From: Hydrogenovibrio thermophilus | Lineage (GTDB): Bacteria; Pseudomonadota; Gammaproteobacteria; Thiomicrospirales; Thiomicrospiraceae | Assembly (NCBI RefSeq): GCF_004028275.1 | Contig: NZ_CP035033.1 | Location: 2,352,501 to 2,416,500 of the forward strand | Reading direction: 5' to 3' | Length of the DNA: 64,000 nt | Part shown: positions 1 through 64,000 of the stretch, one piece after another | How positions within the stretch are numbered: position 1 is the stretch's first letter | How the letters are laid out: each line of letters starts with the position of its first letter | The notes under the pieces: model-generated | What the model was told of the DNA's origin: nothing | Seen by the model: only the letters and a program-made list of their open reading frames with translations | Databases searched by the model: none | Made by a program: the position numbers and the translations under genes

Positions 1-934
1 CAGGGCTGGACGTCAACGGATTCAAGGCCAAACGCGTGACGCCGGCACGATGCAACGTCAATACCTGCCCGACAATGTCCTGAGGCGTGCCCACCAGCAT
101 GCGCTGCAAGAGTTCGTCCGGCGATAACTTCGACATAGGACCTTGCCCTTTGCCCCAAAGCTGCGCTTTTTGCGCCCGGAAGGATTCGATATGTTGCCAA
201 GCCAAGCGACGCGCCTGCTCCGGGTCGTCGTCCATAAACAGCCCGCGCGCCGCCATCAGGTCAGGCCTGGCGGATTTTGGATGTGCCTGTCGATACACGC
301 CTGCATTCCGTTCAATCCGTTCCAAATCCCAAAACTGCGCGGCCATCAGCCCGACATCCTGACGGGCGGCCATCGTCAAACTGCTGTCATCGGCACTGGC
401 GATAAAGGCCTCACGATGACTGAACCCGCCTTTCGGTGTCAAATCGACATTGTCCCACTGATAGAAATGGCCCTGATGCGTCACCGTCTCGCCCTTCAGC
501 AAATCCAGCATGGCCGGCACGGCCTCGTTCATGCGCTCGCGCGACTCCGATTGCTCCGCTTTGAAAACCGCATTCTGAGATTCAAACGGCCCGCCTTTGG
601 CAAAACCGCACAACACCCGTCCCGGTGCCAAAGCCGATAAGGTCGCCAATTGTTCCGCCACGTTAATCGGGTTATGAAATCCGACCAAAACCGCCGCCGC
701 ACCCAACTTCAAACGTCGCGTATTGGCCAGAAAGTGCGACATCAGCAAAGTGGGCACCGGCGTCAAACTGTAAGCATTGAAATGATGCTCCGTCACCCAG
801 GCTTCTTCATAACCTAGGGTTTCCAACGACACCGCCAAATCGGTGAATCGCTGGTAGGTTCGGGTCGCGTCTTCATCCCCCAAAGGCGTGACGTGAAACA
901 TGGCCCCGAGCGTCAAGGATTTTTCAGCGCCCAT
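1..934 (-). CDS. LLM-class (luciferase-like) flavin-dependent oxidoreductase, C-terminus cut by window edge
   Basis: Reading the minus strand from the ATG at 934 gives an open frame to the window edge (about 311 residues), starting MGAEKSLTLGAMFHV. It shows family hallmarks: the early stretch EEAWVTEHHFN, the segment LGAAAVLVGFHNPINVAEQLA, and a late segment VGTPQDIVGQVLTLHRAG. Family members use reduced FMN to oxygenate or reduce organic substrates in the cytoplasm; the substrate cannot be read here. A GGAGGAGGGA ribosome site precedes the start, and the first 11 bases overlap the end of the upstream binding-protein gene, so the two are probably translationally coupled with the TonB receptor system. 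A 9-base copy of the window-wide repeat lies at 262-270 and reads Ala-Arg-Pro. Confidence 0.85.
   Translation of the reverse strand, partial: MGAEKSLTLGAMFHVTPLGDEDATRTYQRFTDLAVSLETLGYEEAWVTEHHFNAYSLTPVPTLLMSHFLANTRRLKLGAAAVLVGFHNPINVAEQLATLSALAPGRVLCGFAKGGPFESQNAVFKAEQSESRERMNEAVPAMLDLLKGETVTHQGHFYQWDNVDLTPKGGFSHREAFIASADDSSLTMAARQDVGLMAAQFWDLERIERNAGVYRQAHPKSARPDLMAARGLFMDDDPEQARRLAWQHIESFRAQKAQLWGKGQGPMSKLSPDELLQRMLVGTPQDIVGQVLTLHRAGVTRLALNPLTSSP
262..270. repeat. Nine-base copy (CAGGCCTGG) of the repeat, inside LLM oxidoreductase gene
   Basis: TCAGGCCTGG followed by cggaTTTTgg; the T-tract is retained although the core has one mismatch. Confidence 0.7.
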
Positions 935-1997
935 TCAGCGTCCCTCCTCCCAGAATGTTACTCACCTGAACATCGGTCAGCGTCACTTGAAAAAACTGTT
1001 GATAGAAGCTTTTGACTTGCACCGCCATATCGATGCGCATCTGATCGCCGTACAACCGATTCATCAGCCATTGACTGGCCAGCAAGCGCATAAACGACGG
1101 CGGGCGATCCATCCAGCGGAAGGGCGTTTGTGGCATAAAGAACACCTGCTGATTGCGCACCGCTTTCAGATTGGCCCACTTGGGATCAAGATACACCTTG
1201 TCGTAAAAACGCCGTTCCTGTGTCACAATCGCGTCCGGGTCGTATTTCAAAAGCTGCTCGAAATTGATGGCGACTTTACCGAAACGGCTTTGCTGCGCCG
1301 AATCGCTCGGGCAAATATGCGGGTTTAAACCACCGGCCAAGGGGATCACCTCGGAATGAATGGAGCCCCGGCACTCGGTCGCCAGACCATTCGGTGATTC
1401 GGCGTAGTAAACGGTTTTGACCGGCACGCCGGACGCCGCCAGTAAATCACGGCGTTGCGCTTGCAAGGTCAAAACACGCTCGGCCGCTTGGGCCAAGGCC
1501 TCACCCCGCTCCGGCACGCCCAACCATTGACCGAGACGGCGAAACCCTAACGGGTAATCCGACAACACATCCAATTGCAACTGACACACCGGCACCCCCA
1601 GGTCCTTCAAGGTCTGCTGACGACTGAGGTGAACCGTCGCCCCGGACATCACAATCAAATCCGGTTGATTGGCCAGCAGCACTTCCATGTTCGGCGTGCG
1701 CCCTTGACCGAACCAACCACCGATGACCGGCAATTGAAAACTGGCTTCAGAGAAAATCCCTTTAGCCTGTGGCGGCGGCGGAAAGTTCCAACCGGCCAGT
1801 TTGTCCGGCGCGACGGCCATCACCAAATAGGCCAGCACCGGATTAGCGGCATAGACCTTAGAAACCGTTGCCGGCGGTTGACAGAAATCGTCCCCGGCCG
1901 ACAATGCTGGGTGACTGACAAAACATAATGCGACGAATACCCCTATTCGTAAACGAAGACAGCGTGCAATAAGCATTCTAAACATCCAAATGGTCAT
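924..1997 (-). CDS. Periplasmic substrate-binding protein of an iron/corrinoid-type ABC importer (FecB/BtuF-like)
   Basis: The protein has a hydrophobic signal segment ending VSHPALSA, then a TroA/BtuF-like fold: an early SKVYAANPVLAYLV, the segment LLANQPDLIVMSG and a late FRWMDRPPSFMRLLASQWL, a pattern I associate with binding proteins for iron or corrinoid complexes. The frame is open to 2066, but the ATG at 1997 (MTIWMF) has a GCGGAAG ribosome-site-like stretch and gives a more sensible signal peptide. It lies directly downstream of a TonB receptor and overlaps the next gene, so it should receive whatever ligand that receptor imports. No permease or ATPase gene is nearby; they would have to be encoded elsewhere. 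The ligand is inferred only as a metal chelate. Confidence 0.8.
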   Translation of the reverse strand: MTIWMFRMLIARCLRLRIGVFVALCFVSHPALSAGDDFCQPPATVSKVYAANPVLAYLVMAVAPDKLAGWNFPPPPQAKGIFSEASFQLPVIGGWFGQGRTPNMEVLLANQPDLIVMSGATVHLSRQQTLKDLGVPVCQLQLDVLSDYPLGFRRLGQWLGVPERGEALAQAAERVLTLQAQRRDLLAASGVPVKTVYYAESPNGLATECRGSIHSEVIPLAGGLNPHICPSDSAQQSRFGKVAINFEQLLKYDPDAIVTQERRFYDKVYLDPKWANLKAVRNQQVFFMPQTPFRWMDRPPSFMRLLASQWLMNRLYGDQMRIDMAVQVKSFYQQFFQVTLTDVQVSNILGGGTLNGR

Positions 1998-2147
1998 CAA
2001 AGCTTCCGCTCTCATCGGAAGCCGAAAATAAAAAAGGTTCAAACACACAGAGTATGCTTGAACCAACCTCCCCCTAGGTAAATGACAGATAACAGAGTTA
2101 GAGGAAAACGGTTGCGGCGACTCGATCGCTAAAGTCGGCCGCGAAAA

Positions 2148-4184
2148 TCAATAACTGGCATGCAGGTTCACCCACACAGTACGGCCCGGCATCGGGTCGC
2201 CCTCCGCCAATTCATAATCGGTGTCCATGACGTTTTTCAACACCACATTCGTGCTGAAGTGCTTGTTGATGTCGTAGGACGCCGTAGCGTTCCAAAGGTT
2301 GAACCCAGCCGTCGGACGCTCTCCGTCGGTACTGGTTTCCGACTGATCCTGATAATGCCAATCCACACCGAAATGCCATTTCGGCGCAGGGTACCAGTCC
2401 CCGTAAATGCTGACCTTGTTCTTCGGTGAATAAGTCGGCACCAAATCCTTCTCGCTCAGGTCACGATCCAAGTAGGCATACACCACGCCCAAATCCACCG
2501 TTTCGGTGACCGGCATATCCAATTGCACTTCCACCCCTTGCGAGGTCGCCGTGCCGACGTTTTGGTTCTGATTACAGGTCGTGCCGCCACACTCGGTGCT
2601 TTGCACCGTGACCGACTCGATGGCATCGGTAATGTCGGAATAGAACACATTGACCTGATAGTTCACGCGGCTCAGCTTCCCTTTGGCCCCGATTTCATAA
2701 TGCGTAGCCTGTTCCGGTTCCAAATTGACGTTTGGAATGGCACTGCCCATACGATAGGAATACAAATCTTTCATATTCGGGAAACGCGACTTCAACGACA
2801 CGCCGGCAAACAGGGTCTGCCCCTGAACGGTGTAATCCCCTTTGATCTGGAAGTTATTTTTGCCTTGTGTACCATCCGGGTCGTTTCTCGGGTCGCCGTC
2901 ATCCGTTTTTGTCATTTCGAATTCGTCACGACGATAACCCAGCGTCAAATTGGCTTTTTCGGTCAACGCAATGGTGTCTTCCAAGCCCAAGGAATAGATA
3001 TGGCTTTGGTAAGTACGCCAACTGTCGTCGAAGGTGGACGGCGAATTGTCTTTCGGCAAATCCCGTTCACGGTGCTCGTCGTACTTGATTTGCAAAGTCG
3101 CCCTCAAATCATGGTTGGCAATCGGCATGCCACCTTCCAAGCTACCGCCCATGCTGTAATCGTCATACTGCGAACGGAAAGCATAGCCTTTGGTGATGGT
3201 GTCGTAGTTGTCGTTATCATAGGAATAGAGCTTGTTTTTGAAGTTGTCGTAAAACAAACGCGACTTCACATAGCCTTTACCCACTTGCGTATGACCGACG
3301 TAATAGATACTTTCCTTATCCCACTCCGGCCAATCCCAGTAACGCACCGCCATCCCGGTATCGGAACTGCCGGCATATGGCGGCGATTCTTTCGTTCCTT
3401 CGGTACGGTAATAACTAATGGCGTATTCGTCGGTCGCATTCGGTGTGTAACCGAATTTCAGGTTCCCGGTGGCGCTTTCGCTGCCGGAATGGTCACGCGA
3501 GCCTTTCCCCTGCACGACATCGCCCGGCGCGTATTCGGTCGGACTGAAATCATCCGACAACGGATAATCGCCGCTTTCAAGACGGGAAATCCCGCCGGTC
3601 ACATAAAATTTGTCCGCTCGACTGCCGACCTGAATGTTCTGGGCATTCTTGAATAAACCGTCTTCACCGGCTTCCACGCCGATGTCGGCTTCCACTTCCA
3701 ATGGTCGATCCGGGCGACGGGTCACCAGGTTAATGGCACCGCCCATATTGTTCGGCCCTTCCAACAGTGACCCCAAACTCTTCGAGACTTCGATTCGGCT
3801 TAAATCACTGGTGCGGAAACGGCTCAAATCAATGTTACCGTCGTATGGAATGTAAATCGGAATGCCGTCCAGGTTGAGGGTAATCTGGCGGGAATCGAAC
3901 CCGCGGATATTGGCTCGCGTCTCGGCGCGACGACCACCAACCTGCAAGGTCACACCCGGCACATATTCAATCGCCTGACCCACGTCGGTCTGGCCGTGTT
4001 GTCGGATTTCGTCCGGCGTCACCACATTCACCGGATTGGATTTCTCGGCCTGGGCCGACACCTGGATTTTCCCCAAGGTGAACACCTGGTCGTCCGAATC
4101 GTTTTGTTGCGGGTCCGCCCAAGCCGGTTGTGCAAGCAACGCGGCGATGGCGACGGTTAACTGGATATTTTTCTTATACGTCAT
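2148..4184 (-). CDS. TonB-dependent outer-membrane receptor
   Basis: A 678-residue outer-membrane receptor. Residues 1-23 form a signal peptide ending QPAWA; a TonB-box-like stretch QVFTLGKIQV follows. The plug spans about 50-165 (GQTDVGQAIEYVPGV, DGIPIYIPYDG, GGAINLVTRRP), then the 22-strand barrel, ending in the usual aromatic C-terminus (LHASY). Receptors of this type use the proton motive force through TonB-ExbBD to import scarce chelates. The gene order receptor, binding protein, flavin oxidoreductase on one strand suggests import followed by redox processing of an organic or metal-chelate ligand, but the ligand is unknown. The 346-base leader upstream has no box I can assign confidently. 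Confidence 0.9.
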   Translation of the reverse strand: MTYKKNIQLTVAIAALLAQPAWADPQQNDSDDQVFTLGKIQVSAQAEKSNPVNVVTPDEIRQHGQTDVGQAIEYVPGVTLQVGGRRAETRANIRGFDSRQITLNLDGIPIYIPYDGNIDLSRFRTSDLSRIEVSKSLGSLLEGPNNMGGAINLVTRRPDRPLEVEADIGVEAGEDGLFKNAQNIQVGSRADKFYVTGGISRLESGDYPLSDDFSPTEYAPGDVVQGKGSRDHSGSESATGNLKFGYTPNATDEYAISYYRTEGTKESPPYAGSSDTGMAVRYWDWPEWDKESIYYVGHTQVGKGYVKSRLFYDNFKNKLYSYDNDNYDTITKGYAFRSQYDDYSMGGSLEGGMPIANHDLRATLQIKYDEHRERDLPKDNSPSTFDDSWRTYQSHIYSLGLEDTIALTEKANLTLGYRRDEFEMTKTDDGDPRNDPDGTQGKNNFQIKGDYTVQGQTLFAGVSLKSRFPNMKDLYSYRMGSAIPNVNLEPEQATHYEIGAKGKLSRVNYQVNVFYSDITDAIESVTVQSTECGGTTCNQNQNVGTATSQGVEVQLDMPVTETVDLGVVYAYLDRDLSEKDLVPTYSPKNKVSIYGDWYPAPKWHFGVDWHYQDQSETSTDGERPTAGFNLWNATASYDINKHFSTNVVLKNVMDTDYELAEGDPMPGRTVWVNLHASY

Positions 4185-4530
4185 AACAGTTTAAATCCTT
4201 TTACGTCCTCAAAATATACTTTGGTACATATCGAGAGCGTAAAAAATAGCCGTCGGCTCAACCCGCTTCTCAAACAGGTTCTGCGCGACAGCTTCCGGAG
4301 CGAATCCTCTTTCGCGCCGGATACGGAATATTTTTCGATATGTACAAAAAGAAATAACGAGGCGTTATTAGAACACGCTAATATGGTGGAATCAAACTTT
4401 TTGTAAATAAAAAAAATTATCACTCCATAAAACGGATTAATTTTCTTAAGGGCACTTATCTTGCCAGACGGCAACGCACCCTTTAAGATGGCCTTGAGAT
4501 GACCTTTCACTGCCAACCGGGATTCAAACC
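4185..4530. other. Intergenic region between divergent TonB receptor and DUF2059 genes
   Basis: 346 bases with no convincing gene. It holds an 11-base inverted repeat (GTACATATCGA at 4224-4234, TCGATATGTAC at 4335-4345), GC-rich hairpin-forming sequence between the arms, and a second possible stem-loop around 4449-4485 (AAGGG...CCCTT enclosing TTGCC/GGCAA). I looked for cobalamin, TPP and Fur signals and found no clear match. It should contain the promoters for both flanking genes. Confidence 0.5.
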
Positions 4531-5001
4531 ATGAAAAAATTGCTCGCCTTGCCGTTTTTAACGCTCTCTTTGCACTTGCCGTCCGCCTTCGCGGAACCCG
4601 CCACTACCGACAGCGTTAAACAGTTGATGGAGACCACCGGCTCGACGCAAATGTCCCGCCAGATCGTACAGCAGATGATTCCGATGTTGAAAAAACTGGT
4701 GCCGGATGCACCGGATGATTTCTGGGACAGTTTTATGAAAGAGATTAACCCGGAGCAGATCAACGCCCTGGTGATTCCGATATACCAAAAATACCTGAAC
4801 GAAGAAGACGTTCAAAAAATCAATGCGTTTTACGAAACTCCCACCGGCCAGAAACTCTTGAAGGTACAGCCGAAAATCGCACGGGAATCGATGCAAGCCG
4901 GCCAGGCCTGGGGCCGAGAAATCGCGCAAAAGGTGTTGAGCGAGTATGAAAAATCGCAGCGCCAGGCCACCCCGCCACCGCAAGACAACCTATTGGAGTA
5001 A
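4531..5001 (+). CDS. DUF2059 family secreted protein
   Basis: 156 residues: signal peptide MKKLLALPFLTLSLHLPSAFA, then a helical domain with VKQLMETTGSTQMSRQ and the conserved C-terminal pattern FYETPTGQKLLKVQP, characteristic of the DUF2059 family. The product should be periplasmic; the function of the family is not established. It is the only plus-strand gene between the TonB cluster and the MOSC gene, with which it converges 14 bases apart without an obvious terminator. The tail is Pro/Gln-rich. Confidence 0.8.
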   Translation: MKKLLALPFLTLSLHLPSAFAEPATTDSVKQLMETTGSTQMSRQIVQQMIPMLKKLVPDAPDDFWDSFMKEINPEQINALVIPIYQKYLNEEDVQKINAFYETPTGQKLLKVQPKIARESMQAGQAWGREIAQKVLSEYEKSQRQATPPPQDNLLE

Positions 5002-5015
5002 TTATTAAATTGATG

Positions 5016-5693
5016 TCAGTGGCCGAATAAGCGCGGTTGCCAATTTTCCAGTTTGCCGGACGCCAACCGCTTTTGCAACGTGCGATGCCAGGACGACGGC
5101 AGCGGCAAGTCCAATAAGGCTTCCAATTCAGAAACGTTTAAACCATCCCGATAAAACACCCGCATGATGCGCTCGATGCTCCAATCGGGATACGACCGCG
5201 CCAACAATTCGACCTCGTCTCCGGCCTGCACGTTTCCCGATTCCAACACACGCAAATACCACCCGACCTTCAGACTGTTCTGAACCTGTTGTGCCATATC
5301 CGCCACCCCGAAGCGCAGATTCAGTTTCCAGCAAGGCTGGCGTCCCTGCGACACCTCAAAACGGGCGGAACCGATCTGCCAAACATCCCCGAAACACACA
5401 TCGGATTCCACCAGGCCTGACACCGACAGGTTCTCCCCAAACGCACCAGGCCTGGCCAATAATGGCGAATCAATCTGGGTTTGCCAGAAAGCATAATGCG
5501 CCGCCGGATACACATGCACCGCTTTATCCGGGCCGCCATGCACACGCAAATCCGCTTGTTGATCTCCGACCAACCCCAAGGGTTCGGCCATCACCGGGCC
5601 GGACACCGGGTGTTTGTCAATGCCACTTTCCGCCGCCTCACCCAACGCTGCCACGCGTCCGACCAAAACCGCCGCCACTTTACCGATTATCAT
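5016..5693 (-). CDS. yiiM: MOSC domain protein, YiiM-like
   Basis: 225 residues. The MOSC core shows HGGPDKAVHVYPAAHYAFW, GAFGENLSVSG and the conserved cysteine context GRQPCWKLN; a C-terminal three-helix extension (WSIERIMRVFYRDGLN) is typical of the YiiM group. MOSC proteins bind a molybdenum cofactor or carry sulfur; E. coli YiiM belongs to the enzymes reducing N-hydroxylated bases, so a detoxifying Moco reductase is the likely role. A perfect CCAGGCCTGG copy at 5446-5455 reads Ala-Arg-Pro-Gly in the GAFGENLS approach loop. It is transcribed divergently from a MocR-type regulator. Confidence 0.85.
   Translation of the reverse strand: MIIGKVAAVLVGRVAALGEAAESGIDKHPVSGPVMAEPLGLVGDQQADLRVHGGPDKAVHVYPAAHYAFWQTQIDSPLLARPGAFGENLSVSGLVESDVCFGDVWQIGSARFEVSQGRQPCWKLNLRFGVADMAQQVQNSLKVGWYLRVLESGNVQAGDEVELLARSYPDWSIERIMRVFYRDGLNVSELEALLDLPLPSSWHRTLQKRLASGKLENWQPRLFGH
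5446..5455. repeat. CCAGGCCTGG repeat copy, within MOSC gene
   Basis: Perfect core. On the minus side it is followed by tgcgTTTggg. A 9-base relative (CCAGGCCTG) lies 26 bases before it at 5411-5419 in the same gene. Confidence 0.9.
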
Positions 5694-5774
5694 AATTCCG
5701 CCTTTTCCTCGTGAGAACTCGACACGCGACTCGCCCCAGTTGATAGTTTTGTTTTAATACAATAAACTACTTGT

Positions 5775-7076
5775 ATGGAATCATATAGAAAAACCCTCAA
5801 CGCCGCAAGCATCGCCAATCACTTGGAAACGCAAATCCAAAATGGCGACCTGCCACCCGGCACGCCGCTGCCCACTGTTCGTGAGCTGGCCACACGCATG
5901 TCGGTTAACCCCAGCACAGTGGCCACCGCTTATCGTAACCTGCGTGCCGCCGGAATGATTGTCACCAACGGTCGAAAAGGTTCTCAAGTGGCACCGCCAC
6001 CGGCGCAACTGGATTTGTCGGTCAGTTTTCCGACCGGACTGGAAGACTTCGCCAGCGGCAATGTCGACGTCGCTTTACTGCCAAAACCGGAAGCCGACTG
6101 GTTCAGCCAACAAACCGACCAAATCGGTTATGAAGCCAACCGTGACGACGACGCATTGTTGGCGTTATCCAAACAGTGGTTGGCGGCGCAACGGATTCCG
6201 CATGACAAAATCGGCTTTTTTTCCGGCACACTCGATGCCATGGAACGCATCCTGCGCCAGCGCGTCCGCCCCGGTGCGAGCGTTTTGGTGGAAGACCCTT
6301 GCTGGCCGCCGGTCATCGCATTACTGAAAAACCTCCACCTCAAAGCCATCCCGCTGGATTTGGACGAAGACGGCGCACGGGTGCCCGATGCATCGCATCA
6401 GGATGTGGCCGGTGTGATTTTGACCTTACGCGCCCACAACCCCACCGGCATCAGCCTGTCGCCGCAACGCTTCGAGGAATGGAAACAATTTCTGGAAGGC
6501 AACCCGAAAATCACCTTGATTATGGACGACTACTGGGGGCCGCTGTCCAAGCAGCCGCTGCCGGACTTGTCCGACGACTTACCGAAAAACTGGTTTTACC
6601 TGATGTCGGTCAGCAAAGCCCTCGGCCCCGATTTAAGACTCTGCATAGCCACCGGCAACACGCGCTTGATGGCAGAACTCAAACAGCACCAACTGGCCGG
6701 ACCACGCTGGGTGAGTTTGTTGTTACAACGCCTGACCGCCCACCTTTGGCAAAAAATGATCGACGACAACGCTTTCGACGCGGTCGCCCAGGAATACGAG
6801 AACCGCCGTCGGTTGTTTGTCCAAGCCATGCAAAATCATCAGATACGGCTTTCGGTTCGGGAAGGACTGCACTTCTGGGTGCCGGTGCAGGACGAAGCCC
6901 TCGCGTTACAGGTGTTTTCCGCGGAGGGCATTGCGGTGCAATCCGGCCAGGCCTTCCGCATCCGCACCTCAAAAGCAATTCGCATCAGCGTCGCACATCT
7001 GACCGGCGATAAAATCCCGCAAATCGCAGACCTCACTGCAAAAGCCATGAAAGCCACATCGCAAAGGGTGCTGTAA
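5775..7076 (+). CDS. MocR-family regulator: GntR-type winged helix fused to PLP aminotransferase-like domain
   Basis: 433 residues. Residues about 10-75 form a GntR winged helix (NGDLPPGTPLPTVRELA, VNPSTVATAYRNLRAAGM). The rest is a fold-type-I aminotransferase-like domain with AHNPTGISLSPQRF and the PLP-binding lysine in MSVSKALGPDLRL near residue 280. MocR proteins sense PLP, amino acids or amines and control neighbouring metabolic genes. The divergent neighbour is the MOSC gene, 81 bases away, so that gene or its own promoter may be the target; this is inference. The effector is unknown. Confidence 0.88.
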   Translation: MESYRKTLNAASIANHLETQIQNGDLPPGTPLPTVRELATRMSVNPSTVATAYRNLRAAGMIVTNGRKGSQVAPPPAQLDLSVSFPTGLEDFASGNVDVALLPKPEADWFSQQTDQIGYEANRDDDALLALSKQWLAAQRIPHDKIGFFSGTLDAMERILRQRVRPGASVLVEDPCWPPVIALLKNLHLKAIPLDLDEDGARVPDASHQDVAGVILTLRAHNPTGISLSPQRFEEWKQFLEGNPKITLIMDDYWGPLSKQPLPDLSDDLPKNWFYLMSVSKALGPDLRLCIATGNTRLMAELKQHQLAGPRWVSLLLQRLTAHLWQKMIDDNAFDAVAQEYENRRRLFVQAMQNHQIRLSVREGLHFWVPVQDEALALQVFSAEGIAVQSGQAFRIRTSKAIRISVAHLTGDKIPQIADLTAKAMKATSQRVL

Positions 7077-7078
7077 CC

Positions 7079-7657
7079 TCAGGTTGCCAACACCGACGCC
7101 ACCCGTCGGCGTAAATCCGGCAACACCTCCCGTTCAAACCAAGGGTTCTTTTTCAGCCAATGACGGTTCAAAGGGGACGGGTGTGGCAACGGGATAATAT
7201 CGGGCCAAAACTCGCGATAAGCGCGAACCGTTTCCGTCAACGACCCTTTATAAGCCGGGCCGAGATAATGTTTTTGGGCATACTGACCAATCAACAAGGT
7301 CAATTGAATCTGCGGCATCTGTGCTTTCAAGGCCTCGTGCCACAAAGGCGCGCACTCCTTGCGCGGTGGCAAATCCCCGCTGCGTCCCTTGCCCGGATAA
7401 CACAATCCCATCGGCATTTGCGCAAACCAGGCCGGGTCGTAAAACACCGTGTCGTCCACCCCCAACCATTCGCGCAACAAATCACCGCTGGCATCGTTCC
7501 AGGGCAAGCCGCTTTCATGCACCTTTCGCCCCGGCGCCTGACCGACCACGAGGATGCGACTGTGTTCGCCGGCCTGCACCACCGGATTCGGTTCCAGATG
7601 CGCTTCACAGGCTCGGCATCCACGAATTTCGGTTAACAAGGTTTCCAGTTTCGACAC
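7079..7657 (-). CDS. Uracil-DNA glycosylase-like family protein
   Basis: 192 residues. It carries the family motif VGQAPGRKVHESGLPWND near residue 40 and the C-terminal LPHPSPLNRHW motif that contacts DNA in uracil-DNA glycosylases. Cysteines in GCRAC (14 and 17) plus GLCYPG and RKECAP could bind an iron-sulfur cluster as in family 4/5 enzymes, though I cannot prove that. The likely role is removal of damaged bases from DNA, but some members of this branch lack glycosylase activity. It ends two bases after the stop of the convergent MocR gene. A repeat copy sits 25 bases upstream of its start. Confidence 0.8.
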   Translation of the reverse strand: MSKLETLLTEIRGCRACEAHLEPNPVVQAGEHSRILVVGQAPGRKVHESGLPWNDASGDLLREWLGVDDTVFYDPAWFAQMPMGLCYPGKGRSGDLPPRKECAPLWHEALKAQMPQIQLTLLIGQYAQKHYLGPAYKGSLTETVRAYREFWPDIIPLPHPSPLNRHWLKKNPWFEREVLPDLRRRVASVLAT

Positions 7658-7681
7658 CGCGATGCATTCCTTAAAATTTGA

Positions 7682-7691
7682 CCAGGCCTGG
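7682..7691. repeat. CCAGGCCTGG repeat copy, intergenic
   Basis: Perfect core followed on the plus strand by ccaTTTTTacc. It lies in the divergent promoter region between the glycosylase-like gene and trpB. Confidence 0.92.
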
Positions 7692-7803
7692 CCATTTTTA
7701 CCATTCGACTATTTTCATCTTTCGCCGGCCAGTGTATCCTTATAGCCTTTGCAGACACAAGTTCAGCTTAACCAGAATCATAAAAACATCCGCAGGAGTC
7801 GAC

Positions 7804-9006
7804 ATGTCTTATTTGAAAAATTTCCCCAATGCCGAAGGTTATTTTGGAGACTTCGGTGGCGCCTTTCTGCCGCCGGAGCTGGAACCGCATTTCGCCGAAA
7901 TCAATCAGGCGTACCTGAACCTCGGGCGCTCGGCGGATTTTTTGAATGAGCTGAAATACATTCGCAAACATTATCAAGGCCGCCCCACACCGGTATATTA
8001 CGCCCGCAACCTGAGCCGAGAAGTCGGCGCGCATATTTACATGAAACGCGAAGACCTCAACCACTCGGGCGCGCACAAACTGAATCACTGCATGGCCGAA
8101 GCGCTGCTGGCCAAACACATGGGCAAAACCAAACTGATTGCCGAAACCGGCGCCGGTCAACACGGCGTGGCTTTGGCGACCGCCGCCGCCTATTTCGGGA
8201 TGGAGTGCGAAATCCACATGGGCGAAATCGACATCGCCAAGGAAGCCCCGAACGTCACCCGCATGAAATTGCTGGGCGCAACGGTCGTGCCGGTCTCGTT
8301 TGGCGGGCGTAGCCTGAAAGAAGCTGTCGATTCCGCTTTCCAATCTTACGTACCGCAAGCCGACACTGCTTTGTTCGCCATCGGTTCGGTGGTGGGGCCG
8401 CATCCCTTCCCGATGATGGTGCGCGACTTCCAATCCGTGGTCGGCCACGAAGCCCGTGAACAATACTTGGAAATGGTCGGCGAATTGCCGGATCAAGTCG
8501 GTGCCTGTGTCGGCGGCGGCTCCAACGCCATGGGCATGTTCGCCGGGTTCATCGAAGACGAAACCGTCACACTGAACGGCGTGGAACCGCTGGGCAAAGG
8601 CACCAAACTCGGTGAGCATTCCGCCACCATGACATACGGCAAACCGGGCATGATTCACGGCTTTAAATGCATGCTATTGTCCGACGACGAAGGCAACCCG
8701 GCGCCGGTTCACTCCATCGCCTCCGGCTTGGATTATCCAGGCGTCGGACCGGAACACTCCTTCCTGAAAACCGAAGGCAAGGTCAACTACCACGGCGTGA
8801 CCGACCAGGAAACCCTGGACGCCTTCTACAAACTGTCCAGCATGGAAGGCATTATCCCGGCCTTGGAAAGCTCGCACGCCGTGGCCTGGGCCATGAAGCA
8901 CGGCCGAGAGAATCCGGGCAGCACCCTGCTCATCAACTTGTCCGGTCGTGGCGACAAGGACATTGATTACGTTACCGAACACTTCGGTTTCGGCGAAAAC
9001 GCATAA
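7804..9006 (+). CDS. trpB: Tryptophan synthase beta chain (stand-alone TrpB)
   Basis: 400 residues from the ATG at 7804, preceded by GCAGGAG; the frame is open further upstream but that part is not TrpB-like. The protein condenses indole and serine using PLP. Visible active-site features: the PLP lysine in GAHKLNH, the catalytic glutamate in [11 protein letters not shown], the phosphate loop [10 protein letters not shown], the aspartate in [12 protein letters not shown] and NLSGRGDKD at the end. Lengths match TrpB. No trpA follows; the next gene is rsmJ, after a strong hairpin. HKLNH instead of the enterobacterial HKTNQ suggests a divergent branch or second copy. Whether it serves general tryptophan synthesis or indole salvage cannot be told here. 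Confidence 0.9.
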
Positions 9007-9010
9007 TTGA

Positions 9011-9036
9011 AACAAGGCCCGGCTCCGGGCCTTGTT
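9011..9036 (+). terminator. Hairpin after trpB
   Basis: Perfect 12-bp inverted repeat (AACAAGGCCCGG / CCGGGCCTTGTT) with a 2-base centre, five bases after the trpB stop. No long T-run follows, so it may attenuate or stabilise rather than fully terminate. Confidence 0.65.
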
Positions 9037-9054
9037 CAGCTGAACGCCCGTCCC

Positions 9055-9849
9055 ATGCCGCACACCCTTTCCGTCAACGCCGAACCTTGCCCAGACAAAG
9101 CGCAAGCCTTGGCACAACGTTTAAATTTACCGTTAAACGAGGAATCAAACGCCCAAAACGATTTTGCTCTCGGCTGGTGGCCGGATCCCAAAGCCTTGTC
9201 CGAAACGCAAACGTTCAAACTGGCCTTGTTCCCGCCGACCAGCGGTCCGGTTTACGTCGATTTCGTCGGCGGCAAAAAGAACCATCGCCGCCAATTCGGC
9301 GGTGGCAAAGGCCAACCTCTGGCGAAAGCCGTGGCCATTCAGGATCGCCCACGCATACTGGACGCTACCGCCGGCATGGGCGGCGACGCCTTTGTCTTCG
9401 CCAGCCTGGGGTGCGACGTCACCTTGGTGGAACGCTCGCCTATCGTCGCCGCGTTACTGGCCGATGCGTTGGAACGCGGCCAGCAACCCGACGTACCGGA
9501 GGACATCCGTCAAATTGTGGAGCGCATGTCACTGGTGTGCGCCGATGCGGCCGACTATTTACGCGCGGAACGGCCGAACGTCGATGTCATTTACCTTGAC
9601 CCGATGTACCCGGAAAAGAAAAAGGCCGCCGCGAAAAAGGACATGCAGGCCTTGCAAGCCCTCGTTGGCCCCGACTTGGACAGTGAAGCGTTACTGGCGG
9701 CGGCTTTGCATACCGCCGAAAAGCGCGTGGTCGTCAAACGCCCCAAAGGCGCGCCAGCGTTAAAAGGTCCCGAGCCGAATGCCACGGTGCAAAGCCCGAA
9801 TACGCGATACGACATCTACAGTATCAAAGCTCTAAACCGGCCTTCTTAA
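9055..9849 (+). CDS. rsmJ: 16S rRNA (guanine1516-N2)-methyltransferase
   Basis: 264 residues from the ATG at 9055 (MPHTLSVNAEP). A TTG at 9007 extends the frame but would translate the trpB hairpin, so I reject it. The SAM-binding Rossmann domain shows RILDATAGMGGDAFVFA, and the methyltransferase motif is VIYLDPMYPEKKK; both are diagnostic for RsmJ (YhiQ), which methylates G1516 of 16S rRNA. The upstream segment VDFVGGKKNHRRQFGGGKGQ is also typical. The ribosome site is weak. No functional link to trpB is apparent. Confidence 0.92.
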   Translation: MPHTLSVNAEPCPDKAQALAQRLNLPLNEESNAQNDFALGWWPDPKALSETQTFKLALFPPTSGPVYVDFVGGKKNHRRQFGGGKGQPLAKAVAIQDRPRILDATAGMGGDAFVFASLGCDVTLVERSPIVAALLADALERGQQPDVPEDIRQIVERMSLVCADAADYLRAERPNVDVIYLDPMYPEKKKAAAKKDMQALQALVGPDLDSEALLAAALHTAEKRVVVKRPKGAPALKGPEPNATVQSPNTRYDIYSIKALNRPS

Positions 9850-9956
9850 GATTCAAAAGAATAAACTTTAAGAACCACTAGGAAACACTTTTGTTGTGTG
9901 GTTATTTTGGTAAAATGCTTTTACCCCCCCTTACTTAGGCGAGAAAGGATGCCCCT

Positions 9957-11753
9957 TTGTTTGACTCGATTGTACGACATAAGCGTCTACTGCTCCTGAC
10001 ACTGGGCCTATTGGTTCTGATTCAAATAACCAGTTACTATTGGATCAGCCGAATTAACGAGCAGATTGAAACCCTTCGCCACCAAAACATCGTCCAAACG
10101 CTTTCTCAGGACCTCTATCACCAAATTAGTGAAAAACAAGCGGCTTCCACGGCCATCGCGTTGACTCTGGCGAATGATGTCAGTCACCTGCTGGCCGAGC
10201 ACAACGACGTTCAATACCAGGCCTTCAACGATTTGATTGCGCAAATCACCCAAAAATCCAATTATAAAAATCTTTGGGTACAGGTCATGGATTCGGATGG
10301 CGACATCGTTTACCGAAACTGGACGAAAGAAAGTACCAACGATGCGCCTGTTTCTGAGCTGAAGTTGCTACAGGCTCCGCGAAAAGACATCATCACCGAT
10401 TCTTTCGATTTAACGATTCGCATCACCACACCGATTTTCCACCAGAAGCTACGCGTAGGTTTTCTGTGCTTAATTTCGCACTTCAATTCGATTCAACGCT
10501 ATTTTGAAGGCAAGCACATCCAAACCCTGGCCGTCGTGCCGCCCGAACTTGCGCAAACCATGCAACACCCGTTCAGCGAACACCGTAAAGGCGGTTTCTA
10601 TATCGCCAACCTGGACCCTAACCCGACGCTGATGAAGCAAATCACCGGCGCAGACCTACATCGTTGGACAAGCCAAAACGCCCGCCCCACGGTCTGGCAG
10701 GATAAACTGGTGGTTGCGATCCCGCTACGAAACCTGAATAAAGCACCACAGGGTACGCTACTGGCATTCTACCCCTTGGAAGCCACTCACCGCCTGGATG
10801 CCGGCGCGGAACTCTTAACCACCAAAAACATCACCTTAATCGCCAACATCACCCTGACATTATTATTGCTATCAGGCCTGGTCACTTTTCTCATTAAAAA
10901 ACAACGCGATTATTTCCAGCGCATCATTAATGCCGAAGAAGAAATCGTACTGGTATCGAATGGCGAACGTTTGATTGATGCCAACCAACAGCTCTACAAT
11001 CACTTTGATAATTTCCGTACCGACAAACGCGATTGCATTTGCGATTACTTTGTCGAAGAAGACGGATTCCTGCAAAAATACATGGGCGACCAACTCTGGC
11101 TGGACTATTTACTTGAACACCGGAACGATATTCACAGAGCCAAATGTGTCCTGCACGGAGAAACCTACATTTTCAAATTAAAGGCCCATACACTCCTACC
11201 TGGTAGCAATCTGGCTGTCGTGGTGCTGGTTGACATCACCGAGCTTGAAGCGCTCAGCGAACAACTGTTGGAACAATCCCGCATCGACGAGTTGACCCAG
11301 ATCGGCAATCGGCGCTTTTTCAACGATTACATGGAACAACAAATCTCTCTGGCGAAACGTCATCGCCACCCCTTATCATTGATTTTTTTCGACATTGACC
11401 ATTTCAAAAAGGTCAACGACGTTTACGGACACCAAACGGGCGATGTCGCGCTTCGTACCGTGGTCGACACCTTGTCGACACAGTTGCGCGAATCCGACGT
11501 GTTTTTCCGAGTCGGCGGCGAAGAGTTCATGATCGTGCTGGCACATCATCCACTCAATCAGGCTAAGGAAATCGCGGAACGGTTGCGCAAGCGAGTCGAA
11601 CGCATTCAGGAAGCATCTCTACCGCACCTCACCATCAGTTTGGGGGTGGCCGAACTGGATACCCATGAAACCCTGGAGCAATTACTGCACCGTATCGATC
11701 TGGCTTTATATGAGGCGAAATCAAATGGGCGAAATTGCGTATGCACGGCATAG
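9957..11753 (+). CDS. Membrane diguanylate cyclase (GGDEF) with periplasmic sensor domain
   Basis: 598 residues from a TTG start with AAAGGA upstream. One membrane segment at about 10-30, a periplasmic sensor of about 260 residues, a second membrane segment at about 288-310, a PAS-like region at 320-430 and a GGDEF domain from about 440. The active-site motif is RVGGEEFM (near 520), intact, with an RxxD inhibitory site five residues before it (RESD). It should make c-di-GMP in response to an extracytoplasmic cue. No EAL domain. A 9-base copy of the window repeat at 10873-10881 encodes part of the second membrane segment (SGLV). The next gene is another c-di-GMP enzyme 103 bases downstream. 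Confidence 0.92.
   Translation: MFDSIVRHKRLLLLTLGLLVLIQITSYYWISRINEQIETLRHQNIVQTLSQDLYHQISEKQAASTAIALTLANDVSHLLAEHNDVQYQAFNDLIAQITQKSNYKNLWVQVMDSDGDIVYRNWTKESTNDAPVSELKLLQAPRKDIITDSFDLTIRITTPIFHQKLRVGFLCLISHFNSIQRYFEGKHIQTLAVVPPELAQTMQHPFSEHRKGGFYIANLDPNPTLMKQITGADLHRWTSQNARPTVWQDKLVVAIPLRNLNKAPQGTLLAFYPLEATHRLDAGAELLTTKNITLIANITLTLLLLSGLVTFLIKKQRDYFQRIINAEEEIVLVSNGERLIDANQQLYNHFDNFRTDKRDCICDYFVEEDGFLQKYMGDQLWLDYLLEHRNDIHRAKCVLHGETYIFKLKAHTLLPGSNLAVVVLVDITELEALSEQLLEQSRIDELTQIGNRRFFNDYMEQQISLAKRHRHPLSLIFFDIDHFKKVNDVYGHQTGDVALRTVVDTLSTQLRESDVFFRVGGEEFMIVLAHHPLNQAKEIAERLRKRVERIQEASLPHLTISLGVAELDTHETLEQLLHRIDLALYEAKSNGRNCVCTA
10873..10881. repeat. Nine-base copy (CAGGCCTGG) of the repeat, inside GGDEF gene
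   Basis: TCAGGCCTGG differs by one base from the core, and is followed by tcacTTTTctc, keeping the T-tract. Confidence 0.7.
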
Positions 11754-11856
11754 GGTCCACAAATTTTACACAATTAAAGACTGACCAAAGAGTTTAGCCG
11801 TGATAAAATTTTTTGCAAATCAATAACTAACACTGTCAAATACGAAAACCAACGTC

Positions 11857-14800
11857 ATGCCGATACCCCTGCCCATCGCGCGCGCTATCGCTCGTTTATC
11901 GCACCGAATCCAAAGCCGAACCCGCATGGCCAGTCAGACGTTGATGTTTACCGCATTAAGCCTGATTTACCTCACCAGTCATGCACAGCAAACCCTGACC
12001 CTCGGCGTTTACGCCTACCTCACGCCGGAAAAGGTTTACCAGCAATACCAACCGCTGGCCGATTACCTCAGCCAACAACTCGGTCATACCAATATTCAAC
12101 TGGCGGTACTCAACCACCGGGATCTGCGTCAGGCGTTGCGACAGGAAAAACTCGATCTGCTGCTTGTTAATCCGAGCCTGTATGAAATCGTCCGCAATGA
12201 AAACCGTTTGAGTGGCGCCATTGCCACACTGCAAACCAACTACAGCGGGCAACCGACAGCACAATTAGGCGGAGTGATCTTTACTCTGGCCACCCGACAA
12301 GACATTCAGTCCATTACCGATTTGTCGAAAAAAACCATTGCCACACCTTCCTTCAATAATGCAGGTGCCTACCGCATTCCGATTTATGAAACGCAACAAT
12401 TGGGAATCCCCTCCCAACAAATGAAGTTCCTGCGCGTCGGTCAGAACGACAAGGTGGTGGAAGCCGTCCTGAACGGCCAGGCCGACGCCGGTTTTGTCCG
12501 AACCGGGATACTGGAAAACATGATTGATCAGGGCCTGTTATCTCCGGACCAGATTACCGTGTTAAACGCCCGGCAGTTTGATCATTTTCCTTTCATGGTG
12601 TCCACGCCGCTTTATCCCGAATGGCCATTCGTGGCACTGACCCATGTGGATGACGCCATGGTGCGCAAACTCTCCGTTGCCTTGTTTTCCCTCACCCCGG
12701 ACAGTCCAACGTCTCAAGCCGCACGCATTGCCGGGTTTGTTCCACCACTGGACTACTTGCCGGTTGAAAATCTGCTGCGCGAACTGCACCTCGAACCGTA
12801 TGACAAACCACCCGAACTGACCTGGAACATGGTTTGGAAAAACTACGCCTTCGAAATTCTGGCGGCATTCATTTTATTCCTGGCTTTGATTGCCGCGTTT
12901 TTACGCATCAGCCTGCTCAGCCAGCGTATCGCCACGGCAGCCAATCGTATCCAGGCGCAATCCACTAAACTCAGTAATGTATTGCACGCCACCCACTCGG
13001 TGACCTGGGAATGGGACGTCCCTTCCGATAAAGTTCACTTCAACACCGATATGTGGTCGAAAATCATGGGCTACGACGTCCAGGCCTATGAAGAATTCAC
13101 CTTCGAAAACCGCCAAGAGCTCACCCACCCGGACGACCAAAAAGCCTTGCAAAGCGCTTTGCGTAATCACTTCAGCGGGGAAACCGATTTCTATCAGGTG
13201 GAGACCCGGATGCGTCACCAAAACGGCAGTTGGGTTTGGATTCTGTCACAAGGGAAAGTCATTGAATGGAGCGCCGACCAAAGACCTTTGAAGGTGTCGG
13301 GCACTCACACCGACATTACCCAAATCAAACAACAGGAAGCCCTGTTGGACTTCAAGTCCCAACGCGACCAGATATTGCTGAAATTGCCGGCTAATGTGGA
13401 TAATTTGTCCAAAAAATCATTGATTCGTTATGCCCTGAACTTGACGGAAGAACTCACCGAAAGCCGACTCGGTTTTGTGCGCATTCTGGATGAATTCACA
13501 CCGGACCAGCCACTCTCCTTCTGGTCCTCAGCCACATATGAACGTTTTTCGTCCGAGCAACTGGCACAGATCAAGCTGACGGAACGCACCTTTTGCCAAG
13601 CCGTCTTGCAGAACCGGAAATCGATGATTTTGAACGACGTCACCACCCTTGAAGACGCCGACTTTTCGGATGGTTTTACACCGAAAAAGCTATTGATCAT
13701 CCCTGTGGTCGCCAACCAGCAGGTCGTCATGATTTTAGGGTTGGCCGACAAATCAACAGCTTATTCCGACATGGACCAAGAAGCCGCCGAACTGATCGCT
13801 TATGAGCTCTGGCGCATGATTCAACGCAAACGCGACCAACAACAGATTGAATCCCAGCAAGAGCAATACGAACGTCTTGTCGACGAAATCGGCCGGGATT
13901 ATTGCGTTTTCAGCTTGGAGCCGGACACCGGCCGCATCACTTACATCAGTGACAGCGCCAAAGACATTTTCGGCCAACCCAAAAACGCCCTGCTCAAAAC
14001 CAACATTCTGGCGGGCATCCACTGGCAGGACGACAGCCAACAGAACCTGAAAAAAGCCCTCGACAAGTTAGTGTCCCAGCACGAAAACGAAAACACGCTC
14101 GACTTGACCTTCAACACACCGCAAGGCGACGAACGCGCCATCAAGGTCATGCAGCATACGGTGCTGGATGACCAGAGTCGCTTGACATCCATTGACGGTT
14201 TGATTGAAAACATCACCGATAAAATTCAAACCGAGCACGACCTGATTCAGGCCGCCAACGTTTTCCGCCACTCTCAAGAGGCGATCCTCATCACCGACCG
14301 CCAAGGTCGTATCCTCAATATCAACGATGCCTTCACCCGCATCACCGGCTACAGTAAAGAGGAAGTATTAGGTGAAACCCCACGCGTTCTCAGCTCGGGA
14401 AAACACGATAAAACGTTTTACGCCGAACTTTGGCGCGAACTGTTCGACCAAGGCACCTGGTCCGGCGAAATCTGGAACCGTCGTAAAAACGGCGAAATCT
14501 ATCCGGAAAAAATGACCGTCAGCTCGATTCTGGATGAAAACGGCTCGCCGAAAGAGTTCATCGCGCTGTTTTCGGACATCACCACCCAGAAAAAACAACA
14601 GTCGCAACTTGAGTACATCGCCCATTTCGATGCCTTGACCGGCCTACCGAACCGCACACTGCTGGCCGACCGTCTGAACCAGGCCATCACCTACTCCAAA
14701 CGCCACCAATTGAATCTGGCGGTGCTGTTCATCGACCTGGACGGCTTTAAAGCCATCAACGACCTTTACGGCCATCAAGCCGGTGACGAACTGCTGATTA

Positions 14801-16281
14801 CCATCGCCAAACGCTTCAAAAAGGCTTTGCGTGAAGAAGACACCATCGCCCGTATCGGCGGCGACGAGTTCGTGGCGGTAATTCTCGACATCGAAGATAC
14901 CGGCGAAACCGACGCCTTATTGCAACGCTTGCTCGAAGATGCCAATAAATCGATGACCTTCGAAGACAACCTGCTCAAGGTCTCCGCCAGTATCGGCGCC
15001 AGCTTCTATAACCAGCAAAACGATTTGGACGCCGACCAAATCATCCGTCAAGCCGACCAAGCGATGTATCAAGCCAAAATGAAAGGCAAAAACCAGGTGT
15101 ATGTGTTCGACGAAAAAACCCTCGGCAGCATGGCACAAACCCAGGAACTGATGGCTTTGGAACAAGGCGTCAAAAACGACGAGCTCCGCCTCTATTTCCA
15201 GCCGAAGATTCACCTGCGGGAAGGCCATGTACTCGGTTTTGAATCCCTGATACGCTGGCAACATCCGGAAAAAGGCCTGTTGTCGCCAGCCGCTTTCTTG
15301 CCATTGCTACGCGACCACCCGCTCAGCATCGACGTCGGCTTCTGGGTCATCGAAGCCGCCATGAAACAGATGCAGCAATGGAAAACACTCGGACTGGACA
15401 TCAACCTCAGCATCAACCTTGAAGGCGAACTGTTGCAGGAACCGGATTTCATTCCACGCTTGGGTGACGTACTGAACCGTTACCCGGACATTCCGGCGCG
15501 TAACCTGACGCTGGAGATATTGGAAACCTCCGCTCTGGAAGACATTTTCAGCGTCTCGAAAACCATGACGGAATGCAGCACCAAATTGGGCGTCAACTTC
15601 TCCATCGACGACTTCGGAACCGGCTATGCGTCTCTGACCTACCTCAAGCACCTGCCGGTCACGGAATTGAAAGTCGACCAAAGTTTCGTCAAAGACCTGC
15701 ACACCGAACCGCAAAGCTTGTCCATTATGGAGAGTATCATCGGCATGGGCGATGCCTTTAATCTGGACGTCATCGCCGAAGGGGTGGAAACCGACGAACA
15801 GGCCACCCTACTGCTCAAACTAGGCTGCAACATGGCACAGGGCTATCACATCAGCCGCCCCATGCCTCCGGCGGAAATCCCGGACTGGATAGCACAATGG
15901 CAACCGGCACCACACTGGCACCAAGTCGAAAAACTCGACAAACGGGATTTATCCCTGATTGCCGCCGCCACCGAACATCGCTCCTGGATCAACACCTTGC
16001 ATAAATTCGTGCACGACCAAGTCGACGCCCCGCCACCACTGGAGTTATCACGTTGCGGTTTCGGTCAATGGCTCAATGCCAAAGGGCCGGAAATGATTCA
16101 GGATACAGAACGACTGGAAGCGATTCATTTAGTGCACAGCCAGGTCCATTACCTGGGCGAATTGATCATCGAGCTCAAACGTCATGGCAAGCAGGAAGAT
16201 GCCATCGCCGAATTGCACCACCTCAACAGCATGAAAAACGAACTTTTGGCACACATCGACGCACTAGCAGACCAATTGTAG
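11857..16281 (+). CDS. Large GGDEF/EAL protein with N-terminal periplasmic binding domain, PAS/GAF array and C-terminal CZB zinc domain
   Basis: 1474 residues. Order: signal or anchor segment near 25-43; PhnD-type periplasmic binding domain about 44-300 (LGVYAYLTPEKVYQQYQPLAD); membrane segment about 331-352; PAS about 375-490; GAF-like region about 505-655; two PAS domains to about 920; GGDEF about 925-1085 with intact ARIGGDEF; EAL about 1100-1345 with ESL in place of EAL but the glutamate, IDDFGTGYAS, LKVD and AEGVET retained; and a C-terminal CZB domain with HRSW, CGFGQW and HLVHSQVH, the His/Cys pattern that binds zinc. The protein can both make and break c-di-GMP in principle. It looks like a sensor combining an external small ligand with internal zinc or redox state. 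Confidence 0.9.
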   Translation: MPIPLPIARAIARLSHRIQSRTRMASQTLMFTALSLIYLTSHAQQTLTLGVYAYLTPEKVYQQYQPLADYLSQQLGHTNIQLAVLNHRDLRQALRQEKLDLLLVNPSLYEIVRNENRLSGAIATLQTNYSGQPTAQLGGVIFTLATRQDIQSITDLSKKTIATPSFNNAGAYRIPIYETQQLGIPSQQMKFLRVGQNDKVVEAVLNGQADAGFVRTGILENMIDQGLLSPDQITVLNARQFDHFPFMVSTPLYPEWPFVALTHVDDAMVRKLSVALFSLTPDSPTSQAARIAGFVPPLDYLPVENLLRELHLEPYDKPPELTWNMVWKNYAFEILAAFILFLALIAAFLRISLLSQRIATAANRIQAQSTKLSNVLHATHSVTWEWDVPSDKVHFNTDMWSKIMGYDVQAYEEFTFENRQELTHPDDQKALQSALRNHFSGETDFYQVETRMRHQNGSWVWILSQGKVIEWSADQRPLKVSGTHTDITQIKQQEALLDFKSQRDQILLKLPANVDNLSKKSLIRYALNLTEELTESRLGFVRILDEFTPDQPLSFWSSATYERFSSEQLAQIKLTERTFCQAVLQNRKSMILNDVTTLEDADFSDGFTPKKLLIIPVVANQQVVMILGLADKSTAYSDMDQEAAELIAYELWRMIQRKRDQQQIESQQEQYERLVDEIGRDYCVFSLEPDTGRITYISDSAKDIFGQPKNALLKTNILAGIHWQDDSQQNLKKALDKLVSQHENENTLDLTFNTPQGDERAIKVMQHTVLDDQSRLTSIDGLIENITDKIQTEHDLIQAANVFRHSQEAILITDRQGRILNINDAFTRITGYSKEEVLGETPRVLSSGKHDKTFYAELWRELFDQGTWSGEIWNRRKNGEIYPEKMTVSSILDENGSPKEFIALFSDITTQKKQQSQLEYIAHFDALTGLPNRTLLADRLNQAITYSKRHQLNLAVLFIDLDGFKAINDLYGHQAGDELLITIAKRFKKALREEDTIARIGGDEFVAVILDIEDTGETDALLQRLLEDANKSMTFEDNLLKVSASIGASFYNQQNDLDADQIIRQADQAMYQAKMKGKNQVYVFDEKTLGSMAQTQELMALEQGVKNDELRLYFQPKIHLREGHVLGFESLIRWQHPEKGLLSPAAFLPLLRDHPLSIDVGFWVIEAAMKQMQQWKTLGLDINLSINLEGELLQEPDFIPRLGDVLNRYPDIPARNLTLEILETSALEDIFSVSKTMTECSTKLGVNFSIDDFGTGYASLTYLKHLPVTELKVDQSFVKDLHTEPQSLSIMESIIGMGDAFNLDVIAEGVETDEQATLLLKLGCNMAQGYHISRPMPPAEIPDWIAQWQPAPHWHQVEKLDKRDLSLIAAATEHRSWINTLHKFVHDQVDAPPPLELSRCGFGQWLNAKGPEMIQDTERLEAIHLVHSQVHYLGELIIELKRHGKQEDAIAELHHLNSMKNELLAHIDALADQL

Positions 16282-16287
16282 AAACAT

Positions 16288-16297
16288 CCAGGCCTGG
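16288..16297. repeat. CCAGGCCTGG repeat copy, intergenic
   Basis: Perfect core, seven bases after the stop of the large GGDEF/EAL gene. The minus side continues atgTTTcta. Confidence 0.9.
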
Positions 16298-16331
16298 CTG
16301 AAATCACGTTTCCATACCGACCGGTTGATAT

Positions 16332-16829
16332 TTAATCCTCAGACGATGCCATCCGCTTGCGGTGCGCCGCCAGCAACCGATCAAGATGATTGGCAAACGC
16401 CTGACGATCTTTTTGATTCAAGGGCGGCGGACCGCCACCGACTTCCACTCCGCTGGAACGCATGGACTCCATAAAATCCCGCATCGCGAGCTTCTGCTGA
16501 ATGGTGCTGGTTTGATACAGCTCCCCTCGAGGATTCAAAGCATGAGCGCCTTTGGCGATCACTTCCGCCGCCAGCGGAATATCGGCCGTGACCACCAAAT
16601 CGCCGGGCGAAACCCGCCGGACGATTTCATTGTCCGCCACATCGAAGCCTTTCGCCACCTGCAAAAAATGCAACCAAGGTGAAGACGGCACGCGTATGAC
16701 ATGATTCGCCACCAACGTCGTCGGGCATTCGGTGCGCACTGCGGCTTTGAACAGGATCTCTTTAATCACGGCCGGGCAAGCGTCCGCATCGACCCAGATA
16801 TGCATTCCCTGCAATTGAGACGACACCAT
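16332..16829 (-). CDS. yaiI: YaiI/YqxD (DUF188) family protein
   Basis: 165 residues, or 157 if the second ATG ([11 protein letters not shown], 16805) is used; the family usually starts there. The N-terminal [12 protein letters not shown] and the segments [15 protein letters not shown] and ALNPRGELY are diagnostic of the UPF0178/YaiI family, a PIN-like nuclease fold whose substrate is not known. It starts one base after the upstream membrane-protein gene ends, so the two are co-transcribed. Converges with the large GGDEF/EAL gene. Confidence 0.88.
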
Positions 16830-16830
16830 C

Positions 16831-17268
16831 TTAACGCGCCATCAACAAACGGCGGCCTTTCTGCCAGTGCCACACAAACATCAGCCCCATAACACCTCCC
16901 AACACCAAATGGATGATGCTGGCGGCCATCGACCAATCTTCATCTCCGAAATAGAAAATCCCCAACGCACTTAGCGTCAACACCAAGAGGCTACCGACCA
17001 GCAAACCGCCACTGACCCGTTGCAACTTACGCGCCCAGCCCGAGCGCATGTGAATGCTCCATAACGCCCCGACCAGCATCAAAAACAACAGACTCATGCC
17101 GGTGTGCAACGTCGCGGAAGGCGTGCGCCAGCTATTCGGAAAATCACTGAACCAATCGATATCAAGACGGAACGTAAACAAACTCGGAATCAGTAACAAC
17201 CCGGTCACGAACACCACGACCACGGTCAACATCAGCGTGCCCAAAAAATACGGTGGATATCCTTTCAT
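16831..17268 (-). CDS. Four-helix integral membrane protein, possible haem-binding partner of flavin cluster
   Basis: 145 residues with four predicted membrane helices (about 8-28, 50-70, 84-105, 117-135). Histidines fall inside helices 2 and 4 ([32 protein letters not shown]), which suggests a small b-type cytochrome like those serving flavin reductases; this is inference. It is 46 bases downstream of apbE on the same strand and immediately upstream of yaiI. I do not recognise a named family with certainty (DUF4405-like is possible). Confidence 0.65.
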
Positions 17269-17314
17269 TCTTGCCTCTCTGAAATCACACTCTTAAAAAC
17301 GCATGTCGAGCATT

Positions 17315-18112
17315 TTAAAGGCTTAGATGACGGGCGCCTAATTTTTTTGCCAGCGCGGAACGGGCTTCGGGTTCAGCCAAAGCCAACACCTTGGTGACAC
17401 CGTCGGCCAACCAGGCAGAATCGGCTTGAACCGAAATCTCGACATCATCCGGAGAACCGCCATCGCTGTGAAAAATTTTCGACGGAAAATCCTCGCTGTG
17501 CGACGTATTCGAGCAAGCCAAGGCCGCGTTTTGCAACGTCAACGTCTGATAACCATCCGACGTCCGCAATGCCACCGGCAAAGTCACCGCCCCGAAACAG
17601 CGTAAATCCCCGCCCGCATTCACCCAGCCGTTTTCAACACCACACGCCTGCATGGCATTCACGGCGCGATCCACGGCAAACCCTTTGGCAATGCCGTCCA
17701 ACGTCACCAACACCGGACGCCGCAACCGAACCGCTTCGCCGTCGATGTCTAAGTCCTCGGCCCGGCCGACCGGCAACGCCGAAGCATAACCCTCGTGTTC
17801 CGGCAAAATACCGTCTCGAACCAGATACCCGCCCACCGTACAATTGAACAGGTGATCCGAATCCAGCATCAGCTGCTTGGCCCGTTGCAGCAACGCCACC
17901 GTTGGCGCCTGCACCCTCACCCATTGGCCGGGCTGAGCATTGATTCGGCTGAGGTCGCTGTTCACATCGTGGAAACTCATTAAAGACACCACTTCTTCCA
18001 AGGCTTGAAAGGCGCGCTGAAACACCCACGCCACGTCCGATACCACCGCCGAGTCAAACCCGACTTCGACAAAAGTGCCCATCATCGGACGCATGCGTTT
18101 GGACCACGTCAT
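17315..18112 (-). CDS. apbE: FAD:protein FMN transferase (ApbE family)
   Basis: 265 residues. ApbE attaches FMN covalently to Thr/Ser of partner proteins outside the cytoplasm. Seen: MRPMMGTFVEVGF at the start, LMSFHDVNSDLSRIN, and the core motif LDGIAKGFAVDRAV followed by GWVNAGGDLRCFG. No lipobox or clear signal peptide is present, so a cytoplasmic or twin-arginine-independent location is uncertain. The start overlaps the upstream FMN-binding gene by four bases (ATGA), a coupled arrangement, and that upstream protein is its obvious substrate. Confidence 0.9.
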   Translation of the reverse strand: MTWSKRMRPMMGTFVEVGFDSAVVSDVAWVFQRAFQALEEVVSLMSFHDVNSDLSRINAQPGQWVRVQAPTVALLQRAKQLMLDSDHLFNCTVGGYLVRDGILPEHEGYASALPVGRAEDLDIDGEAVRLRRPVLVTLDGIAKGFAVDRAVNAMQACGVENGWVNAGGDLRCFGAVTLPVALRTSDGYQTLTLQNAALACSNTSHSEDFPSKIFHSDGGSPDDVEISVQADSAWLADGVTKVLALAEPEARSALAKKLGARHLSL

Positions 18113-18642
18113 TTCAAATGCTGAGAGTGGATGACCAGTAGGCGTTTCACGCCATTGGTGACGTTACGGCAGGACAAGGTGGCACCGGCGATATTGGTGA
18201 TGTCTTTATTGAACTTCAGTCGGCTGGAGGCATCCGCTCCCACAAACTGTTCACGCCAGGACGCTTCCCGGACTTCGTCACCGTAAGTTTCCCGATAGTC
18301 CATGATTTCGATGCCGATCACATCGCCTTCCGGTGAAATGGCCGCTGCATAGGTAATGTATTCATGCTTGCCGATGACCTTATCAACCAGGAACCACCCC
18401 AGGAATTGGCCGTCCTTCTCGGCACGCCAGATTTGTTGTTCGTCCCAGCGTTGCCGGACATCGCTGACCTCTTCAATCCGATCTTTATCTTCATCGCTGA
18501 AGTGCAAGAAATGTTTCTGGAAAGCACTCGCCTCGGCAAACAAAGCCTGTTGTGCCTGCGGTATCGTTAAATATTCGGTCGCAAATGCCGGCTGCACAAT
18601 AGCGGCCACCGGCAAGATCAACCAAGGGTTGAATGACGACAT
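18109..18642 (-). CDS. Secreted FMN-binding domain protein (covalent flavoprotein)
   Basis: 177 residues: signal peptide about 1-21 ending QPAFA, then an FMN-bind domain like that of RnfG/NqrC. The attachment motif appears as IAGATLSCRNVTNGV, where Thr of GAT is the usual FMN ester site, and ApbE encoded next would load it. Upstream GIEIMDYRETYGDEV matches the family's conserved core. It probably carries electrons across or outside the inner membrane with the membrane protein at 16831-17268. Nine bases separate it from the upstream frameshifted gene. Confidence 0.88.
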   Translation of the reverse strand: MSSFNPWLILPVAAIVQPAFATEYLTIPQAQQALFAEASAFQKHFLHFSDEDKDRIEEVSDVRQRWDEQQIWRAEKDGQFLGWFLVDKVIGKHEYITYAAAISPEGDVIGIEIMDYRETYGDEVREASWREQFVGADASSRLKFNKDITNIAGATLSCRNVTNGVKRLLVIHSQHLK

Positions 18643-18651
18643 GAAGGCTCC

Positions 18652-19543
18652 TTAAAAGTTATAACCCAGCTTCAGACGCAACTCGTATTTCTCATGGTCC
18701 GCCAAGTGCAAGCCATTGCGGTTATCGTCACTTTCATCCGTGCCCACAATCTGTTGCGCATACGTCAGAGTGGCCCACCAAGCTTTAGCACCATAGTGAA
18801 TACTCGGGCCGGCAAACACATCCCAATGATCGAACTCCCAAGTCCCGTCGGCCGGATCCAACATCTCCTGATCCACCCAGCCCTCGGCTCCGACATACCA
18901 GTTCGGCGCGAAGCGATAAGCCACACCGGTACGCAGTCGCGGTGCCACGGCCATTTCCGTGCCTTTCTCACCGTCGGTCTTCCAGGTTTCCATTTCCAAC
19001 TCGATATTGGTCACCCACTGCAATTGCCCGTCCATATACGGCTTTTGCAGAATCAATTTGGTTTCCAACGCCCAACCTTCACCTTTTTCACCGGTATATG
19101 GAGTCCACCGTGTCGTATGTCAACTCACCGTAAAGCGAGAGACCCAAATCATCGGCATAAGGCGACAACACCATGTGCTTGATTTCGGCCGATACCCCAC
19201 TCAACTGAAAATCGTTTTTGCTGCCGCTGATTTCTTCATCGCCGGTCGGACCGGCACATCCGGCACCGCAATCGTAGTCATGACGATAACCGTTGATGTA
19301 ACCGGCAATCGACGTCCGGTTCGTCAAACCATATTCCAACTCCGCGCGCACCGCTTGCATGTTATAAGTTCCACGGCGCTTACCACCATGCTGGGTGATC
19401 CACAGATAAGCTTCTTTAGCGCCTTCCGGCAAGGTTTCCGCGCCGGTGGTGTAACCCAACAGGTTTTCATCCGCTTGAGCGACATTGCCCAAAGCGACGG
19501 CCGCCGTTAACAAGCCGGTTGCGAAGAGTCGTTGCAATTTCAT
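18652..19543 (-). pseudogene. Outer-membrane beta-barrel-like protein, split by a frameshift
   Basis: One gene in two frames. The first part (19543 to 19088, 151 residues) has signal peptide MKLQRLFATGLLTAAVALGNVAQA and barrel-like strands, stopping after ELTYDTVDSIYR. The continuation (to 18652) is in the next frame, resumes as YTGEKGEGWALETKLILQK, and ends with the aromatic tail LRLKLGYNF typical of outer-membrane barrels. One extra base (or two lost) near 19085-19100 explains it. The two halves read as one approximately 295-residue protein leading the FMN operon. It may be a true mutation, a sequencing error or, less likely, recoding; no slippery run is evident. Confidence 0.8.
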
Positions 19544-19588
19544 TTAAGTCGTTTCTCCAGTAAAAATAAAATACAAAATCAAATCTAA

Positions 19589-19607
19589 TTGAGATTGATT
19601 GGCATTT
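19589..19607. promoter_or_regulatory. Fur-box-like site upstream of the flavin cluster
   Basis: The stretch starting TTGAGATTGATTGG and ending CATTT agrees at about 15 of 19 positions with the Fur-type sequence ATGAGAATGATTATCATTT. It lies 46 bases upstream of the first gene of the minus-strand cluster, in AT-rich DNA that should carry its promoter. Iron control of the flavin electron-transfer genes is therefore plausible, not proven. Confidence 0.5.
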
Positions 19608-19831
19608 TAAATAAAAAGCCTTACTTATTTCAATAAAAATGCAAAAAATATTGATAATTGTTTTTATATAGAAGAATAAGGAATCGTTATTCGCAACAGA
19701 CCGAGCGAACAGAACTAAACTAACAAGTTGATTTAAAATAAATTATTAGACTAAGCAAATCGCCAAATGAAATCGTACAATCTGTACCAAACTAGTTTGC
19801 ACATTTCGTGCATATTTTAAATCCAGTACGG

Positions 19832-21673
19832 TCACGCTTGTTGCAATCGACGGAGTTCCGCCAGAAACTCAAAGCCATAACGCGCCAACTTACTTTCACC
19901 CACGCCACTGACTTGCAGCAGCTCGGCATCTGTTTGCGGCATCCGCTGCGCCATCTCGATGAGCGCCGCATCGCCGAACACCTGATATGCCGGGCGTTCT
20001 TCACTGTCGGCAATCTCTTTTCGCAAGCGTCGCAAAGTTTCGAAACGTTCCAGCTCCACACGGGACAAATCCGCTTTTTGCTGTTTTCCACCAGGCCTGG
20101 TGGTTTTTCCGATTGGATTACGGGGTTTGGCCAACTGCAAGCACACCTGCCCTTTCAGCACCTCCCCGGCTTTTTCGGTGAGCCGCAAGACCGAATATTG
20201 CTGAATGTCCTGCAGCAAGTAGCCCAAATGAATCAATTGCCGCAAAATACTGTCCCATTCCGCCGCCGAATGCTCCCGGCCAATGCCGTAAGTACTCAGC
20301 GCTTGATGGTTCAATTGCCGGATTCGTTCATTGTCCTGGCCGCGCAGCACTTCCACCACATGGCGTAAACCATACCCCTGATTCAACCGATAAACACAGG
20401 AAAGCGCTTTTTGCGCCGAAACAGTGGCATCGAAAAATTCGGGCGGGTTCAAACAAATGTCGCAATTCCCGCAATCGCTGTCGGTGGCTTCGCTGAAATA
20501 ATTCAACAAAACACGACGGCGACAGGTCTGCGACTCGGCAAAATCCACCATGCTGCTCAACTTGAATCCTTCCACCCGACGCTGATGCTCATCCGGCTGA
20601 TTTTCGACAAAATGCCGTGCCGTGACCACATCCTGCGCGCCATAAAGCAACAGGGCTTCGGAGGCCAGGCCGTCCCGGCCGGCACGCCCGGTTTCCTGAT
20701 AATAACCTTCGATGTTTTTCGGCAAATCGTAATGCACCACGAAACGGACATTGGGCTTATCGATGCCCATGCCGAACGCCACCGTCGCCACCACGATATC
20801 CACCTCATCCCGGATGAAACGCTGGTGCACGCTGTGGCGAACCTCACCCGGCAAGCCGGCATGATACGCCTGCGCGTTATAACCGCCGGCCTGCAATTGC
20901 GACGCCACCTCTTCGACCCGCTTACGGCTCAGGCAGTAGACAATACCGCTTTCCTGCACCTCGCCGCGCGCCTCTAAAAACCGTAACAACTGCTTCATCG
21001 GCTGACGTTTTTCCAGCACGGTATAACGAATATTCGGACGGTCGAAACTGCTGATGTGAACTTTTGGCTGCTGTAAATGCAACCGCTGCAAAATGTCCTG
21101 ACGGGTGGCTTCGTCGGCCGTCGCTGTCAGCGCAATGAAGGGGACCTGCGGGAAAAACGTTCTGAGCTGGCCGATTTGCCGGTATTCGGGCCGGAAATCA
21201 TGCCCCCATTGCGACACGCAGTGCGCTTCGTCAATGGCGAACAAGGCGATGGGGAGCTGCTGAAGCTGTTGCAAAAACGTGTGGTTGAACAGCCTCTCCG
21301 GCGAAACATACAGCAAATCGAGCTGTCCGGTGTGCAACTGCATCAACACCTGATCGGCGGTCTGGACATCGAGCGTGGAATTGTAATAGGCGGCCTTGAC
21401 GCCATTGGCTTTCAAGGCACTGACTTGGTCTTGCATCAAGGCAATCAACGGCGACACGACGATGGCCGTCCCGGATCGCAAGATAGCGGGCACTTGATAA
21501 CATAAGGATTTTCCGCCCCCCGTTGGCATCAGCACAAAGCAATCTTGACCGGCCATGACATCCTCGATGATATCGGCCTGGTGCGAACGAAACACTTCGT
21601 AACCGAAAACGCTTTGCAACACGCCCAATGGCGTATTTGCACGCTCGGACGCCATCACCGAAGGGGCATTCAT
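19832..21673 (-). CDS. recQ: ATP-dependent DNA helicase RecQ
   Basis: 613 residues. Helicase motifs: [17 protein letters not shown], Walker [17 protein letters not shown] box in [17 protein letters not shown], motif [13 protein letters not shown]. The zinc-binding RQC region shows [10 protein letters not shown] and CGNCDIC, and an HRDC domain closes the protein ([17 protein letters not shown]). It unwinds recombination and stalled-fork intermediates 3' to 5'. A perfect window repeat (20091-20100) falls in the linker between RQC and HRDC, giving the peptide [11 protein letters not shown], absent from the ordered domains. Start could also be the ATG six codons in; no strong ribosome site decides. 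Confidence 0.96.
20091..20100. repeat. CCAGGCCTGG repeat copy, inside recQ linker
   Basis: Perfect core in a 16-bp palindrome (20088-20103), followed by tggTTTTTcc. Read on the recQ strand it gives Lys-Thr-Thr-Arg-Pro-Gly. Confidence 0.92.
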
Positions 21674-21818
21674 AAAACGAGATTGGATAATAGAGCGAAA
21701 GTCATGGCGCGTATTTTACAAAAAACCCGCCGTGATAAGAAAAGAGTTGGCGATATTTACTGGGTATCGATGCGCAACCTTGACCGATAAGGCCGCATCC
21801 GTTCAACGTCGGGCCGGC

Positions 21819-22205
21819 TTAGACGTAGACCCACAGCCATTTATCTTTCAAAACCGAGAACAACACTCCGTAAATCGTCACGAAATACACCACCAAATAG
21901 ACGACTTCCCAAACCCAGGGTCTGAGCATCCGTTGCCAACGCGAGTGCACATAAACGGAAAATTTCGCAAAAATCGCCGACACCAAAACCACCAGCAGGA
22001 CCATCATGACCAGCTGGCTGGAGGCCGCCTGCATTTTCGCGCTGAACAGAAAATACACAAACGTCAACAAAACGAATGCATATAGAAAGTACAGCACCAG
22101 ATATTCGCGTTTATCCTGAACCAGTTTGTAGAAAGCGAACGCTAGCCCGTAAGCCGCGATCGCCAACACCAGAAAAGGAAGCACATCCATCCACTCAACG
22201 AACAT
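21819..22205 (-). CDS. Uncharacterised membrane protein with four helices
   Basis: 128 residues from the ATG at 22205 (MFVEWMDVLP), chosen because GGGGAG stands five bases before it; the frame is open four codons further. Four hydrophobic helices are visible at roughly 6-24, 35-55, 65-85 and 100-120. I recognise no family. It stands alone between recQ (same strand) and a divergent Cu/Zn permease gene, with no sign of an operon partner, so the role cannot be inferred. Confidence 0.6.
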   Translation of the reverse strand: MFVEWMDVLPFLVLAIAAYGLAFAFYKLVQDKREYLVLYFLYAFVLLTFVYFLFSAKMQAASSQLVMMVLLVVLVSAIFAKFSVYVHSRWQRMLRPWVWEVVYLVVYFVTIYGVLFSVLKDKWLWVYV

Positions 22206-22433
22206 ACCACTCCCCATTTAATGAGCTCACATGAGTGCCTAAATTTAAGCCCACTCGAGTTTTACTATACCAAGCCTCAGCTTTAAAATACAAACAAAAC
22301 GTATTTTTATTTACAATCATAATTAAACCAAACGGTCGTTCATTGAATGGCACATCCCGATAGAAATTGCTAGGATGTACCGATACCGAAAAGACTCTGA
22401 CCAACGACCCGGTCACTTACCCAAGGAGGCCTG

Positions 22434-23543
22434 ATGACCCTGTTTGACCATTTCCTGTCTCTGGCTCTGGAGTCCGCTCCCTGGCTGGTGCTCGGGTTGA
22501 TTCTCGGCGGACTGATGAAAGTCCTGCTGCCAACCGACTTCCTCAACAAACATTTAAAACGTGATTCATTGGGCAGCGTGGCCAAAGCGACCCTACTGGG
22601 CGCCCCACTCCCGTTATGTTCTTGCGGCGTCGTGCCGGCCGCCGTCGGATTACGGCAAGCCGGCGCCTCCAAACCGGCCACCGTCTCCTTCTTGATTTCC
22701 ACGCCGGAAACCGGCGTGGATTCCATCAGCGTGACCTATGCCCTAATGGGACCGGTCATGGCCGTCACGCGGGCCATCAGCGCCCTCGGTTCGGCTTTTT
22801 TTACCGGCTTACTGGTCTTGTTGTTCGATCGTTCATCCCGCGCCGAGAGTTCGGCCGCGACCTCTCCGGTTTCTGACCAATGCGAAGCCACATCCAGTTG
22901 TTGCAGCAACGGAAGTAACGAGAAACCCGCAACCTCGAGTTGCTGCGGTTCAACACCTCAACCTTCGTCCTCCGGCTGGCTGACATCCGCGACGCAAGGG
23001 CTGCATTACGCCTTTAACGACATGCTGGCCGACATCATCGGTTGGCTGACACTCGGGCTGGTATTTGCCGCGGCGGTGCAGACCTATCTGCCGCCGGATT
23101 TTCTCACCCAATGGGGTTCCGGGCTGCTGGCCATGATCATCATGCTGCTCATCGGCATCCCCATGTACGTTTGCGCCACCGCATCCACCCCAATAGCGGT
23201 GGGGCTGATTCTGGCCGGCATCTCCCCCGGCGTAGCACTGGTGTTCCTGCTGTCCGGCCCGGCCACCAATATTGGTACACTGGGCATCATCGCCAAACTG
23301 CTCGGCCGCCGCACCATGTGGCTTTACCTGTCCGGCACGGTTTTTTCAGCCCTGGCCGCCGGCTTACTGTTCGATGCTCTCCTGAATTACTGGGACTGGA
23401 ACCTCACCGCAACCATGCAAGCTCACCATGACACTGTGCCGTTCTGGCTGCAAGCGGCGTGTTTGACCATTTTGGTGTTGGCGGCACTGAATATCTACCG
23501 TCGTAAATGGCGCACGGCCAAACAGGCCCCTGAACACGAATAA
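22434..23543 (+). CDS. Permease of the SO_0444 Cu/Zn efflux type (DUF318)
   Basis: 369 residues with a strong AAGGAGG ribosome site. Two four-helix permease halves: the first has PLPLCSCGVVPAAVGLRQAG and STPETGVDSI, the second has GIPMYVCATASTPIAVGL and SGPATNIGTLG. Both CxxxxP-type motifs are hallmarks of the family. Between the halves (about 150-180) is a cysteine-rich linker with two CC pairs (SSCCSNG, SSCCG), likely a metal-binding loop. Family members export copper or zinc. Such genes often have an ArsR-type repressor next door; none is seen here. Confidence 0.85.
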   Translation: MTLFDHFLSLALESAPWLVLGLILGGLMKVLLPTDFLNKHLKRDSLGSVAKATLLGAPLPLCSCGVVPAAVGLRQAGASKPATVSFLISTPETGVDSISVTYALMGPVMAVTRAISALGSAFFTGLLVLLFDRSSRAESSAATSPVSDQCEATSSCCSNGSNEKPATSSCCGSTPQPSSSGWLTSATQGLHYAFNDMLADIIGWLTLGLVFAAAVQTYLPPDFLTQWGSGLLAMIIMLLIGIPMYVCATASTPIAVGLILAGISPGVALVFLLSGPATNIGTLGIIAKLLGRRTMWLYLSGTVFSALAAGLLFDALLNYWDWNLTATMQAHHDTVPFWLQAACLTILVLAALNIYRRKWRTAKQAPEHE

Positions 23544-23554
23544 AACACTGAAAC

Positions 23555-23586
23555 AAAAAAGCCCTTCCGAAGAAGGGCTGTTTTTT
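23555..23586. terminator. Intrinsic terminator after the Cu/Zn permease, possibly bidirectional
   Basis: GCCCTT...AAGGGC stem (23561-23578) flanked by an A-run and a T-run of six, so it can work for the plus-strand permease and, less directly, for the convergent DUF2189 gene. Confidence 0.85.
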
Positions 23587-23606
23587 AGGCATATTTCCAA
23601 ATATGG

Positions 23607-23616
23607 CCAGGCCTGG
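23607..23616. repeat. CCAGGCCTGG repeat copy, at the end of the DUF2189 gene
   Basis: Perfect core immediately after the stop codon of the minus-strand gene. On that strand it continues ccataTTTgg. Confidence 0.9.
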
Positions 23617-24435
23617 TCATGCTTCCTCTGAAATCTCGACCAAGTCGTTAAAGGCGTGCCAACTGGCGTAACCCAACAGCGGCAAAATCACCACCATCGC
23701 CACACCGGCGGTCGCCACACCGATACTGACCAGAACCCCTAAAGTCAAGGCCCATACCAGCATCACCCCTTTATGTTCCATGGTCACTTTATAACTCATG
23801 ATCATGGCTTGGATGAAACCGACTTTACGGTCCGACAACATCAGCGGAATGGTCACCACACTGATGGCGAACACGAACGCCGCCACAAAGGCCCCGACGA
23901 TAAAGAAGACCGTCAGGAATTCCAGCCCCGCTTCCGACATCAGGAAACCGAGCGCGCCCATGTCTTTTTCCACAATCAACAGCGATTGCGACTTGACCAC
24001 CGCGACCAATAACCCGGAAATCCGCGTCCATACGGAGACCAGAACCGCCAGCGAGACGGCAAACAACGCAATATTGGTCAGGTTATGCCGCCAGACAAAC
24101 ATCGACTGGATTAAATCCGGCTTTCGTCCCTGCTCCAACTGCTGGGCGATGGAATAAAGCCCGGTCGCCAGGAAAGGCGCGATCATGACCACGGACGTTC
24201 CCAATGCAAATAACAGAAACGGGGTTTGACGGAACGTGGCCACCATGGCCAGAATGAAAAACAACATCATCAAGCCGTAAAACAGCGAGGCCAACGGGGC
24301 GTGAGCGATGTCCATCCACCCTTTTTTCAACCAGCTGCCGACTTGACTTACCTGTACATCTTTGGAAACGAGATGTTCGCCCGAAGGCATATACTCATCG
24401 AAACGATGGGCATGCGTTGAGATTGCACGTGGCAT
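23617..24435 (-). CDS. DUF2189 family integral membrane protein
   Basis: 272 residues from the ATG at 24435, which has AAGGAGGGA just upstream; an in-frame extension to 24594 looks spurious. An N-terminal cytoplasmic stretch with a conserved GWLKKGWMDIAHAPLASLFYG-like lead-in is followed by about six membrane helices. This pattern (WLxxGWxD, SLFYGL) is characteristic of DUF2189 proteins, whose function is not known. Some are described as cytochrome-oxidase-associated by genome context, but nothing here supports that. It converges with the permease gene. Confidence 0.8.
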   Translation of the reverse strand: MPRAISTHAHRFDEYMPSGEHLVSKDVQVSQVGSWLKKGWMDIAHAPLASLFYGLMMLFFILAMVATFRQTPFLLFALGTSVVMIAPFLATGLYSIAQQLEQGRKPDLIQSMFVWRHNLTNIALFAVSLAVLVSVWTRISGLLVAVVKSQSLLIVEKDMGALGFLMSEAGLEFLTVFFIVGAFVAAFVFAISVVTIPLMLSDRKVGFIQAMIMSYKVTMEHKGVMLVWALTLGVLVSIGVATAGVAMVVILPLLGYASWHAFNDLVEISEEA

Positions 24436-24772
24436 AACTCCCTCCTTGTCATCAGACATGATTCGGGCACTCATTGCCTTGGCTGTCGTCAAGCCGAGCA
24501 AAACGGCCCCTTGACCCGAACACTCAATAACGATTGCGAACAGCCGTTCAAGAGTGTCCAACGATTTGAATGGCATCAAGATGAAATCATTCAAATACTT
24601 GACTCCAGTTTAAGGTTATTAAGTCGATTTTCAAATGAATATTTGTTAGCATTTTCACCTAATCAATAGACAATTCGTAATATAATCAACCACTAATATC
24701 AATACTGCATAATTTTGGCAACGAATTTGCTTACCCTGTTTTCAGGTTCAATTACGACACGGATAATCAATT
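24436..24772. other. Intergenic region between divergent DUF2189 and chemoreceptor genes
   Basis: 337 bases, AT-rich in the half next to the chemoreceptor. A TATAAT at 24681-24686 is a possible -10 element for the plus-strand gene. The half next to the DUF2189 gene stays open as an N-terminal extension but has no ribosome site. No repeats seen. Confidence 0.4.
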
Positions 24773-25972
24773 ATGTTTTTGTGGAACACTAAAAAACCCA
24801 GCATCCTACGACGGATGTTTTCGGCCTTCATCGCTTTCGGTTTCTTCATGGGAGTATTCTTCCCCATATTCGCGCACTTGTTCGTCGAATGGAAACCCGG
24901 CATGCTGGGCTGGTTTATCTTGTCCTGCATCATCGCCGGAATCAGTATCGGGCTGTTCAATTACTGGCTGTTGAATGTCATGCTGTTGAACCGCCTCAAA
25001 CGTATCGGTGAAGTGGCCAACGCCATCAGTAACAACGACGTGTCGCACAAGTGCAGCCTGGTCAGCCACGATTTCATCGGGGATATGGCCAACAGCTTCA
25101 ACCTGATGTCCGGCAACCTGCGCAGCATGATCAGCCGCATCGCCGAGGTTTCGACTAAGTTGAACCAATCGGCCGAGCAGATGGTACACGTTACCCACGA
25201 AACCCAGAACAGCGTCAACCAACAGCAGCAAGGCACTGAGATGGTGGTGTCCGCCATCGACAACATGACCAGCACCGTCACCGAAATGACCAATAACACG
25301 TTTGCCGCTTCCGAAGCCGCTGAAAAAGCCAATAGTGCCACCCAGGACGGTTCGAAAGTGGTATTGGATACGGTCGCAGCGATTCAGTCGCTGGCCAACG
25401 AAGTCGAACAGACGGCCCACGCCATCCAGAACCTGAAAGAAGACAGTGAAAACATCGCCACCGTTTTGGACGTTATCAAAGACATTGCCGAACAAACCAA
25501 CCTGTTGGCGCTGAATGCCGCCATTGAAGCGGCCCGTGCCGGAGAAAACGGTCGTGGGTTTGCCGTGGTGGCGGATGAAGTACGAACCCTGGCCAGCAAA
25601 ACCCAGGAATCCGCCAAAAAGATCGAATCCATGATCGCGAATCTGCAGAACGCCGCCCAACAGGCGGTCGAGATTATGAATCAAGGGCGTGAACAAGCCA
25701 ACAACAGCGTCACCAAGGCCAACGAAGCCGGACGCTCTTTAGAATACATTGCTTCCGCAGTGAAAACCATCAGCGACATGAACATTCAGATTGCGAATTC
25801 AGCGGAAACCCAACGCAACCAAACCGACGTGGTCAACGACAGCGTCAGCCAGATTCGCGAAACCGCCGGCACGGTCGCGCAAGGCGCCGCCAAAACCGAC
25901 CAGGCCAGCAAAGAAGTGGATCTTTTTGCCACCCAGTTATCCGAGCTGATCGGTCAATTCAAAACACGTTAA
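24773..25972 (+). CDS. Methyl-accepting chemotaxis protein without a sizeable periplasmic sensor
   Basis: 399 residues. Two membrane helices close together (about 14-34 and 44-66) leave only a short loop outside, so ligand sensing must be through the membrane or cytoplasm. A HAMP region (about 66-120, [18 protein letters not shown]) leads to a long coiled coil; the kinase-control tip is [19 protein letters not shown] near residue 240. No CheR-binding pentapeptide is present at the C-terminus (IGQFKTR). Such receptors can report energy state or membrane stress. It is monocistronic. Confidence 0.92.
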
Positions 25973-26031
25973 CGCATTCGGCAAACGCGGCGTTCGAAAA
26001 CGAACCGTGTTCGCCGCTCCAGTTGATTCTA

Positions 26032-29000
26032 TCAGGCCTTCTCTGCTTGACCGTTTGACTCGGCGCGTTCCGCCAAGGCAACGTCCAGTTCATGGGTTTT
26101 CGCCAGCGGCGAGCCGGTACGGCGGGCAATCAAGCCATAGGCCACCGGCACCACGAACAGGCTTAACAGCGTTGAAAACGCCACCCCCCACAACAGAACA
26201 TACCCCAAAATCTGACGGGTCTCCGACCCGGCGCCTTCCGACAAAATCAACGGAACGGTTCCGGCACAGGTGGTGAACGCCGTCATCAAAATCGGCCGCA
26301 GACGCAATTGGGTGGCGGAAACAATTGCCGCATAGAACGACATCCCCCTATCCCGCAACTGATTGGCAAATTCCACAATCAGGATACCGTTTTTGGTTGC
26401 CAGCCCCAGCAGCAATACCAAGGCGATTTGGCTGTAGATATTCAAACTCATGCCATAGAACAGCAAAGCGAAAATCCCCCCGGCAAACGCCAGCGGCACC
26501 GTCAGCATGATGACAAACGGCTGAACAAAACTCTCGAACTGCGCCGCCAGCACCAGAAAGACCACCACCAAACCGAAAATGAACACGAAATACAATGAGC
26601 TGGACGACTTCTGGAAATCACGCGACTGGCCTTTGTATTCGATGGTCGCATGCGCCGGCAAGGTCTCCCGAACCAAATCGTTCAAATACGCCAAGCCATC
26701 GCCCAATGAATAGCCGTCCACCAAATTGGCCGAGAGGGTAATCGAGCGCACCCGATTATAACGGTTCAAACTCGAGGCCGTGGCATCTTCCGTCAACGAT
26801 ACGAGGTTCGACAACGGAATCATTTGCGAACCGTCGTCCGAGCTCAGGTAAATCTGATTCAGGTCCTGCGGGGATTGGAACCATTTCGGGTCGGCTTTCA
26901 ACAGAATGTCGTATTCTTCGCCGTTATATTCAAAGGTCGTGGCTTTTTTCGACCCCAACAGAATCTGCAACGCCTCGGAAATTTCTTCATGCGAAATTCC
27001 CAGCGCGCGTGCTTTCGCGTAATCCACTTTCAAGCGCAATTGCGGTTTGGTCGGCTGATAGTCCCAATCCAAACCGGTTAAGCCCGGATTGGTTTGCTCG
27101 ATGGCATCGTCCATCAAGCCTTTCCATTTTTCCAGTTCCTCATAACTAGAACCACCGATAACAAACTGAATCGGCTTCTGGATGCGACCGCCGATACTGG
27201 AACGCATCACCGGAATCGCTTTGACGCCGGACAAATCCGACAAATCCTTGCGCACCGCCTGCATGATGTCAAAACCGTTCCGTCGCTTGGCCCAGTCCTC
27301 CAGCACCACGATTACAAAACCGGAATTGAACACTTCGCTGTTGCTGAAAGAACGCGGTGCACGCACAATCAAACGCTTGGCTTCGCCGTTTTCCACCAAC
27401 GGCATCAATCGGCTTTCGATTTCCGTCATGTAACTTTGCATGTAATCGAAAGTGGCCCCTTCCGGCCCTTTCACCATTACGAAAAAGACCCCACGATCCT
27501 CTTTCGGCACATATTCTTGCGGTACCTTCTGGGCATAATAAATCAGGGACGCCAACACAGTGAAAAAGGCCACCCACACCCATATCGGATGACGCAGGTT
27601 CTTAATCAGAAATTTCTTGAAGAAATGGTGATTCGACCAACGGGCACGGGCCGCACCAGGCCTGGTGGTTTTTGCGGTTTTGGTCGACTTGAGGATATTG
27701 GACGCCAAGGCCGGCGACAGCGTCAGCGCCACCCAGCTGGAAAACAGCACCGCCACCGCCAAAGTGATGGCGAACTCGGAAAAGAGCCGACCGATATTAC
27801 CTTCCAAAAACCCAATCGGCAAAAACACCGCCACCAGCACGATGGTGGTGGCAATGACCGCAAACCCGACCTGCCGCGTTCCTAAATAAGCGGCGGCAAT
27901 CGGTCGATAACCCATATCCAAATGCCGCTGGGTGTTTTCCAGCACCACGATGGCGTCGTCCACCACCAAACCGATCGCCAGCACCAACGCCAACAAGGTC
28001 AACAGGTTGACGGAAAAGCCCAGCATCCACAGTACCCAGAAGGTGGCAATCAACGACACCGGCAAGGTCACGGCGGGCACCAGTGCCGCACGCACGTTTT
28101 TCAGGAAGACCAGCATCACCAAGACCACCAGCCCGAGCGAGATGAACAAGGTCTTATACACCTCGTTCACTGCCTCCTGAACAAACACCGACGCATCGTA
28201 ACTGTCTTTCAACTCCAAGCCGTCCGGTAAGGATTCGTTCACCAGCGTTTTACGCTCTCGCGCCAACTGCGCCACACTCAAGGTATTGGCGTTCGATTGT
28301 TTGATAATGCCGATACCGACCATCGGCATGCCATTACCTTTGAAGAAACGACGCCGCTCAATGGCGCCCATATAGACGTTGGCGACATCCTGTAAGGTAA
28401 TCTGTCCGATTTGCGAACTTTGTTTGATGATCAGGTTTTTGAAATGCTCGACGGTTTGCAACGGTTTATCGGCCAGCAAGGTCAGCATAATGTGTTGTCC
28501 CTGCACCGAGCCGACCGGCAATTCCACATTCGAGGCACGAATCTGTGCCTCGATTTCCGACGCGGTCACGCCGTATTCGGCCATCTTTTTCGGATCCAGC
28601 CAAATCCTTAACGCAAAAGACTGCCCGCCGCCGATGCGTACCCGTGCCACGCCGTCCAACACCGAAAAGCGGTCCACAATATAACGTTCGGCAAAGTCGG
28701 TCAGTTCGGGGATGGTCATGCTGTCGCTGGCAAGGTTGAACCACATGATCGGGCTTTCATCCCCATCCACTTTCTCCACTTCCGGCGGATCGGCTTGCAC
28801 CGGCAGGTCATCGGCAATGCGCGAGACCCGGTCGCGAATGTCGTTGGCGGCCGCATCAATGTCGCGGTTGATGCTGAATTCCACGGTGATTTTGGAACGG
28901 CCGTCGGTCGATTCGGACGACATGTATTCGATACCGGAAATCCCGGCGATGCGGTCTTCGATGCGTTTGGTGATGCGGCTTTCCACCACCTGAGCGGACG

Positions 29001-29160
29001 CCCCGAGATAGGTAGTGTCGATGGTCACCACCGGCGGATCGACATTCGGATATTCCCGCAAGCTCATGCGATCAAACGACATCATCCCGACCGCTAACAG
29101 CAGCAACGAGACCACCGTGGCCAGTACAGGCCGTTTAATGGACGTGTCCGACAACCACAT
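26032..29160 (-). CDS. RND efflux transporter, inner-membrane subunit (HAE-1 type)
   Basis: 1042 residues, the usual length. N-terminal SIKRPVLATVVSLLLLAVG, first periplasmic domain with the FSVLDGVARVRIGGGQ segment, TM4 with the proton-relay aspartates in VLAIGLVVDDAIVVLEN, and C-terminal LLLGLATKNGILIVEFANQ. It pumps small molecules out with the adaptor encoded just upstream (one-base overlap). No TolC gene is nearby. The window repeat at 27656-27665 falls at about residue 500, in the cytoplasmic linker joining the two halves, and makes the peptide AKTTRPGAAR. Substrate unknown. Confidence 0.95.
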   Translation of the reverse strand: MWLSDTSIKRPVLATVVSLLLLAVGMMSFDRMSLREYPNVDPPVVTIDTTYLGASAQVVESRITKRIEDRIAGISGIEYMSSESTDGRSKITVEFSINRDIDAAANDIRDRVSRIADDLPVQADPPEVEKVDGDESPIMWFNLASDSMTIPELTDFAERYIVDRFSVLDGVARVRIGGGQSFALRIWLDPKKMAEYGVTASEIEAQIRASNVELPVGSVQGQHIMLTLLADKPLQTVEHFKNLIIKQSSQIGQITLQDVANVYMGAIERRRFFKGNGMPMVGIGIIKQSNANTLSVAQLARERKTLVNESLPDGLELKDSYDASVFVQEAVNEVYKTLFISLGLVVLVMLVFLKNVRAALVPAVTLPVSLIATFWVLWMLGFSVNLLTLLALVLAIGLVVDDAIVVLENTQRHLDMGYRPIAAAYLGTRQVGFAVIATTIVLVAVFLPIGFLEGNIGRLFSEFAITLAVAVLFSSWVALTLSPALASNILKSTKTAKTTRPGAARARWSNHHFFKKFLIKNLRHPIWVWVAFFTVLASLIYYAQKVPQEYVPKEDRGVFFVMVKGPEGATFDYMQSYMTEIESRLMPLVENGEAKRLIVRAPRSFSNSEVFNSGFVIVVLEDWAKRRNGFDIMQAVRKDLSDLSGVKAIPVMRSSIGGRIQKPIQFVIGGSSYEELEKWKGLMDDAIEQTNPGLTGLDWDYQPTKPQLRLKVDYAKARALGISHEEISEALQILLGSKKATTFEYNGEEYDILLKADPKWFQSPQDLNQIYLSSDDGSQMIPLSNLVSLTEDATASSLNRYNRVRSITLSANLVDGYSLGDGLAYLNDLVRETLPAHATIEYKGQSRDFQKSSSSLYFVFIFGLVVVFLVLAAQFESFVQPFVIMLTVPLAFAGGIFALLFYGMSLNIYSQIALVLLLGLATKNGILIVEFANQLRDRGMSFYAAIVSATQLRLRPILMTAFTTCAGTVPLILSEGAGSETRQILGYVLLWGVAFSTLLSLFVVPVAYGLIARRTGSPLAKTHELDVALAERAESNGQAEKA
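27656..27665. repeat. CCAGGCCTGG repeat copy, inside RND transporter central linker
   Basis: Perfect core followed by tggTTTTTgcgg. The coding strand reads Lys-Thr-Thr-Arg-Pro-Gly, the same hexapeptide as in RecQ. Confidence 0.92.
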
Positions 29161-30290
29161 TAGCGGTCACCCGCTGGCGTCGAGACATCCACAGCCGACT
29201 GGGACGAGGACTTTTTCAATAACTCCGGTTGCGGTTGTCCTTGCTGCATCGCCTTAATGCTCACCGGCCGATTCAGGGAAATGCCCATCAGCCCTTGGCT
29301 CACCACCCACTCGCCGGTTTCCAGACCACTGACCACTTGGGTCATGCGATTGCGGCGCTCACCGGTTTCGATTTCCACCCGTTCCAGCTTATAGACATCC
29401 GGTTTTTGGCCCGGCACGATGCGATAGACGAACTGACGATCGCCCAACATCAAAATCGCCGTGTTCGGCACCATCAGTTGTTCTTGCGTTGGCAGTTCAA
29501 TGAACGCCTGCACCATCATCTGACTTTTCAGTTCGCCCTTAGGGTTATCCACCATGGCACGTGCTTTGACCATCCGAATGGTTTCGTCCACCCGCGGCGC
29601 AATCACTTCCAGCTGACCGCTGAAACGTCGTCCCGGATACGAGGTCGATTCGATTTCCACGGTTTGCCCCAGTTTCAAGTCTCGCAGATAACGGCTCGGC
29701 AGCAGCAAATCCAGACGCATCTGGCGCGTGTCATCCAATGATACGATTTTCGTGCCCGGTTGCACCAAGGCACCGACACTGATATTACGCAACCCGACCT
29801 GTCCGGCAAACGGCGCATAAATACGACGGTCGGCGATTTGCGCCTGAATCACTTTTCGTTTGGCTTCGGCGGTTTTCCACTGGCGATAACGTTCGTCAAT
29901 CAGCGAGCGGGTCACGGTGCCGCGCCCTTCGATTTCTTTCACCCGGTCATACTGGCGCTTGGCTTCTTCCGCCGCCTCCTTGGCTTCTTCCAACAGCGCG
30001 AATTCCTCTTCGGCATTCAGCTCCACTAGCAACTGACTTTTGCGGACAAACTCGCCGTCCTTGAAATGCAGGGCTTTGACCCGCTCGGTGACATTGGCGG
30101 TAATGTCGACCGACTCTTTCGACTCCAGTCGCCCCAATACCTGTAAATGCACCGGGATGGCAATGGGCTTGACTTCATAGGCGATGACCGGAACCGGTGG
30201 CTTTTTCGTTTTTTGCACGGGGGCATCACTCGCCCACACCGCCGAAGCGGACAGACAGGTGGCCAGGAATAACAGAGCTGTTCGACGCAT
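29160..30290 (-). CDS. RND efflux periplasmic adaptor (membrane fusion protein)
   Basis: 376 residues from the ATG at 30290, which has AAAGG eight bases before it; a TTG at 30308 is in frame. Signal peptide ends SASAVWA. The halves of the lipoyl-like domain (LQVLGRLESKESVDITANV; IYAPFAGQVGLRNISVG) surround a coiled-coil hairpin (about 95-150), then beta-barrel and proximal domains (VPNTAILMLGDRQFVYRI). The adaptor links the inner-membrane pump to an outer-membrane channel. A Lys/Pro-rich stretch (QKTKKPPVPVIAY) follows the signal peptide. A LysR regulator lies upstream on the same strand. Confidence 0.93.
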   Translation of the reverse strand: MRRTALLFLATCLSASAVWASDAPVQKTKKPPVPVIAYEVKPIAIPVHLQVLGRLESKESVDITANVTERVKALHFKDGEFVRKSQLLVELNAEEEFALLEEAKEAAEEAKRQYDRVKEIEGRGTVTRSLIDERYRQWKTAEAKRKVIQAQIADRRIYAPFAGQVGLRNISVGALVQPGTKIVSLDDTRQMRLDLLLPSRYLRDLKLGQTVEIESTSYPGRRFSGQLEVIAPRVDETIRMVKARAMVDNPKGELKSQMMVQAFIELPTQEQLMVPNTAILMLGDRQFVYRIVPGQKPDVYKLERVEIETGERRNRMTQVVSGLETGEWVVSQGLMGISLNRPVSIKAMQQGQPQPELLKKSSSQSAVDVSTPAGDR

Positions 30291-30409
30291 GTATTTCGCC
30301 TTTATCAAAAACTGCGGTTATAAAATTCAGATTATATTATGCCGGGAAGGAGCGAATGATTATGAAAATAAAATGCAATTACAATGCTTTTTCAAGCATT
30401 CGAGGATCG

Positions 30410-31321
30410 TTACAACTGATCCCAATAAGCGTTGTTGCCGAAACGCTCCACCAGAAAATCAATCAGCACCCGTGCTTTTTGCGACAGGAAACGGTTTTGC
30501 GGATAGACCGCATAGGCCGCGACCGGCGGGATTTCATAGTCGGTCATAATCGGCACCAGTTCACCTTTCGCCAAAGCTTTCCAGGCAATGAAGGTCGGTT
30601 GTAACACAATGCCGTGGCCGGATTTGGCCATGTTCAGCAAAAAATGGCCGTTATTGGAAAACATCTTAGCGTCCAGGTTCAGGTGATGTTCCTGTCCGTC
30701 CGGGCCGACCAATAGCCAACTCATGGCGGTTTTCGAACCGTAGCGCAACACTTGATGCTGCTTCAGGTCTTGGACGGTTTCCGGGGTACCGTGCTGTTGG
30801 AGATAATCGGGGCTGGCGCAGAGCACAAACCGAATCGGGGTGATTTTGCGCGCTTGGCTGGTCGAATCCTTCAGGTCGGTGATGCGAAAAGCCACATCGA
30901 ACCCCTCTTCCACCAAATCCACTTCACGGTCGGAAAAATCGATCTGCATCGTCAGCTTCGGGTGTTGACTGGCGAACTCATCCAATAACGGTGACAAGTG
31001 TTCCAAGCCGAAAGACAGCGGCAAAGCCAACCGCAGACTGCCTTCCAGGTTATTTTTCTGTTCCCGCGTCACCTGATTCATTTCCGTCACCGCGTCCATG
31101 ACATTCAGAGCACGCTGATAATACAATTGACCGGCGTCCGTGAGACTGGATTTACGCGTGGTGCGATGAATCAACTTGGTTTCCAGACGCGCTTCCAAGT
31201 CCGCCAGGCGACGGCTTACGGCCGACTTCGCCAGATTAAGCTGGTCCGCCGCCTTGCCGATACCGCCGGATTCCACCACCCGGATGAACACCTGAATATC
31301 TTCCAATTGTCCCATTTTCAT
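30410..31321 (-). CDS. LysR-family transcriptional regulator
   Basis: 303 residues from the ATG at 31321 (MKMGQLEDI), where AAGGA stands just before; the frame is open further but lacks a ribosome site. Winged helix at 4-64 (GGIGKAADQLNLAKSAVSRRLADLE) and a LysR effector domain (FSDREVDLVEEGFDVAFRI). The latter phrase and the C-terminal FLVERFG are typical of the aldehyde/quinone-responsive DhcR/AaeR-like group. It lies between the divergent pirin gene (152 bases away) and the downstream RND genes, so either is a plausible target; such LysR-pirin pairs are common. Confidence 0.92.
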   Translation of the reverse strand: MKMGQLEDIQVFIRVVESGGIGKAADQLNLAKSAVSRRLADLEARLETKLIHRTTRKSSLTDAGQLYYQRALNVMDAVTEMNQVTREQKNNLEGSLRLALPLSFGLEHLSPLLDEFASQHPKLTMQIDFSDREVDLVEEGFDVAFRITDLKDSTSQARKITPIRFVLCASPDYLQQHGTPETVQDLKQHQVLRYGSKTAMSWLLVGPDGQEHHLNLDAKMFSNNGHFLLNMAKSGHGIVLQPTFIAWKALAKGELVPIMTDYEIPPVAAYAVYPQNRFLSQKARVLIDFLVERFGNNAYWDQL

Positions 31322-31473
31322 CAATTCCTTAAGGTGATTTTTCGAAATTGTTCGCATTATCAGAACACTGTTTTTGCATTCTGGCGGTTTTTCCAAACGA
31401 AATCAAGCGGTAATCTATGCCCAATGGTTCCGTGCAGCACGGAAAGCGTCACACACATATTTTGGAGAAGCTT

Positions 31474-32316
31474 ATGTCACACACCAAAGAAGTTACCTTA
31501 ATCACCCGGGGCATGCCCGCTTCGGACGGCGCAGGCGTCCGCCTGACGCGTTTGATCGGCAACCCGCAACTGAAAGACCTCGACCCGTTTCTGATGCTGG
31601 ACGCGTTCGAATCGGACAACCCGGACGATTACATCGCCGGTTTTCCGCCCCACCCGCACCGCGGGTTCGAAACCGTGACCTATTTATTGCACGGGCGGAT
31701 GCGCCATCGCGATAACCAGGGCAACGAAGGCGTGGTTGAGCCGGGCGGCATTCAATGGATGACCGCCGGGCGCGGCGTCATCCACTCGGAAATGCCGGAA
31801 CAGGAAAACGGACTGTTGCAAGGCTTCCAACTTTGGGTCAACTTGCCGTCCCACGCCAAAATGACCGAACCGGGCTATCAGGATTTCAGCCCCGAAGACG
31901 TACCGGTGGAAACCTGGGAAAACGGCACGGAAATCCGCGTCGTCACCGGCACCACCGAACGCGGTACCGTCGGGCCGGTCAAAAACGATTACGTCACGCC
32001 CACCTATCTGGATGTCAGCCTCACGGCGGACACGGAATTTGTTCAGGCATTGGAAAGCGGCAGTCACAGCTTCATTTACCTGATCGAAGGCCGGGTCTAT
32101 GTCGGCGACAAAGAGGCGGCGGTGAGCCAGGGCCAATTGGCGGTGCTGTCGGACGGAGACCGGGTGCAACTGCGCGCAAGCGACAAGCCCGCGCGGTTTT
32201 TGCTGATTTCCGCCCAACCGCTGGAAGAACCGATTGCCCGCGGAGGGCCTTTTGTGATGAATACCCAAGCGGAACTGCAACAGGCGTTCGACGACTTTCG
32301 CAACAACCGTTTTTAA
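31474..32316 (+). CDS. Pirin family protein
   Basis: 280 residues from the ATG at 31474 with TTGGAG upstream; the frame is open earlier without a good site. Bicupin fold: the metal-binding motif PPHPHRGFETVTYLLHG and later GRGVIHSEMP supply the His/Glu ligands of the N-terminal cupin, as in YhhW quercetin dioxygenases. The C-terminal cupin (FIYLIEGRVYVGDKEAAV) lacks metal ligands, as usual. Likely an iron-dependent dioxygenase or redox sensor. Divergent from a LysR gene that may control it. A 38-bp perfect palindrome follows. Confidence 0.93.
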   Translation: MSHTKEVTLITRGMPASDGAGVRLTRLIGNPQLKDLDPFLMLDAFESDNPDDYIAGFPPHPHRGFETVTYLLHGRMRHRDNQGNEGVVEPGGIQWMTAGRGVIHSEMPEQENGLLQGFQLWVNLPSHAKMTEPGYQDFSPEDVPVETWENGTEIRVVTGTTERGTVGPVKNDYVTPTYLDVSLTADTEFVQALESGSHSFIYLIEGRVYVGDKEAAVSQGQLAVLSDGDRVQLRASDKPARFLLISAQPLEEPIARGGPFVMNTQAELQQAFDDFRNNRF

Positions 32317-32355
32317 AATAGGGACAAAATCCACATTGGTTTCACAATCTCAACC

Positions 32356-32393
32356 AAGGCGATAAACCGCCAGGCCTGGCGGTTTATCGCCTT
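32356..32393. terminator. Perfect 38-bp palindrome carrying a repeat core, after pirin gene
   Basis: Nineteen base pairs, perfectly self-complementary, centred on the CCAGGCCTGG at 32370-32379. It starts 40 bases after the pirin stop. There is only a short T-stretch after it (TTTA), so termination is likely but not textbook. Both arms keep the cggTTTa flank. Confidence 0.75.
32370..32379. repeat. CCAGGCCTGG repeat copy, centre of 38-bp palindrome
   Basis: Perfect core with cggTTTatc on both sides. Confidence 0.93.
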
Positions 32394-32502
32394 TAGAACT
32401 CCGTTTTCACGGCCGGACATGACTGGACTTTTGTCCCCGAAATCACTAGGCTGGCAAGACACAGTTTTAACAAAGAAGACAACAACGGTTACGGAGCACC
32501 CC

Positions 32503-33012
32503 ATGAAAACGATTTCCCATCTTCCCCAACGCTTGATGCAATTACTGTTCGTGACGGCGACCAGCATCGCTTTGGCCTTCAGCCCGGTTTCCCAGGCTGC
32601 GGACGACGGTGCCAAGGCGGTTTACCATGTCGATTTCAAAGACCCGACACGTTATTCCGCTACCCTGACCTCCATCAACAACATCATCAATTATTACGAA
32701 TCCGAATTGATGGAGCCGGAAATTCATTTGGTGTTTGTCGGTTACGGTCTACGCTTCACCACCGACGACGATTTGAAAGGCACGCCTTATGAAGCCGGCA
32801 AACCGTTGAAAGAACGTCGTGCCGAACTGAAAGGACGCCTGCAATCCTTAATGGACGTCCGTAACGTCAAGGTGCATTTGTGTGATAAAACCCGCGGCGA
32901 AGTCGGCCTCGACCCGTCAAAAGTGTATTCGGGCATTGAATTGACGCCGTCCGGCGTTGCCAAGATCGCCATCCTGCAAAGCGAAGGTTTTGCCTATTTG
33001 AAAATCCAATAG
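32503..33012 (+). CDS. Secreted DsrE-family protein
   Basis: 169 residues from the ATG at 32503 (MKTISHLPQRL); an upstream in-frame extension lacks a ribosome site. A signal peptide ends PVSQAADD, then a DsrE/DsrF-like fold: VDFKDPTRYSATLTSINNIINYY, a middle strand EIHLVFVGYGLRF, and the cysteine context VKVHLCDKTRG. Cytoplasmic relatives carry sulfur on that cysteine; secreted single-domain forms are common in sulfur-oxidising bacteria, but their role is not established. Its own terminator follows. Confidence 0.8.
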   Translation: MKTISHLPQRLMQLLFVTATSIALAFSPVSQAADDGAKAVYHVDFKDPTRYSATLTSINNIINYYESELMEPEIHLVFVGYGLRFTTDDDLKGTPYEAGKPLKERRAELKGRLQSLMDVRNVKVHLCDKTRGEVGLDPSKVYSGIELTPSGVAKIAILQSEGFAYLKIQ

Positions 33013-33020
33013 TTTCCTCC

Positions 33021-33066
33021 AGCAACGGAGTGAGGCATCGTAATTCAAACCTCCGTTGCTTTTTTC
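33021..33066 (+). terminator. Intrinsic terminator after DsrE-family gene
   Basis: AGCAACGGAG (33021-33030) pairs with CTCCGTTGCT (33051-33060), followed by a run of six Ts. The 20-base loop is long but the stem is perfect. Confidence 0.82.
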
Positions 33067-33241
33067 TTTCCCGCTCTACCCTTACATTTCCCCGGCTTTT
33101 TCCATTCGAGAATTGCGCTTTTTACCGTCTTTGGGGTAGAATAGCCCGAATTTGCTTATAAATGAACCAACTAGCGCCCTTCTTCAACGCTGACCGGGCC
33201 GGTTGTTTTTTTTGATTTCCCCAAGAACCCATGAGTTCGAC

Positions 33242-33838
33242 ATGACAGACTTACCGGCTTCAAGCTCCCTACCCGCCACACTGGTGCGCTTTATTCAACG
33301 ACAAAACCAACTGCAACAAACCATCGGACATGCCTTTGCCTGGCTGGCGCTGACATTGGTGCTCCTGTCCGCTTTCGTGGTGTTGTACCGTTATGGCTTC
33401 AACAGCGGCTCCATCGCCCTGCAAGAAACCATTCTTTATAACCACGCCATCTTTTTCATGATGGGCATGGCTTACACTTTGCAGCAAGGCGGCCACGTGC
33501 GGGTGGATGTGTTCTACACCCGCATGAGCGAAAACCGCCAGGCCTGGGTGAATTTGATTGGCAGCCTGGTGTTGGCGTTACCGTCCATGGTCTTTATTTT
33601 CTGGGTCAGTTGGGATTACGTCACTGGAAGCTGGGCCATTCTGGAAGGTTCCTCCGAAGCCGGTGGCCTGCCGTTCCTGTACGTTCTGAAAAGTTTCATT
33701 TTAATCATGGCCTCCTTGATGGCGTTACAGATTCTCGCCAATGCCGTTGAAGCGTACTTGAAACTGTTCCAACGCCAGCAACCGGCGGTCATCGACTGGT
33801 TTCAACACCGTGAACCGGAACACGAGGAGAAACTGTAA
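33242..33838 (+). CDS. dctQ: TRAP transporter small permease (DctQ)
   Basis: 198 residues from the ATG at 33242. Four membrane helices (about 27-50, 60-80, 100-122, 145-165), with the family segment GHVRVDVFYTRMSENRQAW. The small subunit pairs with DctM for sodium-driven uptake of organic acids. It overlaps dctM by one base. A repeat copy at 33538-33547 encodes RQAW. The matching DctP candidate is not adjacent; one lies about 9 kb away at 43945-45045. Confidence 0.92.
   Translation: MTDLPASSSLPATLVRFIQRQNQLQQTIGHAFAWLALTLVLLSAFVVLYRYGFNSGSIALQETILYNHAIFFMMGMAYTLQQGGHVRVDVFYTRMSENRQAWVNLIGSLVLALPSMVFIFWVSWDYVTGSWAILEGSSEAGGLPFLYVLKSFILIMASLMALQILANAVEAYLKLFQRQQPAVIDWFQHREPEHEEKL
33538..33547. 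repeat. CCAGGCCTGG repeat copy, inside dctQ
   Basis: Perfect core, minus side continues cggTTTTcgc. Confidence 0.9.
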
Positions 33839-35211
33839 TGGAATTCCTCGCCCTGCTGTTATTCGCTCTGATTTTCATCGCCCTGATGATGGGCTTTCCG
33901 GTGGCCTTGACGCTTTCCGGCGTCTCGTTGATTTTCGCTTTGGTCGCCGTCCAGTTCGGCTGGTTTGACCTGGCCTTTTTGCAAAGCATCCCCAACCGCA
34001 TTTTCGGCATCATGACCAACCCGACGCTGACAGCCGTGCCGTTGTTCGTGTTCATGGGCATCATGCTGGAAAAATCCAAACTGGCTGAGCAACTGCTCGG
34101 CACCATGGACGAAGTCATGCGCGGTTTCCGCGGCGGCCTGGGACTGTCGGTCATTCTGGTCGGCGCGCTTTTGGCGGCCAGTACCGGCATCGTCGGTGCC
34201 ACCGTCGTCACCATGGGCTTACTGGCCTTACCGACCATGCTCAAACAGGGTTATTGCCCGAAACTCGCCACCGGTACCATCTGCGCCGCCGGCACGTTGG
34301 GGCAGATTATTCCGCCGTCCATCATTTTGATTCTGTTGGGAGACGTTTTGTCCTCGGCTTATCAACAGGCGCAACTGGAACAAGGCATCTTCTCGCCGGA
34401 AACCCTGTCGGTCGGCGATCTGTTTGTGGGCGCACTTTTCCCGGGCATGCTGTTGGTGGTGCTGTACATGGCGTATGTGTTCGCCATGGCAGTATTCAGA
34501 CCGCACACGGTACCGGCCGATGCGAATGCCACGATTCCACCAGGCCTGGGCAAACGCGTCATTACCAGTTTGATTCCGCCGTTGGCGCTGATTGTATTAG
34601 TACTGGGTTCGATTCTCGGCGGCTTTTCCACCCCGACCGAAGCCGCTTCTCTCGGTGCCTTGGGCGCGATGCTGCTGGCCGCCGCCAAAAAACGTTTGAA
34701 CCTGCAACGCCTGCAAGAAGTGATGCGCGGCACCCTGCAGGTATCCAGCATGATTTTCCTGATTTTCATCGGCGCAGCCTTCTTCTCACTGACTTTCCGC
34801 GGGCTGGGCGGCGATGATTTGATGCACGACTTCCTCACCAACCTGCCGGGCGGCGTCTTCACCGCCGTGCTGATGGTGATGGTGCTGATGTTCATTATCG
34901 GTTTCTTCCTCGATTTCATCGAAATCACCTACATCATCGTGCCGGTGGTGGCGCCGGTTCTGTTCATGATGGGGGTCGACCCGATCTGGTTGGGCATTAT
35001 GATCGCCATCAACCTGCAAACCGCCTTCCTGACCCCGCCGTTCGGGTTCGCGCTCTTTTATTTGCGGGGCGTAACCCCGCCGTCGGTGGCGACCGTCGAC
35101 ATCTATAAAGGGGTGTTGCCGTACATTCTGATTCAGCTCTCGGTGCTGGTGATGCTGGCGGTTTGGCCGGAGTTGGCCACTTGGTTGCCAAGCGTGATTT
35201 ATCAAGACTAA
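33838..35211 (+). CDS. dctM: TRAP transporter large permease (DctM)
   Basis: 457 residues with about twelve helices. Seen: MGFPVALTLSGVSLIFAL, PLFVFMGIMLEKSKLAEQLL, the ASTGIVGATVVTMG hinge, AGTLGQIIPPSIILIL and FIGAAFFSLTFRGLGGDD. These mark the large TRAP subunit, which carries the substrate with sodium ions. The ATG overlaps the dctQ stop (TAATG). A repeat copy at 34540-34549 encodes Pro-Pro-Gly-Leu-Gly in a cytoplasmic loop. The C-terminal part (PTEAASLGALGAM) is also typical. Confidence 0.94.
   Translation: MEFLALLLFALIFIALMMGFPVALTLSGVSLIFALVAVQFGWFDLAFLQSIPNRIFGIMTNPTLTAVPLFVFMGIMLEKSKLAEQLLGTMDEVMRGFRGGLGLSVILVGALLAASTGIVGATVVTMGLLALPTMLKQGYCPKLATGTICAAGTLGQIIPPSIILILLGDVLSSAYQQAQLEQGIFSPETLSVGDLFVGALFPGMLLVVLYMAYVFAMAVFRPHTVPADANATIPPGLGKRVITSLIPPLALIVLVLGSILGGFSTPTEAASLGALGAMLLAAAKKRLNLQRLQEVMRGTLQVSSMIFLIFIGAAFFSLTFRGLGGDDLMHDFLTNLPGGVFTAVLMVMVLMFIIGFFLDFIEITYIIVPVVAPVLFMMGVDPIWLGIMIAINLQTAFLTPPFGFALFYLRGVTPPSVATVDIYKGVLPYILIQLSVLVMLAVWPELATWLPSVIYQD
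34540..34549. repeat. CCAGGCCTGG repeat copy, inside dctM
   Basis: Perfect core; the only copy of the 19 with no TTT run 4-6 bases out on either side. Confidence 0.85.
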
Positions 35212-35308
35212 AAAAAGATTCTTGGCTTGGGTCAAAATACGCTATGATTAATGATATTGAGACCCAATCACATTTGTTGCACATTTATGGGAATGACAGT
35301 CGAATCGA

Positions 35309-37423
35309 ATGCAGGCCGCTGAACTCGAAGAAAGGCATTTAAAAGCCTTAAAACTTTCTCACCAGCAGACACTCGAAATCATCAATCGTTTCGAGCAGGG
35401 GGTTATTCTCTTCACCGCCGACGCCAATCCGATTCTCTTCAACCAAACCTTCCTGCATTATTACCCGCAACTGGAGTCGTCCGAAGACTTCTTTAAAGAC
35501 GTCGCACTCTTCACCCAGAAGCACCACGGCCACCGGTTCGAGTTGAAAGATTGGTTGAAACAACTGCACCAGAACATCGAATCCCCCCACCAGCAGGTCT
35601 GGTTGAAAAGCCCGCAATCCAAGGTATCGATTCCGGTTCGCTTGCAAGCCTATTGGATTGACCTCCACACCACGCCGCACATACTGTTGATTGTCTCCGA
35701 CCAAACATTACACACCCAAGTCACGGCACAACGCAAACTGATGGAGGCCAGCTACGCCGGCCAGTTCGTCACCAATGCGCAAGGCTATATCCAGCATCCG
35801 AACCAGGCCTTCTCCGGCTACACCGGATTGACGCAAACCGAACTGAGCCGCATGACCTACATCGACTGGTTGCGCCAGCAGGTGTCGTTCAAAGTGCCGT
35901 TCGAAAAAGTCATTTCCGCGCTGTTGAAAGAACATTTCTGGACCGGCGAAGTGCAAGTACACGCCTCCGAAGAAAATGTTTTCTTCGCTGTGCTCAGCCT
36001 GTCGATGATTCTCGATGCGGAGCAAAACATCGAACATTTCGTCGGTCTGTTGCAAGACACTACTGACATCCGCGCGGCGCAAACCGAAATCCAGCAGTTG
36101 GCCTATTTCGACAAACTGACCGGCTTGCCGAACCAGACTTTACTGCACGACCGCATTGAACGCCTGCTGCAACAAACCGATTCGGAAACGCCCTACCATG
36201 CGCTGTACCTTATCAGCCTCGACGGTTTCAAATCCATCAACGACACTTTCGGTCATGACACCGGCGACGAACTGCTTCAACAGGTGGCCAACAAACTCAA
36301 ACAGACGTTACCGGAACAAGCCTTTCTGGCACGCGTCGGCGGCGGTAACTTCTCGATACTTTACCCCAGCCAGTCACAAGACGAAGCCCTCTCGAAGCAG
36401 GACATCGCCCGTTATTCGGAAACCCTGCTGGATTTGATCGACGACCGCTACAAACTGGAAGACAGCTCGGTACACACCTCCGCCAGTATTGGCATCTGCC
36501 CTTTTGCATTGAACGACACCGTCCATTACGACAGCGACCAGTTAACCCGCTACACCAATATGGCGATGTACGAAGCCAAAAAACTGGGCGGCAACCAGGC
36601 GTATTTGTTTGAAGACACCTTAATGCAACGCGCCAAGCGCCGTTTGGAGCTGATCGAAGCACTCAACCATTCCGAACTGGACGACGAGTTTCAAATGTAC
36701 TTCCAGCCGCAAGTCAATCGCGAAGGGCGTGTCGTCTCCGCCGAAACCCTATTGCGCTGGTTCCACCCGACGCTTGGCCTCGTCTCGCCGGCCAAGTTTA
36801 TTCCGGTGGCCGAAGAAGGCCGACAAATCATCAAAATCGGTCTTTGGGTGTTGCACAAAGCCTTCTTGCAGGCCCGCGCCTGGAACGCCAAATACTGCGA
36901 CATCCGCATCGCCATCAACGTTAGCCCGGTGCAGTTTCACGAGCAAAGCTTTATCGAGATGATCATCGGTCTCATCAAATTCACTCAGGTCAATCCACAC
37001 AACATCACGCTGGAATTGACCGAAGGCGTGCTCATCAAAAACGCCAAACTCGCCCTGCAGAAAATCCAACACTTGGTCAGCCTCGGCTTTGAAGTCTCGA
37101 TTGACGACTTCGGCACCGGCTACTCATCCTTGAGTTACTTGCAGAAACTGCCATTGCATGAATTGAAAATCGACAAAAGCTTCATTTCCGACGTACCCGG
37201 CAATGTCGACGACGAAGCGATTATCACCTCCATCATTCAACTGGCCGCCAGCAAACAACTCAAGATCGTCGCCGAAGGCGTCGAAACCCAAGCCCAGGCC
37301 GACTACCTGAACGCCCTCTATCCCGACATTCTGCAACAAGGGTATCTCTACGGCAAACCGCTACCGGCCGACGAATTCGAAGACGTCTTCGTCAAACCGC
37401 AAGCCAATAACAGAACCGCTTAA
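35309..37423 (+). CDS. c-di-GMP phosphodiesterase: PAS domains, degenerate GGDEF and EAL
   Basis: 704 residues, no membrane segment, so cytoplasmic. Two PAS-like regions (about 20-130, 148-260), a GGDEF domain (about 265-430) whose active site is RVGGGNFS (near 343) instead of GGDEF, so cyclase activity should be lost, and an EAL domain (about 440-690). EAL reads ETL, with INVSPVQF, ELTEGVL, IDDFGTGYSSL, LKIDKSF and AEGVETQ all present, so phosphodiesterase activity is expected. The dead GGDEF may bind GTP as a regulator. It lies 97 bases after dctM, possibly with its own promoter. A terminator containing a repeat core follows. Confidence 0.92.
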   Translation: MQAAELEERHLKALKLSHQQTLEIINRFEQGVILFTADANPILFNQTFLHYYPQLESSEDFFKDVALFTQKHHGHRFELKDWLKQLHQNIESPHQQVWLKSPQSKVSIPVRLQAYWIDLHTTPHILLIVSDQTLHTQVTAQRKLMEASYAGQFVTNAQGYIQHPNQAFSGYTGLTQTELSRMTYIDWLRQQVSFKVPFEKVISALLKEHFWTGEVQVHASEENVFFAVLSLSMILDAEQNIEHFVGLLQDTTDIRAAQTEIQQLAYFDKLTGLPNQTLLHDRIERLLQQTDSETPYHALYLISLDGFKSINDTFGHDTGDELLQQVANKLKQTLPEQAFLARVGGGNFSILYPSQSQDEALSKQDIARYSETLLDLIDDRYKLEDSSVHTSASIGICPFALNDTVHYDSDQLTRYTNMAMYEAKKLGGNQAYLFEDTLMQRAKRRLELIEALNHSELDDEFQMYFQPQVNREGRVVSAETLLRWFHPTLGLVSPAKFIPVAEEGRQIIKIGLWVLHKAFLQARAWNAKYCDIRIAINVSPVQFHEQSFIEMIIGLIKFTQVNPHNITLELTEGVLIKNAKLALQKIQHLVSLGFEVSIDDFGTGYSSLSYLQKLPLHELKIDKSFISDVPGNVDDEAIITSIIQLAASKQLKIVAEGVETQAQADYLNALYPDILQQGYLYGKPLPADEFEDVFVKPQANNRTA

Positions 37424-37456
37424 AACCAAACAGCCAGACCGAACTTCACCGAATTG

Positions 37457-37477
37457 TCACCAGGCCTGGTGATTTTT
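37457..37477 (+). terminator. Terminator-like hairpin with repeat core
   Basis: 16-bp perfect palindrome (37457-37472) centred on CCAGGCCTGG, followed at once by TTTTT; 33 bases after the stop of the GGDEF/EAL gene. Confidence 0.75.
37460..37469. repeat. CCAGGCCTGG repeat copy, intergenic
   Basis: Perfect core followed by tgaTTTTTgag. Confidence 0.93.
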
Positions 37478-37750
37478 GAGATTTCACCGCGTTTTTCGCA
37501 CACAACCCAAATAAAAACAGATATTTATTTCCAATTAAGGTAGAATGCCCGCTTCTTAGGAATCTTAAATGCAAAACGCCGGATTCCGATACTTTGATAT
37601 GCCTGCCTGATCGTTATTCATTTTGAGATGTCCGACACAACCACATCTCATCTACTGGGGATTCGCAACTGAGATTGCAAACAGGGTGGCATTGATTCCG
37701 ACTTTGCCCGAGAACAAACACAAAGTCGCCACCATGAAAAAGGAAACCTC

Positions 37751-39451
37751 ATGAATACCGAGATCAAATTTGCCGATCTAGGGCTCTCTGCGCCCATTTT
37801 AAAAACCCTGACCGAAATCGGTTACGAAACACCGTCCCCGATTCAGGCCCAAGCCATTCCGGTTCTGCTGCAAGGCGGCGACATTCTGGGCATGGCCCAA
37901 ACCGGAACCGGTAAAACCGCCGCTTTCGCGTTGCCGATTCTGTCGAATATCGACTTGAAACAAAAGTCACCGCAAGTGCTGGTGCTGGCCCCAACACGTG
38001 AACTCGCCATCCAGGTGGCCGAAGCTTTCCAGACCTTCTCACGCGGCATCAAAGGCCTGCACGTCCTGCCGATTTACGGTGGCTCGGAATACGGCACACA
38101 GATCCGTGCCCTGAAACGCGGCGTACACGTTGTCGTAGGAACGCCGGGCCGTGTCATGGACCACATCAAAAAAGGCACCTTGAAGCTGGATGAATTAAGC
38201 GCTATGGTGTTGGACGAAGCCGACGAAATGCTACGCATGGGCTTTATCGACGACGTCGAATGGATTTTGAAACACACGCCGGATTCGCGTCAAATCGCAC
38301 TGTTTTCCGCCACCATGCCGAAAGAAGTGCATCGCATTGCCAACACTTACTTAAAAGATCCGACCGAAGTCATCATCAAGCAAAAAAGCTCGACGGCGTC
38401 CACCATCGACCAGAAATACTGGCTGGTGAGCGGCCTGCATAAGCTGGATGCCTTAACCCGTATTCTGGAAGCCGAAGAATTCGACGGCATCATTATTTTC
38501 GTGCGCACCAAAACCGCCACAGTCGAGCTGGCTGAAAAATTGGAAGCCCGTGGCTATGCCGCCGCGGCCTTGAACGGCGACATCGCCCAGAACCAACGGG
38601 AACGCATTGTCGACCAATTGAAATCCGGCAAGCTGGATATCCTGATTGCCACCGACGTCGTGGCGCGTGGTTTGGACGTCGAGCGTATCAGCCACGTCAT
38701 CAACTACGACATTCCTTACGACAACGAATCCTACGTGCACCGTATCGGCCGTACCGGTCGTGCCGGTCGTAGCGGCACCGCCATTTTGTTTGTGGCCCCG
38801 CGTGAACGTCGTCTGTTGCGTTCCATCGAAGCATCCACCAAAAAGAAAATCCCGCAAATGGAATTGCCGACCGCGCAGGAAATCAACGACTCCCGCATCG
38901 TCCGTTTCAAAGACAAAATCGTCGACGCGGCTCAGTCCAACGATTTGGATTTCTATCAGAAAATGGTGGAAAGCATCGAAAGCGAACAGAACATTCCGGC
39001 CATCGAGATTGCGGCAGGCCTGGCGAAATTGTTGCAAGGCGACGTACCTTTCTTCCTGGACGAAAAACCGATTAAGAAAGCCGAGTTTTCCGACCGTGGC
39101 GGCGATCGCAATCGTCGCGAAAAAAGTGACCGCTCTCCACGTGGACGCCGCCAGACGCCACCAAACGAAGGCATGGAACGTTTCCGCATTGAAGTGGGTC
39201 GACAACACGGCGTCAAACCGGGCAATATCATCGGCTGTATCGCCAATGAAGCCGGTTTGGACGGTGAATTCATCCAAAAACTGAACATCGAAGATGATTA
39301 CAGCTTGGTGGACTTGCCATCGCAGATGCCAAAAGATATTTTCAACGAATTGAAAAAGGCTTGGGTGTGCGGGCAACAATTAAAAATTGCACGCATCAAA
39401 GACGTTGCCCACAGCGCCAAACGTCGTCTTAAACCCCGCAAAAAACACTAA
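37751..39451 (+). CDS. deaD: DEAD-box ATP-dependent RNA helicase DeaD/CsdA
   Basis: 566 residues. Q motif (FADLGLSAPILKTL..TPSPIQ), Walker A AQTGTGKTAAF, VLDEADEMLRMGF, SATMPKE, and HRIGRTGRAGRSG. After the helicase core come a linker region and an Arg-rich stretch (GGDRNRREKSDRSPRGRR), then a DbpA-type RNA-binding domain (MERFRIEVGRQHGVKPGNIIG) and a basic tail. This layout is that of DeaD/CsdA, which unwinds structured RNA in ribosome assembly and cold adaptation. A 9-base repeat relative at 39015-39023 encodes AGLA. Confidence 0.95.
   Translation: MNTEIKFADLGLSAPILKTLTEIGYETPSPIQAQAIPVLLQGGDILGMAQTGTGKTAAFALPILSNIDLKQKSPQVLVLAPTRELAIQVAEAFQTFSRGIKGLHVLPIYGGSEYGTQIRALKRGVHVVVGTPGRVMDHIKKGTLKLDELSAMVLDEADEMLRMGFIDDVEWILKHTPDSRQIALFSATMPKEVHRIANTYLKDPTEVIIKQKSSTASTIDQKYWLVSGLHKLDALTRILEAEEFDGIIIFVRTKTATVELAEKLEARGYAAAALNGDIAQNQRERIVDQLKSGKLDILIATDVVARGLDVERISHVINYDIPYDNESYVHRIGRTGRAGRSGTAILFVAPRERRLLRSIEASTKKKIPQMELPTAQEINDSRIVRFKDKIVDAAQSNDLDFYQKMVESIESEQNIPAIEIAAGLAKLLQGDVPFFLDEKPIKKAEFSDRGGDRNRREKSDRSPRGRRQTPPNEGMERFRIEVGRQHGVKPGNIIGCIANEAGLDGEFIQKLNIEDDYSLVDLPSQMPKDIFNELKKAWVCGQQLKIARIKDVAHSAKRRLKPRKKH
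39015..39023. repeat. Nine-base copy (CAGGCCTGG) of the repeat, inside deaD
   Basis: GCAGGCCTGG, one mismatch to the core, followed by cgaaattg; the T-tract is missing, so this may be chance codon use. Confidence 0.45.
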
Positions 39452-39474
39452 CCCTTTATTTTAAAAGGGTTTTT
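39450..39474 (+). terminator. Intrinsic terminator after deaD
   Basis: AACCCTTT pairs with AAAGGGTT across a short A/T loop and ends in five Ts, directly at the deaD stop. Confidence 0.8.
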
Positions 39475-39608
39475 CAAGTCTTTATTTCCAAACAACGGGC
39501 ACCAATCTCTCAGGTGCCCGCTTCCCTCTTATACGCATATTAACTAAATTGTTGATTTTGAATTATTTTCATTAATATTAATCATAAGTATTTGTCTATG
39601 CAGATTCA

Positions 39609-39635
39609 TAAAAGATTCTTTGTTGTTGCCCTGAA
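39609..39635 (+). promoter_or_regulatory. Possible sigma28 (FliA) promoter of the poly-HAMP chemoreceptor
   Basis: TAAAAGAT, 11 bases, then GCCCTGAA: the spacing and about 10 of 16 positions agree with TAAAGTTT-N11-GCCGATAA. Placement 50 bases before the chemoreceptor gene makes it credible, but the match is partial. Confidence 0.35.
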
Positions 39636-39684
39636 ACCATAGTAAACTTAAGGAGAAATGTGAAAAAAAAGAGGAACAACGGCC

Positions 39685-42258
39685 ATGTTCAAAACCATCC
39701 GCGCCAAACTGCTTGGCAGCTTCATTCTACTGACCGTTCTGGTCATCGGGATGTCGATTTTCAGTATCGTCCAAATCAATAAATCCGCCGACGGCTTCAA
39801 GGACTACCGCGAAATGGCGATTGACGGCACCGTTGCCAGCGAAGTTCAATCCAATATGTTGATGGTACGCTTGAACGTACTGGATTACATGGCGCGCCCG
39901 GCCGATGATAAGGTCAAAAATTTCCAAAAATATTACGACCAGACCGAACAAATCATTCAACAAGCACAAGCGCAAATTCAAAACCCGACCCGGGCCAAGC
40001 TGGTTGATCAAGTCGAAGAAGGTTTGGGCCAATATTACAAAGGTTTTTCGGAAATCCAGGCATTGGTCGCCCAGCGCAATGAAATTGTTTTCAACACCCT
40101 CAATGCCAACGGCCCGAAAATGGAGCAGCTTCTGACCAGCGTGCAACGCAGTGCACGGGAAGACGGGGATTCGGAAGCCGCGTTTGCCGCCGCGGAAGGT
40201 TTGAGAACCTTGCTTCTGGCACGCATCTACACCGTGAAATTCATTGAAGCCAACCTCAAAGAAGACATGGACCGCGTTCTATCGGAATTCGCCACATTGG
40301 AAGACAACATACATGCGTTGCAGCAAAGCATTCAAAACCCGGTGCGAGTCGATCAATTGAACCAGTTATTCGCCTTGACCGAAGCCTATACCAATGGCGT
40401 CAAAGCACTGAACCAAACCATCACCTCGCGCAATGAAATCTACGATACCCAGTTGGCGGTCATCGGGCCGCAAATCGCTAGCTGGTCGGAAGACATCAAG
40501 TCCTCTATCCGAGCGGAGCAGGATCGCATCGGACCGATGGTACAAGCCTTGAACGAAAACATCATCAGCACCTTGATTGTGATTTCCATTATCATCGCCG
40601 TGTTGTCGACACTGGTCGCGATTTTCATTCCGCGCACCATTGCCAACGGCTTGAGCAGCATTCAACAAAACCTGGCCAAAGTCAGCGACACCGGTGACTT
40701 CTCGATTCGTGCCAATGAAAGCCGCCAGGATGAAATCGGTGCCATGGGGCACTCGGTCAACCAATTGCTGGCCAATATGCAAGGCGCCATCAACGAAGCC
40801 AATAAAGTGGTCACCGCCATCGCGAAAGGCCAGTTCAATCAACGTGTGGAAATGGACTTGAACGGTGACCTGAACACCTTGAAAGAAGGCATCAACAATT
40901 CCGCCGATTCGGTCGATGAAACCATGCGTGAACTGGGTCAAGTGATGCAGTCCATGAACGACGGTAACTTCGACGTCTCCATGAACGTCCAAGTCGAAGG
41001 CGATTTCCTGAGAATGGTCAATAATGTCAGCGCGACCATGGAGGCTTTGAACCAAACCATCAGCGGCATCATCTCGGTGATGGACGCCATGCAGCAAGGC
41101 CAGTTCGAACACCGAGTCAATGTCGAAGCCAAAGGGGATTTGTTGCGCCTGAAAAACGGCATCAACGTCTCGATGGAAGCCTTGGAAAACGCTATTCAAG
41201 ACGTGACCCGAGTGGTGGTCTCCCAGTCCGAGGGCGACCTGACCCACAACATCACCGCCGATTACCACGGTGAGCTGAAAACCCTGAAAGACGCGGTCAA
41301 CACCTCCGCGGCTAAACTGACCGAGGTGGTCTCGCAAGCGGTCAACGCCACCAACGTGGTCAGCACGGCGTCTTCGGAAGTCTCGCAAGGCTCGATGGAT
41401 TTGAGTCAGCGCGTACAGGAACAGGCGGCCGCGCTGGAAGAAACGTCTTCCACCATGGAAGAAATGAACTCGGCCGTTCAGAACAATACCGAACACGCCA
41501 AGCAAGCAACGGACGTCGCGCATCAAGTGCAACAGAAATCGACCGAAGGCTCGCAGGTCATGCAGGAAACCATTCAGGCCATGAACGCCATTCAGGAATC
41601 CAGCCACAAGATTTCGGAAATCGTGACCTTGATTGACGGCATTGCCTTCCAAACCAACCTGTTGGCCTTGAACGCCGCAGTTGAAGCCGCACGTGCCGGT
41701 GAACACGGCCGCGGGTTCGCGGTGGTAGCCGGTGAAGTCCGTGCCTTGGCGCAAAAATCCGCCGACGCCGCCAAAGACATCACCAACCTCATCAACGAAA
41801 GCGTCACCCGGATCGACCAAGGCACCAAACTGGCGTCCGAATCCGGTGAAATGCTGACCACCATCAACCAGTCGGTGGATGAAGTGGCGAAAATGATTGA
41901 GCAGATTGCGCAAGCATCGGTTCAACAGATGGAAGGCATCGAGCAAGTGCACCGTGCCATCAGCCAGATTGACGAAGTCACCCAGCAAAATGCCGCTCTG
42001 GTGGAAGAAACCTCCGCCGCCGCGGAAAGCATGAGTGAACAATCGGATATCCTGGCCCGAGACATGTCGTTCTTCAAAACCGGCAAAGCGGCTCAAATTG
42101 CCGCGCCGAAAGCGTCCGGTTCAAAGGCGGCCTTACCTGCCCCGAAAAAAGCCGACGCCAAACCGGCTGACAAGCCGAAAGCGGCTCAGCCGGAACCGAT
42201 TCGCAGTCCGAATAAACCGGCGGCACCATCACAAGACGACGAATGGGGTGAGTTCTAA
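39685..42258 (+). CDS. Methyl-accepting chemotaxis protein with poly-HAMP array and CheR-tether tail
   Basis: 857 residues with a GAGGAAC ribosome site. Membrane helix about 10-30, an all-helical periplasmic domain of about 260 residues (HBM-like), second membrane helix about 292-313, then about 250 residues that look like repeated HAMP units (repeated patterns such as [75 protein letters not shown]). The signalling tip is [19 protein letters not shown] near 655. A 45-residue Ala/Pro/Lys linker ends in DEWGEF, fitting the xWxxF pentapeptide that recruits CheR/CheB. Monocistronic. Confidence 0.94.
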
Positions 42259-42283
42259 AACCCTCCTCTTTCCTTCGTTCCAT

Positions 42284-42313
42284 AAAAAAGGCCGACAAAT
42301 GTCGGCCTTTTTT
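42284..42313. terminator. Intrinsic terminator after the chemoreceptor, bidirectional
   Basis: AAAAAAGGCCGAC pairs with GTCGGCCTTTTTT around AAAT. Serves the chemoreceptor and, on the other strand, the S49 peptidase gene. Confidence 0.9.
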
Positions 42314-42340
42314 ATGTCTGACTTTATCCTTTCGGAATCA

Positions 42341-43309
42341 TCATTCCAGGTACAAGTAATAAGACCCGGGACGCAGTTCCGTCAACGGACTTAGCAAATT
42401 GGTTCGAATCAAATTCATTTCCGGTGCCACGCGTCCATTCGCCATATTCGGTGAATAGGCATTGGCGTTGACATTCGCATCAAAACGATACGTCACCAAA
42501 TCGCAGCGCTTGGCACCCGCCATTTGACAGGCTTGCTTCGAAGCAGCCGACAGATAGCCGACCGAATCCACCAAACCGGCTTGCACCGCATCTTTGCCCA
42601 AATAGACTTTGGCGGTTTTGATGCTTGCCATTTGCTGGTCGGTCAAGCCGCGTTCCGCTTTCACCAAACCGTAAAAGCGATTCGCCATTTCATCAATCAA
42701 ACCTTGCAGATAGGTATCTTCTTCCGGCGTCATACGGCGAAACGGTGACCCCGTGTCTTTATTCGGCCCGGTTTTATAGGTTTTCACTTCCACCCCGATT
42801 TTATCGGACAACCCGACCACATTCGGCAAAATGGTGATGACCCCGACCGAGCCGGTCAAAGTGGTGGGATGCACTTGAATATGGTCCGCCGCCAACGACA
42901 GGTAATAGGCCCCGGAAGCGCCCACGTCCATCATTTGCACATACAGCGCCTTGCCGGTACGTTTTTTGAAGGACTTCAATTCGTGATAGAAAATATCGCT
43001 GGTCGTCACGCCACCGCCCGGCGAGTTGACCTTCAGCAACACCGCTTTGATGTCGTCGTCTTTTTCGGCACGACGCAACTGCATCATCACCTTATCGAGC
43101 AGCCCCGGCGAGCTGTCCAAAAAACCTTTGGAGGGCTCATTGGAAATGGCGCCTTCCACCGGAATCATCAACACCTTGCCATCCGACCCATCGACTTTTG
43201 CCACAACTTGTTCTTTCAGCGGCTCGTCGTAACTCGGGCCCAACTTGATCGTGGCGCAACCTGACAACAGACTCGCCCCCAACAATACCATTACACTTTT
43301 CTTGAACAT
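42341..43309 (-). CDS. S49 (SppA-type) peptidase lipoprotein
   Basis: 322 residues. The signal peptide ends in a lipobox LLSGCA, so the protein should be lipid-anchored. The S49 core shows VNSPGGGVTTSDIFYHEL, the nucleophile serine in GASGAYYLSLAAD, and the lysine region VKTYKTGPNKDTGSPF, as in signal-peptide peptidase. Family members degrade leftover signal peptides or other membrane peptides. Lipoprotein anchoring differs from the transmembrane anchor of E. coli SppA. It stands alone. Confidence 0.9.
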   Translation of the reverse strand: MFKKSVMVLLGASLLSGCATIKLGPSYDEPLKEQVVAKVDGSDGKVLMIPVEGAISNEPSKGFLDSSPGLLDKVMMQLRRAEKDDDIKAVLLKVNSPGGGVTTSDIFYHELKSFKKRTGKALYVQMMDVGASGAYYLSLAADHIQVHPTTLTGSVGVITILPNVVGLSDKIGVEVKTYKTGPNKDTGSPFRRMTPEEDTYLQGLIDEMANRFYGLVKAERGLTDQQMASIKTAKVYLGKDAVQAGLVDSVGYLSAASKQACQMAGAKRCDLVTYRFDANVNANAYSPNMANGRVAPEMNLIRTNLLSPLTELRPGSYYLYLE

Positions 43310-43463
43310 GGGTTTTTCTCCTGTATAACGTTTCTCAGTGTACCGTTTTTCCGACCGCTGTAAAACGATATAAAAAAGCCCGACTCTGAATCAGGGCCGG
43401 GCAGGTGCTTGGAGAGCTTTTCTGAGGAAATCGTTATTGTTTTAAATCGGCGACATGATCACC

Positions 43464-43721
43464 TTATTGAAAACTGTACGTATCGTAAGCACGGCCATAA
43501 ACGCGTCGTTTATCGGCACAGGCATCCCACGACCAACACAGCATTTTGTTGTCATACACTTCTTGATACAGCACTTTAGACGCGGCTTCGGTCCGTTTTT
43601 CTTTCACCAGCTTGGTCACGGCCTTTTCACTGCCGTCGAACGACCAAGTGTCTTCCGCTTTCGCATTGTGCATACCCAAAACAAACAAGGAAACCAGCAT
43701 CACTTTGAACAAGTGTTTCAT
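43464..43721 (-). CDS. Small secreted protein of unknown function
   Basis: 85 residues with a near-perfect ribosome site (AGGAGGTG) seven bases before the ATG, which argues it is real. Signal peptide about 1-22 (ends HNAKA). The mature part of about 63 residues holds two cysteines (MLCWSWDACADKRRV) that could form a disulfide, and ends in an aromatic stretch YGRAYDTYSFQ. I recognise no family. Downstream lies the S49 lipoprotein gene, 154 bases away on the same strand. Confidence 0.7.
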   Translation of the reverse strand: MKHLFKVMLVSLFVLGMHNAKAEDTWSFDGSEKAVTKLVKEKRTEAASKVLYQEVYDNKMLCWSWDACADKRRVYGRAYDTYSFQ

Positions 43722-43904
43722 CTTTCACCTCCTGTCTTGATTCAATAAGAATATTTAATAGCAACATTATTGTTACTAATAACTAAGTTTACGGATAATG
43801 CTTTCCGATGCCAACCGAAAATAATGAAAATAACGTAAGATTCAGGGTTTCTTAAAGATTGGTCGAACGGCAAAAGATGACGTGAGCGCGCCGAAAGCAA
43901 TTGT

Positions 43905-43930
43905 GAAAACGGCCAGGCCTGGCCGTTTTC
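43905..43930. terminator. 26-bp perfect palindrome with repeat core, after the TRAP binding-protein gene
   Basis: Thirteen base pairs centred on the CCAGGCCTGG at 43913-43922, 15 bases beyond the stop of the minus-strand gene, with TTTT in the arm on that strand. Confidence 0.7.
43913..43922. repeat. CCAGGCCTGG repeat copy, intergenic palindrome
   Basis: Perfect core with ccgTTTTc on both sides. Confidence 0.93.
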
Positions 43931-43944
43931 TACACAAAAAAGAA

Positions 43945-45045
43945 TTACAGGTTACGCGCGTTCAGGAACGCCAATTCCGAGACATTGGTCCACTTGGACA
44001 CTTGCTCTTTAAAGGCTTTTTGCGACGCCCAAACTTTGGTGGACAGCGCATCTTCCGCGGCGGCTTCTTCAATGACTTCGGCCGAGAGTTTTTTCAATTC
44101 CTTCAAGACCGAATCCGGGAAGTAACGCAGTTCCACATTGTGCTTCTCAACCAATGTCTGCAACGCCTGCTGGTTACGAGCCATGTATTCCGACAACATT
44201 TCCAGATTCGCCACCTTCATCGCATTACGCACAATGCTCTGCAAATCCGCCGGCAGTGCATTGAAGGCTTCTTCGTTGATCATACATTCCATGGTGGTGC
44301 CCGGCTCGTGCCAGCCCGGTGTGTAATAGTATTTCGCCGCACGGTAAATGCCGAACGCCAAATCGTTATAAGGCCCGACCCATTCGGTGGCATCCAAGGC
44401 ACCGGATTCCATCGATGGGAAAATATCCCCGCCCGGCAAGGACACCGGCACACCACCGGCTTTTTTCAGCACTTCGCCACCCAAGCCCGGCATACGCATT
44501 TTCAGGCCTTTCAAATCGGCCACGGAATTGATTTCCTTATTGAACCAACCGCCCATCTGGGTGCCGGAGTTCCCCGCCGGGTTGGGAATCAAACCAAACG
44601 GTTTGTAAGCTTCTTCCCACAGTTTCAAACCGTCGCCGTAATACAGCCAGGCGTTCATTTCATCCGGCGTCAAACCGAACGGCACCGACGAGAAAAACAC
44701 CGAGGCCGGAACCTTGCCCTTCCAGTAATAGGCACCGGCGTGCCCTAGCTGCGCATTACCGCGTGACACCGCATCAAACACCTCAAAAGCGCCAACCATT
44801 TCACCGGCCCCATAGACCTTAACGTGAAGGCGACCGCCGGACATCTCATTAATCAGCTCCGCCACTCGGTTGGCGCCGGTGCCCAGGCCTGGGAAGTTTT
44901 TCGGCCAGGTGGTGACCATTTTCCATTCCACGGTTTCCATCGGTTGCATCGCCGCCGTTTTCGGTTCGTCTTTCTGTCCACAAGCGGTCATCGCCGTGGT
45001 GGCTGTCGCACCGGCAATCGCGCCGATAAAATCACGTCTTTTCAT
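43945..45045 (-). CDS. dctP: TRAP transporter solute-binding protein (DctP), Tat-exported lipoprotein
   Basis: 366 residues. The N-terminus MKRRDFIGAIAGATATTAMTACG carries both a twin-arginine motif (RRDFIG) and a lipobox-like TACG, so a Tat-exported, lipid-anchored protein is likely. The DctP fold follows: VTTWPKNFPGLGTGANRVAE, AGAYYWKGKVPASVFF, LKGLKMRMPGLGGEVL with the conserved carboxylate-binding Arg, and GALDATEWVGPYND. The last matches the alpha-keto-acid binding group (TakP-like). Permeases at 33242-35211 are the closest partners, 9 kb away. A repeat copy at 44883-44892 encodes FPGLG. Confidence 0.9.
   Translation of the reverse strand: MKRRDFIGAIAGATATTAMTACGQKDEPKTAAMQPMETVEWKMVTTWPKNFPGLGTGANRVAELINEMSGGRLHVKVYGAGEMVGAFEVFDAVSRGNAQLGHAGAYYWKGKVPASVFFSSVPFGLTPDEMNAWLYYGDGLKLWEEAYKPFGLIPNPAGNSGTQMGGWFNKEINSVADLKGLKMRMPGLGGEVLKKAGGVPVSLPGGDIFPSMESGALDATEWVGPYNDLAFGIYRAAKYYYTPGWHEPGTTMECMINEEAFNALPADLQSIVRNAMKVANLEMLSEYMARNQQALQTLVEKHNVELRYFPDSVLKELKKLSAEVIEEAAAEDALSTKVWASQKAFKEQVSKWTNVSELAFLNARNL
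44883..44892. repeat. CCAGGCCTGG repeat copy, inside dctP
   Basis: Perfect core followed by gaagTTTTTcgg. Confidence 0.9.
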
Positions 45046-45271
45046 TGAATCTGTGCTTCCTTGTTAATGCTTTGACAATCAATTTAATGCCCCATATTTT
45101 GCCATTTTTTCAAGACGTTATCTTGCCTAATTTTAAATTCACCACCGGAAAATCCTTTCAAAAAAGTGGCCGGAACGCGGCTTGATGGAAAAACCACAGT
45201 CAAGAAGCATGCCTTTGATAAAATACTCCGCCAACGAAACCACCTGATTTCCAAACATCAAAGGAGCGACC

Positions 45272-45610
45272 ATGACACTGGATGCCTTAACCGCCGAACT
45301 GAATCAACAACCCGTCGATTTCAACACGGTAATGCAAACCATCGATAGCCATTACGATTTCACCCCGACCCGCTTTCAAAACGGCGAACAAGTCAACGAG
45401 GCCGACACCAACAACGGCTCCTGCAAAATTTTCGCTTTCGCCAAATTAAACGGTCTGAGCGAACAAGCCACTCTCAATGCTTTCGGTGATTTTTATACAC
45501 AGGATGTCCTGCAAAACCCGGACGGGCAAGACCATGGTAATATCCGCAATTTTATGAAAACCGGCTGGAGCGGCGTGCAATTCGATGCCATGCCACTCGC
45601 AGTGAAATAA
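45272..45610 (+). CDS. HopJ family protein
   Basis: 112 residues. The sequence shows TLDALTAELNQQPVDF, FTPTRFQNGEQVNEADTN and the compact FGDFYTQDVLQNPDGQDHGNIRNFMKTGW, which are characteristic of the HopJ family. The family name comes from a Pseudomonas type III effector, but most members are small conserved proteins in harmless marine bacteria, and no secretion system is visible here. Function unknown. A GCCCGATCGGGC palindrome lies at 45632-45643 just downstream, without a T-run. Confidence 0.82.
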   Translation: MTLDALTAELNQQPVDFNTVMQTIDSHYDFTPTRFQNGEQVNEADTNNGSCKIFAFAKLNGLSEQATLNAFGDFYTQDVLQNPDGQDHGNIRNFMKTGWSGVQFDAMPLAVK

Positions 45611-45680
45611 AATGTTCGTTTTAGAAACGTCGCCCGATCGGGCGGCTTGAAAAGAAGTGTGAAAACCGTTTAAGCCTGCC

Positions 45681-46073
45681 TCAGGAAGAAGAAATGGCGG
45701 TCCACTTGTTGCAGTCGTCGTCCAACTCGCACAGTTTACTCTCGTAAACGGTATCCAGTTTTTCCTGCTCTTGCGGCAAAATACTGAGAATCCGCAAGCC
45801 ATAAATGTACTCGCCGTTGAGTTCTTTCAACTCCACAACCTGCAATTGACAGAAATAAATGGTCAACCCGTCGATTTGAATATGGCAATCTTTCAGTTTT
45901 TGCCGACGATTGAAATGAAAGGCTTTCGCGCCCTGATTCGGGCAATGCACCCCTAAGCCTTCGCGACTGAGGCTACGCCCTTTCAACACTTCCTCCCCAT
46001 TATGGAAACTAAAAGGGGTCGAAATGGCCGTCGAAATAATTTCGTCTTCTTGTGCTGTGACACCGTAAAACAT
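45681..46073 (-). CDS. Uncharacterised protein, possibly PilZ-like
   Basis: 130 residues, no signal or membrane segment. The stretch LKGRSLSREGLGVHCPNQG and later IYGLRILSILPQEQEKL recall the beta-barrel of PilZ domains (which bind c-di-GMP), but the RxxxR arm is not clear, so that assignment is tentative. In a window rich in c-di-GMP enzymes a receptor would make sense. The next gene upstream is divergent; convergent with HopJ. Confidence 0.5.
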   Translation of the reverse strand: MFYGVTAQEDEIISTAISTPFSFHNGEEVLKGRSLSREGLGVHCPNQGAKAFHFNRRQKLKDCHIQIDGLTIYFCQLQVVELKELNGEYIYGLRILSILPQEQEKLDTVYESKLCELDDDCNKWTAISSS

Positions 46074-46254
46074 GCGGGAACCTTGATAAATACTTTGATT
46101 GCGTGGAATTTCAAACTCAAAGGCAAACTTTAATAATAGTCAATTTCACTTAGTGTTCAAGCCCCAAAGGCATAATTTCCGTTAAAATTTAAATATCTCA
46201 ATCCTTCCAGTGAATACCCTAAAAGACTAAATGAATACGAAATCGATGACAGCC

Positions 46255-46283
46255 CTTGAAAACCCTTGGCATCATCCCCATAA
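46255..46283 (+). promoter_or_regulatory. Sigma32 heat-shock promoter of the CbpA-type gene
   Basis: CTTGAAA, 14-base spacer, CCCCATAA: essentially the full heat-shock consensus, ending about 30 bases before the gene start. Confidence 0.85.
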
Positions 46284-46313
46284 GCTAGTTAGCTTAAATT
46301 TTCAGGAAAAACA

Positions 46314-47255
46314 ATGGAATATAAAGATTACTACGAAATCTTAGGTGTGGAACGCAGTGCCTCGGAAGCGGAGATTAAAAAAGCCTACCGCAAACTGGCC
46401 GCCAAGCATCACCCCGACAAACCGAGCGGGGACGAAACCAAATTCAAGGAAATCAATGAAGCCTACGAAGTATTGGGCGACACCGAAAAACGTCAAATGT
46501 ACGACCAACTCGGCCCCAACTACCATAATGGCCAGAACTTCCAACCCCCACCGGACTTTGAAAGCATGTTCGGCGGCGGGTTTGGCGGTGCCGGTGGTCA
46601 GGCCGGAGGCTTCAGCGACTTTTTCGAATCCATGTTCGGCGGCGGGTTCGGCGGGCAAGGCGGTTTCGGACATCAGGGCCAAGGCTTCCAACAAAAAGGC
46701 GACGACCAAATCGTCAAGGTTTTGGTGACGCTGGAAGAAGCCGTCAATGGTGCGGCGAAATCCCTGAACCTGCAGATGCCGAACCCCAACCAGTTCGGCC
46801 AGGTCTCGCACCAACCGAAGCAATTGAAAGTGAAGATTCCGGCCGGCGTCAAACAAGGCTCGCGCATTCGTTTGAGCGGCCAAGGATCGCCCGGTTTCGG
46901 TGGCGGCCCGAACGGCGACCTATATTTGGAAGTGGACCTGCAAAACCACCCGCTTTATAAAGTGGAGGGCGACGACATTATCCTCAACCTGCCGCTGACG
47001 CCGTGGGAAGCCGCTTTAGGCACCAAGGTCGAAATCCCGACATTGAAAGGCAAGGTCAATATGAACATTCCGGCCGGCACTCAGTCCGGTTCGAAACTGC
47101 GCATCAAAGGCCGCGGTCTAGGCAAAGGCGACAAAGCCGGCAACCAATATATCTTGGTGCAAATCCACACACCACCGGCCGACAGCGACGAGGCCAAAGC
47201 CTTTTACGAGGAGATGGCGACCAAGATGCCATTCAACCCACGCGAACACTTCTAA
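46314..47255 (+). CDS. cbpA: J-domain co-chaperone, CbpA type
   Basis: 313 residues. J domain at 1-70 with HPDK, then a Gly/Phe region with repeated FGGGFGG (about 80-125), and two C-terminal substrate-binding domains ([52 protein letters not shown]). No zinc-finger CxxCxGxG repeats, so it is CbpA-like rather than true DnaJ. It works with DnaK in protein folding and may bind curved DNA. A near-consensus sigma32 promoter stands upstream and a terminator with the window repeat downstream; no cbpM-like modulator gene follows. Confidence 0.93.
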
Positions 47256-47276
47256 AGCGTTCTCGCTCCTGAAATG

Positions 47277-47304
47277 AAAAAACCGCCAGGCCTGGCGGTT
47301 TTTT
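47277..47304. terminator. 28-bp terminator palindrome with repeat core
   Basis: Perfect 14-bp stem centred on CCAGGCCTGG (47286-47295), with A6 and T7 runs on either side: a textbook bidirectional terminator between the cbpA-type gene and the convergent zinc receptor gene. Confidence 0.9.
47286..47295. repeat. CCAGGCCTGG repeat copy, in terminator
   Basis: Perfect core, cggTTTTTT on both strands. Confidence 0.95.
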
Positions 47305-47354
47305 TATATTGATTTGATACCCATCGCCGACTGGAGTCGACGACGGTTCAAACA

Positions 47355-49559
47355 TCAAATTTTGAACGGCAAACGTGCATGCAACTGGAAGTTACGTCCC
47401 ATGCCCTGCGCATACCCTTTATAGGTATCGAGGAAGTCACGATACTGCACATCCATCAAGTTCTGCACGGTCAAATCCAAGTATAAGCGTTGCTTGCCGA
47501 ACTTGACCCCGGTACCCGCTTCCAGATTCCACAACCAGTAATCTTTGGTAGAAGCCGTTCCGAACGGTGTGCTGTCAAACTGGCTGAAGGGTTCATAAGA
47601 CCCGGCCGAATCCTTTTCGGCCACGTACTTCGTGCCCAAGCCAACGTAAGGCTTCGCCAGATACTGGCCGCTCCCAAACGTGTATTGCGCGCCTAAAGTG
47701 GCGTTATTCGCCGGCATCAAAGGCAGATCACGATTGTTTTTGGTATCGCGCCCTTGCATGATTTCCGCCGTGGCTTGCCATTGCAATTGCGGCGTCATGC
47801 GATAGGTCGCCGACCATTCAATCCCTTGAATCAAAGCATTCGTTTGTGAATTGATCATCAGACGATACGGATAATTCAAGTTCTGCGTTGGTTGGCAATT
47901 GCCGTCATGGTCGCAATACTCTTCGGTCTCGGTATTTTCCAACACGATATAATTATCCACCCAGTTGGAGTACACCGACAAAGTCGAGTGTAGATTTTCC
48001 GACTGCCAGGTCGCCGCCAATTCGGTGTTAATGGAGGTTTCCGCTTTCAAGTCCGGGTTACCCAGTTGATAGGCTTGCACCCCGCCGTGCGCGCCGGAAG
48101 CATAGAGTTCAAAAATAGACGGCGCGCGGAAGCTGCGTCCCAAGTTCCCGGTGAAGGTCCAGTTGGACGTATAGTGGTACGCCACGCCCAAAGCGCCGGA
48201 CCAGTCCGAGAAGTCGCGTGAATTGTTCGAGCTGTTGTAAACCCCGGTTTCATCCCAGAAATGAGCATTTTCAGAACTTAATGGCGCTTTGACGTGCTGA
48301 CTGTCGTAACGCGCACCCAATTCCACGTCCCAAGGGCCGAAGGATTGTTTCTCCACCATAAAGATGCCGGCACCGTCTTCGGTCGCGCTCGGCGTCAAAT
48401 GACCGGAACGCAAATCCTGGTCTTTGGTGTAACCGCTGACACCGAATTCACCTTGCCATCCGAAGAACTCTGGATGCTCCACCGCCAATTGGTAGTCGTC
48501 GCGGTGAACAACGATGTCGAGATATTCCTCGTCATCCTTGTAATCGTCCATATCCTCATACGTCACTTCGTGCATCGCCTGACGCTGGTTGCGGGTATGA
48601 GCGTATTTCGGTTTGATGACCCAATCCCCGGCGAAAAACTCGGCCTTCAATTGGGTTTCGGAGTTGGTCAGATTCTGCCCGGCGGACGGAATCAATTCAT
48701 ATTCGCCCGGTGCCGCTTCCACCCCCAGATAGTTTTGTTTGGATTGCCAATAATTGTGGCGTAATTCCACTTCACCCCAATCGCCACGGTAACCTGCGCC
48801 GATCACGGCCGACTCGCCTTCAAAGTTGGTGTAAGGCGTGGTGCCTGTGACCAACGGCTTGGTGCCTGGCGGATCGCCCGGTGCCACATCACCCGCTTCC
48901 GGGCCGTCCGGCGTCACAAAGTCATTGCCGCGACGTTTGGTCACGCCCCCGACCAGACCGAAGCCATTGGAAGACAGTTTGGCCTTGGCGCCAATCATGG
49001 TTTCGTTATTATTGGAATTCACCTCGCCCATCAATTCTCCGGACGCTTTGGTCTCACCCGGCCCGGCGTAATCAATTTGCGGCCCGACCACATTCACCGC
49101 CGACTTCACCGCCTGGCTGGAATACTTCAAGCCTTGCGGCCCACGAATCACTTCCAGACGTTCGGTCAAAGCCGGGTCCACATTCGGGTTATGGCGTGTG
49201 CCTTCCGCCTGATATTCCATGGTCATGCCGTTGGACAACACCGGCAAACGCAAAGAAGTATCGCCGCGCACCACCGGCTTACCGGATTGCGGGCCGGTTT
49301 CCAGGGTATTCACGCCGGGCAAGCCGTCCAGCGCTTCACCGAGGGAAGCGGTGCCGTTGCGGTCCATTTCCGTTTTGGAGGGTTGTAAGGTGGTGGACGT
49401 ACTGATATCGACCGGTTCCAACGGCGGATTCAATTGCGATTCCACGGAAATTTTCTGTAATTGGGTTGTTTGGGTCTGCTTGCTGTCTTCCGCCCAAGCC
49501 GCGTTCACCGACGCGCCACTGGCCAACAGAATCGCAGACACGAGTTTCTTGCGAAGCAT
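47355..49559 (-). CDS. znuD: TonB-dependent receptor, ZnuD-like (probable zinc uptake)
   Basis: 734 residues. Signal peptide 1-24, TonB-box-like QKISVESQ, plug with GEALDGLPGVNTLETGP and LEVIRGPQGLKYSS, then a barrel with GRSFRAPSIFELYASGAHG and YQLGNPDLKAE, which resembles the ZnuD group. His/Asp/Glu-rich loops occur (YEDMDDYKDDEEYLD, EEYCDHDGNC), fitting metal binding. A small His-rich protein gene lies upstream and a Zur-like palindrome precedes that, so zinc import is the likely role; other metals cannot be excluded. Confidence 0.85.
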   Translation of the reverse strand: MLRKKLVSAILLASGASVNAAWAEDSKQTQTTQLQKISVESQLNPPLEPVDISTSTTLQPSKTEMDRNGTASLGEALDGLPGVNTLETGPQSGKPVVRGDTSLRLPVLSNGMTMEYQAEGTRHNPNVDPALTERLEVIRGPQGLKYSSQAVKSAVNVVGPQIDYAGPGETKASGELMGEVNSNNNETMIGAKAKLSSNGFGLVGGVTKRRGNDFVTPDGPEAGDVAPGDPPGTKPLVTGTTPYTNFEGESAVIGAGYRGDWGEVELRHNYWQSKQNYLGVEAAPGEYELIPSAGQNLTNSETQLKAEFFAGDWVIKPKYAHTRNQRQAMHEVTYEDMDDYKDDEEYLDIVVHRDDYQLAVEHPEFFGWQGEFGVSGYTKDQDLRSGHLTPSATEDGAGIFMVEKQSFGPWDVELGARYDSQHVKAPLSSENAHFWDETGVYNSSNNSRDFSDWSGALGVAYHYTSNWTFTGNLGRSFRAPSIFELYASGAHGGVQAYQLGNPDLKAETSINTELAATWQSENLHSTLSVYSNWVDNYIVLENTETEEYCDHDGNCQPTQNLNYPYRLMINSQTNALIQGIEWSATYRMTPQLQWQATAEIMQGRDTKNNRDLPLMPANNATLGAQYTFGSGQYLAKPYVGLGTKYVAEKDSAGSYEPFSQFDSTPFGTASTKDYWLWNLEAGTGVKFGKQRLYLDLTVQNLMDVQYRDFLDTYKGYAQGMGRNFQLHARLPFKI

Positions 49560-49622
49560 GTCTTTCTCCTGAAAAGGATATCTCTTACTGATTATTAAGG
49601 GGGATTAAATAAAACGAATCAA

Positions 49623-49958
49623 TCAGGAGAAGGCCGGCGGAGCGCGGCTGAAATAGACGGCCGCGAAGGTGGCGGCAAACGATAAAATGGAATCCGGGCG
49701 CCACACATCCCGGTAAACGGGTGTCTGCGGCAACTCGAAACTCGGCGTGAAGGCACTGGCTTGGTGCTCCACACCGTCGAAGACATTACACACTTCGGCG
49801 TGTTCATGGAACGGATGAATCTCGGCGTGCAGCAAAGCCGCCGTCTGCGCGAACAGCAACACGAACGCCAGCAACAGATGTCGCCAGGACACCGTGTCAG
49901 CGCCAAAAGGCTGAAGCCATCGCTTCGGCCGTGTGTTTGTCAGGGTTCGTCGATTCAT
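49623..49958 (-). CDS. Small His-rich secreted or anchored protein before the zinc receptor
   Basis: 111 residues from the ATG at 49958; a TTG two codons earlier is in frame. A hydrophobic segment (about 24-42, LLLAFVLLFAQTAALLHA) is followed by HAEIHPFHEHAEVCN and VEHQ, a His/Glu/Cys cluster fit to bind a metal. Such short HxH proteins (DUF2946-like) often precede metal-related TonB receptors. It is 63 bases upstream of the ZnuD-like gene on the same strand, so the two should form an operon. Confidence 0.7.
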   Translation of the reverse strand: MNRRTLTNTRPKRWLQPFGADTVSWRHLLLAFVLLFAQTAALLHAEIHPFHEHAEVCNVFDGVEHQASAFTPSFELPQTPVYRDVWRPDSILSFAATFAAVYFSRAPPAFS

Positions 49959-50055
49959 CGTCAAAAAATACGAGTTCGTTACAGGTTGTTGGAGTATTCA
50001 CTTAGCTGTTCTGAAACAACCCGCGTCGGTTACTTCTTTACATTTTCGTCATTAC

Positions 50056-50078
50056 ATTGTGTTACATAATAACATTCT
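50056..50078. promoter_or_regulatory. Zur-box-like palindrome
   Basis: TGTTACATAATAACA at 50060-50074 is a 5-5-5 inverted repeat; read on the minus strand with flanks it agrees at about 16 of 19 positions with the gammaproteobacterial Zur consensus (AATGTTATANTATAACATT). It lies about 100 bases before the His-rich gene and ZnuD-like receptor. Confidence 0.6.
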
Positions 50079-50147
50079 CTATTTTAGCTCCTCCTGACAT
50101 GAAATCCAGTGATAAATAAAATTTATTTCAAAAAGTCATCCAAATGG

Positions 50148-50157
50148 CCAGGCCTGG
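50148..50157. repeat. CCAGGCCTGG repeat copy, intergenic
   Basis: Perfect core, followed by tggTTTTTcgg; the minus side continues ccaTTTgg. Confidence 0.93.
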
Positions 50158-50227
50158 TGGTTTTTCGGTTTGTTTGACAGCTTTATGAAAGGCGCGGATT
50201 CGGCATGATTTTTTCAAACCGCATGGC

Positions 50228-50233
50228 TATAAT
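50228..50233 (+). promoter_or_regulatory. Possible -10 element of pgm
   Basis: Perfect TATAAT, 44 bases before the pgm start, with TG close upstream but no clear -35 at the right distance. Confidence 0.4.
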
Positions 50234-50276
50234 GAAACCAATCGTTGCACAAAATCACTTACTAGAAGGATGCGCC

Positions 50277-51920
50277 ATGTCTTTGTCACCCTACGCCGGA
50301 AAACCTGCCCCACAATCCATTCTGGAAAACATTCCCAAACTGATGACCGACTACTACAACCTGATTCCCGATGCCAGCAATCCGGATCAGGCGGTCGCCT
50401 TCGGCACCTCCGGCCACCGTGGCAGCGCCAGCAAAACCGCCTTCAATGAAAACCACATTGCCGCCATTTCACAAGCGATTGTCGAATACCGCGACGCGCA
50501 AGGCATCACCGGCCCGATCTACATCGGCATGGACAGCCACGCCCTGTCGGAAGCCGCTCACGCCACCGCCATCGAAGTCTTTGCCGGCAACAGTCTGGAC
50601 GTCATTATCCAAGGCAAAGGCCGTTACACGCCGACGCCGGTCATTTCGCACGCCATTCTCACCTACAACGAAAACCGCACCGATGATTTGGCCGACGGCG
50701 TCATCATCACGCCATCGCACAATCCACCGGAAGACGGCGGCTTCAAATACAACCCGCCAAACGGCGGCCCGGCCGATACCGACGCCACCTCCGTAATTCA
50801 AGACCGCGCCAATGAAATCCTGATGTCCGACATGCAAGCCATCAACCGCATGCCGCTGGCCGAGGCGATGGCTTCCGAATTCGTCAAGGCCGAAGACCTC
50901 ATCATGCCGTATGTCAAAGACCTCGACAAAATCGTCGATATGAAAGCCATCAAAGACGCCGGACTCAAGCTCGGCATCGACCCGCTCGGCGGAGCAGCGG
51001 TGGATTACTGGCAACCGATTGCCGACCATTACGGCTTGAATCTGGAAATCGTCAACAAACACGTCGACCCGACCTTCTCGTTCATGACGGTGGATAAAGA
51101 CGGCAAAATCCGCATGGACTGCTCCTCGCCTTACGCCATGGCCAGCCTGATTGCACTGAAAGACGACTACGACATCGCCTTCGGCAACGACACCGACACC
51201 GACCGCCACGGCATCGTCACCCCGTCGGTCGGTTTAATGAACCCAAACCACTATCTCGCCGTCGCCATTCAATACCTGCTGACCCACCGTCCGAACTGGT
51301 CGGCGGACGTTAAAATCGGTAAAACGCTGGTGTCCAGCTCCATGATTGACCGCGTCGTCGCCTCCTTGGGCAAAACCCTGGCGGAAGTGCCGGTCGGTTT
51401 CAAATGGTTTGTGGACGGTTTGGTGTCCGGCGACTATGCCTTTGGTGGCGAAGAATCCGCCGGGGCGTCTTTCTTGAAAATGGATGGCACCGTCTGGAGC
51501 ACCGACAAGGACGGCATTATCATGAATTTATTGGCGGCGGAAATCACCGCCGTCACCGGCAAAGACCCGGGGCAACTGTATCAAGAGCTAACTGAACAAT
51601 TCGGCAACCCGGTATACAGCCGCATCGACGCACCGGCCAACCGTGAACAGAAAGCGATTTTGAAAAACCTGTCCCCGGAAATGGTCAAAGCCGACACTTT
51701 GGCGGGTGAACCGATTCTGGACAAACTCACCCATGCACCGGGCAACGGCGCGGCCATCGGTGGCCTGAAAATCACCACCGAAAACGGCTGGTTCGCCGCC
51801 CGCCCATCCGGCACCGAGGACATCTATAAAATCTACGCCGAAAGTTTTAAAGGCCAAGCGCATTTGGATGAAATTCTAAAAGAAGCGCAAGCGATTGTGA
51901 GTGAAGCTTTGAAAAAATAA
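50277..51920 (+). CDS. pgm: Phosphoglucomutase, alpha-D-glucose phosphate-specific
   Basis: 547 residues from the ATG at 50277 with AAGGA upstream, matching the enterobacterial length. The catalytic serine loop is [12 protein letters not shown], metal loop [10 protein letters not shown], sugar-binding loop [11 protein letters not shown], and phosphate-binding loop [11 protein letters not shown]. It interconverts glucose-1-phosphate and glucose-6-phosphate, feeding glycogen, nucleotide sugars and cell-envelope polymers. No glycogen genes are adjacent. Followed 12 bases later by an unrelated AT-rich small gene. Confidence 0.96.
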
Positions 51921-51932
51921 AAGGATAAGAGC

Positions 51933-52175
51933 TTGGTTACGAGAAATGATATGAAAAAATGGATAATTGAAGGCTTGAAAGCTAATAATGGAAAAGGTTG
52001 GCCTAAAGAAATTTCAAAATACATATGGGAAAACTATGAAGCTCAATTGAAATCTTCTGGGGATTTGCTTTATACATGGCAGTATGATGTTAGGTGGGCA
52101 GCACAAAAACTTCGATATGAAGGCATCCTCAAGCCAGTTAATGGCCGCCGAGACTTACCATGGGAGTTAGCTTAA
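51933..52175 (+). CDS. Small AT-rich orphan protein, winged-helix-like
   Basis: 80 residues from a TTG start preceded by AAAGGA at good spacing; an ATG at 51951 is the alternative. The protein starts MKKWIIEGLKANNGKGWP and ends with DLLYTWQYDVRWAAQKLRYEG...GRRDLPWELA, which recalls the small winged helices at the N-terminus of restriction endonucleases or in defence proteins. Its DNA is much richer in A and T than its neighbours, suggesting recent transfer. It overlaps the next, convergent gene by four bases. No partner endonuclease gene is present. Confidence 0.6.
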   Translation: MVTRNDMKKWIIEGLKANNGKGWPKEISKYIWENYEAQLKSSGDLLYTWQYDVRWAAQKLRYEGILKPVNGRRDLPWELA

Positions 52176-52696
52176 GCTCTAAAATGCATTTCAAAAAGCT
52201 TTTCTTGGTTACTAACTCGTTTCACCACCAACGCTTCCCCACTTTGAAAGCCCAAATGCAGGTCATGTTCCACGCGATTTGTTTTGTGTTTACGCGCGCT
52301 TCTGGGTTCAACTTTCCAATCGGCGATATCCGCTCGTTGAAAGCGGTGAATTTCCAGAGGAAACAGTAACACCATCTTGTCGTTGTCGGCATCCACAATC
52401 AGTTTTCGGCCCAAGCCTAAGTCCACTTCATTCACCGGTTGAAAGGCTTCGGTTTCCAACAGACGTTGGTAGGTTTGTGCCACTTCGGTTTTCAGCGCCT
52501 GATGTTGTTTAAAGCCATATCGCAATAACAGCAGCCCCGGCAACACCCACAGCCCCCAGATGGGTAAGGTGTGGATAAAACCGTTTGAGAGTTGGCTAAT
52601 CGCCAACACCAAGCCGGATGCGACAATCAACGCCACCACCCACATCCATAATTTGAAGCGCGCTAAATGGCGCGGTGTAAACGTTTGATAAGCCAT
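52172..52696 (-). CDS. Membrane protein with two helices and a cytoplasmic domain, unknown
   Basis: 174 residues. Two membrane helices (about 15-35 and 43-60) followed by a soluble segment that looks like a small beta-sandwich (VDADNDKMVLLFPLEIHRFQRADI, RVEHDLHLGFQSGEALVV), perhaps PH-like. No known family is recognised. It lies between the AT-rich orphan and selO (31 bases apart, same strand as selO), so it may be co-transcribed with selO. Confidence 0.6.
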   Translation of the reverse strand: MAYQTFTPRHLARFKLWMWVVALIVASGLVLAISQLSNGFIHTLPIWGLWVLPGLLLLRYGFKQHQALKTEVAQTYQRLLETEAFQPVNEVDLGLGRKLIVDADNDKMVLLFPLEIHRFQRADIADWKVEPRSARKHKTNRVEHDLHLGFQSGEALVVKRVSNQEKLFEMHFRA

Positions 52697-52727
52697 CCTT
52701 ATATTTCCTGTTTTATTGCCTGTTTTG

Positions 52728-54173
52728 TTAAGAAGAGCAACTCAGTTGCAGCCCTTTTTGTTCCGGGCTTGGCGGTTTCTGAAATTCCGCCAGGCCTGGG
52801 TGTTCTTCGAAAGGTGAATGCAGCGCTTCCACCCACTGTTCTAACGGTTGATAATCACCATTTTCGGCGGCTTCGATAATGCCTTGTGCAATGTAGTTCC
52901 GCAAGACGATGGCCGGATTGACGGCCAAAATCCGTTGCTGGCGTTCCGATTCGGAAATGCCTTCCTGCTGCAAGCGGGCATCGTAACGCTGGAACCAATC
53001 GACAAAGGCGCCGGGTTGGTTCAATAACGTCATCAATTCACCTTCATCCGGTTGGTTCCATTTCGCCAAGCGGCGGAAAAACAAACTGAAATCCACCCGA
53101 TGCTGATCCATCAACACCAATAAATCGCCAATCAGGTTTTTATCGTCGGGCTGTACGGTATGCAATCCGATTTTACAATTCATCTCATCGATGTACTGGC
53201 GATTATAGGTTTCCACAAAGGCTTCCAAGGCTTCGTTTTGCGCGGCTTCGTCCAACACTTTATCGAAGGCGTGCGCCAGCAGTTGGCAATTGGTGACACC
53301 GATTTTCGGTTGCTGATTATAAGCGTAACGCCCTTCGTAATCGGAATGATTGCAGATGTACTCGATTTGAAAATCGTCGAAAAAGGCATAAGGCCCGAAG
53401 TCGAAGGTTTCGCCGAGAATGGACATGTTATCGGAATTCATCACCCCGTGATTGAAGCCCACCGCTTGCCATTTCGCCATCAGCACCGCGGTGCGCTCGC
53501 AAACGGTTTTCAACAAGGCGGCACTGCGTTGCGGCTCTTCTAGCGACTGCAATTCCGGGTAATGATGTTCCACCACAAAATTGGTCAGGAATTCAAGGGT
53601 GGCCGGGCCTTTGGAGGCGGCCCACTGAAAATGCCCGAAACGGATGTGGCTGGGCGTGACACGCATCAAGCTGGCGCGCGGTTCGAAGGTTTCACGCTGC
53701 ACTTGTTCGTCACTGGTGGCGATGGATAAGGCGCGCGTAGTGGGCACGCCCAGCCCGAACAAGGCTTCGGACGCCAAGTATTCGCGAATCACCGAACGCA
53801 AAACCGCCCGGCCGTCACCGCGCCGGGAATAAGGCGTGCGCCCGGCGCCTTTCAGGTGAAAGTCCCAGGCCTGGCCGTTTTTGTCTTCCCAACGCCCCAG
53901 CAACAATCCGCGGCCATCGCCCAAATCCGGGTTGTAATAGCCGAACTGGTGACCGGTGTATTTTTGTGCCAGTGGTTGCAAGTCGAACTCGGCCAAGCTG
54001 GCATCCTCCAATTGCCCGGCGGTGAGCGCAAGCAATTGTTCGTCACTCAAGTCGCAATCGATTTCCTGCATCAGCGCCCGGTTGACCGCGACGAGACGCG
54101 CGTTTTGCTGCGGCTCCGGCCAGACGGGTTGGAAAAAGGATTTCGGCAATTCGAGATACGGGTGCTGTAACAT
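52728..54173 (-). CDS. selO: Protein adenylyltransferase SelO (YdiU)
   Basis: 481 residues. A pseudokinase that transfers AMP to Ser/Thr/Tyr of redox proteins. Seen: QKYTGHQFGYYNPDLGDGR, HLKGAGRTPYSRRGDGRAV, and the catalytic-region motif GFNHGVMNSDNMSILG, plus IDFGPYAFFDDF-type DFG context (FDFGPYAF). The C-terminus ends in SCSS, as in bacterial SelO. Two perfect repeat copies lie inside the gene: 53865-53874 (reads NGQAWD) and 52790-52799 (reads HPGLAE in the variable tail). A small tandem repeat lies just upstream of the gene. Confidence 0.93.
   Translation of the reverse strand: MLQHPYLELPKSFFQPVWPEPQQNARLVAVNRALMQEIDCDLSDEQLLALTAGQLEDASLAEFDLQPLAQKYTGHQFGYYNPDLGDGRGLLLGRWEDKNGQAWDFHLKGAGRTPYSRRGDGRAVLRSVIREYLASEALFGLGVPTTRALSIATSDEQVQRETFEPRASLMRVTPSHIRFGHFQWAASKGPATLEFLTNFVVEHHYPELQSLEEPQRSAALLKTVCERTAVLMAKWQAVGFNHGVMNSDNMSILGETFDFGPYAFFDDFQIEYICNHSDYEGRYAYNQQPKIGVTNCQLLAHAFDKVLDEAAQNEALEAFVETYNRQYIDEMNCKIGLHTVQPDDKNLIGDLLVLMDQHRVDFSLFFRRLAKWNQPDEGELMTLLNQPGAFVDWFQRYDARLQQEGISESERQQRILAVNPAIVLRNYIAQGIIEAAENGDYQPLEQWVEALHSPFEEHPGLAEFQKPPSPEQKGLQLSCSS
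52790..52799. repeat. CCAGGCCTGG repeat copy, inside selO tail
   Basis: Perfect core; minus side continues cggaaTTTca, plus side gtgTTcTT. Confidence 0.88.
53865..53874. repeat. CCAGGCCTGG repeat copy, inside selO
   Basis: Perfect core followed by ccgTTTTTgtc. Confidence 0.92.
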
Positions 54174-54217
54174 GGTTCAACCTGAGGTTTGGGGTGACGG
54201 AATCGCGCGAACGTTCT

Positions 54218-54261
54218 GCAAATATTCGGCAAATACTCGGCAAATACTCGGCAAAGACTGA
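54218..54261. repeat. Four tandem 11-base units upstream of selO
   Basis: GCAAATATTCG, GCAAATACTCG, GCAAATACTCG, GCAAAGACTGA in direct succession, 45-88 bases before the selO start. The 11-base period matches one helical turn, so it could be a phased binding site or simple slippage. Confidence 0.8.
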
Positions 54262-54339
54262 GCGCGCTTTAAGGTTATTATAACGCGCCTTGTCAAATCC
54301 GACAGGTTTCAAAGAGCAGGTCTGGGCGTTTTTCTGTTT

Positions 54340-55143
54340 TCAGCTTTTTACCAACTGTGACAAGTTCAGACGCATCCGTGGGTCGAACAGTTTTTTCTGC
54401 GCCAGCCACAAGGCAATCAGCACACCCGAGGCGGTGGACACCGTAATCAGAAACATAATCATGATTTGGTATTTGACGGCTTCCATCGGGTCGATGCCGG
54501 CGAGGATTTGCCCCGTCATCATACCGGGCAAGGATACGATGCCGGCAGCGGCCAGCATATTGATGACCGGAATCATCGCCGTGTGCAGGCTTTGCTTTTT
54601 CAGGAACATCAGCGCTTCCTTGGCGGTGTAACCCAAGGCCAGTTGCGCTTCGATTTGCGCTTTCTGTTTCACGGCGCTTTTGGTCAGGGTATCCAACCCA
54701 AGGCCGATGGCGGTCATGCTATTGCCGAGAATCATCCCCAACAACGGAATGGCGTATTGCGCTTCGTACCAAGGTTGCGGCTGAATCACCAGCGTAAGCG
54801 AGAAAATCGTCAACACCAAAGCGGTCATCGACAACGACAACAATCCCACCACAAACGAGCCGGAGACCAAACCATTGGTTTGAAAACGGTAGGTCTGACG
54901 CTTGAGAATTTCATAACCGGCGAACAGCAGCATCACCACCGACACCAAGGCCACCAGCAACCAACTGTCGGCATTGAACACCCAGCTTAACCAAACGCCC
55001 ATAAACAGCAGTTGCACCACCATGCGTGCGGACGCCACCCAAAGCTGGCGCGTTTGCTCGAAGCCGTTCAATAGCAGCAACAGGCCGAGCAGCAGAATCA
55101 TCACCGATAAGCCGGCCAAATCATAATAACTCAGGGAAATCAT
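54340..55143 (-). CDS. fetB: Iron/metal export permease FetB (UPF0014)
   Basis: 267 residues from the ATG at 55143 (MISLSYYDLAGL); two upstream in-frame starts are less likely. Seven or so membrane helices; family segments QLWVASARMVVQLLFMGVWL, LGMILGNSMTAIGLGLD, LALGYTAKEALMFLKK and PGMMTGQILAGIDP are diagnostic of FetB (YbbM). The FetA ATPase is normally the neighbour (E. coli ybbL); here selO lies on one side and an acyltransferase on the other, so the ATPase must be elsewhere or absent. Confidence 0.88.
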   Translation of the reverse strand: MISLSYYDLAGLSVMILLLGLLLLLNGFEQTRQLWVASARMVVQLLFMGVWLSWVFNADSWLLVALVSVVMLLFAGYEILKRQTYRFQTNGLVSGSFVVGLLSLSMTALVLTIFSLTLVIQPQPWYEAQYAIPLLGMILGNSMTAIGLGLDTLTKSAVKQKAQIEAQLALGYTAKEALMFLKKQSLHTAMIPVINMLAAAGIVSLPGMMTGQILAGIDPMEAVKYQIMIMFLITVSTASGVLIALWLAQKKLFDPRMRLNLSQLVKS

Positions 55144-55316
55144 TGTCATATTTTTGTTACACAACCGTCATTTGAAACTCACGCATTTGTCACTTCTACG
55201 TCAACTGGACAACTCAGAATAATACAGTTAATAGACGAGTAGAACCGCCGCACGTACCAGACGAGTCCTACGTGCCCTCCGAGCTATCCAAGAAGACGAG
55301 TTACGAAGAAACCATT

Positions 55317-57047
55317 ATGCTGAATATCGAACAAACCATTCTCGAAAAATACCCCGATTTCAATCAGAAGCCGGGCGGCAAACAGCTGATTAAATTTCTG
55401 AAAAAGCTCACCTACGAAAACGAAATCAACCAGTTCATCGAAGAGAACAAGCACCTGCGCGGTTTTGCGTTCCTGGACAAAAGCCTGGAACATTATAACT
55501 TCACTTATCAGGTCAACAACCGTTCTTTCAACAATGTGCCGGCCGAAGGGCGCGTGGTCATCGTCGCCAATCACCCGATCGGTTCGCTGGACGGTTTGGC
55601 ACTGTTGAAATTCATCCGCAGCATTCGCCCGGACGTGCGCATCGTCGCCAATGAAATGCTGGCCAATGTCGACCCCTTCCAGTCGCTGTTTTTAACGGTG
55701 GACAATATGTCCGACAAGGCCAACCATAAAGAACTTTTCAAAACCATGATCAAGGCGTTGGAGAACGAAGAGGCGGTGATTATTTTCCCGGCGGGCGAAG
55801 TCTCACGCATCCGCCCGAACGGCGTGCGCGATGGCAAATGGAAAAACGGTTTCCTCAAATTGGCGAAAAAGACCCAATCGCCGATTTTACCGATTTACAT
55901 CGACGCCCGTAACTCCGCTTTGTTTTATGGTTTGTCCACCCTGTACAAACCGCTGGGCACGCTGATGCTGGTCAAGGAAATGTTCAATAAGAACGACCAA
56001 CAAATCGCCTTCCATGTCGGACCGATGATTCCGTGGAAATCGGTGGCGAAATGCGACTGGCCGCTGACGAAAATCGCCAAGCTGCTCCGCAAACACGTTT
56101 ACCGTTTGAACCACCCCGGCAAAGCGATTGCCAAACTGCCGTTCGAAACCGAAAACACCATCGCCCACCCGGTGAACCGCAAGGCCTTGAAAAAGGATTT
56201 GAAAAACGGCGAGCTACTGGGCCAGACGGTGGACGGCAAGAAAATCTTTCTGTTCGATTACGATGCCGATTCGCCGGTGATGCGTGAAATCGGTCGCTTG
56301 CGCGAACTGACCTTCCGCACGGTGGAAGAAGGCACCGGCGATGCCTTCGATTTGGACAAATACGATGCCGACTACCGCCACTTGGTGCTGTGGGACGAAG
56401 AGGATTTGGAAATTGTCGGCGCCTATCGCATCGGCGAATGCCAGAAAATCATCGAGAAAAACGGCATGGACGGGCTTTACACCAGCACCTTATTCGACTT
56501 GAAACCGGACATCGAACCTTATCTGCCCAATGCCCTGGAAATGGGCCGCAGTTTCGTGCAACCACGTTACTGGGGCAAGCGCAGCCTGGATTATCTATGG
56601 TACGGCATCGGCGCTTATGTAATGCGCCACCCGGAAACCAAATATTTCTTCGGCCCGGTGAGTTTGTCGGATGCCTATCCATTACGCGCCAAAGAACTGA
56701 TTGTCGCCTTCTTCCAAACCCAGATGGGCTCACATCAGGATTTGGCCGTGGGGAAACGCCCTTTCGTACCGTCGCCGGATATTATAGAACTGGCGGAAAA
56801 AGAATTCAGCGGCGACTACAAAGAGAGTTACAAAAAGCTCAACAGCCTGCTGACCGAGTTCGGCGTCAAGGTGCCGACGTTGTTCAAACAATACGCGGAA
56901 CTGTGCGAACCCGGCGGTTGCCGCTTTATCGACTTCAGTGTCGACCCGGATTTCAACGATTGCATCGACAGTTTGATTCTGGTGGAAATCGACAAAATCG
57001 TCCCGAAAAAACGCGAACGTTACCTGACGCCGGTCACATCCGATTAA
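55317..57047 (+). CDS. olsF: Two-domain acyltransferase, OlsF-like (ornithine lipid synthesis)
   Basis: 576 residues from the ATG at 55317 (MLNIEQTILEKYP); a GTG at 55272 is in frame. The N-terminal part is a PlsC-like acyltransferase (ANHPIGSLDGLALL, IFPAGEVSRIRPNGV); its motif is H-x5-D rather than the usual H-x4-D. The C-terminal part is OlsB-like (FDLDKYDADYRHLVLWD, RIGECQKII, LEMGRSFVQPRYWG, FGPVSLSDAYP). This pair of domains is that of OlsF, which makes phosphorus-free ornithine lipids in one protein. Followed by a strong terminator. Confidence 0.8.
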   Translation: MLNIEQTILEKYPDFNQKPGGKQLIKFLKKLTYENEINQFIEENKHLRGFAFLDKSLEHYNFTYQVNNRSFNNVPAEGRVVIVANHPIGSLDGLALLKFIRSIRPDVRIVANEMLANVDPFQSLFLTVDNMSDKANHKELFKTMIKALENEEAVIIFPAGEVSRIRPNGVRDGKWKNGFLKLAKKTQSPILPIYIDARNSALFYGLSTLYKPLGTLMLVKEMFNKNDQQIAFHVGPMIPWKSVAKCDWPLTKIAKLLRKHVYRLNHPGKAIAKLPFETENTIAHPVNRKALKKDLKNGELLGQTVDGKKIFLFDYDADSPVMREIGRLRELTFRTVEEGTGDAFDLDKYDADYRHLVLWDEEDLEIVGAYRIGECQKIIEKNGMDGLYTSTLFDLKPDIEPYLPNALEMGRSFVQPRYWGKRSLDYLWYGIGAYVMRHPETKYFFGPVSLSDAYPLRAKELIVAFFQTQMGSHQDLAVGKRPFVPSPDIIELAEKEFSGDYKESYKKLNSLLTEFGVKVPTLFKQYAELCEPGGCRFIDFSVDPDFNDCIDSLILVEIDKIVPKKRERYLTPVTSD

Positions 57048-57115
57048 TCCATCATGCGGTCAAAGGCCGCAGCACCGAATAATAAAATATAACCGTTAAA
57101 ACTTCCTTGTCTTGA

Positions 57116-57140
57116 ACTCACCGATCGGTGAGTTTTTTTT
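57116..57140 (+). terminator. Intrinsic terminator after olsF-like gene
   Basis: Perfect palindrome ACTCACCGATCGGTGAGT followed by seven more Ts. Confidence 0.9.
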
Positions 57141-57146
57141 GCCCAT

Positions 57147-57179
57147 AAAAAAAGGGCCGGGGAAAATCCGCGGCCCTTG
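57147..57179 (-). terminator. Intrinsic terminator of hsp20
   Basis: On the minus strand AAGGGCCGCGG pairs with CCCCGGCCCTT around ATTTT and ends in a T-run. Confidence 0.82.
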
Positions 57180-57245
57180 TAATGACAGATAAGATCATTC
57201 AATGGTTGGTTTGAATTCGATTTTGACTGAAACCTTCGTGGAAGA

Positions 57246-57674
57246 TTATTTGACTTCCACCTTTTTGGTCTCGGCACTGCGTTCCTTTTTCGGCAGCACA
57301 ACTTCCAGCACGCCGTCTTCCGAACTGGCGGATACGTTTTCGGCATCCACATTATCCGGCAGGGCAAAGCTACGCTCGAACTTGCCGTAACTGCTTTCCA
57401 CGCGGTAATAGTCTTCGTCCTTGACCTCTTCCTTGGTTTTACGTTCACCGGAAATGGTCAGACGATTTTCTTTCACTTCCACATGGATATCGTCTTTTTT
57501 CACACCGGGTAAATCCACTTCGATGTGATAAGCGTAATCCCCTTCTCGTGTATTGACGGTCGGTGAAAACCCAGCCACATTCGATTCCGTGGGTTTCGGC
57601 ATCATTTTTTGCAGCCGGTTTTCCAAATCCCGCAATTCACGAAACGGTTCCAACGTTCTTAAAAACATACTCAT
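57246..57674 (-). CDS. Hsp20/alpha-crystallin small heat-shock protein
   Basis: 142 residues from the ATG at 57674, which has AAGGAGGG five bases upstream; a longer frame to 57719 is less likely. The alpha-crystallin domain shows AYHIEVDLPGVKKDDIHVE, NRLTISGERK, SYGKFERSFALP and the closing GVLEVVLPK, followed by a short charged tail. It prevents aggregation of unfolding proteins, without ATP. A near-perfect sigma32 promoter lies 51 bases upstream. Confidence 0.95.
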   Translation of the reverse strand: MSMFLRTLEPFRELRDLENRLQKMMPKPTESNVAGFSPTVNTREGDYAYHIEVDLPGVKKDDIHVEVKENRLTISGERKTKEEVKDEDYYRVESSYGKFERSFALPDNVDAENVSASSEDGVLEVVLPKKERSAETKKVEVK

Positions 57675-57724
57675 CGCACAACCCTCCTTATTAAAGAGAA
57701 CAATACAACTTTCATTCAACGGTT

Positions 57725-57752
57725 ATATGGGGTTAAGAAATTGTTATTCAAG
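57725..57752 (-). promoter_or_regulatory. Sigma32 heat-shock promoter of hsp20
   Basis: On the minus strand CTTGAA (57752-57747), a 14-base spacer, then CCCCATAT (57732-57725), matching the heat-shock consensus. Confidence 0.88.
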
Positions 57753-57856
57753 TCTTTTCAATAAAAAACCGTACCACTAAAATATGACAAAATGCCGGAC
57801 GCCCGTCAACACCTTTTAAGACTTTTTACTTAATACACATCAAGTTTTCAAAACAA

Positions 57857-57866
57857 CCAGGCCTGG
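57857..57866. repeat. CCAGGCCTGG repeat copy, intergenic
   Basis: Perfect core followed by ccacTTTTctt. Confidence 0.92.
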
Positions 57867-57896
57867 CCACTTTTCTTCTAATCGGAAGACCAGCGG

Positions 57897-57925
57897 TTGG
57901 ACACTTTCGGCACTCCGGCTATACT
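57897..57925 (+). promoter_or_regulatory. Sigma70-type promoter of the thioesterase gene
   Basis: TTGGAC, 17-base spacer, TATACT; 32 bases before the ATG at 57957. Confidence 0.65.
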
Positions 57926-57956
57926 GAATCACAGATACGTTTACTGCGGAGACGCC

Positions 57957-58424
57957 ATGACCGATTCCACCCATACGCCGAAAGCGCTAAAAGCACTGGA
58001 AACGCTTTTGCATCAAGACATTCCGCTCACCCGGTCCATGGGCTTGCAGGTCATGGAGGCCACCGCCGACTCCCTGCGTTTACGCGCGCCTTTGCAAAAC
58101 AACATCAACCACAAAAGCACCGCTTTCGGTGGCAGCCTGTACGCCACGGCCGTGCTCACCGGCTGGGGATTGATTCATCTCGCCCTCACCGAACACGATT
58201 TACACGGCCACATCGTCATTCAGGAAAGCCACACCCGTTTTTTGAAACCGGTGAAAGCCGACATCGAAACCCGTTGTCGATTCGAATCCGAACCGCAATT
58301 GGCGACCTTTCTGAAAATGTACCGCCGAAAAGGCCGCGCCCGCATTCAATTGACCACGGAAATATACAATGAAGCCCAGGAGCTGGCGACGGTGTTTGAA
58401 GGCCAATATGTGGTGCACCGCTGA
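57957..58424 (+). CDS. YiiD-type thioesterase domain protein
   Basis: 155 residues from the ATG at 57957 with CGGAGA before it; the frame is open 20 codons earlier but lies within the promoter. Hotdog-fold thioesterase of the YiiD C-terminal type: LTRSMGLQVMEATADSLRL, LQNNINHKSTAFGGSLYATAVLTGW and SHTRFLKPVKADIE. Family members hydrolyse acyl-CoA or acyl-ACP, but substrates are not known. Here the acetyltransferase half found in E. coli YiiD is missing, as in most relatives. Confidence 0.87.
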   Translation: MTDSTHTPKALKALETLLHQDIPLTRSMGLQVMEATADSLRLRAPLQNNINHKSTAFGGSLYATAVLTGWGLIHLALTEHDLHGHIVIQESHTRFLKPVKADIETRCRFESEPQLATFLKMYRRKGRARIQLTTEIYNEAQELATVFEGQYVVHR

Positions 58425-58564
58425 CCAAGTGAAAACGCGAATGCTTTTTATTCTTAAAGGCGCTCGCAACACCCTGTTTTATCAGCGCTTTAAGCGGATA
58501 TTTCTTAAAAAACCCTTACCGGCTGTGGTAGCATTAAGGTAACTTTTTATTATGGTCAATAAAC

Positions 58565-59446
58565 ATGATAAATATAATAAAAGCCGTATTGCTAAGCGGT
58601 TTGATCGCACTCTCAGGTTGCGCCGAAAAACCCGATAAGACACTCAACATCATTGCCAATTCCTGGATTGGTTATTCGCCTCTATTCTATGCCAAGGAAA
58701 AAGGCTGGCTTGATGAACACGACATCCGTCTTTCCAGCGTGGTCTCCCTCGGCGAAAGTCTGCACATTTACCAATCCGCCAAGCTCGATGCTTTCGCCGG
58801 CACGCAATACGAATATCAGACCATGTACCGAAAAGACCCGTCGGTGATTCCGATTCTGCTGTTGGATCGCTCCAATGGCGGCGACATGATCATGGGGAAT
58901 CGTTCACTCGACGCCATCAAATCCGAAAACGGTCCCATCAATGTTTATCTGGAAATCAACAGCATCAATTACCCCGTCTTCAACGACTTCATCCATCAGC
59001 ACAAACTGGAAGGCAAAACCTTCAACTACATCAACAGCGACCAGATCAAACTGCAATCCGATGCCACAAATCGCACCGAACCGACACTGGTGGTGACATA
59101 CACGCCGTATAACCACGAGCTGGAAAAACAAGGCTTCCAAACACTGGCCTCCACAGCAGACAGTTTAAACCTGCTGGTACTGGACGGAATATTCACCACC
59201 GAAAGCCGTTATCACGCCCACAAAGACCAGATGCTGGCACTGAAAACCCTGATCAACCACGCTATCCAGGCGCTGCATGATGACCCGAAAGAGTACTATG
59301 AAAAGGTCAAACCCTATCTGGAAAACAGCCGTTTCGAAGACTTTCAATCCAGTTTGAGCACCATCGAATGGTTGAATAAAGGTGTCTCTCCGGCGTTGCA
59401 ACAACGTTTGGACGATGCCAACTTTCCCACGAGGGATCTGCTGTAA
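58565..59446 (+). CDS. Periplasmic binding lipoprotein paired with a GGDEF/EAL enzyme
   Basis: 293 residues. Signal peptide with lipobox ALSGCAE, so a lipoprotein; then an NMT1/SsuA-type binding fold (NIIANSWIGYSPLFYAKEKGWLDEH, a typical opening of such proteins; LVVTYTPYNHELEKQGF; LKTLINHAIQALHDDPKEYYEKV). No transporter subunits are adjacent. The stop is followed directly (no gap) by the GGDEF/EAL gene. I infer that this protein is a sensor part that tells the membrane enzyme about a ligand, as NspS does for MbaA in Vibrio cholerae. Confidence 0.85.
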   Translation: MINIIKAVLLSGLIALSGCAEKPDKTLNIIANSWIGYSPLFYAKEKGWLDEHDIRLSSVVSLGESLHIYQSAKLDAFAGTQYEYQTMYRKDPSVIPILLLDRSNGGDMIMGNRSLDAIKSENGPINVYLEINSINYPVFNDFIHQHKLEGKTFNYINSDQIKLQSDATNRTEPTLVVTYTPYNHELEKQGFQTLASTADSLNLLVLDGIFTTESRYHAHKDQMLALKTLINHAIQALHDDPKEYYEKVKPYLENSRFEDFQSSLSTIEWLNKGVSPALQQRLDDANFPTRDLL

Positions 59447-61447
59447 ATGATCTCCATCCGCCGCTTCTTTATCACCGCTATCGTCGCTCTGGTTCTGGTT
59501 TTCTACGGAGTGTTCTTATATTACTTCCTCAACGACCAGCAAAAGAAAACCGACCTCATTCTGGAAAACATCCGCCACGACCTGTCGGAAACCGCTTACG
59601 TCGTTTCCACGGAAATGGCCACACCGCAAGAATTGCGCGAGTTCAAGTCTTTTCTGCACCGTAAAGTCGCCAACAATCCACTGGTCGCGGCCATGGCGAT
59701 TGCGTCGGGCAGCAAAATCCTGATTACGACCGAACACGATATCCGTTCCGCGCCACCGAAAAAGAACACCCAGGACAAACTGAAAGGCTTATCGGCACAT
59801 GAAATGTTGCGCTACGATATTTATGAAACCGATATTCCGTATTTCATCCAGAACCAACCGGCGTATTTGAAGCTATATCTGTATATCGACAAAGCCTATC
59901 TGGAAAACTATTTCGCCGAAAACACCACCAATTCACTGCTCTTTTTCGGCGTGGTGCCGTTACTGCTGCTCGGCTTGCTGTGGGGGCTGCTGAAACGCTT
60001 CGTCACCAACCCGTTGGAACTGTTACGCCAGTACGCCTATTACCAGTCGGAAATTCCAAAACGCTTCAAGCTACGTGAACTGGAATACATCCGCGCCTCC
60101 ATGGTGCAGACCTTTACCCGCCTGGACGAAGAAAAAAGCGAATTGTATCGCCTGGCCCGAACCGACAACCTTTCCGGCCTCGCCAACCGAAACCATCTGA
60201 ATGAACGCTTGAACTGGCTGATTTCCGAATTCTCCCGATCCGGACAGGAATTCGCCCTGCTTTTCATGGACTTGGATAATTTCAAAACCGTCAACGACAC
60301 CCTGGGCCATGAAGTCGGCGACAAACTGTTGCGCAATGTTTCCAGCCTCATCAAACAGGTCTTGCGCGACTACGACATCATCGCCCGTGTCGGCGGCGAC
60401 GAATTCGTCATCGTCGTCAACCACCACGGCAACGAACACGAGCTCATCAATATCATCCAACGCGTCATCGAAAAAATCAGCGACGTGCATTTGGTGGACA
60501 ATCATCCCGTTAAAGTGTCCGCCAGTGTCGGCGTGGTGCTGTACCCGAAAGACGGCCAATCCATCACCACCCTGATGAAAAACGCCGACATCGCCATGTA
60601 CGAAGCCAAAAACGCCGGTAAAAACCAATTCAAATTCTTTACCGAATCCCTGCATCAGCAGCTGGTGCATGAAATCGAATTGGAAAACAACATGCAACGC
60701 GCTCTGGACAACGGCGAATTTGAACTCTATTACCAGCCGAAAATCTCCGTCACCACCGGCCAAGTGACCGGCGCTGAAGCCTTGATTCGCTGGATTGACC
60801 CGAACAAAGGCGTGATTACACCGGACCGATTCATACCGTCGGCGGAAAAGTCCGGCTTGATGGTGCCATTGGGCGACTGGGTACTGGAAACGGCGGTACG
60901 CCAGCAAATCGACTGGAAAAAGCGTGGATTGGGTGACTTCCAAGTGTCCGTCAACCTGTCGCCGGTGCAACTGATCAACAATCACTTTGAAGAAAAACTC
61001 AATCGACTCATTCAGGAAAGCGGCATCACCCCCAGCAAGCTCGACGTGGAAATGACCGAATCGCAGTTCATGGAAAACTCCGAGCAAAACCTCAGCCTGT
61101 TGCACGCCATCCAACAAAAAGGCATTTCCATCTCGCTGGACGACTTCGGTACCGGCTATTCCTCACTGGCGTATTTGAAAAAATTCCCGATCAACACCCT
61201 GAAAATCGACAAAACCTTTATGGACGATTACGACACCGAATCCGGTGCGATTTTCATCGAAACCATTATCAAGATTGCTCAGACACTGAATCTGAATGTC
61301 GTGGCCGAAGGCATCGAACATCCGGAACAACTGGATTATCTGGTGAAGACGGGCTGCGAAACCTATCAAGGCTTCTTCTGTTCGCGGCCATTACCGGCGG
61401 CGGAATTTGAAAAGTTCCTGACGATGGAAAAGAGTTGCTGCCACTGA
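59447..61447 (+). CDS. Membrane GGDEF/EAL enzyme
   Basis: 666 residues. Membrane helix about 6-28, periplasmic part of about 130 residues, second helix about 165-187, a HAMP-like linker, GGDEF (about 240-400) with intact RVGGDEFVIV near 315, and EAL (about 415-655) with GAEALIRW, VNLSPVQL, MTESQFME, LDDFGTGYSSLAYLKK, LKIDKTF and AEGIEHPEQ. Both activities look possible. It starts at the stop codon of the binding lipoprotein gene, so it should receive a periplasmic signal through that protein. No third gene follows; sdhE converges. Confidence 0.93.
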   Translation: MISIRRFFITAIVALVLVFYGVFLYYFLNDQQKKTDLILENIRHDLSETAYVVSTEMATPQELREFKSFLHRKVANNPLVAAMAIASGSKILITTEHDIRSAPPKKNTQDKLKGLSAHEMLRYDIYETDIPYFIQNQPAYLKLYLYIDKAYLENYFAENTTNSLLFFGVVPLLLLGLLWGLLKRFVTNPLELLRQYAYYQSEIPKRFKLRELEYIRASMVQTFTRLDEEKSELYRLARTDNLSGLANRNHLNERLNWLISEFSRSGQEFALLFMDLDNFKTVNDTLGHEVGDKLLRNVSSLIKQVLRDYDIIARVGGDEFVIVVNHHGNEHELINIIQRVIEKISDVHLVDNHPVKVSASVGVVLYPKDGQSITTLMKNADIAMYEAKNAGKNQFKFFTESLHQQLVHEIELENNMQRALDNGEFELYYQPKISVTTGQVTGAEALIRWIDPNKGVITPDRFIPSAEKSGLMVPLGDWVLETAVRQQIDWKKRGLGDFQVSVNLSPVQLINNHFEEKLNRLIQESGITPSKLDVEMTESQFMENSEQNLSLLHAIQQKGISISLDDFGTGYSSLAYLKKFPINTLKIDKTFMDDYDTESGAIFIETIIKIAQTLNLNVVAEGIEHPEQLDYLVKTGCETYQGFFCSRPLPAAEFEKFLTMEKSCCH

Positions 61448-61470
61448 CCCGGCCGCTCATCCAAAAACGT

Positions 61471-61480
61471 CCAGGCCTGG
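61471..61480. repeat. CCAGGCCTGG repeat copy, intergenic
   Basis: Perfect core, cggaTTTgg on the plus side and acgTTTTTgg on the minus side. Confidence 0.93.
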
Positions 61481-61497
61481 CGGATTTGGCTATTGAC

Positions 61498-61797
61498 TCA
61501 AGCCGATAAATAACGCGAACGAATCGCCTGAATAAACGGTTTAAAAATGTCAGGCGTTGCGCCAGACCCGTCCGAATCCGGTTGCACCAACCACTCAAAC
61601 AACGTCTGATCATTTTCCGCCAACAACGTTTCCAAAATTTCCATTTCCGCCACTTGCGATGGAACTTCCGGACTTAAATCCCGGCAATACGCCGAGAGCA
61701 AATGTTCGACTTCGGCATTACCGCGGCGGCAATTCAGTTGCAATCGTTTCCATTGCAGTTGGCGCTGTTCGAGGCTATCCGGCATCGTTTCTACCAT
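61498..61797 (-). CDS. sdhE: FAD assembly factor SdhE (CptB)
   Basis: 99 residues from the ATG at 61797; a GTG at 61809 is in frame. The family core is QWKRLQLNCRRGNAEVEHLL, in which RGN/RGxxE is the hallmark, followed by YCRDLSPEV. SdhE helps insert covalent FAD into SdhA. It lies just after sdhB, with 5-17 bases between depending on the start, so sdhA-sdhB-sdhE is one operon. Confidence 0.9.
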   Translation of the reverse strand: MVETMPDSLEQRQLQWKRLQLNCRRGNAEVEHLLSAYCRDLSPEVPSQVAEMEILETLLAENDQTLFEWLVQPDSDGSGATPDIFKPFIQAIRSRYLSA

Positions 61798-61814
61798 CGT
61801 TTCCGCCACCTTTT

Positions 61815-62531
61815 TTAATCCAACTGTTTTTCAACCATCAAGCTTTTCAGCTCATTGATGGCCTGACTCGGGTTCAACCCTTTCGGGCAACTGGCGGTGC
61901 AGTTCTGGATATTACGACAGCGGAAGGTTTTAAACGGATCGTCCAAGGTTTCCAATCGCTCGCGCGTGGTGATGTCACGGCTGTCCACCACAAAACGCCG
62001 CGCCGCCAACAAGGCGGCCGGGCCGTGAAACTTATCCGGGTTCCACCAGAAAGACGGGCAACTGGTCGCACAACAACCGCACAGAATGCATTCGTAACTG
62101 CCATCGAGTTTTTCCCGCTCTTCGGGGCTTTGCAGGAACTCATGGTCCAAATCAACGTTTTGACCAGGCCTGGTCGCTTTCAGGAAAGGGTCCACCGCGC
62201 GGTAATGGTCGTAAAACAATTCCATATCGATAATCAAATCGCGAATCACCGGCAAGCCCGGTAACGGTTTCAACACCACCGGATCGCGTAGGCTGGACAT
62301 TCGCGTAATGCAACTCAAATGGTTCTCGCCGTTGACGTTCATGCCGTCCGAGCCGCACACGCCTTCCTTGCAGGAACTGCGAAACGCCAGCGTCGGGTCT
62401 TGTTCGCGTAGCTTATCCAGCGCTTCCAGCAACATCATGTCGTCGCGAATCTCCGCATCCGGCAACTCATAATCTTGCATGTAAGGCTGCTCATCGACTT
62501 CCGGGTTGTAACGATAAATGGAAAACCGCAT
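61815..62531 (-). CDS. sdhB: Succinate dehydrogenase iron-sulfur subunit SdhB
   Basis: 238 residues. The [2Fe-2S] motif SCKEGVCGSDGMNVNG has Asp at the fourth ligand position as in E. coli, the [4Fe-4S] motif is CILCGCCATSCP, and the [3Fe-4S] part CRNIQNCTASCPKGLNP. It passes electrons from FADH2 in SdhA to quinone. A repeat copy (62164-62173) falls in the linker between the two domains (residues about 118-124), giving LKATRPGQNV where E. coli has a shorter segment. Confidence 0.95.
   Translation of the reverse strand: MRFSIYRYNPEVDEQPYMQDYELPDAEIRDDMMLLEALDKLREQDPTLAFRSSCKEGVCGSDGMNVNGENHLSCITRMSSLRDPVVLKPLPGLPVIRDLIIDMELFYDHYRAVDPFLKATRPGQNVDLDHEFLQSPEEREKLDGSYECILCGCCATSCPSFWWNPDKFHGPAALLAARRFVVDSRDITTRERLETLDDPFKTFRCRNIQNCTASCPKGLNPSQAINELKSLMVEKQLD
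62164..62173. repeat. CCAGGCCTGG repeat copy, inside sdhB linker
   Basis: Perfect core in a 14-bp palindrome, followed by tcgcTTTcag. Reads Ala-Thr-Arg-Pro-Gly on the gene strand. Confidence 0.9.
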
Positions 62532-62546
62532 TGTTTTGTCCTTTTG

Positions 62547-64000
62547 TTAGTACACGCGAGGCTTGGGTTCGAATCCGGTCACGGTCAACGGCGTGACGCA
62601 CACCGGCTTATAACGCAGACGATGGCCATCCAGAAAATACAGACTGTGTTGCAACCAGTTTTCGTCGTCACGCTCGGTAAAGTCCACGCGGGAATGCGCG
62701 CCGCGACTTTCCGTTCGTTCAATCGCGGAATGCACGGTGGCATACGCCAGCGTCATCAGGTTTTCCAGCTCCAGCGCTTCCATGCGTTCCAAGTTGAACG
62801 CCCGGCTGCGGTCGTGCAATACGGCTTCATCCAAACGCTGTTGAATCGGCTCCAAGGCTTCAATCAACGCCTGCATGGATTCCTGGTTGCGGAAAACCCC
62901 GCAACCTTCCTGCATGGCGGCTTGTAAATCGTGTTTGATGGCGGCAATGGACTCCTTGCGGTCATGCGCTGGCGCTTCCCATTTGTTCAGTCGCGCTTCC
63001 ACCGGCGCCAAATCCAATCGGCGGTCGAAGTTGCGGTCCGATTTCTGCAAGTTCAACACCCGTTCGATTTCCTTGGCGGCGGCCCGTCCGAACACGACGA
63101 TGTCCAATAAAGAATTCCCGCCCAAGCGGTTCGCACCGTGCACCGACACACAAGCGCATTCGCCCACCGCATACAAGCCCGGTACACTGATGGCCTGACC
63201 GCTTTCATCCAGCGTCTGCACCTGACCGTGGAAATTGGTCGGAATGCCGCCCATCATATAATGCGCGGTCGGATACACCGGAATCGGGTCGTCGCACATG
63301 TCCAAGCCCAAAAACGTCAAGCCGATGTCGCGAATGCCCGGCAAACGCTTTTTAATCATCTCCGAATCGAGATGAGTCAAATCCAGCAACACATGATCTT
63401 TATTCGGGCCGCAACCACGTCCTTCCTTCACCTCGATGGCAATGGCGCGTGACACCACATCCCGCGACGCCAAATCCTTCACATGCGGCGCATAACGCAC
63501 CATAAAGGCTTCTCCTTCGGCATTGCGCAACACGCCGCCTTCGCCGCGCGCCGCTTCCGACAACAACATGCCTTTGTTCGCCACGCCGGTCGGGTGGAAC
63601 TGCCAGAACTCCATGTCCTGCAACGGCAAGCCCGCGCGCAGTACCATCGCCAAACCATCGCCGGTGTTGATTTTGGCGTTGGTGTTGGTTTTGAATAGCT
63701 GGCAAGCGCCGCCCGTGGCCACCATCACTGCATGAGCGCGCAACAACTGATATTCACCGTTTTGCAGGTTCATCACCACCATACCGCCGATATGGCCAAC
63801 TTCATCCTTGACCAAATCCACCGCAAAAAATTCATCAAAAAAGGTCGTGCCCGCCTGAATGTTCTGCTGATACAGGGTTTGCAAAATAGCATGTCCGGTG
63901 CGGTCCGCCGCCGCACAAGTGCGCGTGGCTTGGCTTTCGCCGAAATTGCGGCTTTGACCGCCGAACGGGCGTTGGTAGATTTTGCCTTGCTCGGTGCGGG
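62547..64000 (-). CDS. sdhA: Succinate dehydrogenase flavoprotein subunit SdhA, N-terminus beyond window
   Basis: The minus-strand frame is open from the window edge through to 62547, about 484 residues of the usual 590. Missing are the N-terminal FAD-binding dinucleotide fold and the FAD-linking His. Seen: VMVATGGACQLFKTN, FWQFHPTG, SEAARGEGG, the dicarboxylate-binding region PTAHYMMGGIPTN, and SVHGANRLGGNSLLDIVVFG. The C-terminal domain ends RYKPVCVTPLTVTGFEPKPRVY. Fifteen bases separate it from sdhB. It oxidises succinate to fumarate. Confidence 0.95.
   Translation of the reverse strand, partial: RTEQGKIYQRPFGGQSRNFGESQATRTCAAADRTGHAILQTLYQQNIQAGTTFFDEFFAVDLVKDEVGHIGGMVVMNLQNGEYQLLRAHAVMVATGGACQLFKTNTNAKINTGDGLAMVLRAGLPLQDMEFWQFHPTGVANKGMLLSEAARGEGGVLRNAEGEAFMVRYAPHVKDLASRDVVSRAIAIEVKEGRGCGPNKDHVLLDLTHLDSEMIKKRLPGIRDIGLTFLGLDMCDDPIPVYPTAHYMMGGIPTNFHGQVQTLDESGQAISVPGLYAVGECACVSVHGANRLGGNSLLDIVVFGRAAAKEIERVLNLQKSDRNFDRRLDLAPVEARLNKWEAPAHDRKESIAAIKHDLQAAMQEGCGVFRNQESMQALIEALEPIQQRLDEAVLHDRSRAFNLERMEALELENLMTLAYATVHSAIERTESRGAHSRVDFTERDDENWLQHSLYFLDGHRLRYKPVCVTPLTVTGFEPKPRVY

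Follow-up and report, generated by a model that had tools for sequence, protein, structure and literature searches.

A 10-bp palindrome repeated throughout the Hydrogenovibrio thermophilus genome resembles a DNA uptake tag and has altered versions in related species

In a 64-kb stretch of the H. thermophilus chromosome (hereafter the window), the first-pass annotation noticed 19 copies of a 10-base palindrome, CCAGGCCTGG, which raises the question of whether the word is a genome signal and what it could serve for. Perfect copies were found at all 19 of the start positions given (5446 to 62164), and an additional copy absent from that list, at 4902-4911, brings the total to 20. In 100 dinucleotide-preserving shuffles of the window the mean number of copies was 0.04 and the largest was 1. 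The 9-base relatives described at four positions are also present. On a crude ORF map 9 of the 20 copies are intergenic, and the copy at 7682 is probably intergenic too, because the TrpB match of the TTG-started ORF that contains it starts only at residue 54; this agrees with the original count of ten intergenic copies. The copies and near copies in the window are listed below; strands are those of the ORFs.

262-270, 9-base near copy CAGGCCTGG
4902-4911, copy within ORF 4531-5001 (+)
5411-5419, 9-base near copy CCAGGCCTG
5446-5455, copy within ORF 5016-5693 (-)
7682-7691, copy in the first codons of ORF 7678-9006 (+, trpB-like), probably intergenic
10873-10881, 9-base near copy CAGGCCTGG
16288-16297, intergenic copy between converging ORFs 11857-16281 (+) and 16332-16829 (-)
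20091-20100, copy within recQ-like ORF 19832-21673 (-)
23607-23616, intergenic copy between converging ORFs 22434-23543 (+) and 23617-24594 (-)
27656-27665, copy within ORF 26032-29160 (-, RND efflux permease family)
32356-32393, intergenic hairpin around the copy at 32370-32379, 14 further perfect palindromic bp per side, 3' of ORF 31417-32316 (+)
33538-33547, copy within ORF 33203-33838 (+)
34540-34549, copy within ORF 33838-35211 (+, TRAP transporter large permease)
37457-37472, intergenic copy at 37460-37469, 3 further palindromic bp per side, 3' of ORF 35309-37423 (+)
39015-39023, 9-base near copy CAGGCCTGG
43905-43930, intergenic, terminator-like, copy at 43913-43922, 8 further palindromic bp per side (GAAAACGG-core-CCGTTTTC)
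44883-44892, copy within ORF 43945-45045 (-, TRAP substrate-binding protein)
47277-47304, intergenic, terminator-like, copy at 47286-47295 between converging ORFs, 9 further palindromic bp per side (AAAAAACCG-core-CGGTTTTTT)
50148-50157, intergenic copy between diverging ORFs 49623-49964 (-) and 50205-51920 (+)
52790-52799, copy within ORF 52728-54173 (-, SelO/YdiU family)
53865-53874, second copy within the same ORF 52728-54173 (-)
57857-57866, intergenic copy between diverging ORFs 57246-57719 (-) and 57897-58424 (+)
61471-61480, intergenic copy between converging ORFs 59447-61447 (+) and 61498-61809 (-)
62164-62173, copy within ORF 61815-62531 (-, succinate dehydrogenase iron-sulfur subunit)

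The excess extends to the whole genome, as had been proposed. The host genome (G000, 2.61 Mb) contains 673 copies of CCAGGCCTGG, one per 3.9 kb, and none of the reversed word used as a control. A 464-kb sample of it holds 133 copies, far from the 1.7 expected under an order-4 Markov model (266 against 3.39 in the script's tally, which covers both strands). Nor is it a peculiarity of the window, since 20 evenly placed samples of 20 kb contain 2 to 8 copies each, and no local clustering was seen in these samples. The copies appear rather evenly spaced along the chromosome, although the measures are not uniform: the dispersion among the 20 samples is 0.40 (p 0.009), whereas the first 99 gaps fit an exponential distribution (KS p 0.10, or 0.048 when one 33-kb gap is left out). 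Near copies differ most often in an outer base (41 of 64). The first-pass annotation knew of no description of the word as a genome signal; in the part of the literature containing the word that was surveyed, no account of it as a bacterial genome signal was found, and no literature was found that links "uptake sequence" with Hydrogenovibrio, Thiomicrospira or Thiomicrorhabdus.

Among the 133 copies of the 464-kb sample, 69 are intergenic, 62 are coding and 2 lie at an edge; coding sequence makes up 86.4% of the sample, and the intergenic enrichment is 7.0-fold. All three reading frames are used by the coding copies, in uneven numbers (29, 23 and 11; p 0.018). At least five additional palindromic bp per side were found around 23 of 70 intergenic copies, compared with 2 of 63 coding copies, and 44 of the 70 intergenic copies lie within 50 bp of the 3' end of a gene. 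An A/T tract can be observed on either side of the word, strong at +4 to +8 and weaker at +12 to +14, with the second peak only about 8 bases past the first, short of a full helical turn. At least four T in the five positions +4 to +8, on one or both sides, accompany 99 of 123 intergenic copies and 79 of 150 copies inside genes (control, 2.8% per side).

The copies are strongly conserved. Where G000 was aligned with its close relative G009 (94.6 kb, identity 90.6%), 28 of 29 copies are intact (12 of 12 coding and 16 of 17 intergenic), compared with 50-53% of other 10-mers (p ~3e-7), and the single changed copy has an 18-bp insert within the word, rather than lacking it. Twelve copies could be aligned to G008 (70.6% identical): five are the same, five have 1-7 substitutions and two are gapped in poor alignment. 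No clean empty site was found among the 29 copies aligned to G009 or the 12 aligned to G008, and the G008 comparison, with its 12 sites, suggests that copies arise by base change. The neighbourhoods of different copies are unlike each other beyond the short flanking tracts. A 35-kb Mu-like prophage in G009 carries 3 copies, against about 10.7 expected.

The word is restricted to one family. At least 200 copies of CCAGGCCTGG are present in 26 of 62 family genomes (677 in G009), and no more than 46 per genome were found in 365 genomes drawn from other families of the same class. Relatives that lack it, including Hydrogenovibrio marinus, bear related words, e.g. AAAATCTGCCAGGTTGGGG. In k-mer counts on sequence samples of 27 family genomes, 20 genomes bear one of several related words: the palindrome or a form ACCAGGCCTG[G/C] in 12, and a related other word in 8. 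No dialect word was found in samples of 60-100 kb from three genomes (G012, G018 and G024), and four (G011, G014, G020 and G023) yielded just 13-26 kb and were assigned no dialect. G016 and G017 (1-2 kb each) were left out of the dialect count, and G006, G030 and G032 were counted by pattern alone, outside it. The motif C[A/C]GG is common to all dialect words. The other dialects deduced from the k-mer counts are:

ACAGGCCTG, in G021 and G025
AACAGGCCGGGT, in G029, asymmetric
TACCGGCCGGTA, in G031, a palindrome
AAAATCTGCCAGG[T/C]TGGGG, in G001, G010 and G003, asymmetric
AAAATCGCCAGGGGTGGT, in G007, asymmetric

In whole-genome counts, ATCTRCCAGGYTGGG occurs 339, 288 and 289 times in G001, G003 and G010, and 0 or 1 times in the remaining 52 of 55 genomes searched, and ACCGGCCGGT occurs 1025 times in G031 and at most 15 times in each of the other 61. 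The word is palindromic in G000 and asymmetric in G001, G003, G007, G010 and G029; the asymmetric word of three Hydrogenovibrio genomes is about 19 bases long and includes an A-tract. In the H. marinus-type word the AAAA is intact in 48 of 51 cases, and a mild strand bias was observed (p 0.13, 0.011 and 0.045). A scan of viral contigs for this word returned nine stretches, with one match each. In a RecQ tree (a single gene, midpoint root, with six of 12 inner branches open), G001, G003 and G010 are grouped (100/100), and the palindrome appears on several separate branches. Different dialects share gene-end positions in 1 of 23 and 2 of 22 ortholog pairs, no more than chance could give, so that switching of dialects in place at the same gene ends is unsupported.

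The main rival explanation, which we consider unlikely, is that of a HIP1-like palindrome, in which a resident methyltransferase together with mismatch repair biases mutation, or the word has a methylation-linked use, with no role in uptake. The palindromic CCAGGCCTGG does hold two CCWGG sites and AGGCCT, its near copies vary mainly at the first or last base, as those of HIP1 are described to do, and in some strains other palindromes can take the place of HIP as well (PMC4390886); the word of G031 is also a palindrome. However, no C5-methylase match was found in 7 of 10 palindrome-rich family genomes examined, G009 with its 677 copies among them, and C5 methylation is rejected as a necessary cause. 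The asymmetric words, of about 19 bases with an A-tract in three Hydrogenovibrio genomes, also speak against it, and the A/T tracts, the non-coding preference and the hairpins are left unexplained. The methylation role that the first-pass annotation had left open is weakened by these results, as far as the C5-cytosine class is concerned. That the word is bound by a nucleoid protein, or by one for chromosome folding or repair, appears more doubtful still: the rather even spacing in 20 samples, the genome-wide spread and the conservation of coding and intergenic copies would suit such a site, but local clustering is missing from these samples, and a complete turnover of the word among species of one genus, together with its absence from the samples of G012, G018 and G024, would be surprising in a core function of the chromosome.

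A favoured core of intrinsic-terminator hairpins and nothing else is very improbable. The long palindromic extensions and the proximity to gene 3' ends described above speak for it, but we reject it since 62 of 133 copies lie in ORFs; moreover, 61 of 63 coding copies have extensions shorter than 5 bp, the coding copies bear A/T tracts and were conserved in 12 of 12 cases, and an asymmetric dialect does not form a hairpin by itself. A transposed miniature repeat of the REP/MITE kind, to which the many palindromic copies could point, is the least probable reading and is rejected on account of the unlike neighbourhoods, the substituted sites in G008 and the lack of clean empty sites.

The genomic features of CCAGGCCTGG are in keeping with those described for DNA uptake sequences, and what is observed here comprises the over-representation, the family restriction, the dialects, the flanking tracts, the non-coding preference, the hairpins, the conservation, the copy-poor prophage and the occurrence of ComEC in dialect-bearing genomes. 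On this evidence from sequence, CCAGGCCTGG is probably the core of a putative DNA uptake sequence. A search of 34 family genomes placed ComEC above the curated cut-off in all 23 of those that bear a dialect; the gene is split into two pieces in G029. The uneven outcome for spacing, the short distance between the A/T peaks, the unshared gene-end positions, the strand bias of the H. marinus-type word, the outer-base changes of near copies and the low density count against the uptake reading, as do the pilus genes. PilT occurs in 52 of the 62 family genomes, with no match above cut-off in G000 (673 copies) or G009 (677 copies); it is missing in 7 of 26 palindrome-rich genomes and in 3 of 36 others, so the presence of the word is not tracked by PilT. 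G012 and G018 have a full ComEC and PilT, yet no word in 60 and 100 kb. PilQ was not found above cut-off in any of 20 family genomes searched, G000 included. Below the cut-offs there are, in G000, a different secretin of 620 aa at 840 kb and, at 842 kb, an ATPase frame of 563 aa resembling the PilT family, both of which we take to belong to an MSHA-type pilus. Eight prepilin-like genes of G000 are above cut-off; five resemble type II secretion pseudopilins, and the remaining three are located at 637-641 kb. The PilT-lacking genomes G015 and G022 are richer in one-base near copies (ratio 1.64 and 2.50, compared with 0.13-0.75 in other word-bearing genomes). Nearly all of these near copies are changed at the outer bases, which fits a variant word equally well, and we do not claim decay of the word. 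In the part surveyed of the literature pairing "natural transformation" with Hydrogenovibrio, no report of uptake or transformation was found.

Under the proposed uptake explanation, the candidate receptor would be a surface protein of a DNA-uptake pilus, by analogy a minor pilin like ComP of Neisseria, which would bind the core and the flanking A/T tracts on free double-stranded DNA. Word-bearing pieces would enter preferentially, cross ComEC single-stranded and recombine with the chromosome. Alleles carrying the word would spread because such pieces are taken up more, and the word would therefore accumulate by point mutation across the shared chromosome, be kept intact and be rarer in new foreign DNA. 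The intergenic word could serve additionally as the middle of terminator hairpins, and a shift in the receptor's preference would bring a change of word, giving rise to dialects. What we infer in this scheme is uptake itself, along with its pilus and receptor, and which way the dialects changed. A more far-reaching reading, to which we give an even chance, is that of a third bacterial family that evolved its own uptake-sequence system. The tag may at first have been a symmetric palindrome, readable both ways, and may have become long and one-sided in one Hydrogenovibrio clade; at least seven dialects would now mark mating groups among the sulfur- and hydrogen-oxidising species of the family. 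The system would operate without PilT in G000, and the pilus that bears the receptor would therefore differ from those of Neisseria and Haemophilus.

CCAGGCCTGG looks like a self-recognition tag for DNA uptake, of which related species bear altered versions. If uptake tests bear this out, a third bacterial family would join the two in which such tagging is known, and the setting would be that of free-living chemolithoautotrophs of the marine sulfur-oxidising type, as opposed to animal commensals and pathogens. A third case would make a long-standing question testable, namely whether uptake words evolve for self-selection or come about as a side effect of receptor bias. With its many dialects, and alongside genomes that have the channel gene and no word, a single genus would offer natural replicates in which co-variation could point to the receptor, and the dialects would predict which species can exchange genes at vents.

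In the available part of a 2025 account, Neisseriaceae and Pasteurellaceae are named as the only families known to recognise their own DNA through a short, enriched sequence (PMC12616744). The Pasteurellaceae USS is alike in its hundreds of copies, strong core, A/T-rich flanks, preference for non-coding DNA alongside numerous coding copies, subclade variants and inverted repeats at terminators, as far as described in PMC1626085 and PMC12616744; it may also be alike in the mostly even spacing and the origin other than by insertion that are described for it there. Its A/T-rich segments are reported beside the core at roughly single helical turns. In contrast, CCAGGCCTGG has a perfect 10-bp palindrome as its core, with tracts on both sides in most genomes; it is unrelated to the USS by eye, belongs to another family, and at one copy per 3.9 kb has about a quarter of the density given for USS and DUS, approximately one per kb (PMC1626085). 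The Neisseriaceae DUS, read by ComP, is similar in having dialects that go with clades and have a small inner core in common, pairs forming hairpins or terminators, and loss in some relatives, according to the parts of PMC3630211 surveyed. It differs in being described without flanking tracts in the available part of PMC1626085, whereas CCAGGCCTGG has them, in having ComP as its receptor, where only a candidate can be proposed here, and with regard to PilQ, with no match above cut-off in the 20 family genomes. HIP1 of cyanobacteria (GCGATCGC) is likewise a short palindrome that is greatly over-represented, both within genes and in intergenic DNA, with near copies that vary at their ends and other palindromes in some strains (PMC4390886, in the part available). 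However, HIP is tied to orphan methyltransferases, whereas 7 of 10 rich genomes here are without a C5 methylase match, and some of the dialects described here are long and asymmetric.

The 10-bp palindrome CCAGGCCTGG is the most frequent 10-mer of the window when the strands are pooled: 20 copies were found against 0.04 expected from shuffles, and the runner-up among palindromic 10-mers has 2. The first-pass annotation had listed 19 copies, a listing that is right apart from one omission, at 4902. The whole genome of Hydrogenovibrio thermophilus (G000), a single contig of 2,612,894 bp in which the window lies at 2352501-2416500, contains 673 copies of the palindrome and none of the reversed word. 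The excess over a Markov expectation was confirmed in 464 kb of this genome (the window plus 20 samples of 20 kb, both-strand counts halved), where an order-4 model predicts 1.7 copies and 133 were observed. One-base near-copies are scarce (n = 64), 41 of the 64 being altered at the outer base pair, and symmetric double changes occur at most once each.

According to the introduction of PMC12616744, words of this kind are known from two families alone, the Neisseriaceae and the Pasteurellaceae. NCBI taxonomy places Hydrogenovibrio in the Piscirickettsiaceae, Gammaproteobacteria, and in the openly licensed PubMed Central literature we found no report linking an uptake sequence to Hydrogenovibrio, Thiomicrospira or Thiomicrorhabdus; such a report may exist elsewhere. 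At least 200 copies, our definition of palindrome-rich, are present in 26 of 62 family genomes; outside the family, each of 365 genomes (from 369 drawn from the class) has at most 46.

Palindrome-rich genomes in each genus of the family
window's genus: 7 of 11
g3: 9 of 32
g6: 9 of 9
g4: 1 of 1
g2: 0 of 4
g5: 0 of 1
g7: 0 of 4

Relatives with 0 or 1 copies of the palindrome each have two or three other words whose k-mer counts stand out against the expectation of an order-4 model. We call these related words dialects, and C[A/C]GG is common to all of them. The palindrome or a related word was observed in 20 of 27 sampled family genomes; no such word was seen in three (G012, G018 and G024, 60-100 kb each), and the sequence of the other four was too short to call a dialect.

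Dialect words and the genomes that carry them
AAAATCTGCCAGGTTGGGG: G001, G010
AAAATCTGCCAGGCTGGGG: G003
AAAATCGCCAGGGGTGGT: G007
ACTCAACAGGCCGGGTA: G029
TACCGGCCGGTA: G031
ACAGGCCTG: G021, G025
palindrome form with a looser end: G015, G022

Two dialects are backed by whole-genome counts: ATCTRCCAGGYTGGG occurs 339, 288 and 289 times in G001, G003 and G010, respectively, and 0 or 1 times in the remaining 52 of 55 genomes, and ACCGGCCGGT occurs 1025 times in G031 and at most 15 times in each of the other 61. A RecQ tree of 15 genomes groups G001, G003 and G010, which carry the asymmetric TTGGGG/CTGGGG word (the H. marinus-type word), in one clade (100/100). The palindrome is spread over several separate branches, and is therefore likely to be the older state, as judged from a single-gene, midpoint-rooted tree in which half of the inner branches are unresolved. 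G013 has a second enriched word, AGGCTAAAGCCT / CGAAGGCTTTAG, alongside the palindrome. In G004, a 19-base word starting CACGCAGGCGGCTTAGAAA has about 18 copies within 80 kb, which probably form a clustered array. The H. marinus-type word AAATCTRCCAGGYTGGG was also seen once in each of nine viral-contig stretches.

The asymmetric words, found in five sampled genomes, speak against the chief rival explanation, a palindrome maintained by methylation in the manner of the cyanobacterial highly iterated palindrome (HIP) described in passages of PMC4390886. The variation of near-copies at the outer bases fits such a palindrome, but no C5 methylase match was found in seven of ten palindrome-rich genomes. 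The best explanation, in our view, is that the palindrome serves as a DNA uptake sequence, which would make this the third family with one.

Conservation was compared with the relative G009 over 94.6 kb of aligned samples (90.6% identity). Identical copies were found in G009 for 28 of 29 copies of G000 (coding 12/12, intergenic 16/17; p about 3e-7), against 50% of other coding and 53% of other intergenic 10-mers, and in the reverse comparison for 28 of 28. At the sole changed copy, G009 has 18 extra bases mid-word. Of 12 G000 copies compared with G008, a relative at 70.6% identity, 5 are unchanged and most of the rest differ through substitutions. In G009, a Mu-like prophage (G009:C1:67633-102845, about 35 kb) interrupts recQ, the orthologue of the window gene at 19832-21673; its Mu-like genes include those for transposase, portal, F, I, terminase and tape measure. 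This one island contains 3 copies, whereas about 10.7 are expected from the surrounding 105 kb (p 0.006 Poisson, 0.013 conditional).

By position, the 133 copies of the 464-kb sample divide into 69 intergenic, 62 in genes and 2 at edges, a 7.0-fold intergenic enrichment on a crude ORF map with 86.4% of the sample coding. Up to 50 bp separate 44 of 70 intergenic copies from a gene's 3' end, and palindromy extends by at least 5 bp on each side in 23 of 70 intergenic and 2 of 63 coding copies.

Window copies with extended palindromes
32370, intergenic
43913, intergenic
47286, intergenic

The window also encodes three large GGDEF/EAL proteins in its 64 kb (11857-16281, 35309-37423 and 59447-61447), one of which is a fusion with a phosphonate-type binding domain and has PAS, GAF and CZB domains.

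Each 20-kb sample has 2-8 copies (n = 20; dispersion 0.40, lower-tail p 0.009). The first 99 gaps show no clear departure from an exponential distribution (KS p 0.10; 0.048 without one 33-kb gap). That gap, G000:C1:322110-354962, is the longest of the 99, about 0.14 gaps of such length being expected across the genome, and a weak ComEC-family match lies within it at 324180.

The palindrome is flanked on either side by T-rich sequence at +4 to +8, with a weaker A/T peak at +12 to +14. At least 4 T of 5 at +4 to +8, on one or both sides, accompany 79 of 150 in-gene copies (G000 and G009 pooled; control words in genes, 2.8% per side), and because in-gene copies carry them too, the T tracts are not merely terminators. 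At the H. marinus-type word, an AAAA tract is intact at 48 of 51 sites (in genes, 16 of 18).

The uptake-sequence reading would involve uptake, a receptor and a pilus, all of which we infer. Of 34 family genomes searched with the ComEC profile TIGR00361, every palindrome-rich one (15) and every one with another dialect (8) has a match above the cut-off, and so do the wordless G012 and G018 (G024 has only a sub-cut-off match); ComEC thus accompanies every word yet does not suffice for one. The G029 match is divided between two stretches of a single contig (G029:C1:50689-51309 and 88072-89325), separated by about 37 kb, as though an insertion had broken the gene. Among eight dialect-undecided genomes, G014, G016 and G020 are above the cut-off, G011, G017, G028 and G023 below it, and G027 has no match. 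PilT is above the cut-off in 52 of 62 family genomes, but in neither G000 nor G009 (whole genomes), and it is missing from 7 of the 26 palindrome-rich genomes; PilQ is above the cut-off in none of 20 family genomes searched. Eight prepilin-like genes of G000 are above the cut-off, three at 637-641 kb and five at 551-553 kb, the latter reading like type II secretion pseudopilins. In the same genome, matches below the cut-offs include a secretin of 620 aa at 840 kb and, next to it at 842 kb, a PilT-family-like frame of 563 aa; we read these as an MSHA-type pilus.

Passages of PMC1626085, PMC12616744 and PMC3630211 give as hallmarks of uptake sequences a strong consensus, many copies, spacing more regular than random, a non-coding preference yet many coding copies, an origin other than by insertion, A/T-rich segments (in the USS of Pasteurellaceae), inverted pairs as terminators, and clade-wise dialects with an inner core. 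Compared with the USS and the DUS of Neisseriaceae, the palindrome has a lower density, its genome is without PilT above the cut-off, and the agreement in spacing regularity, helical spacing of tracts and origin by base change is partial. Most of the printed USS/DUS hallmarks are shared by the palindrome.
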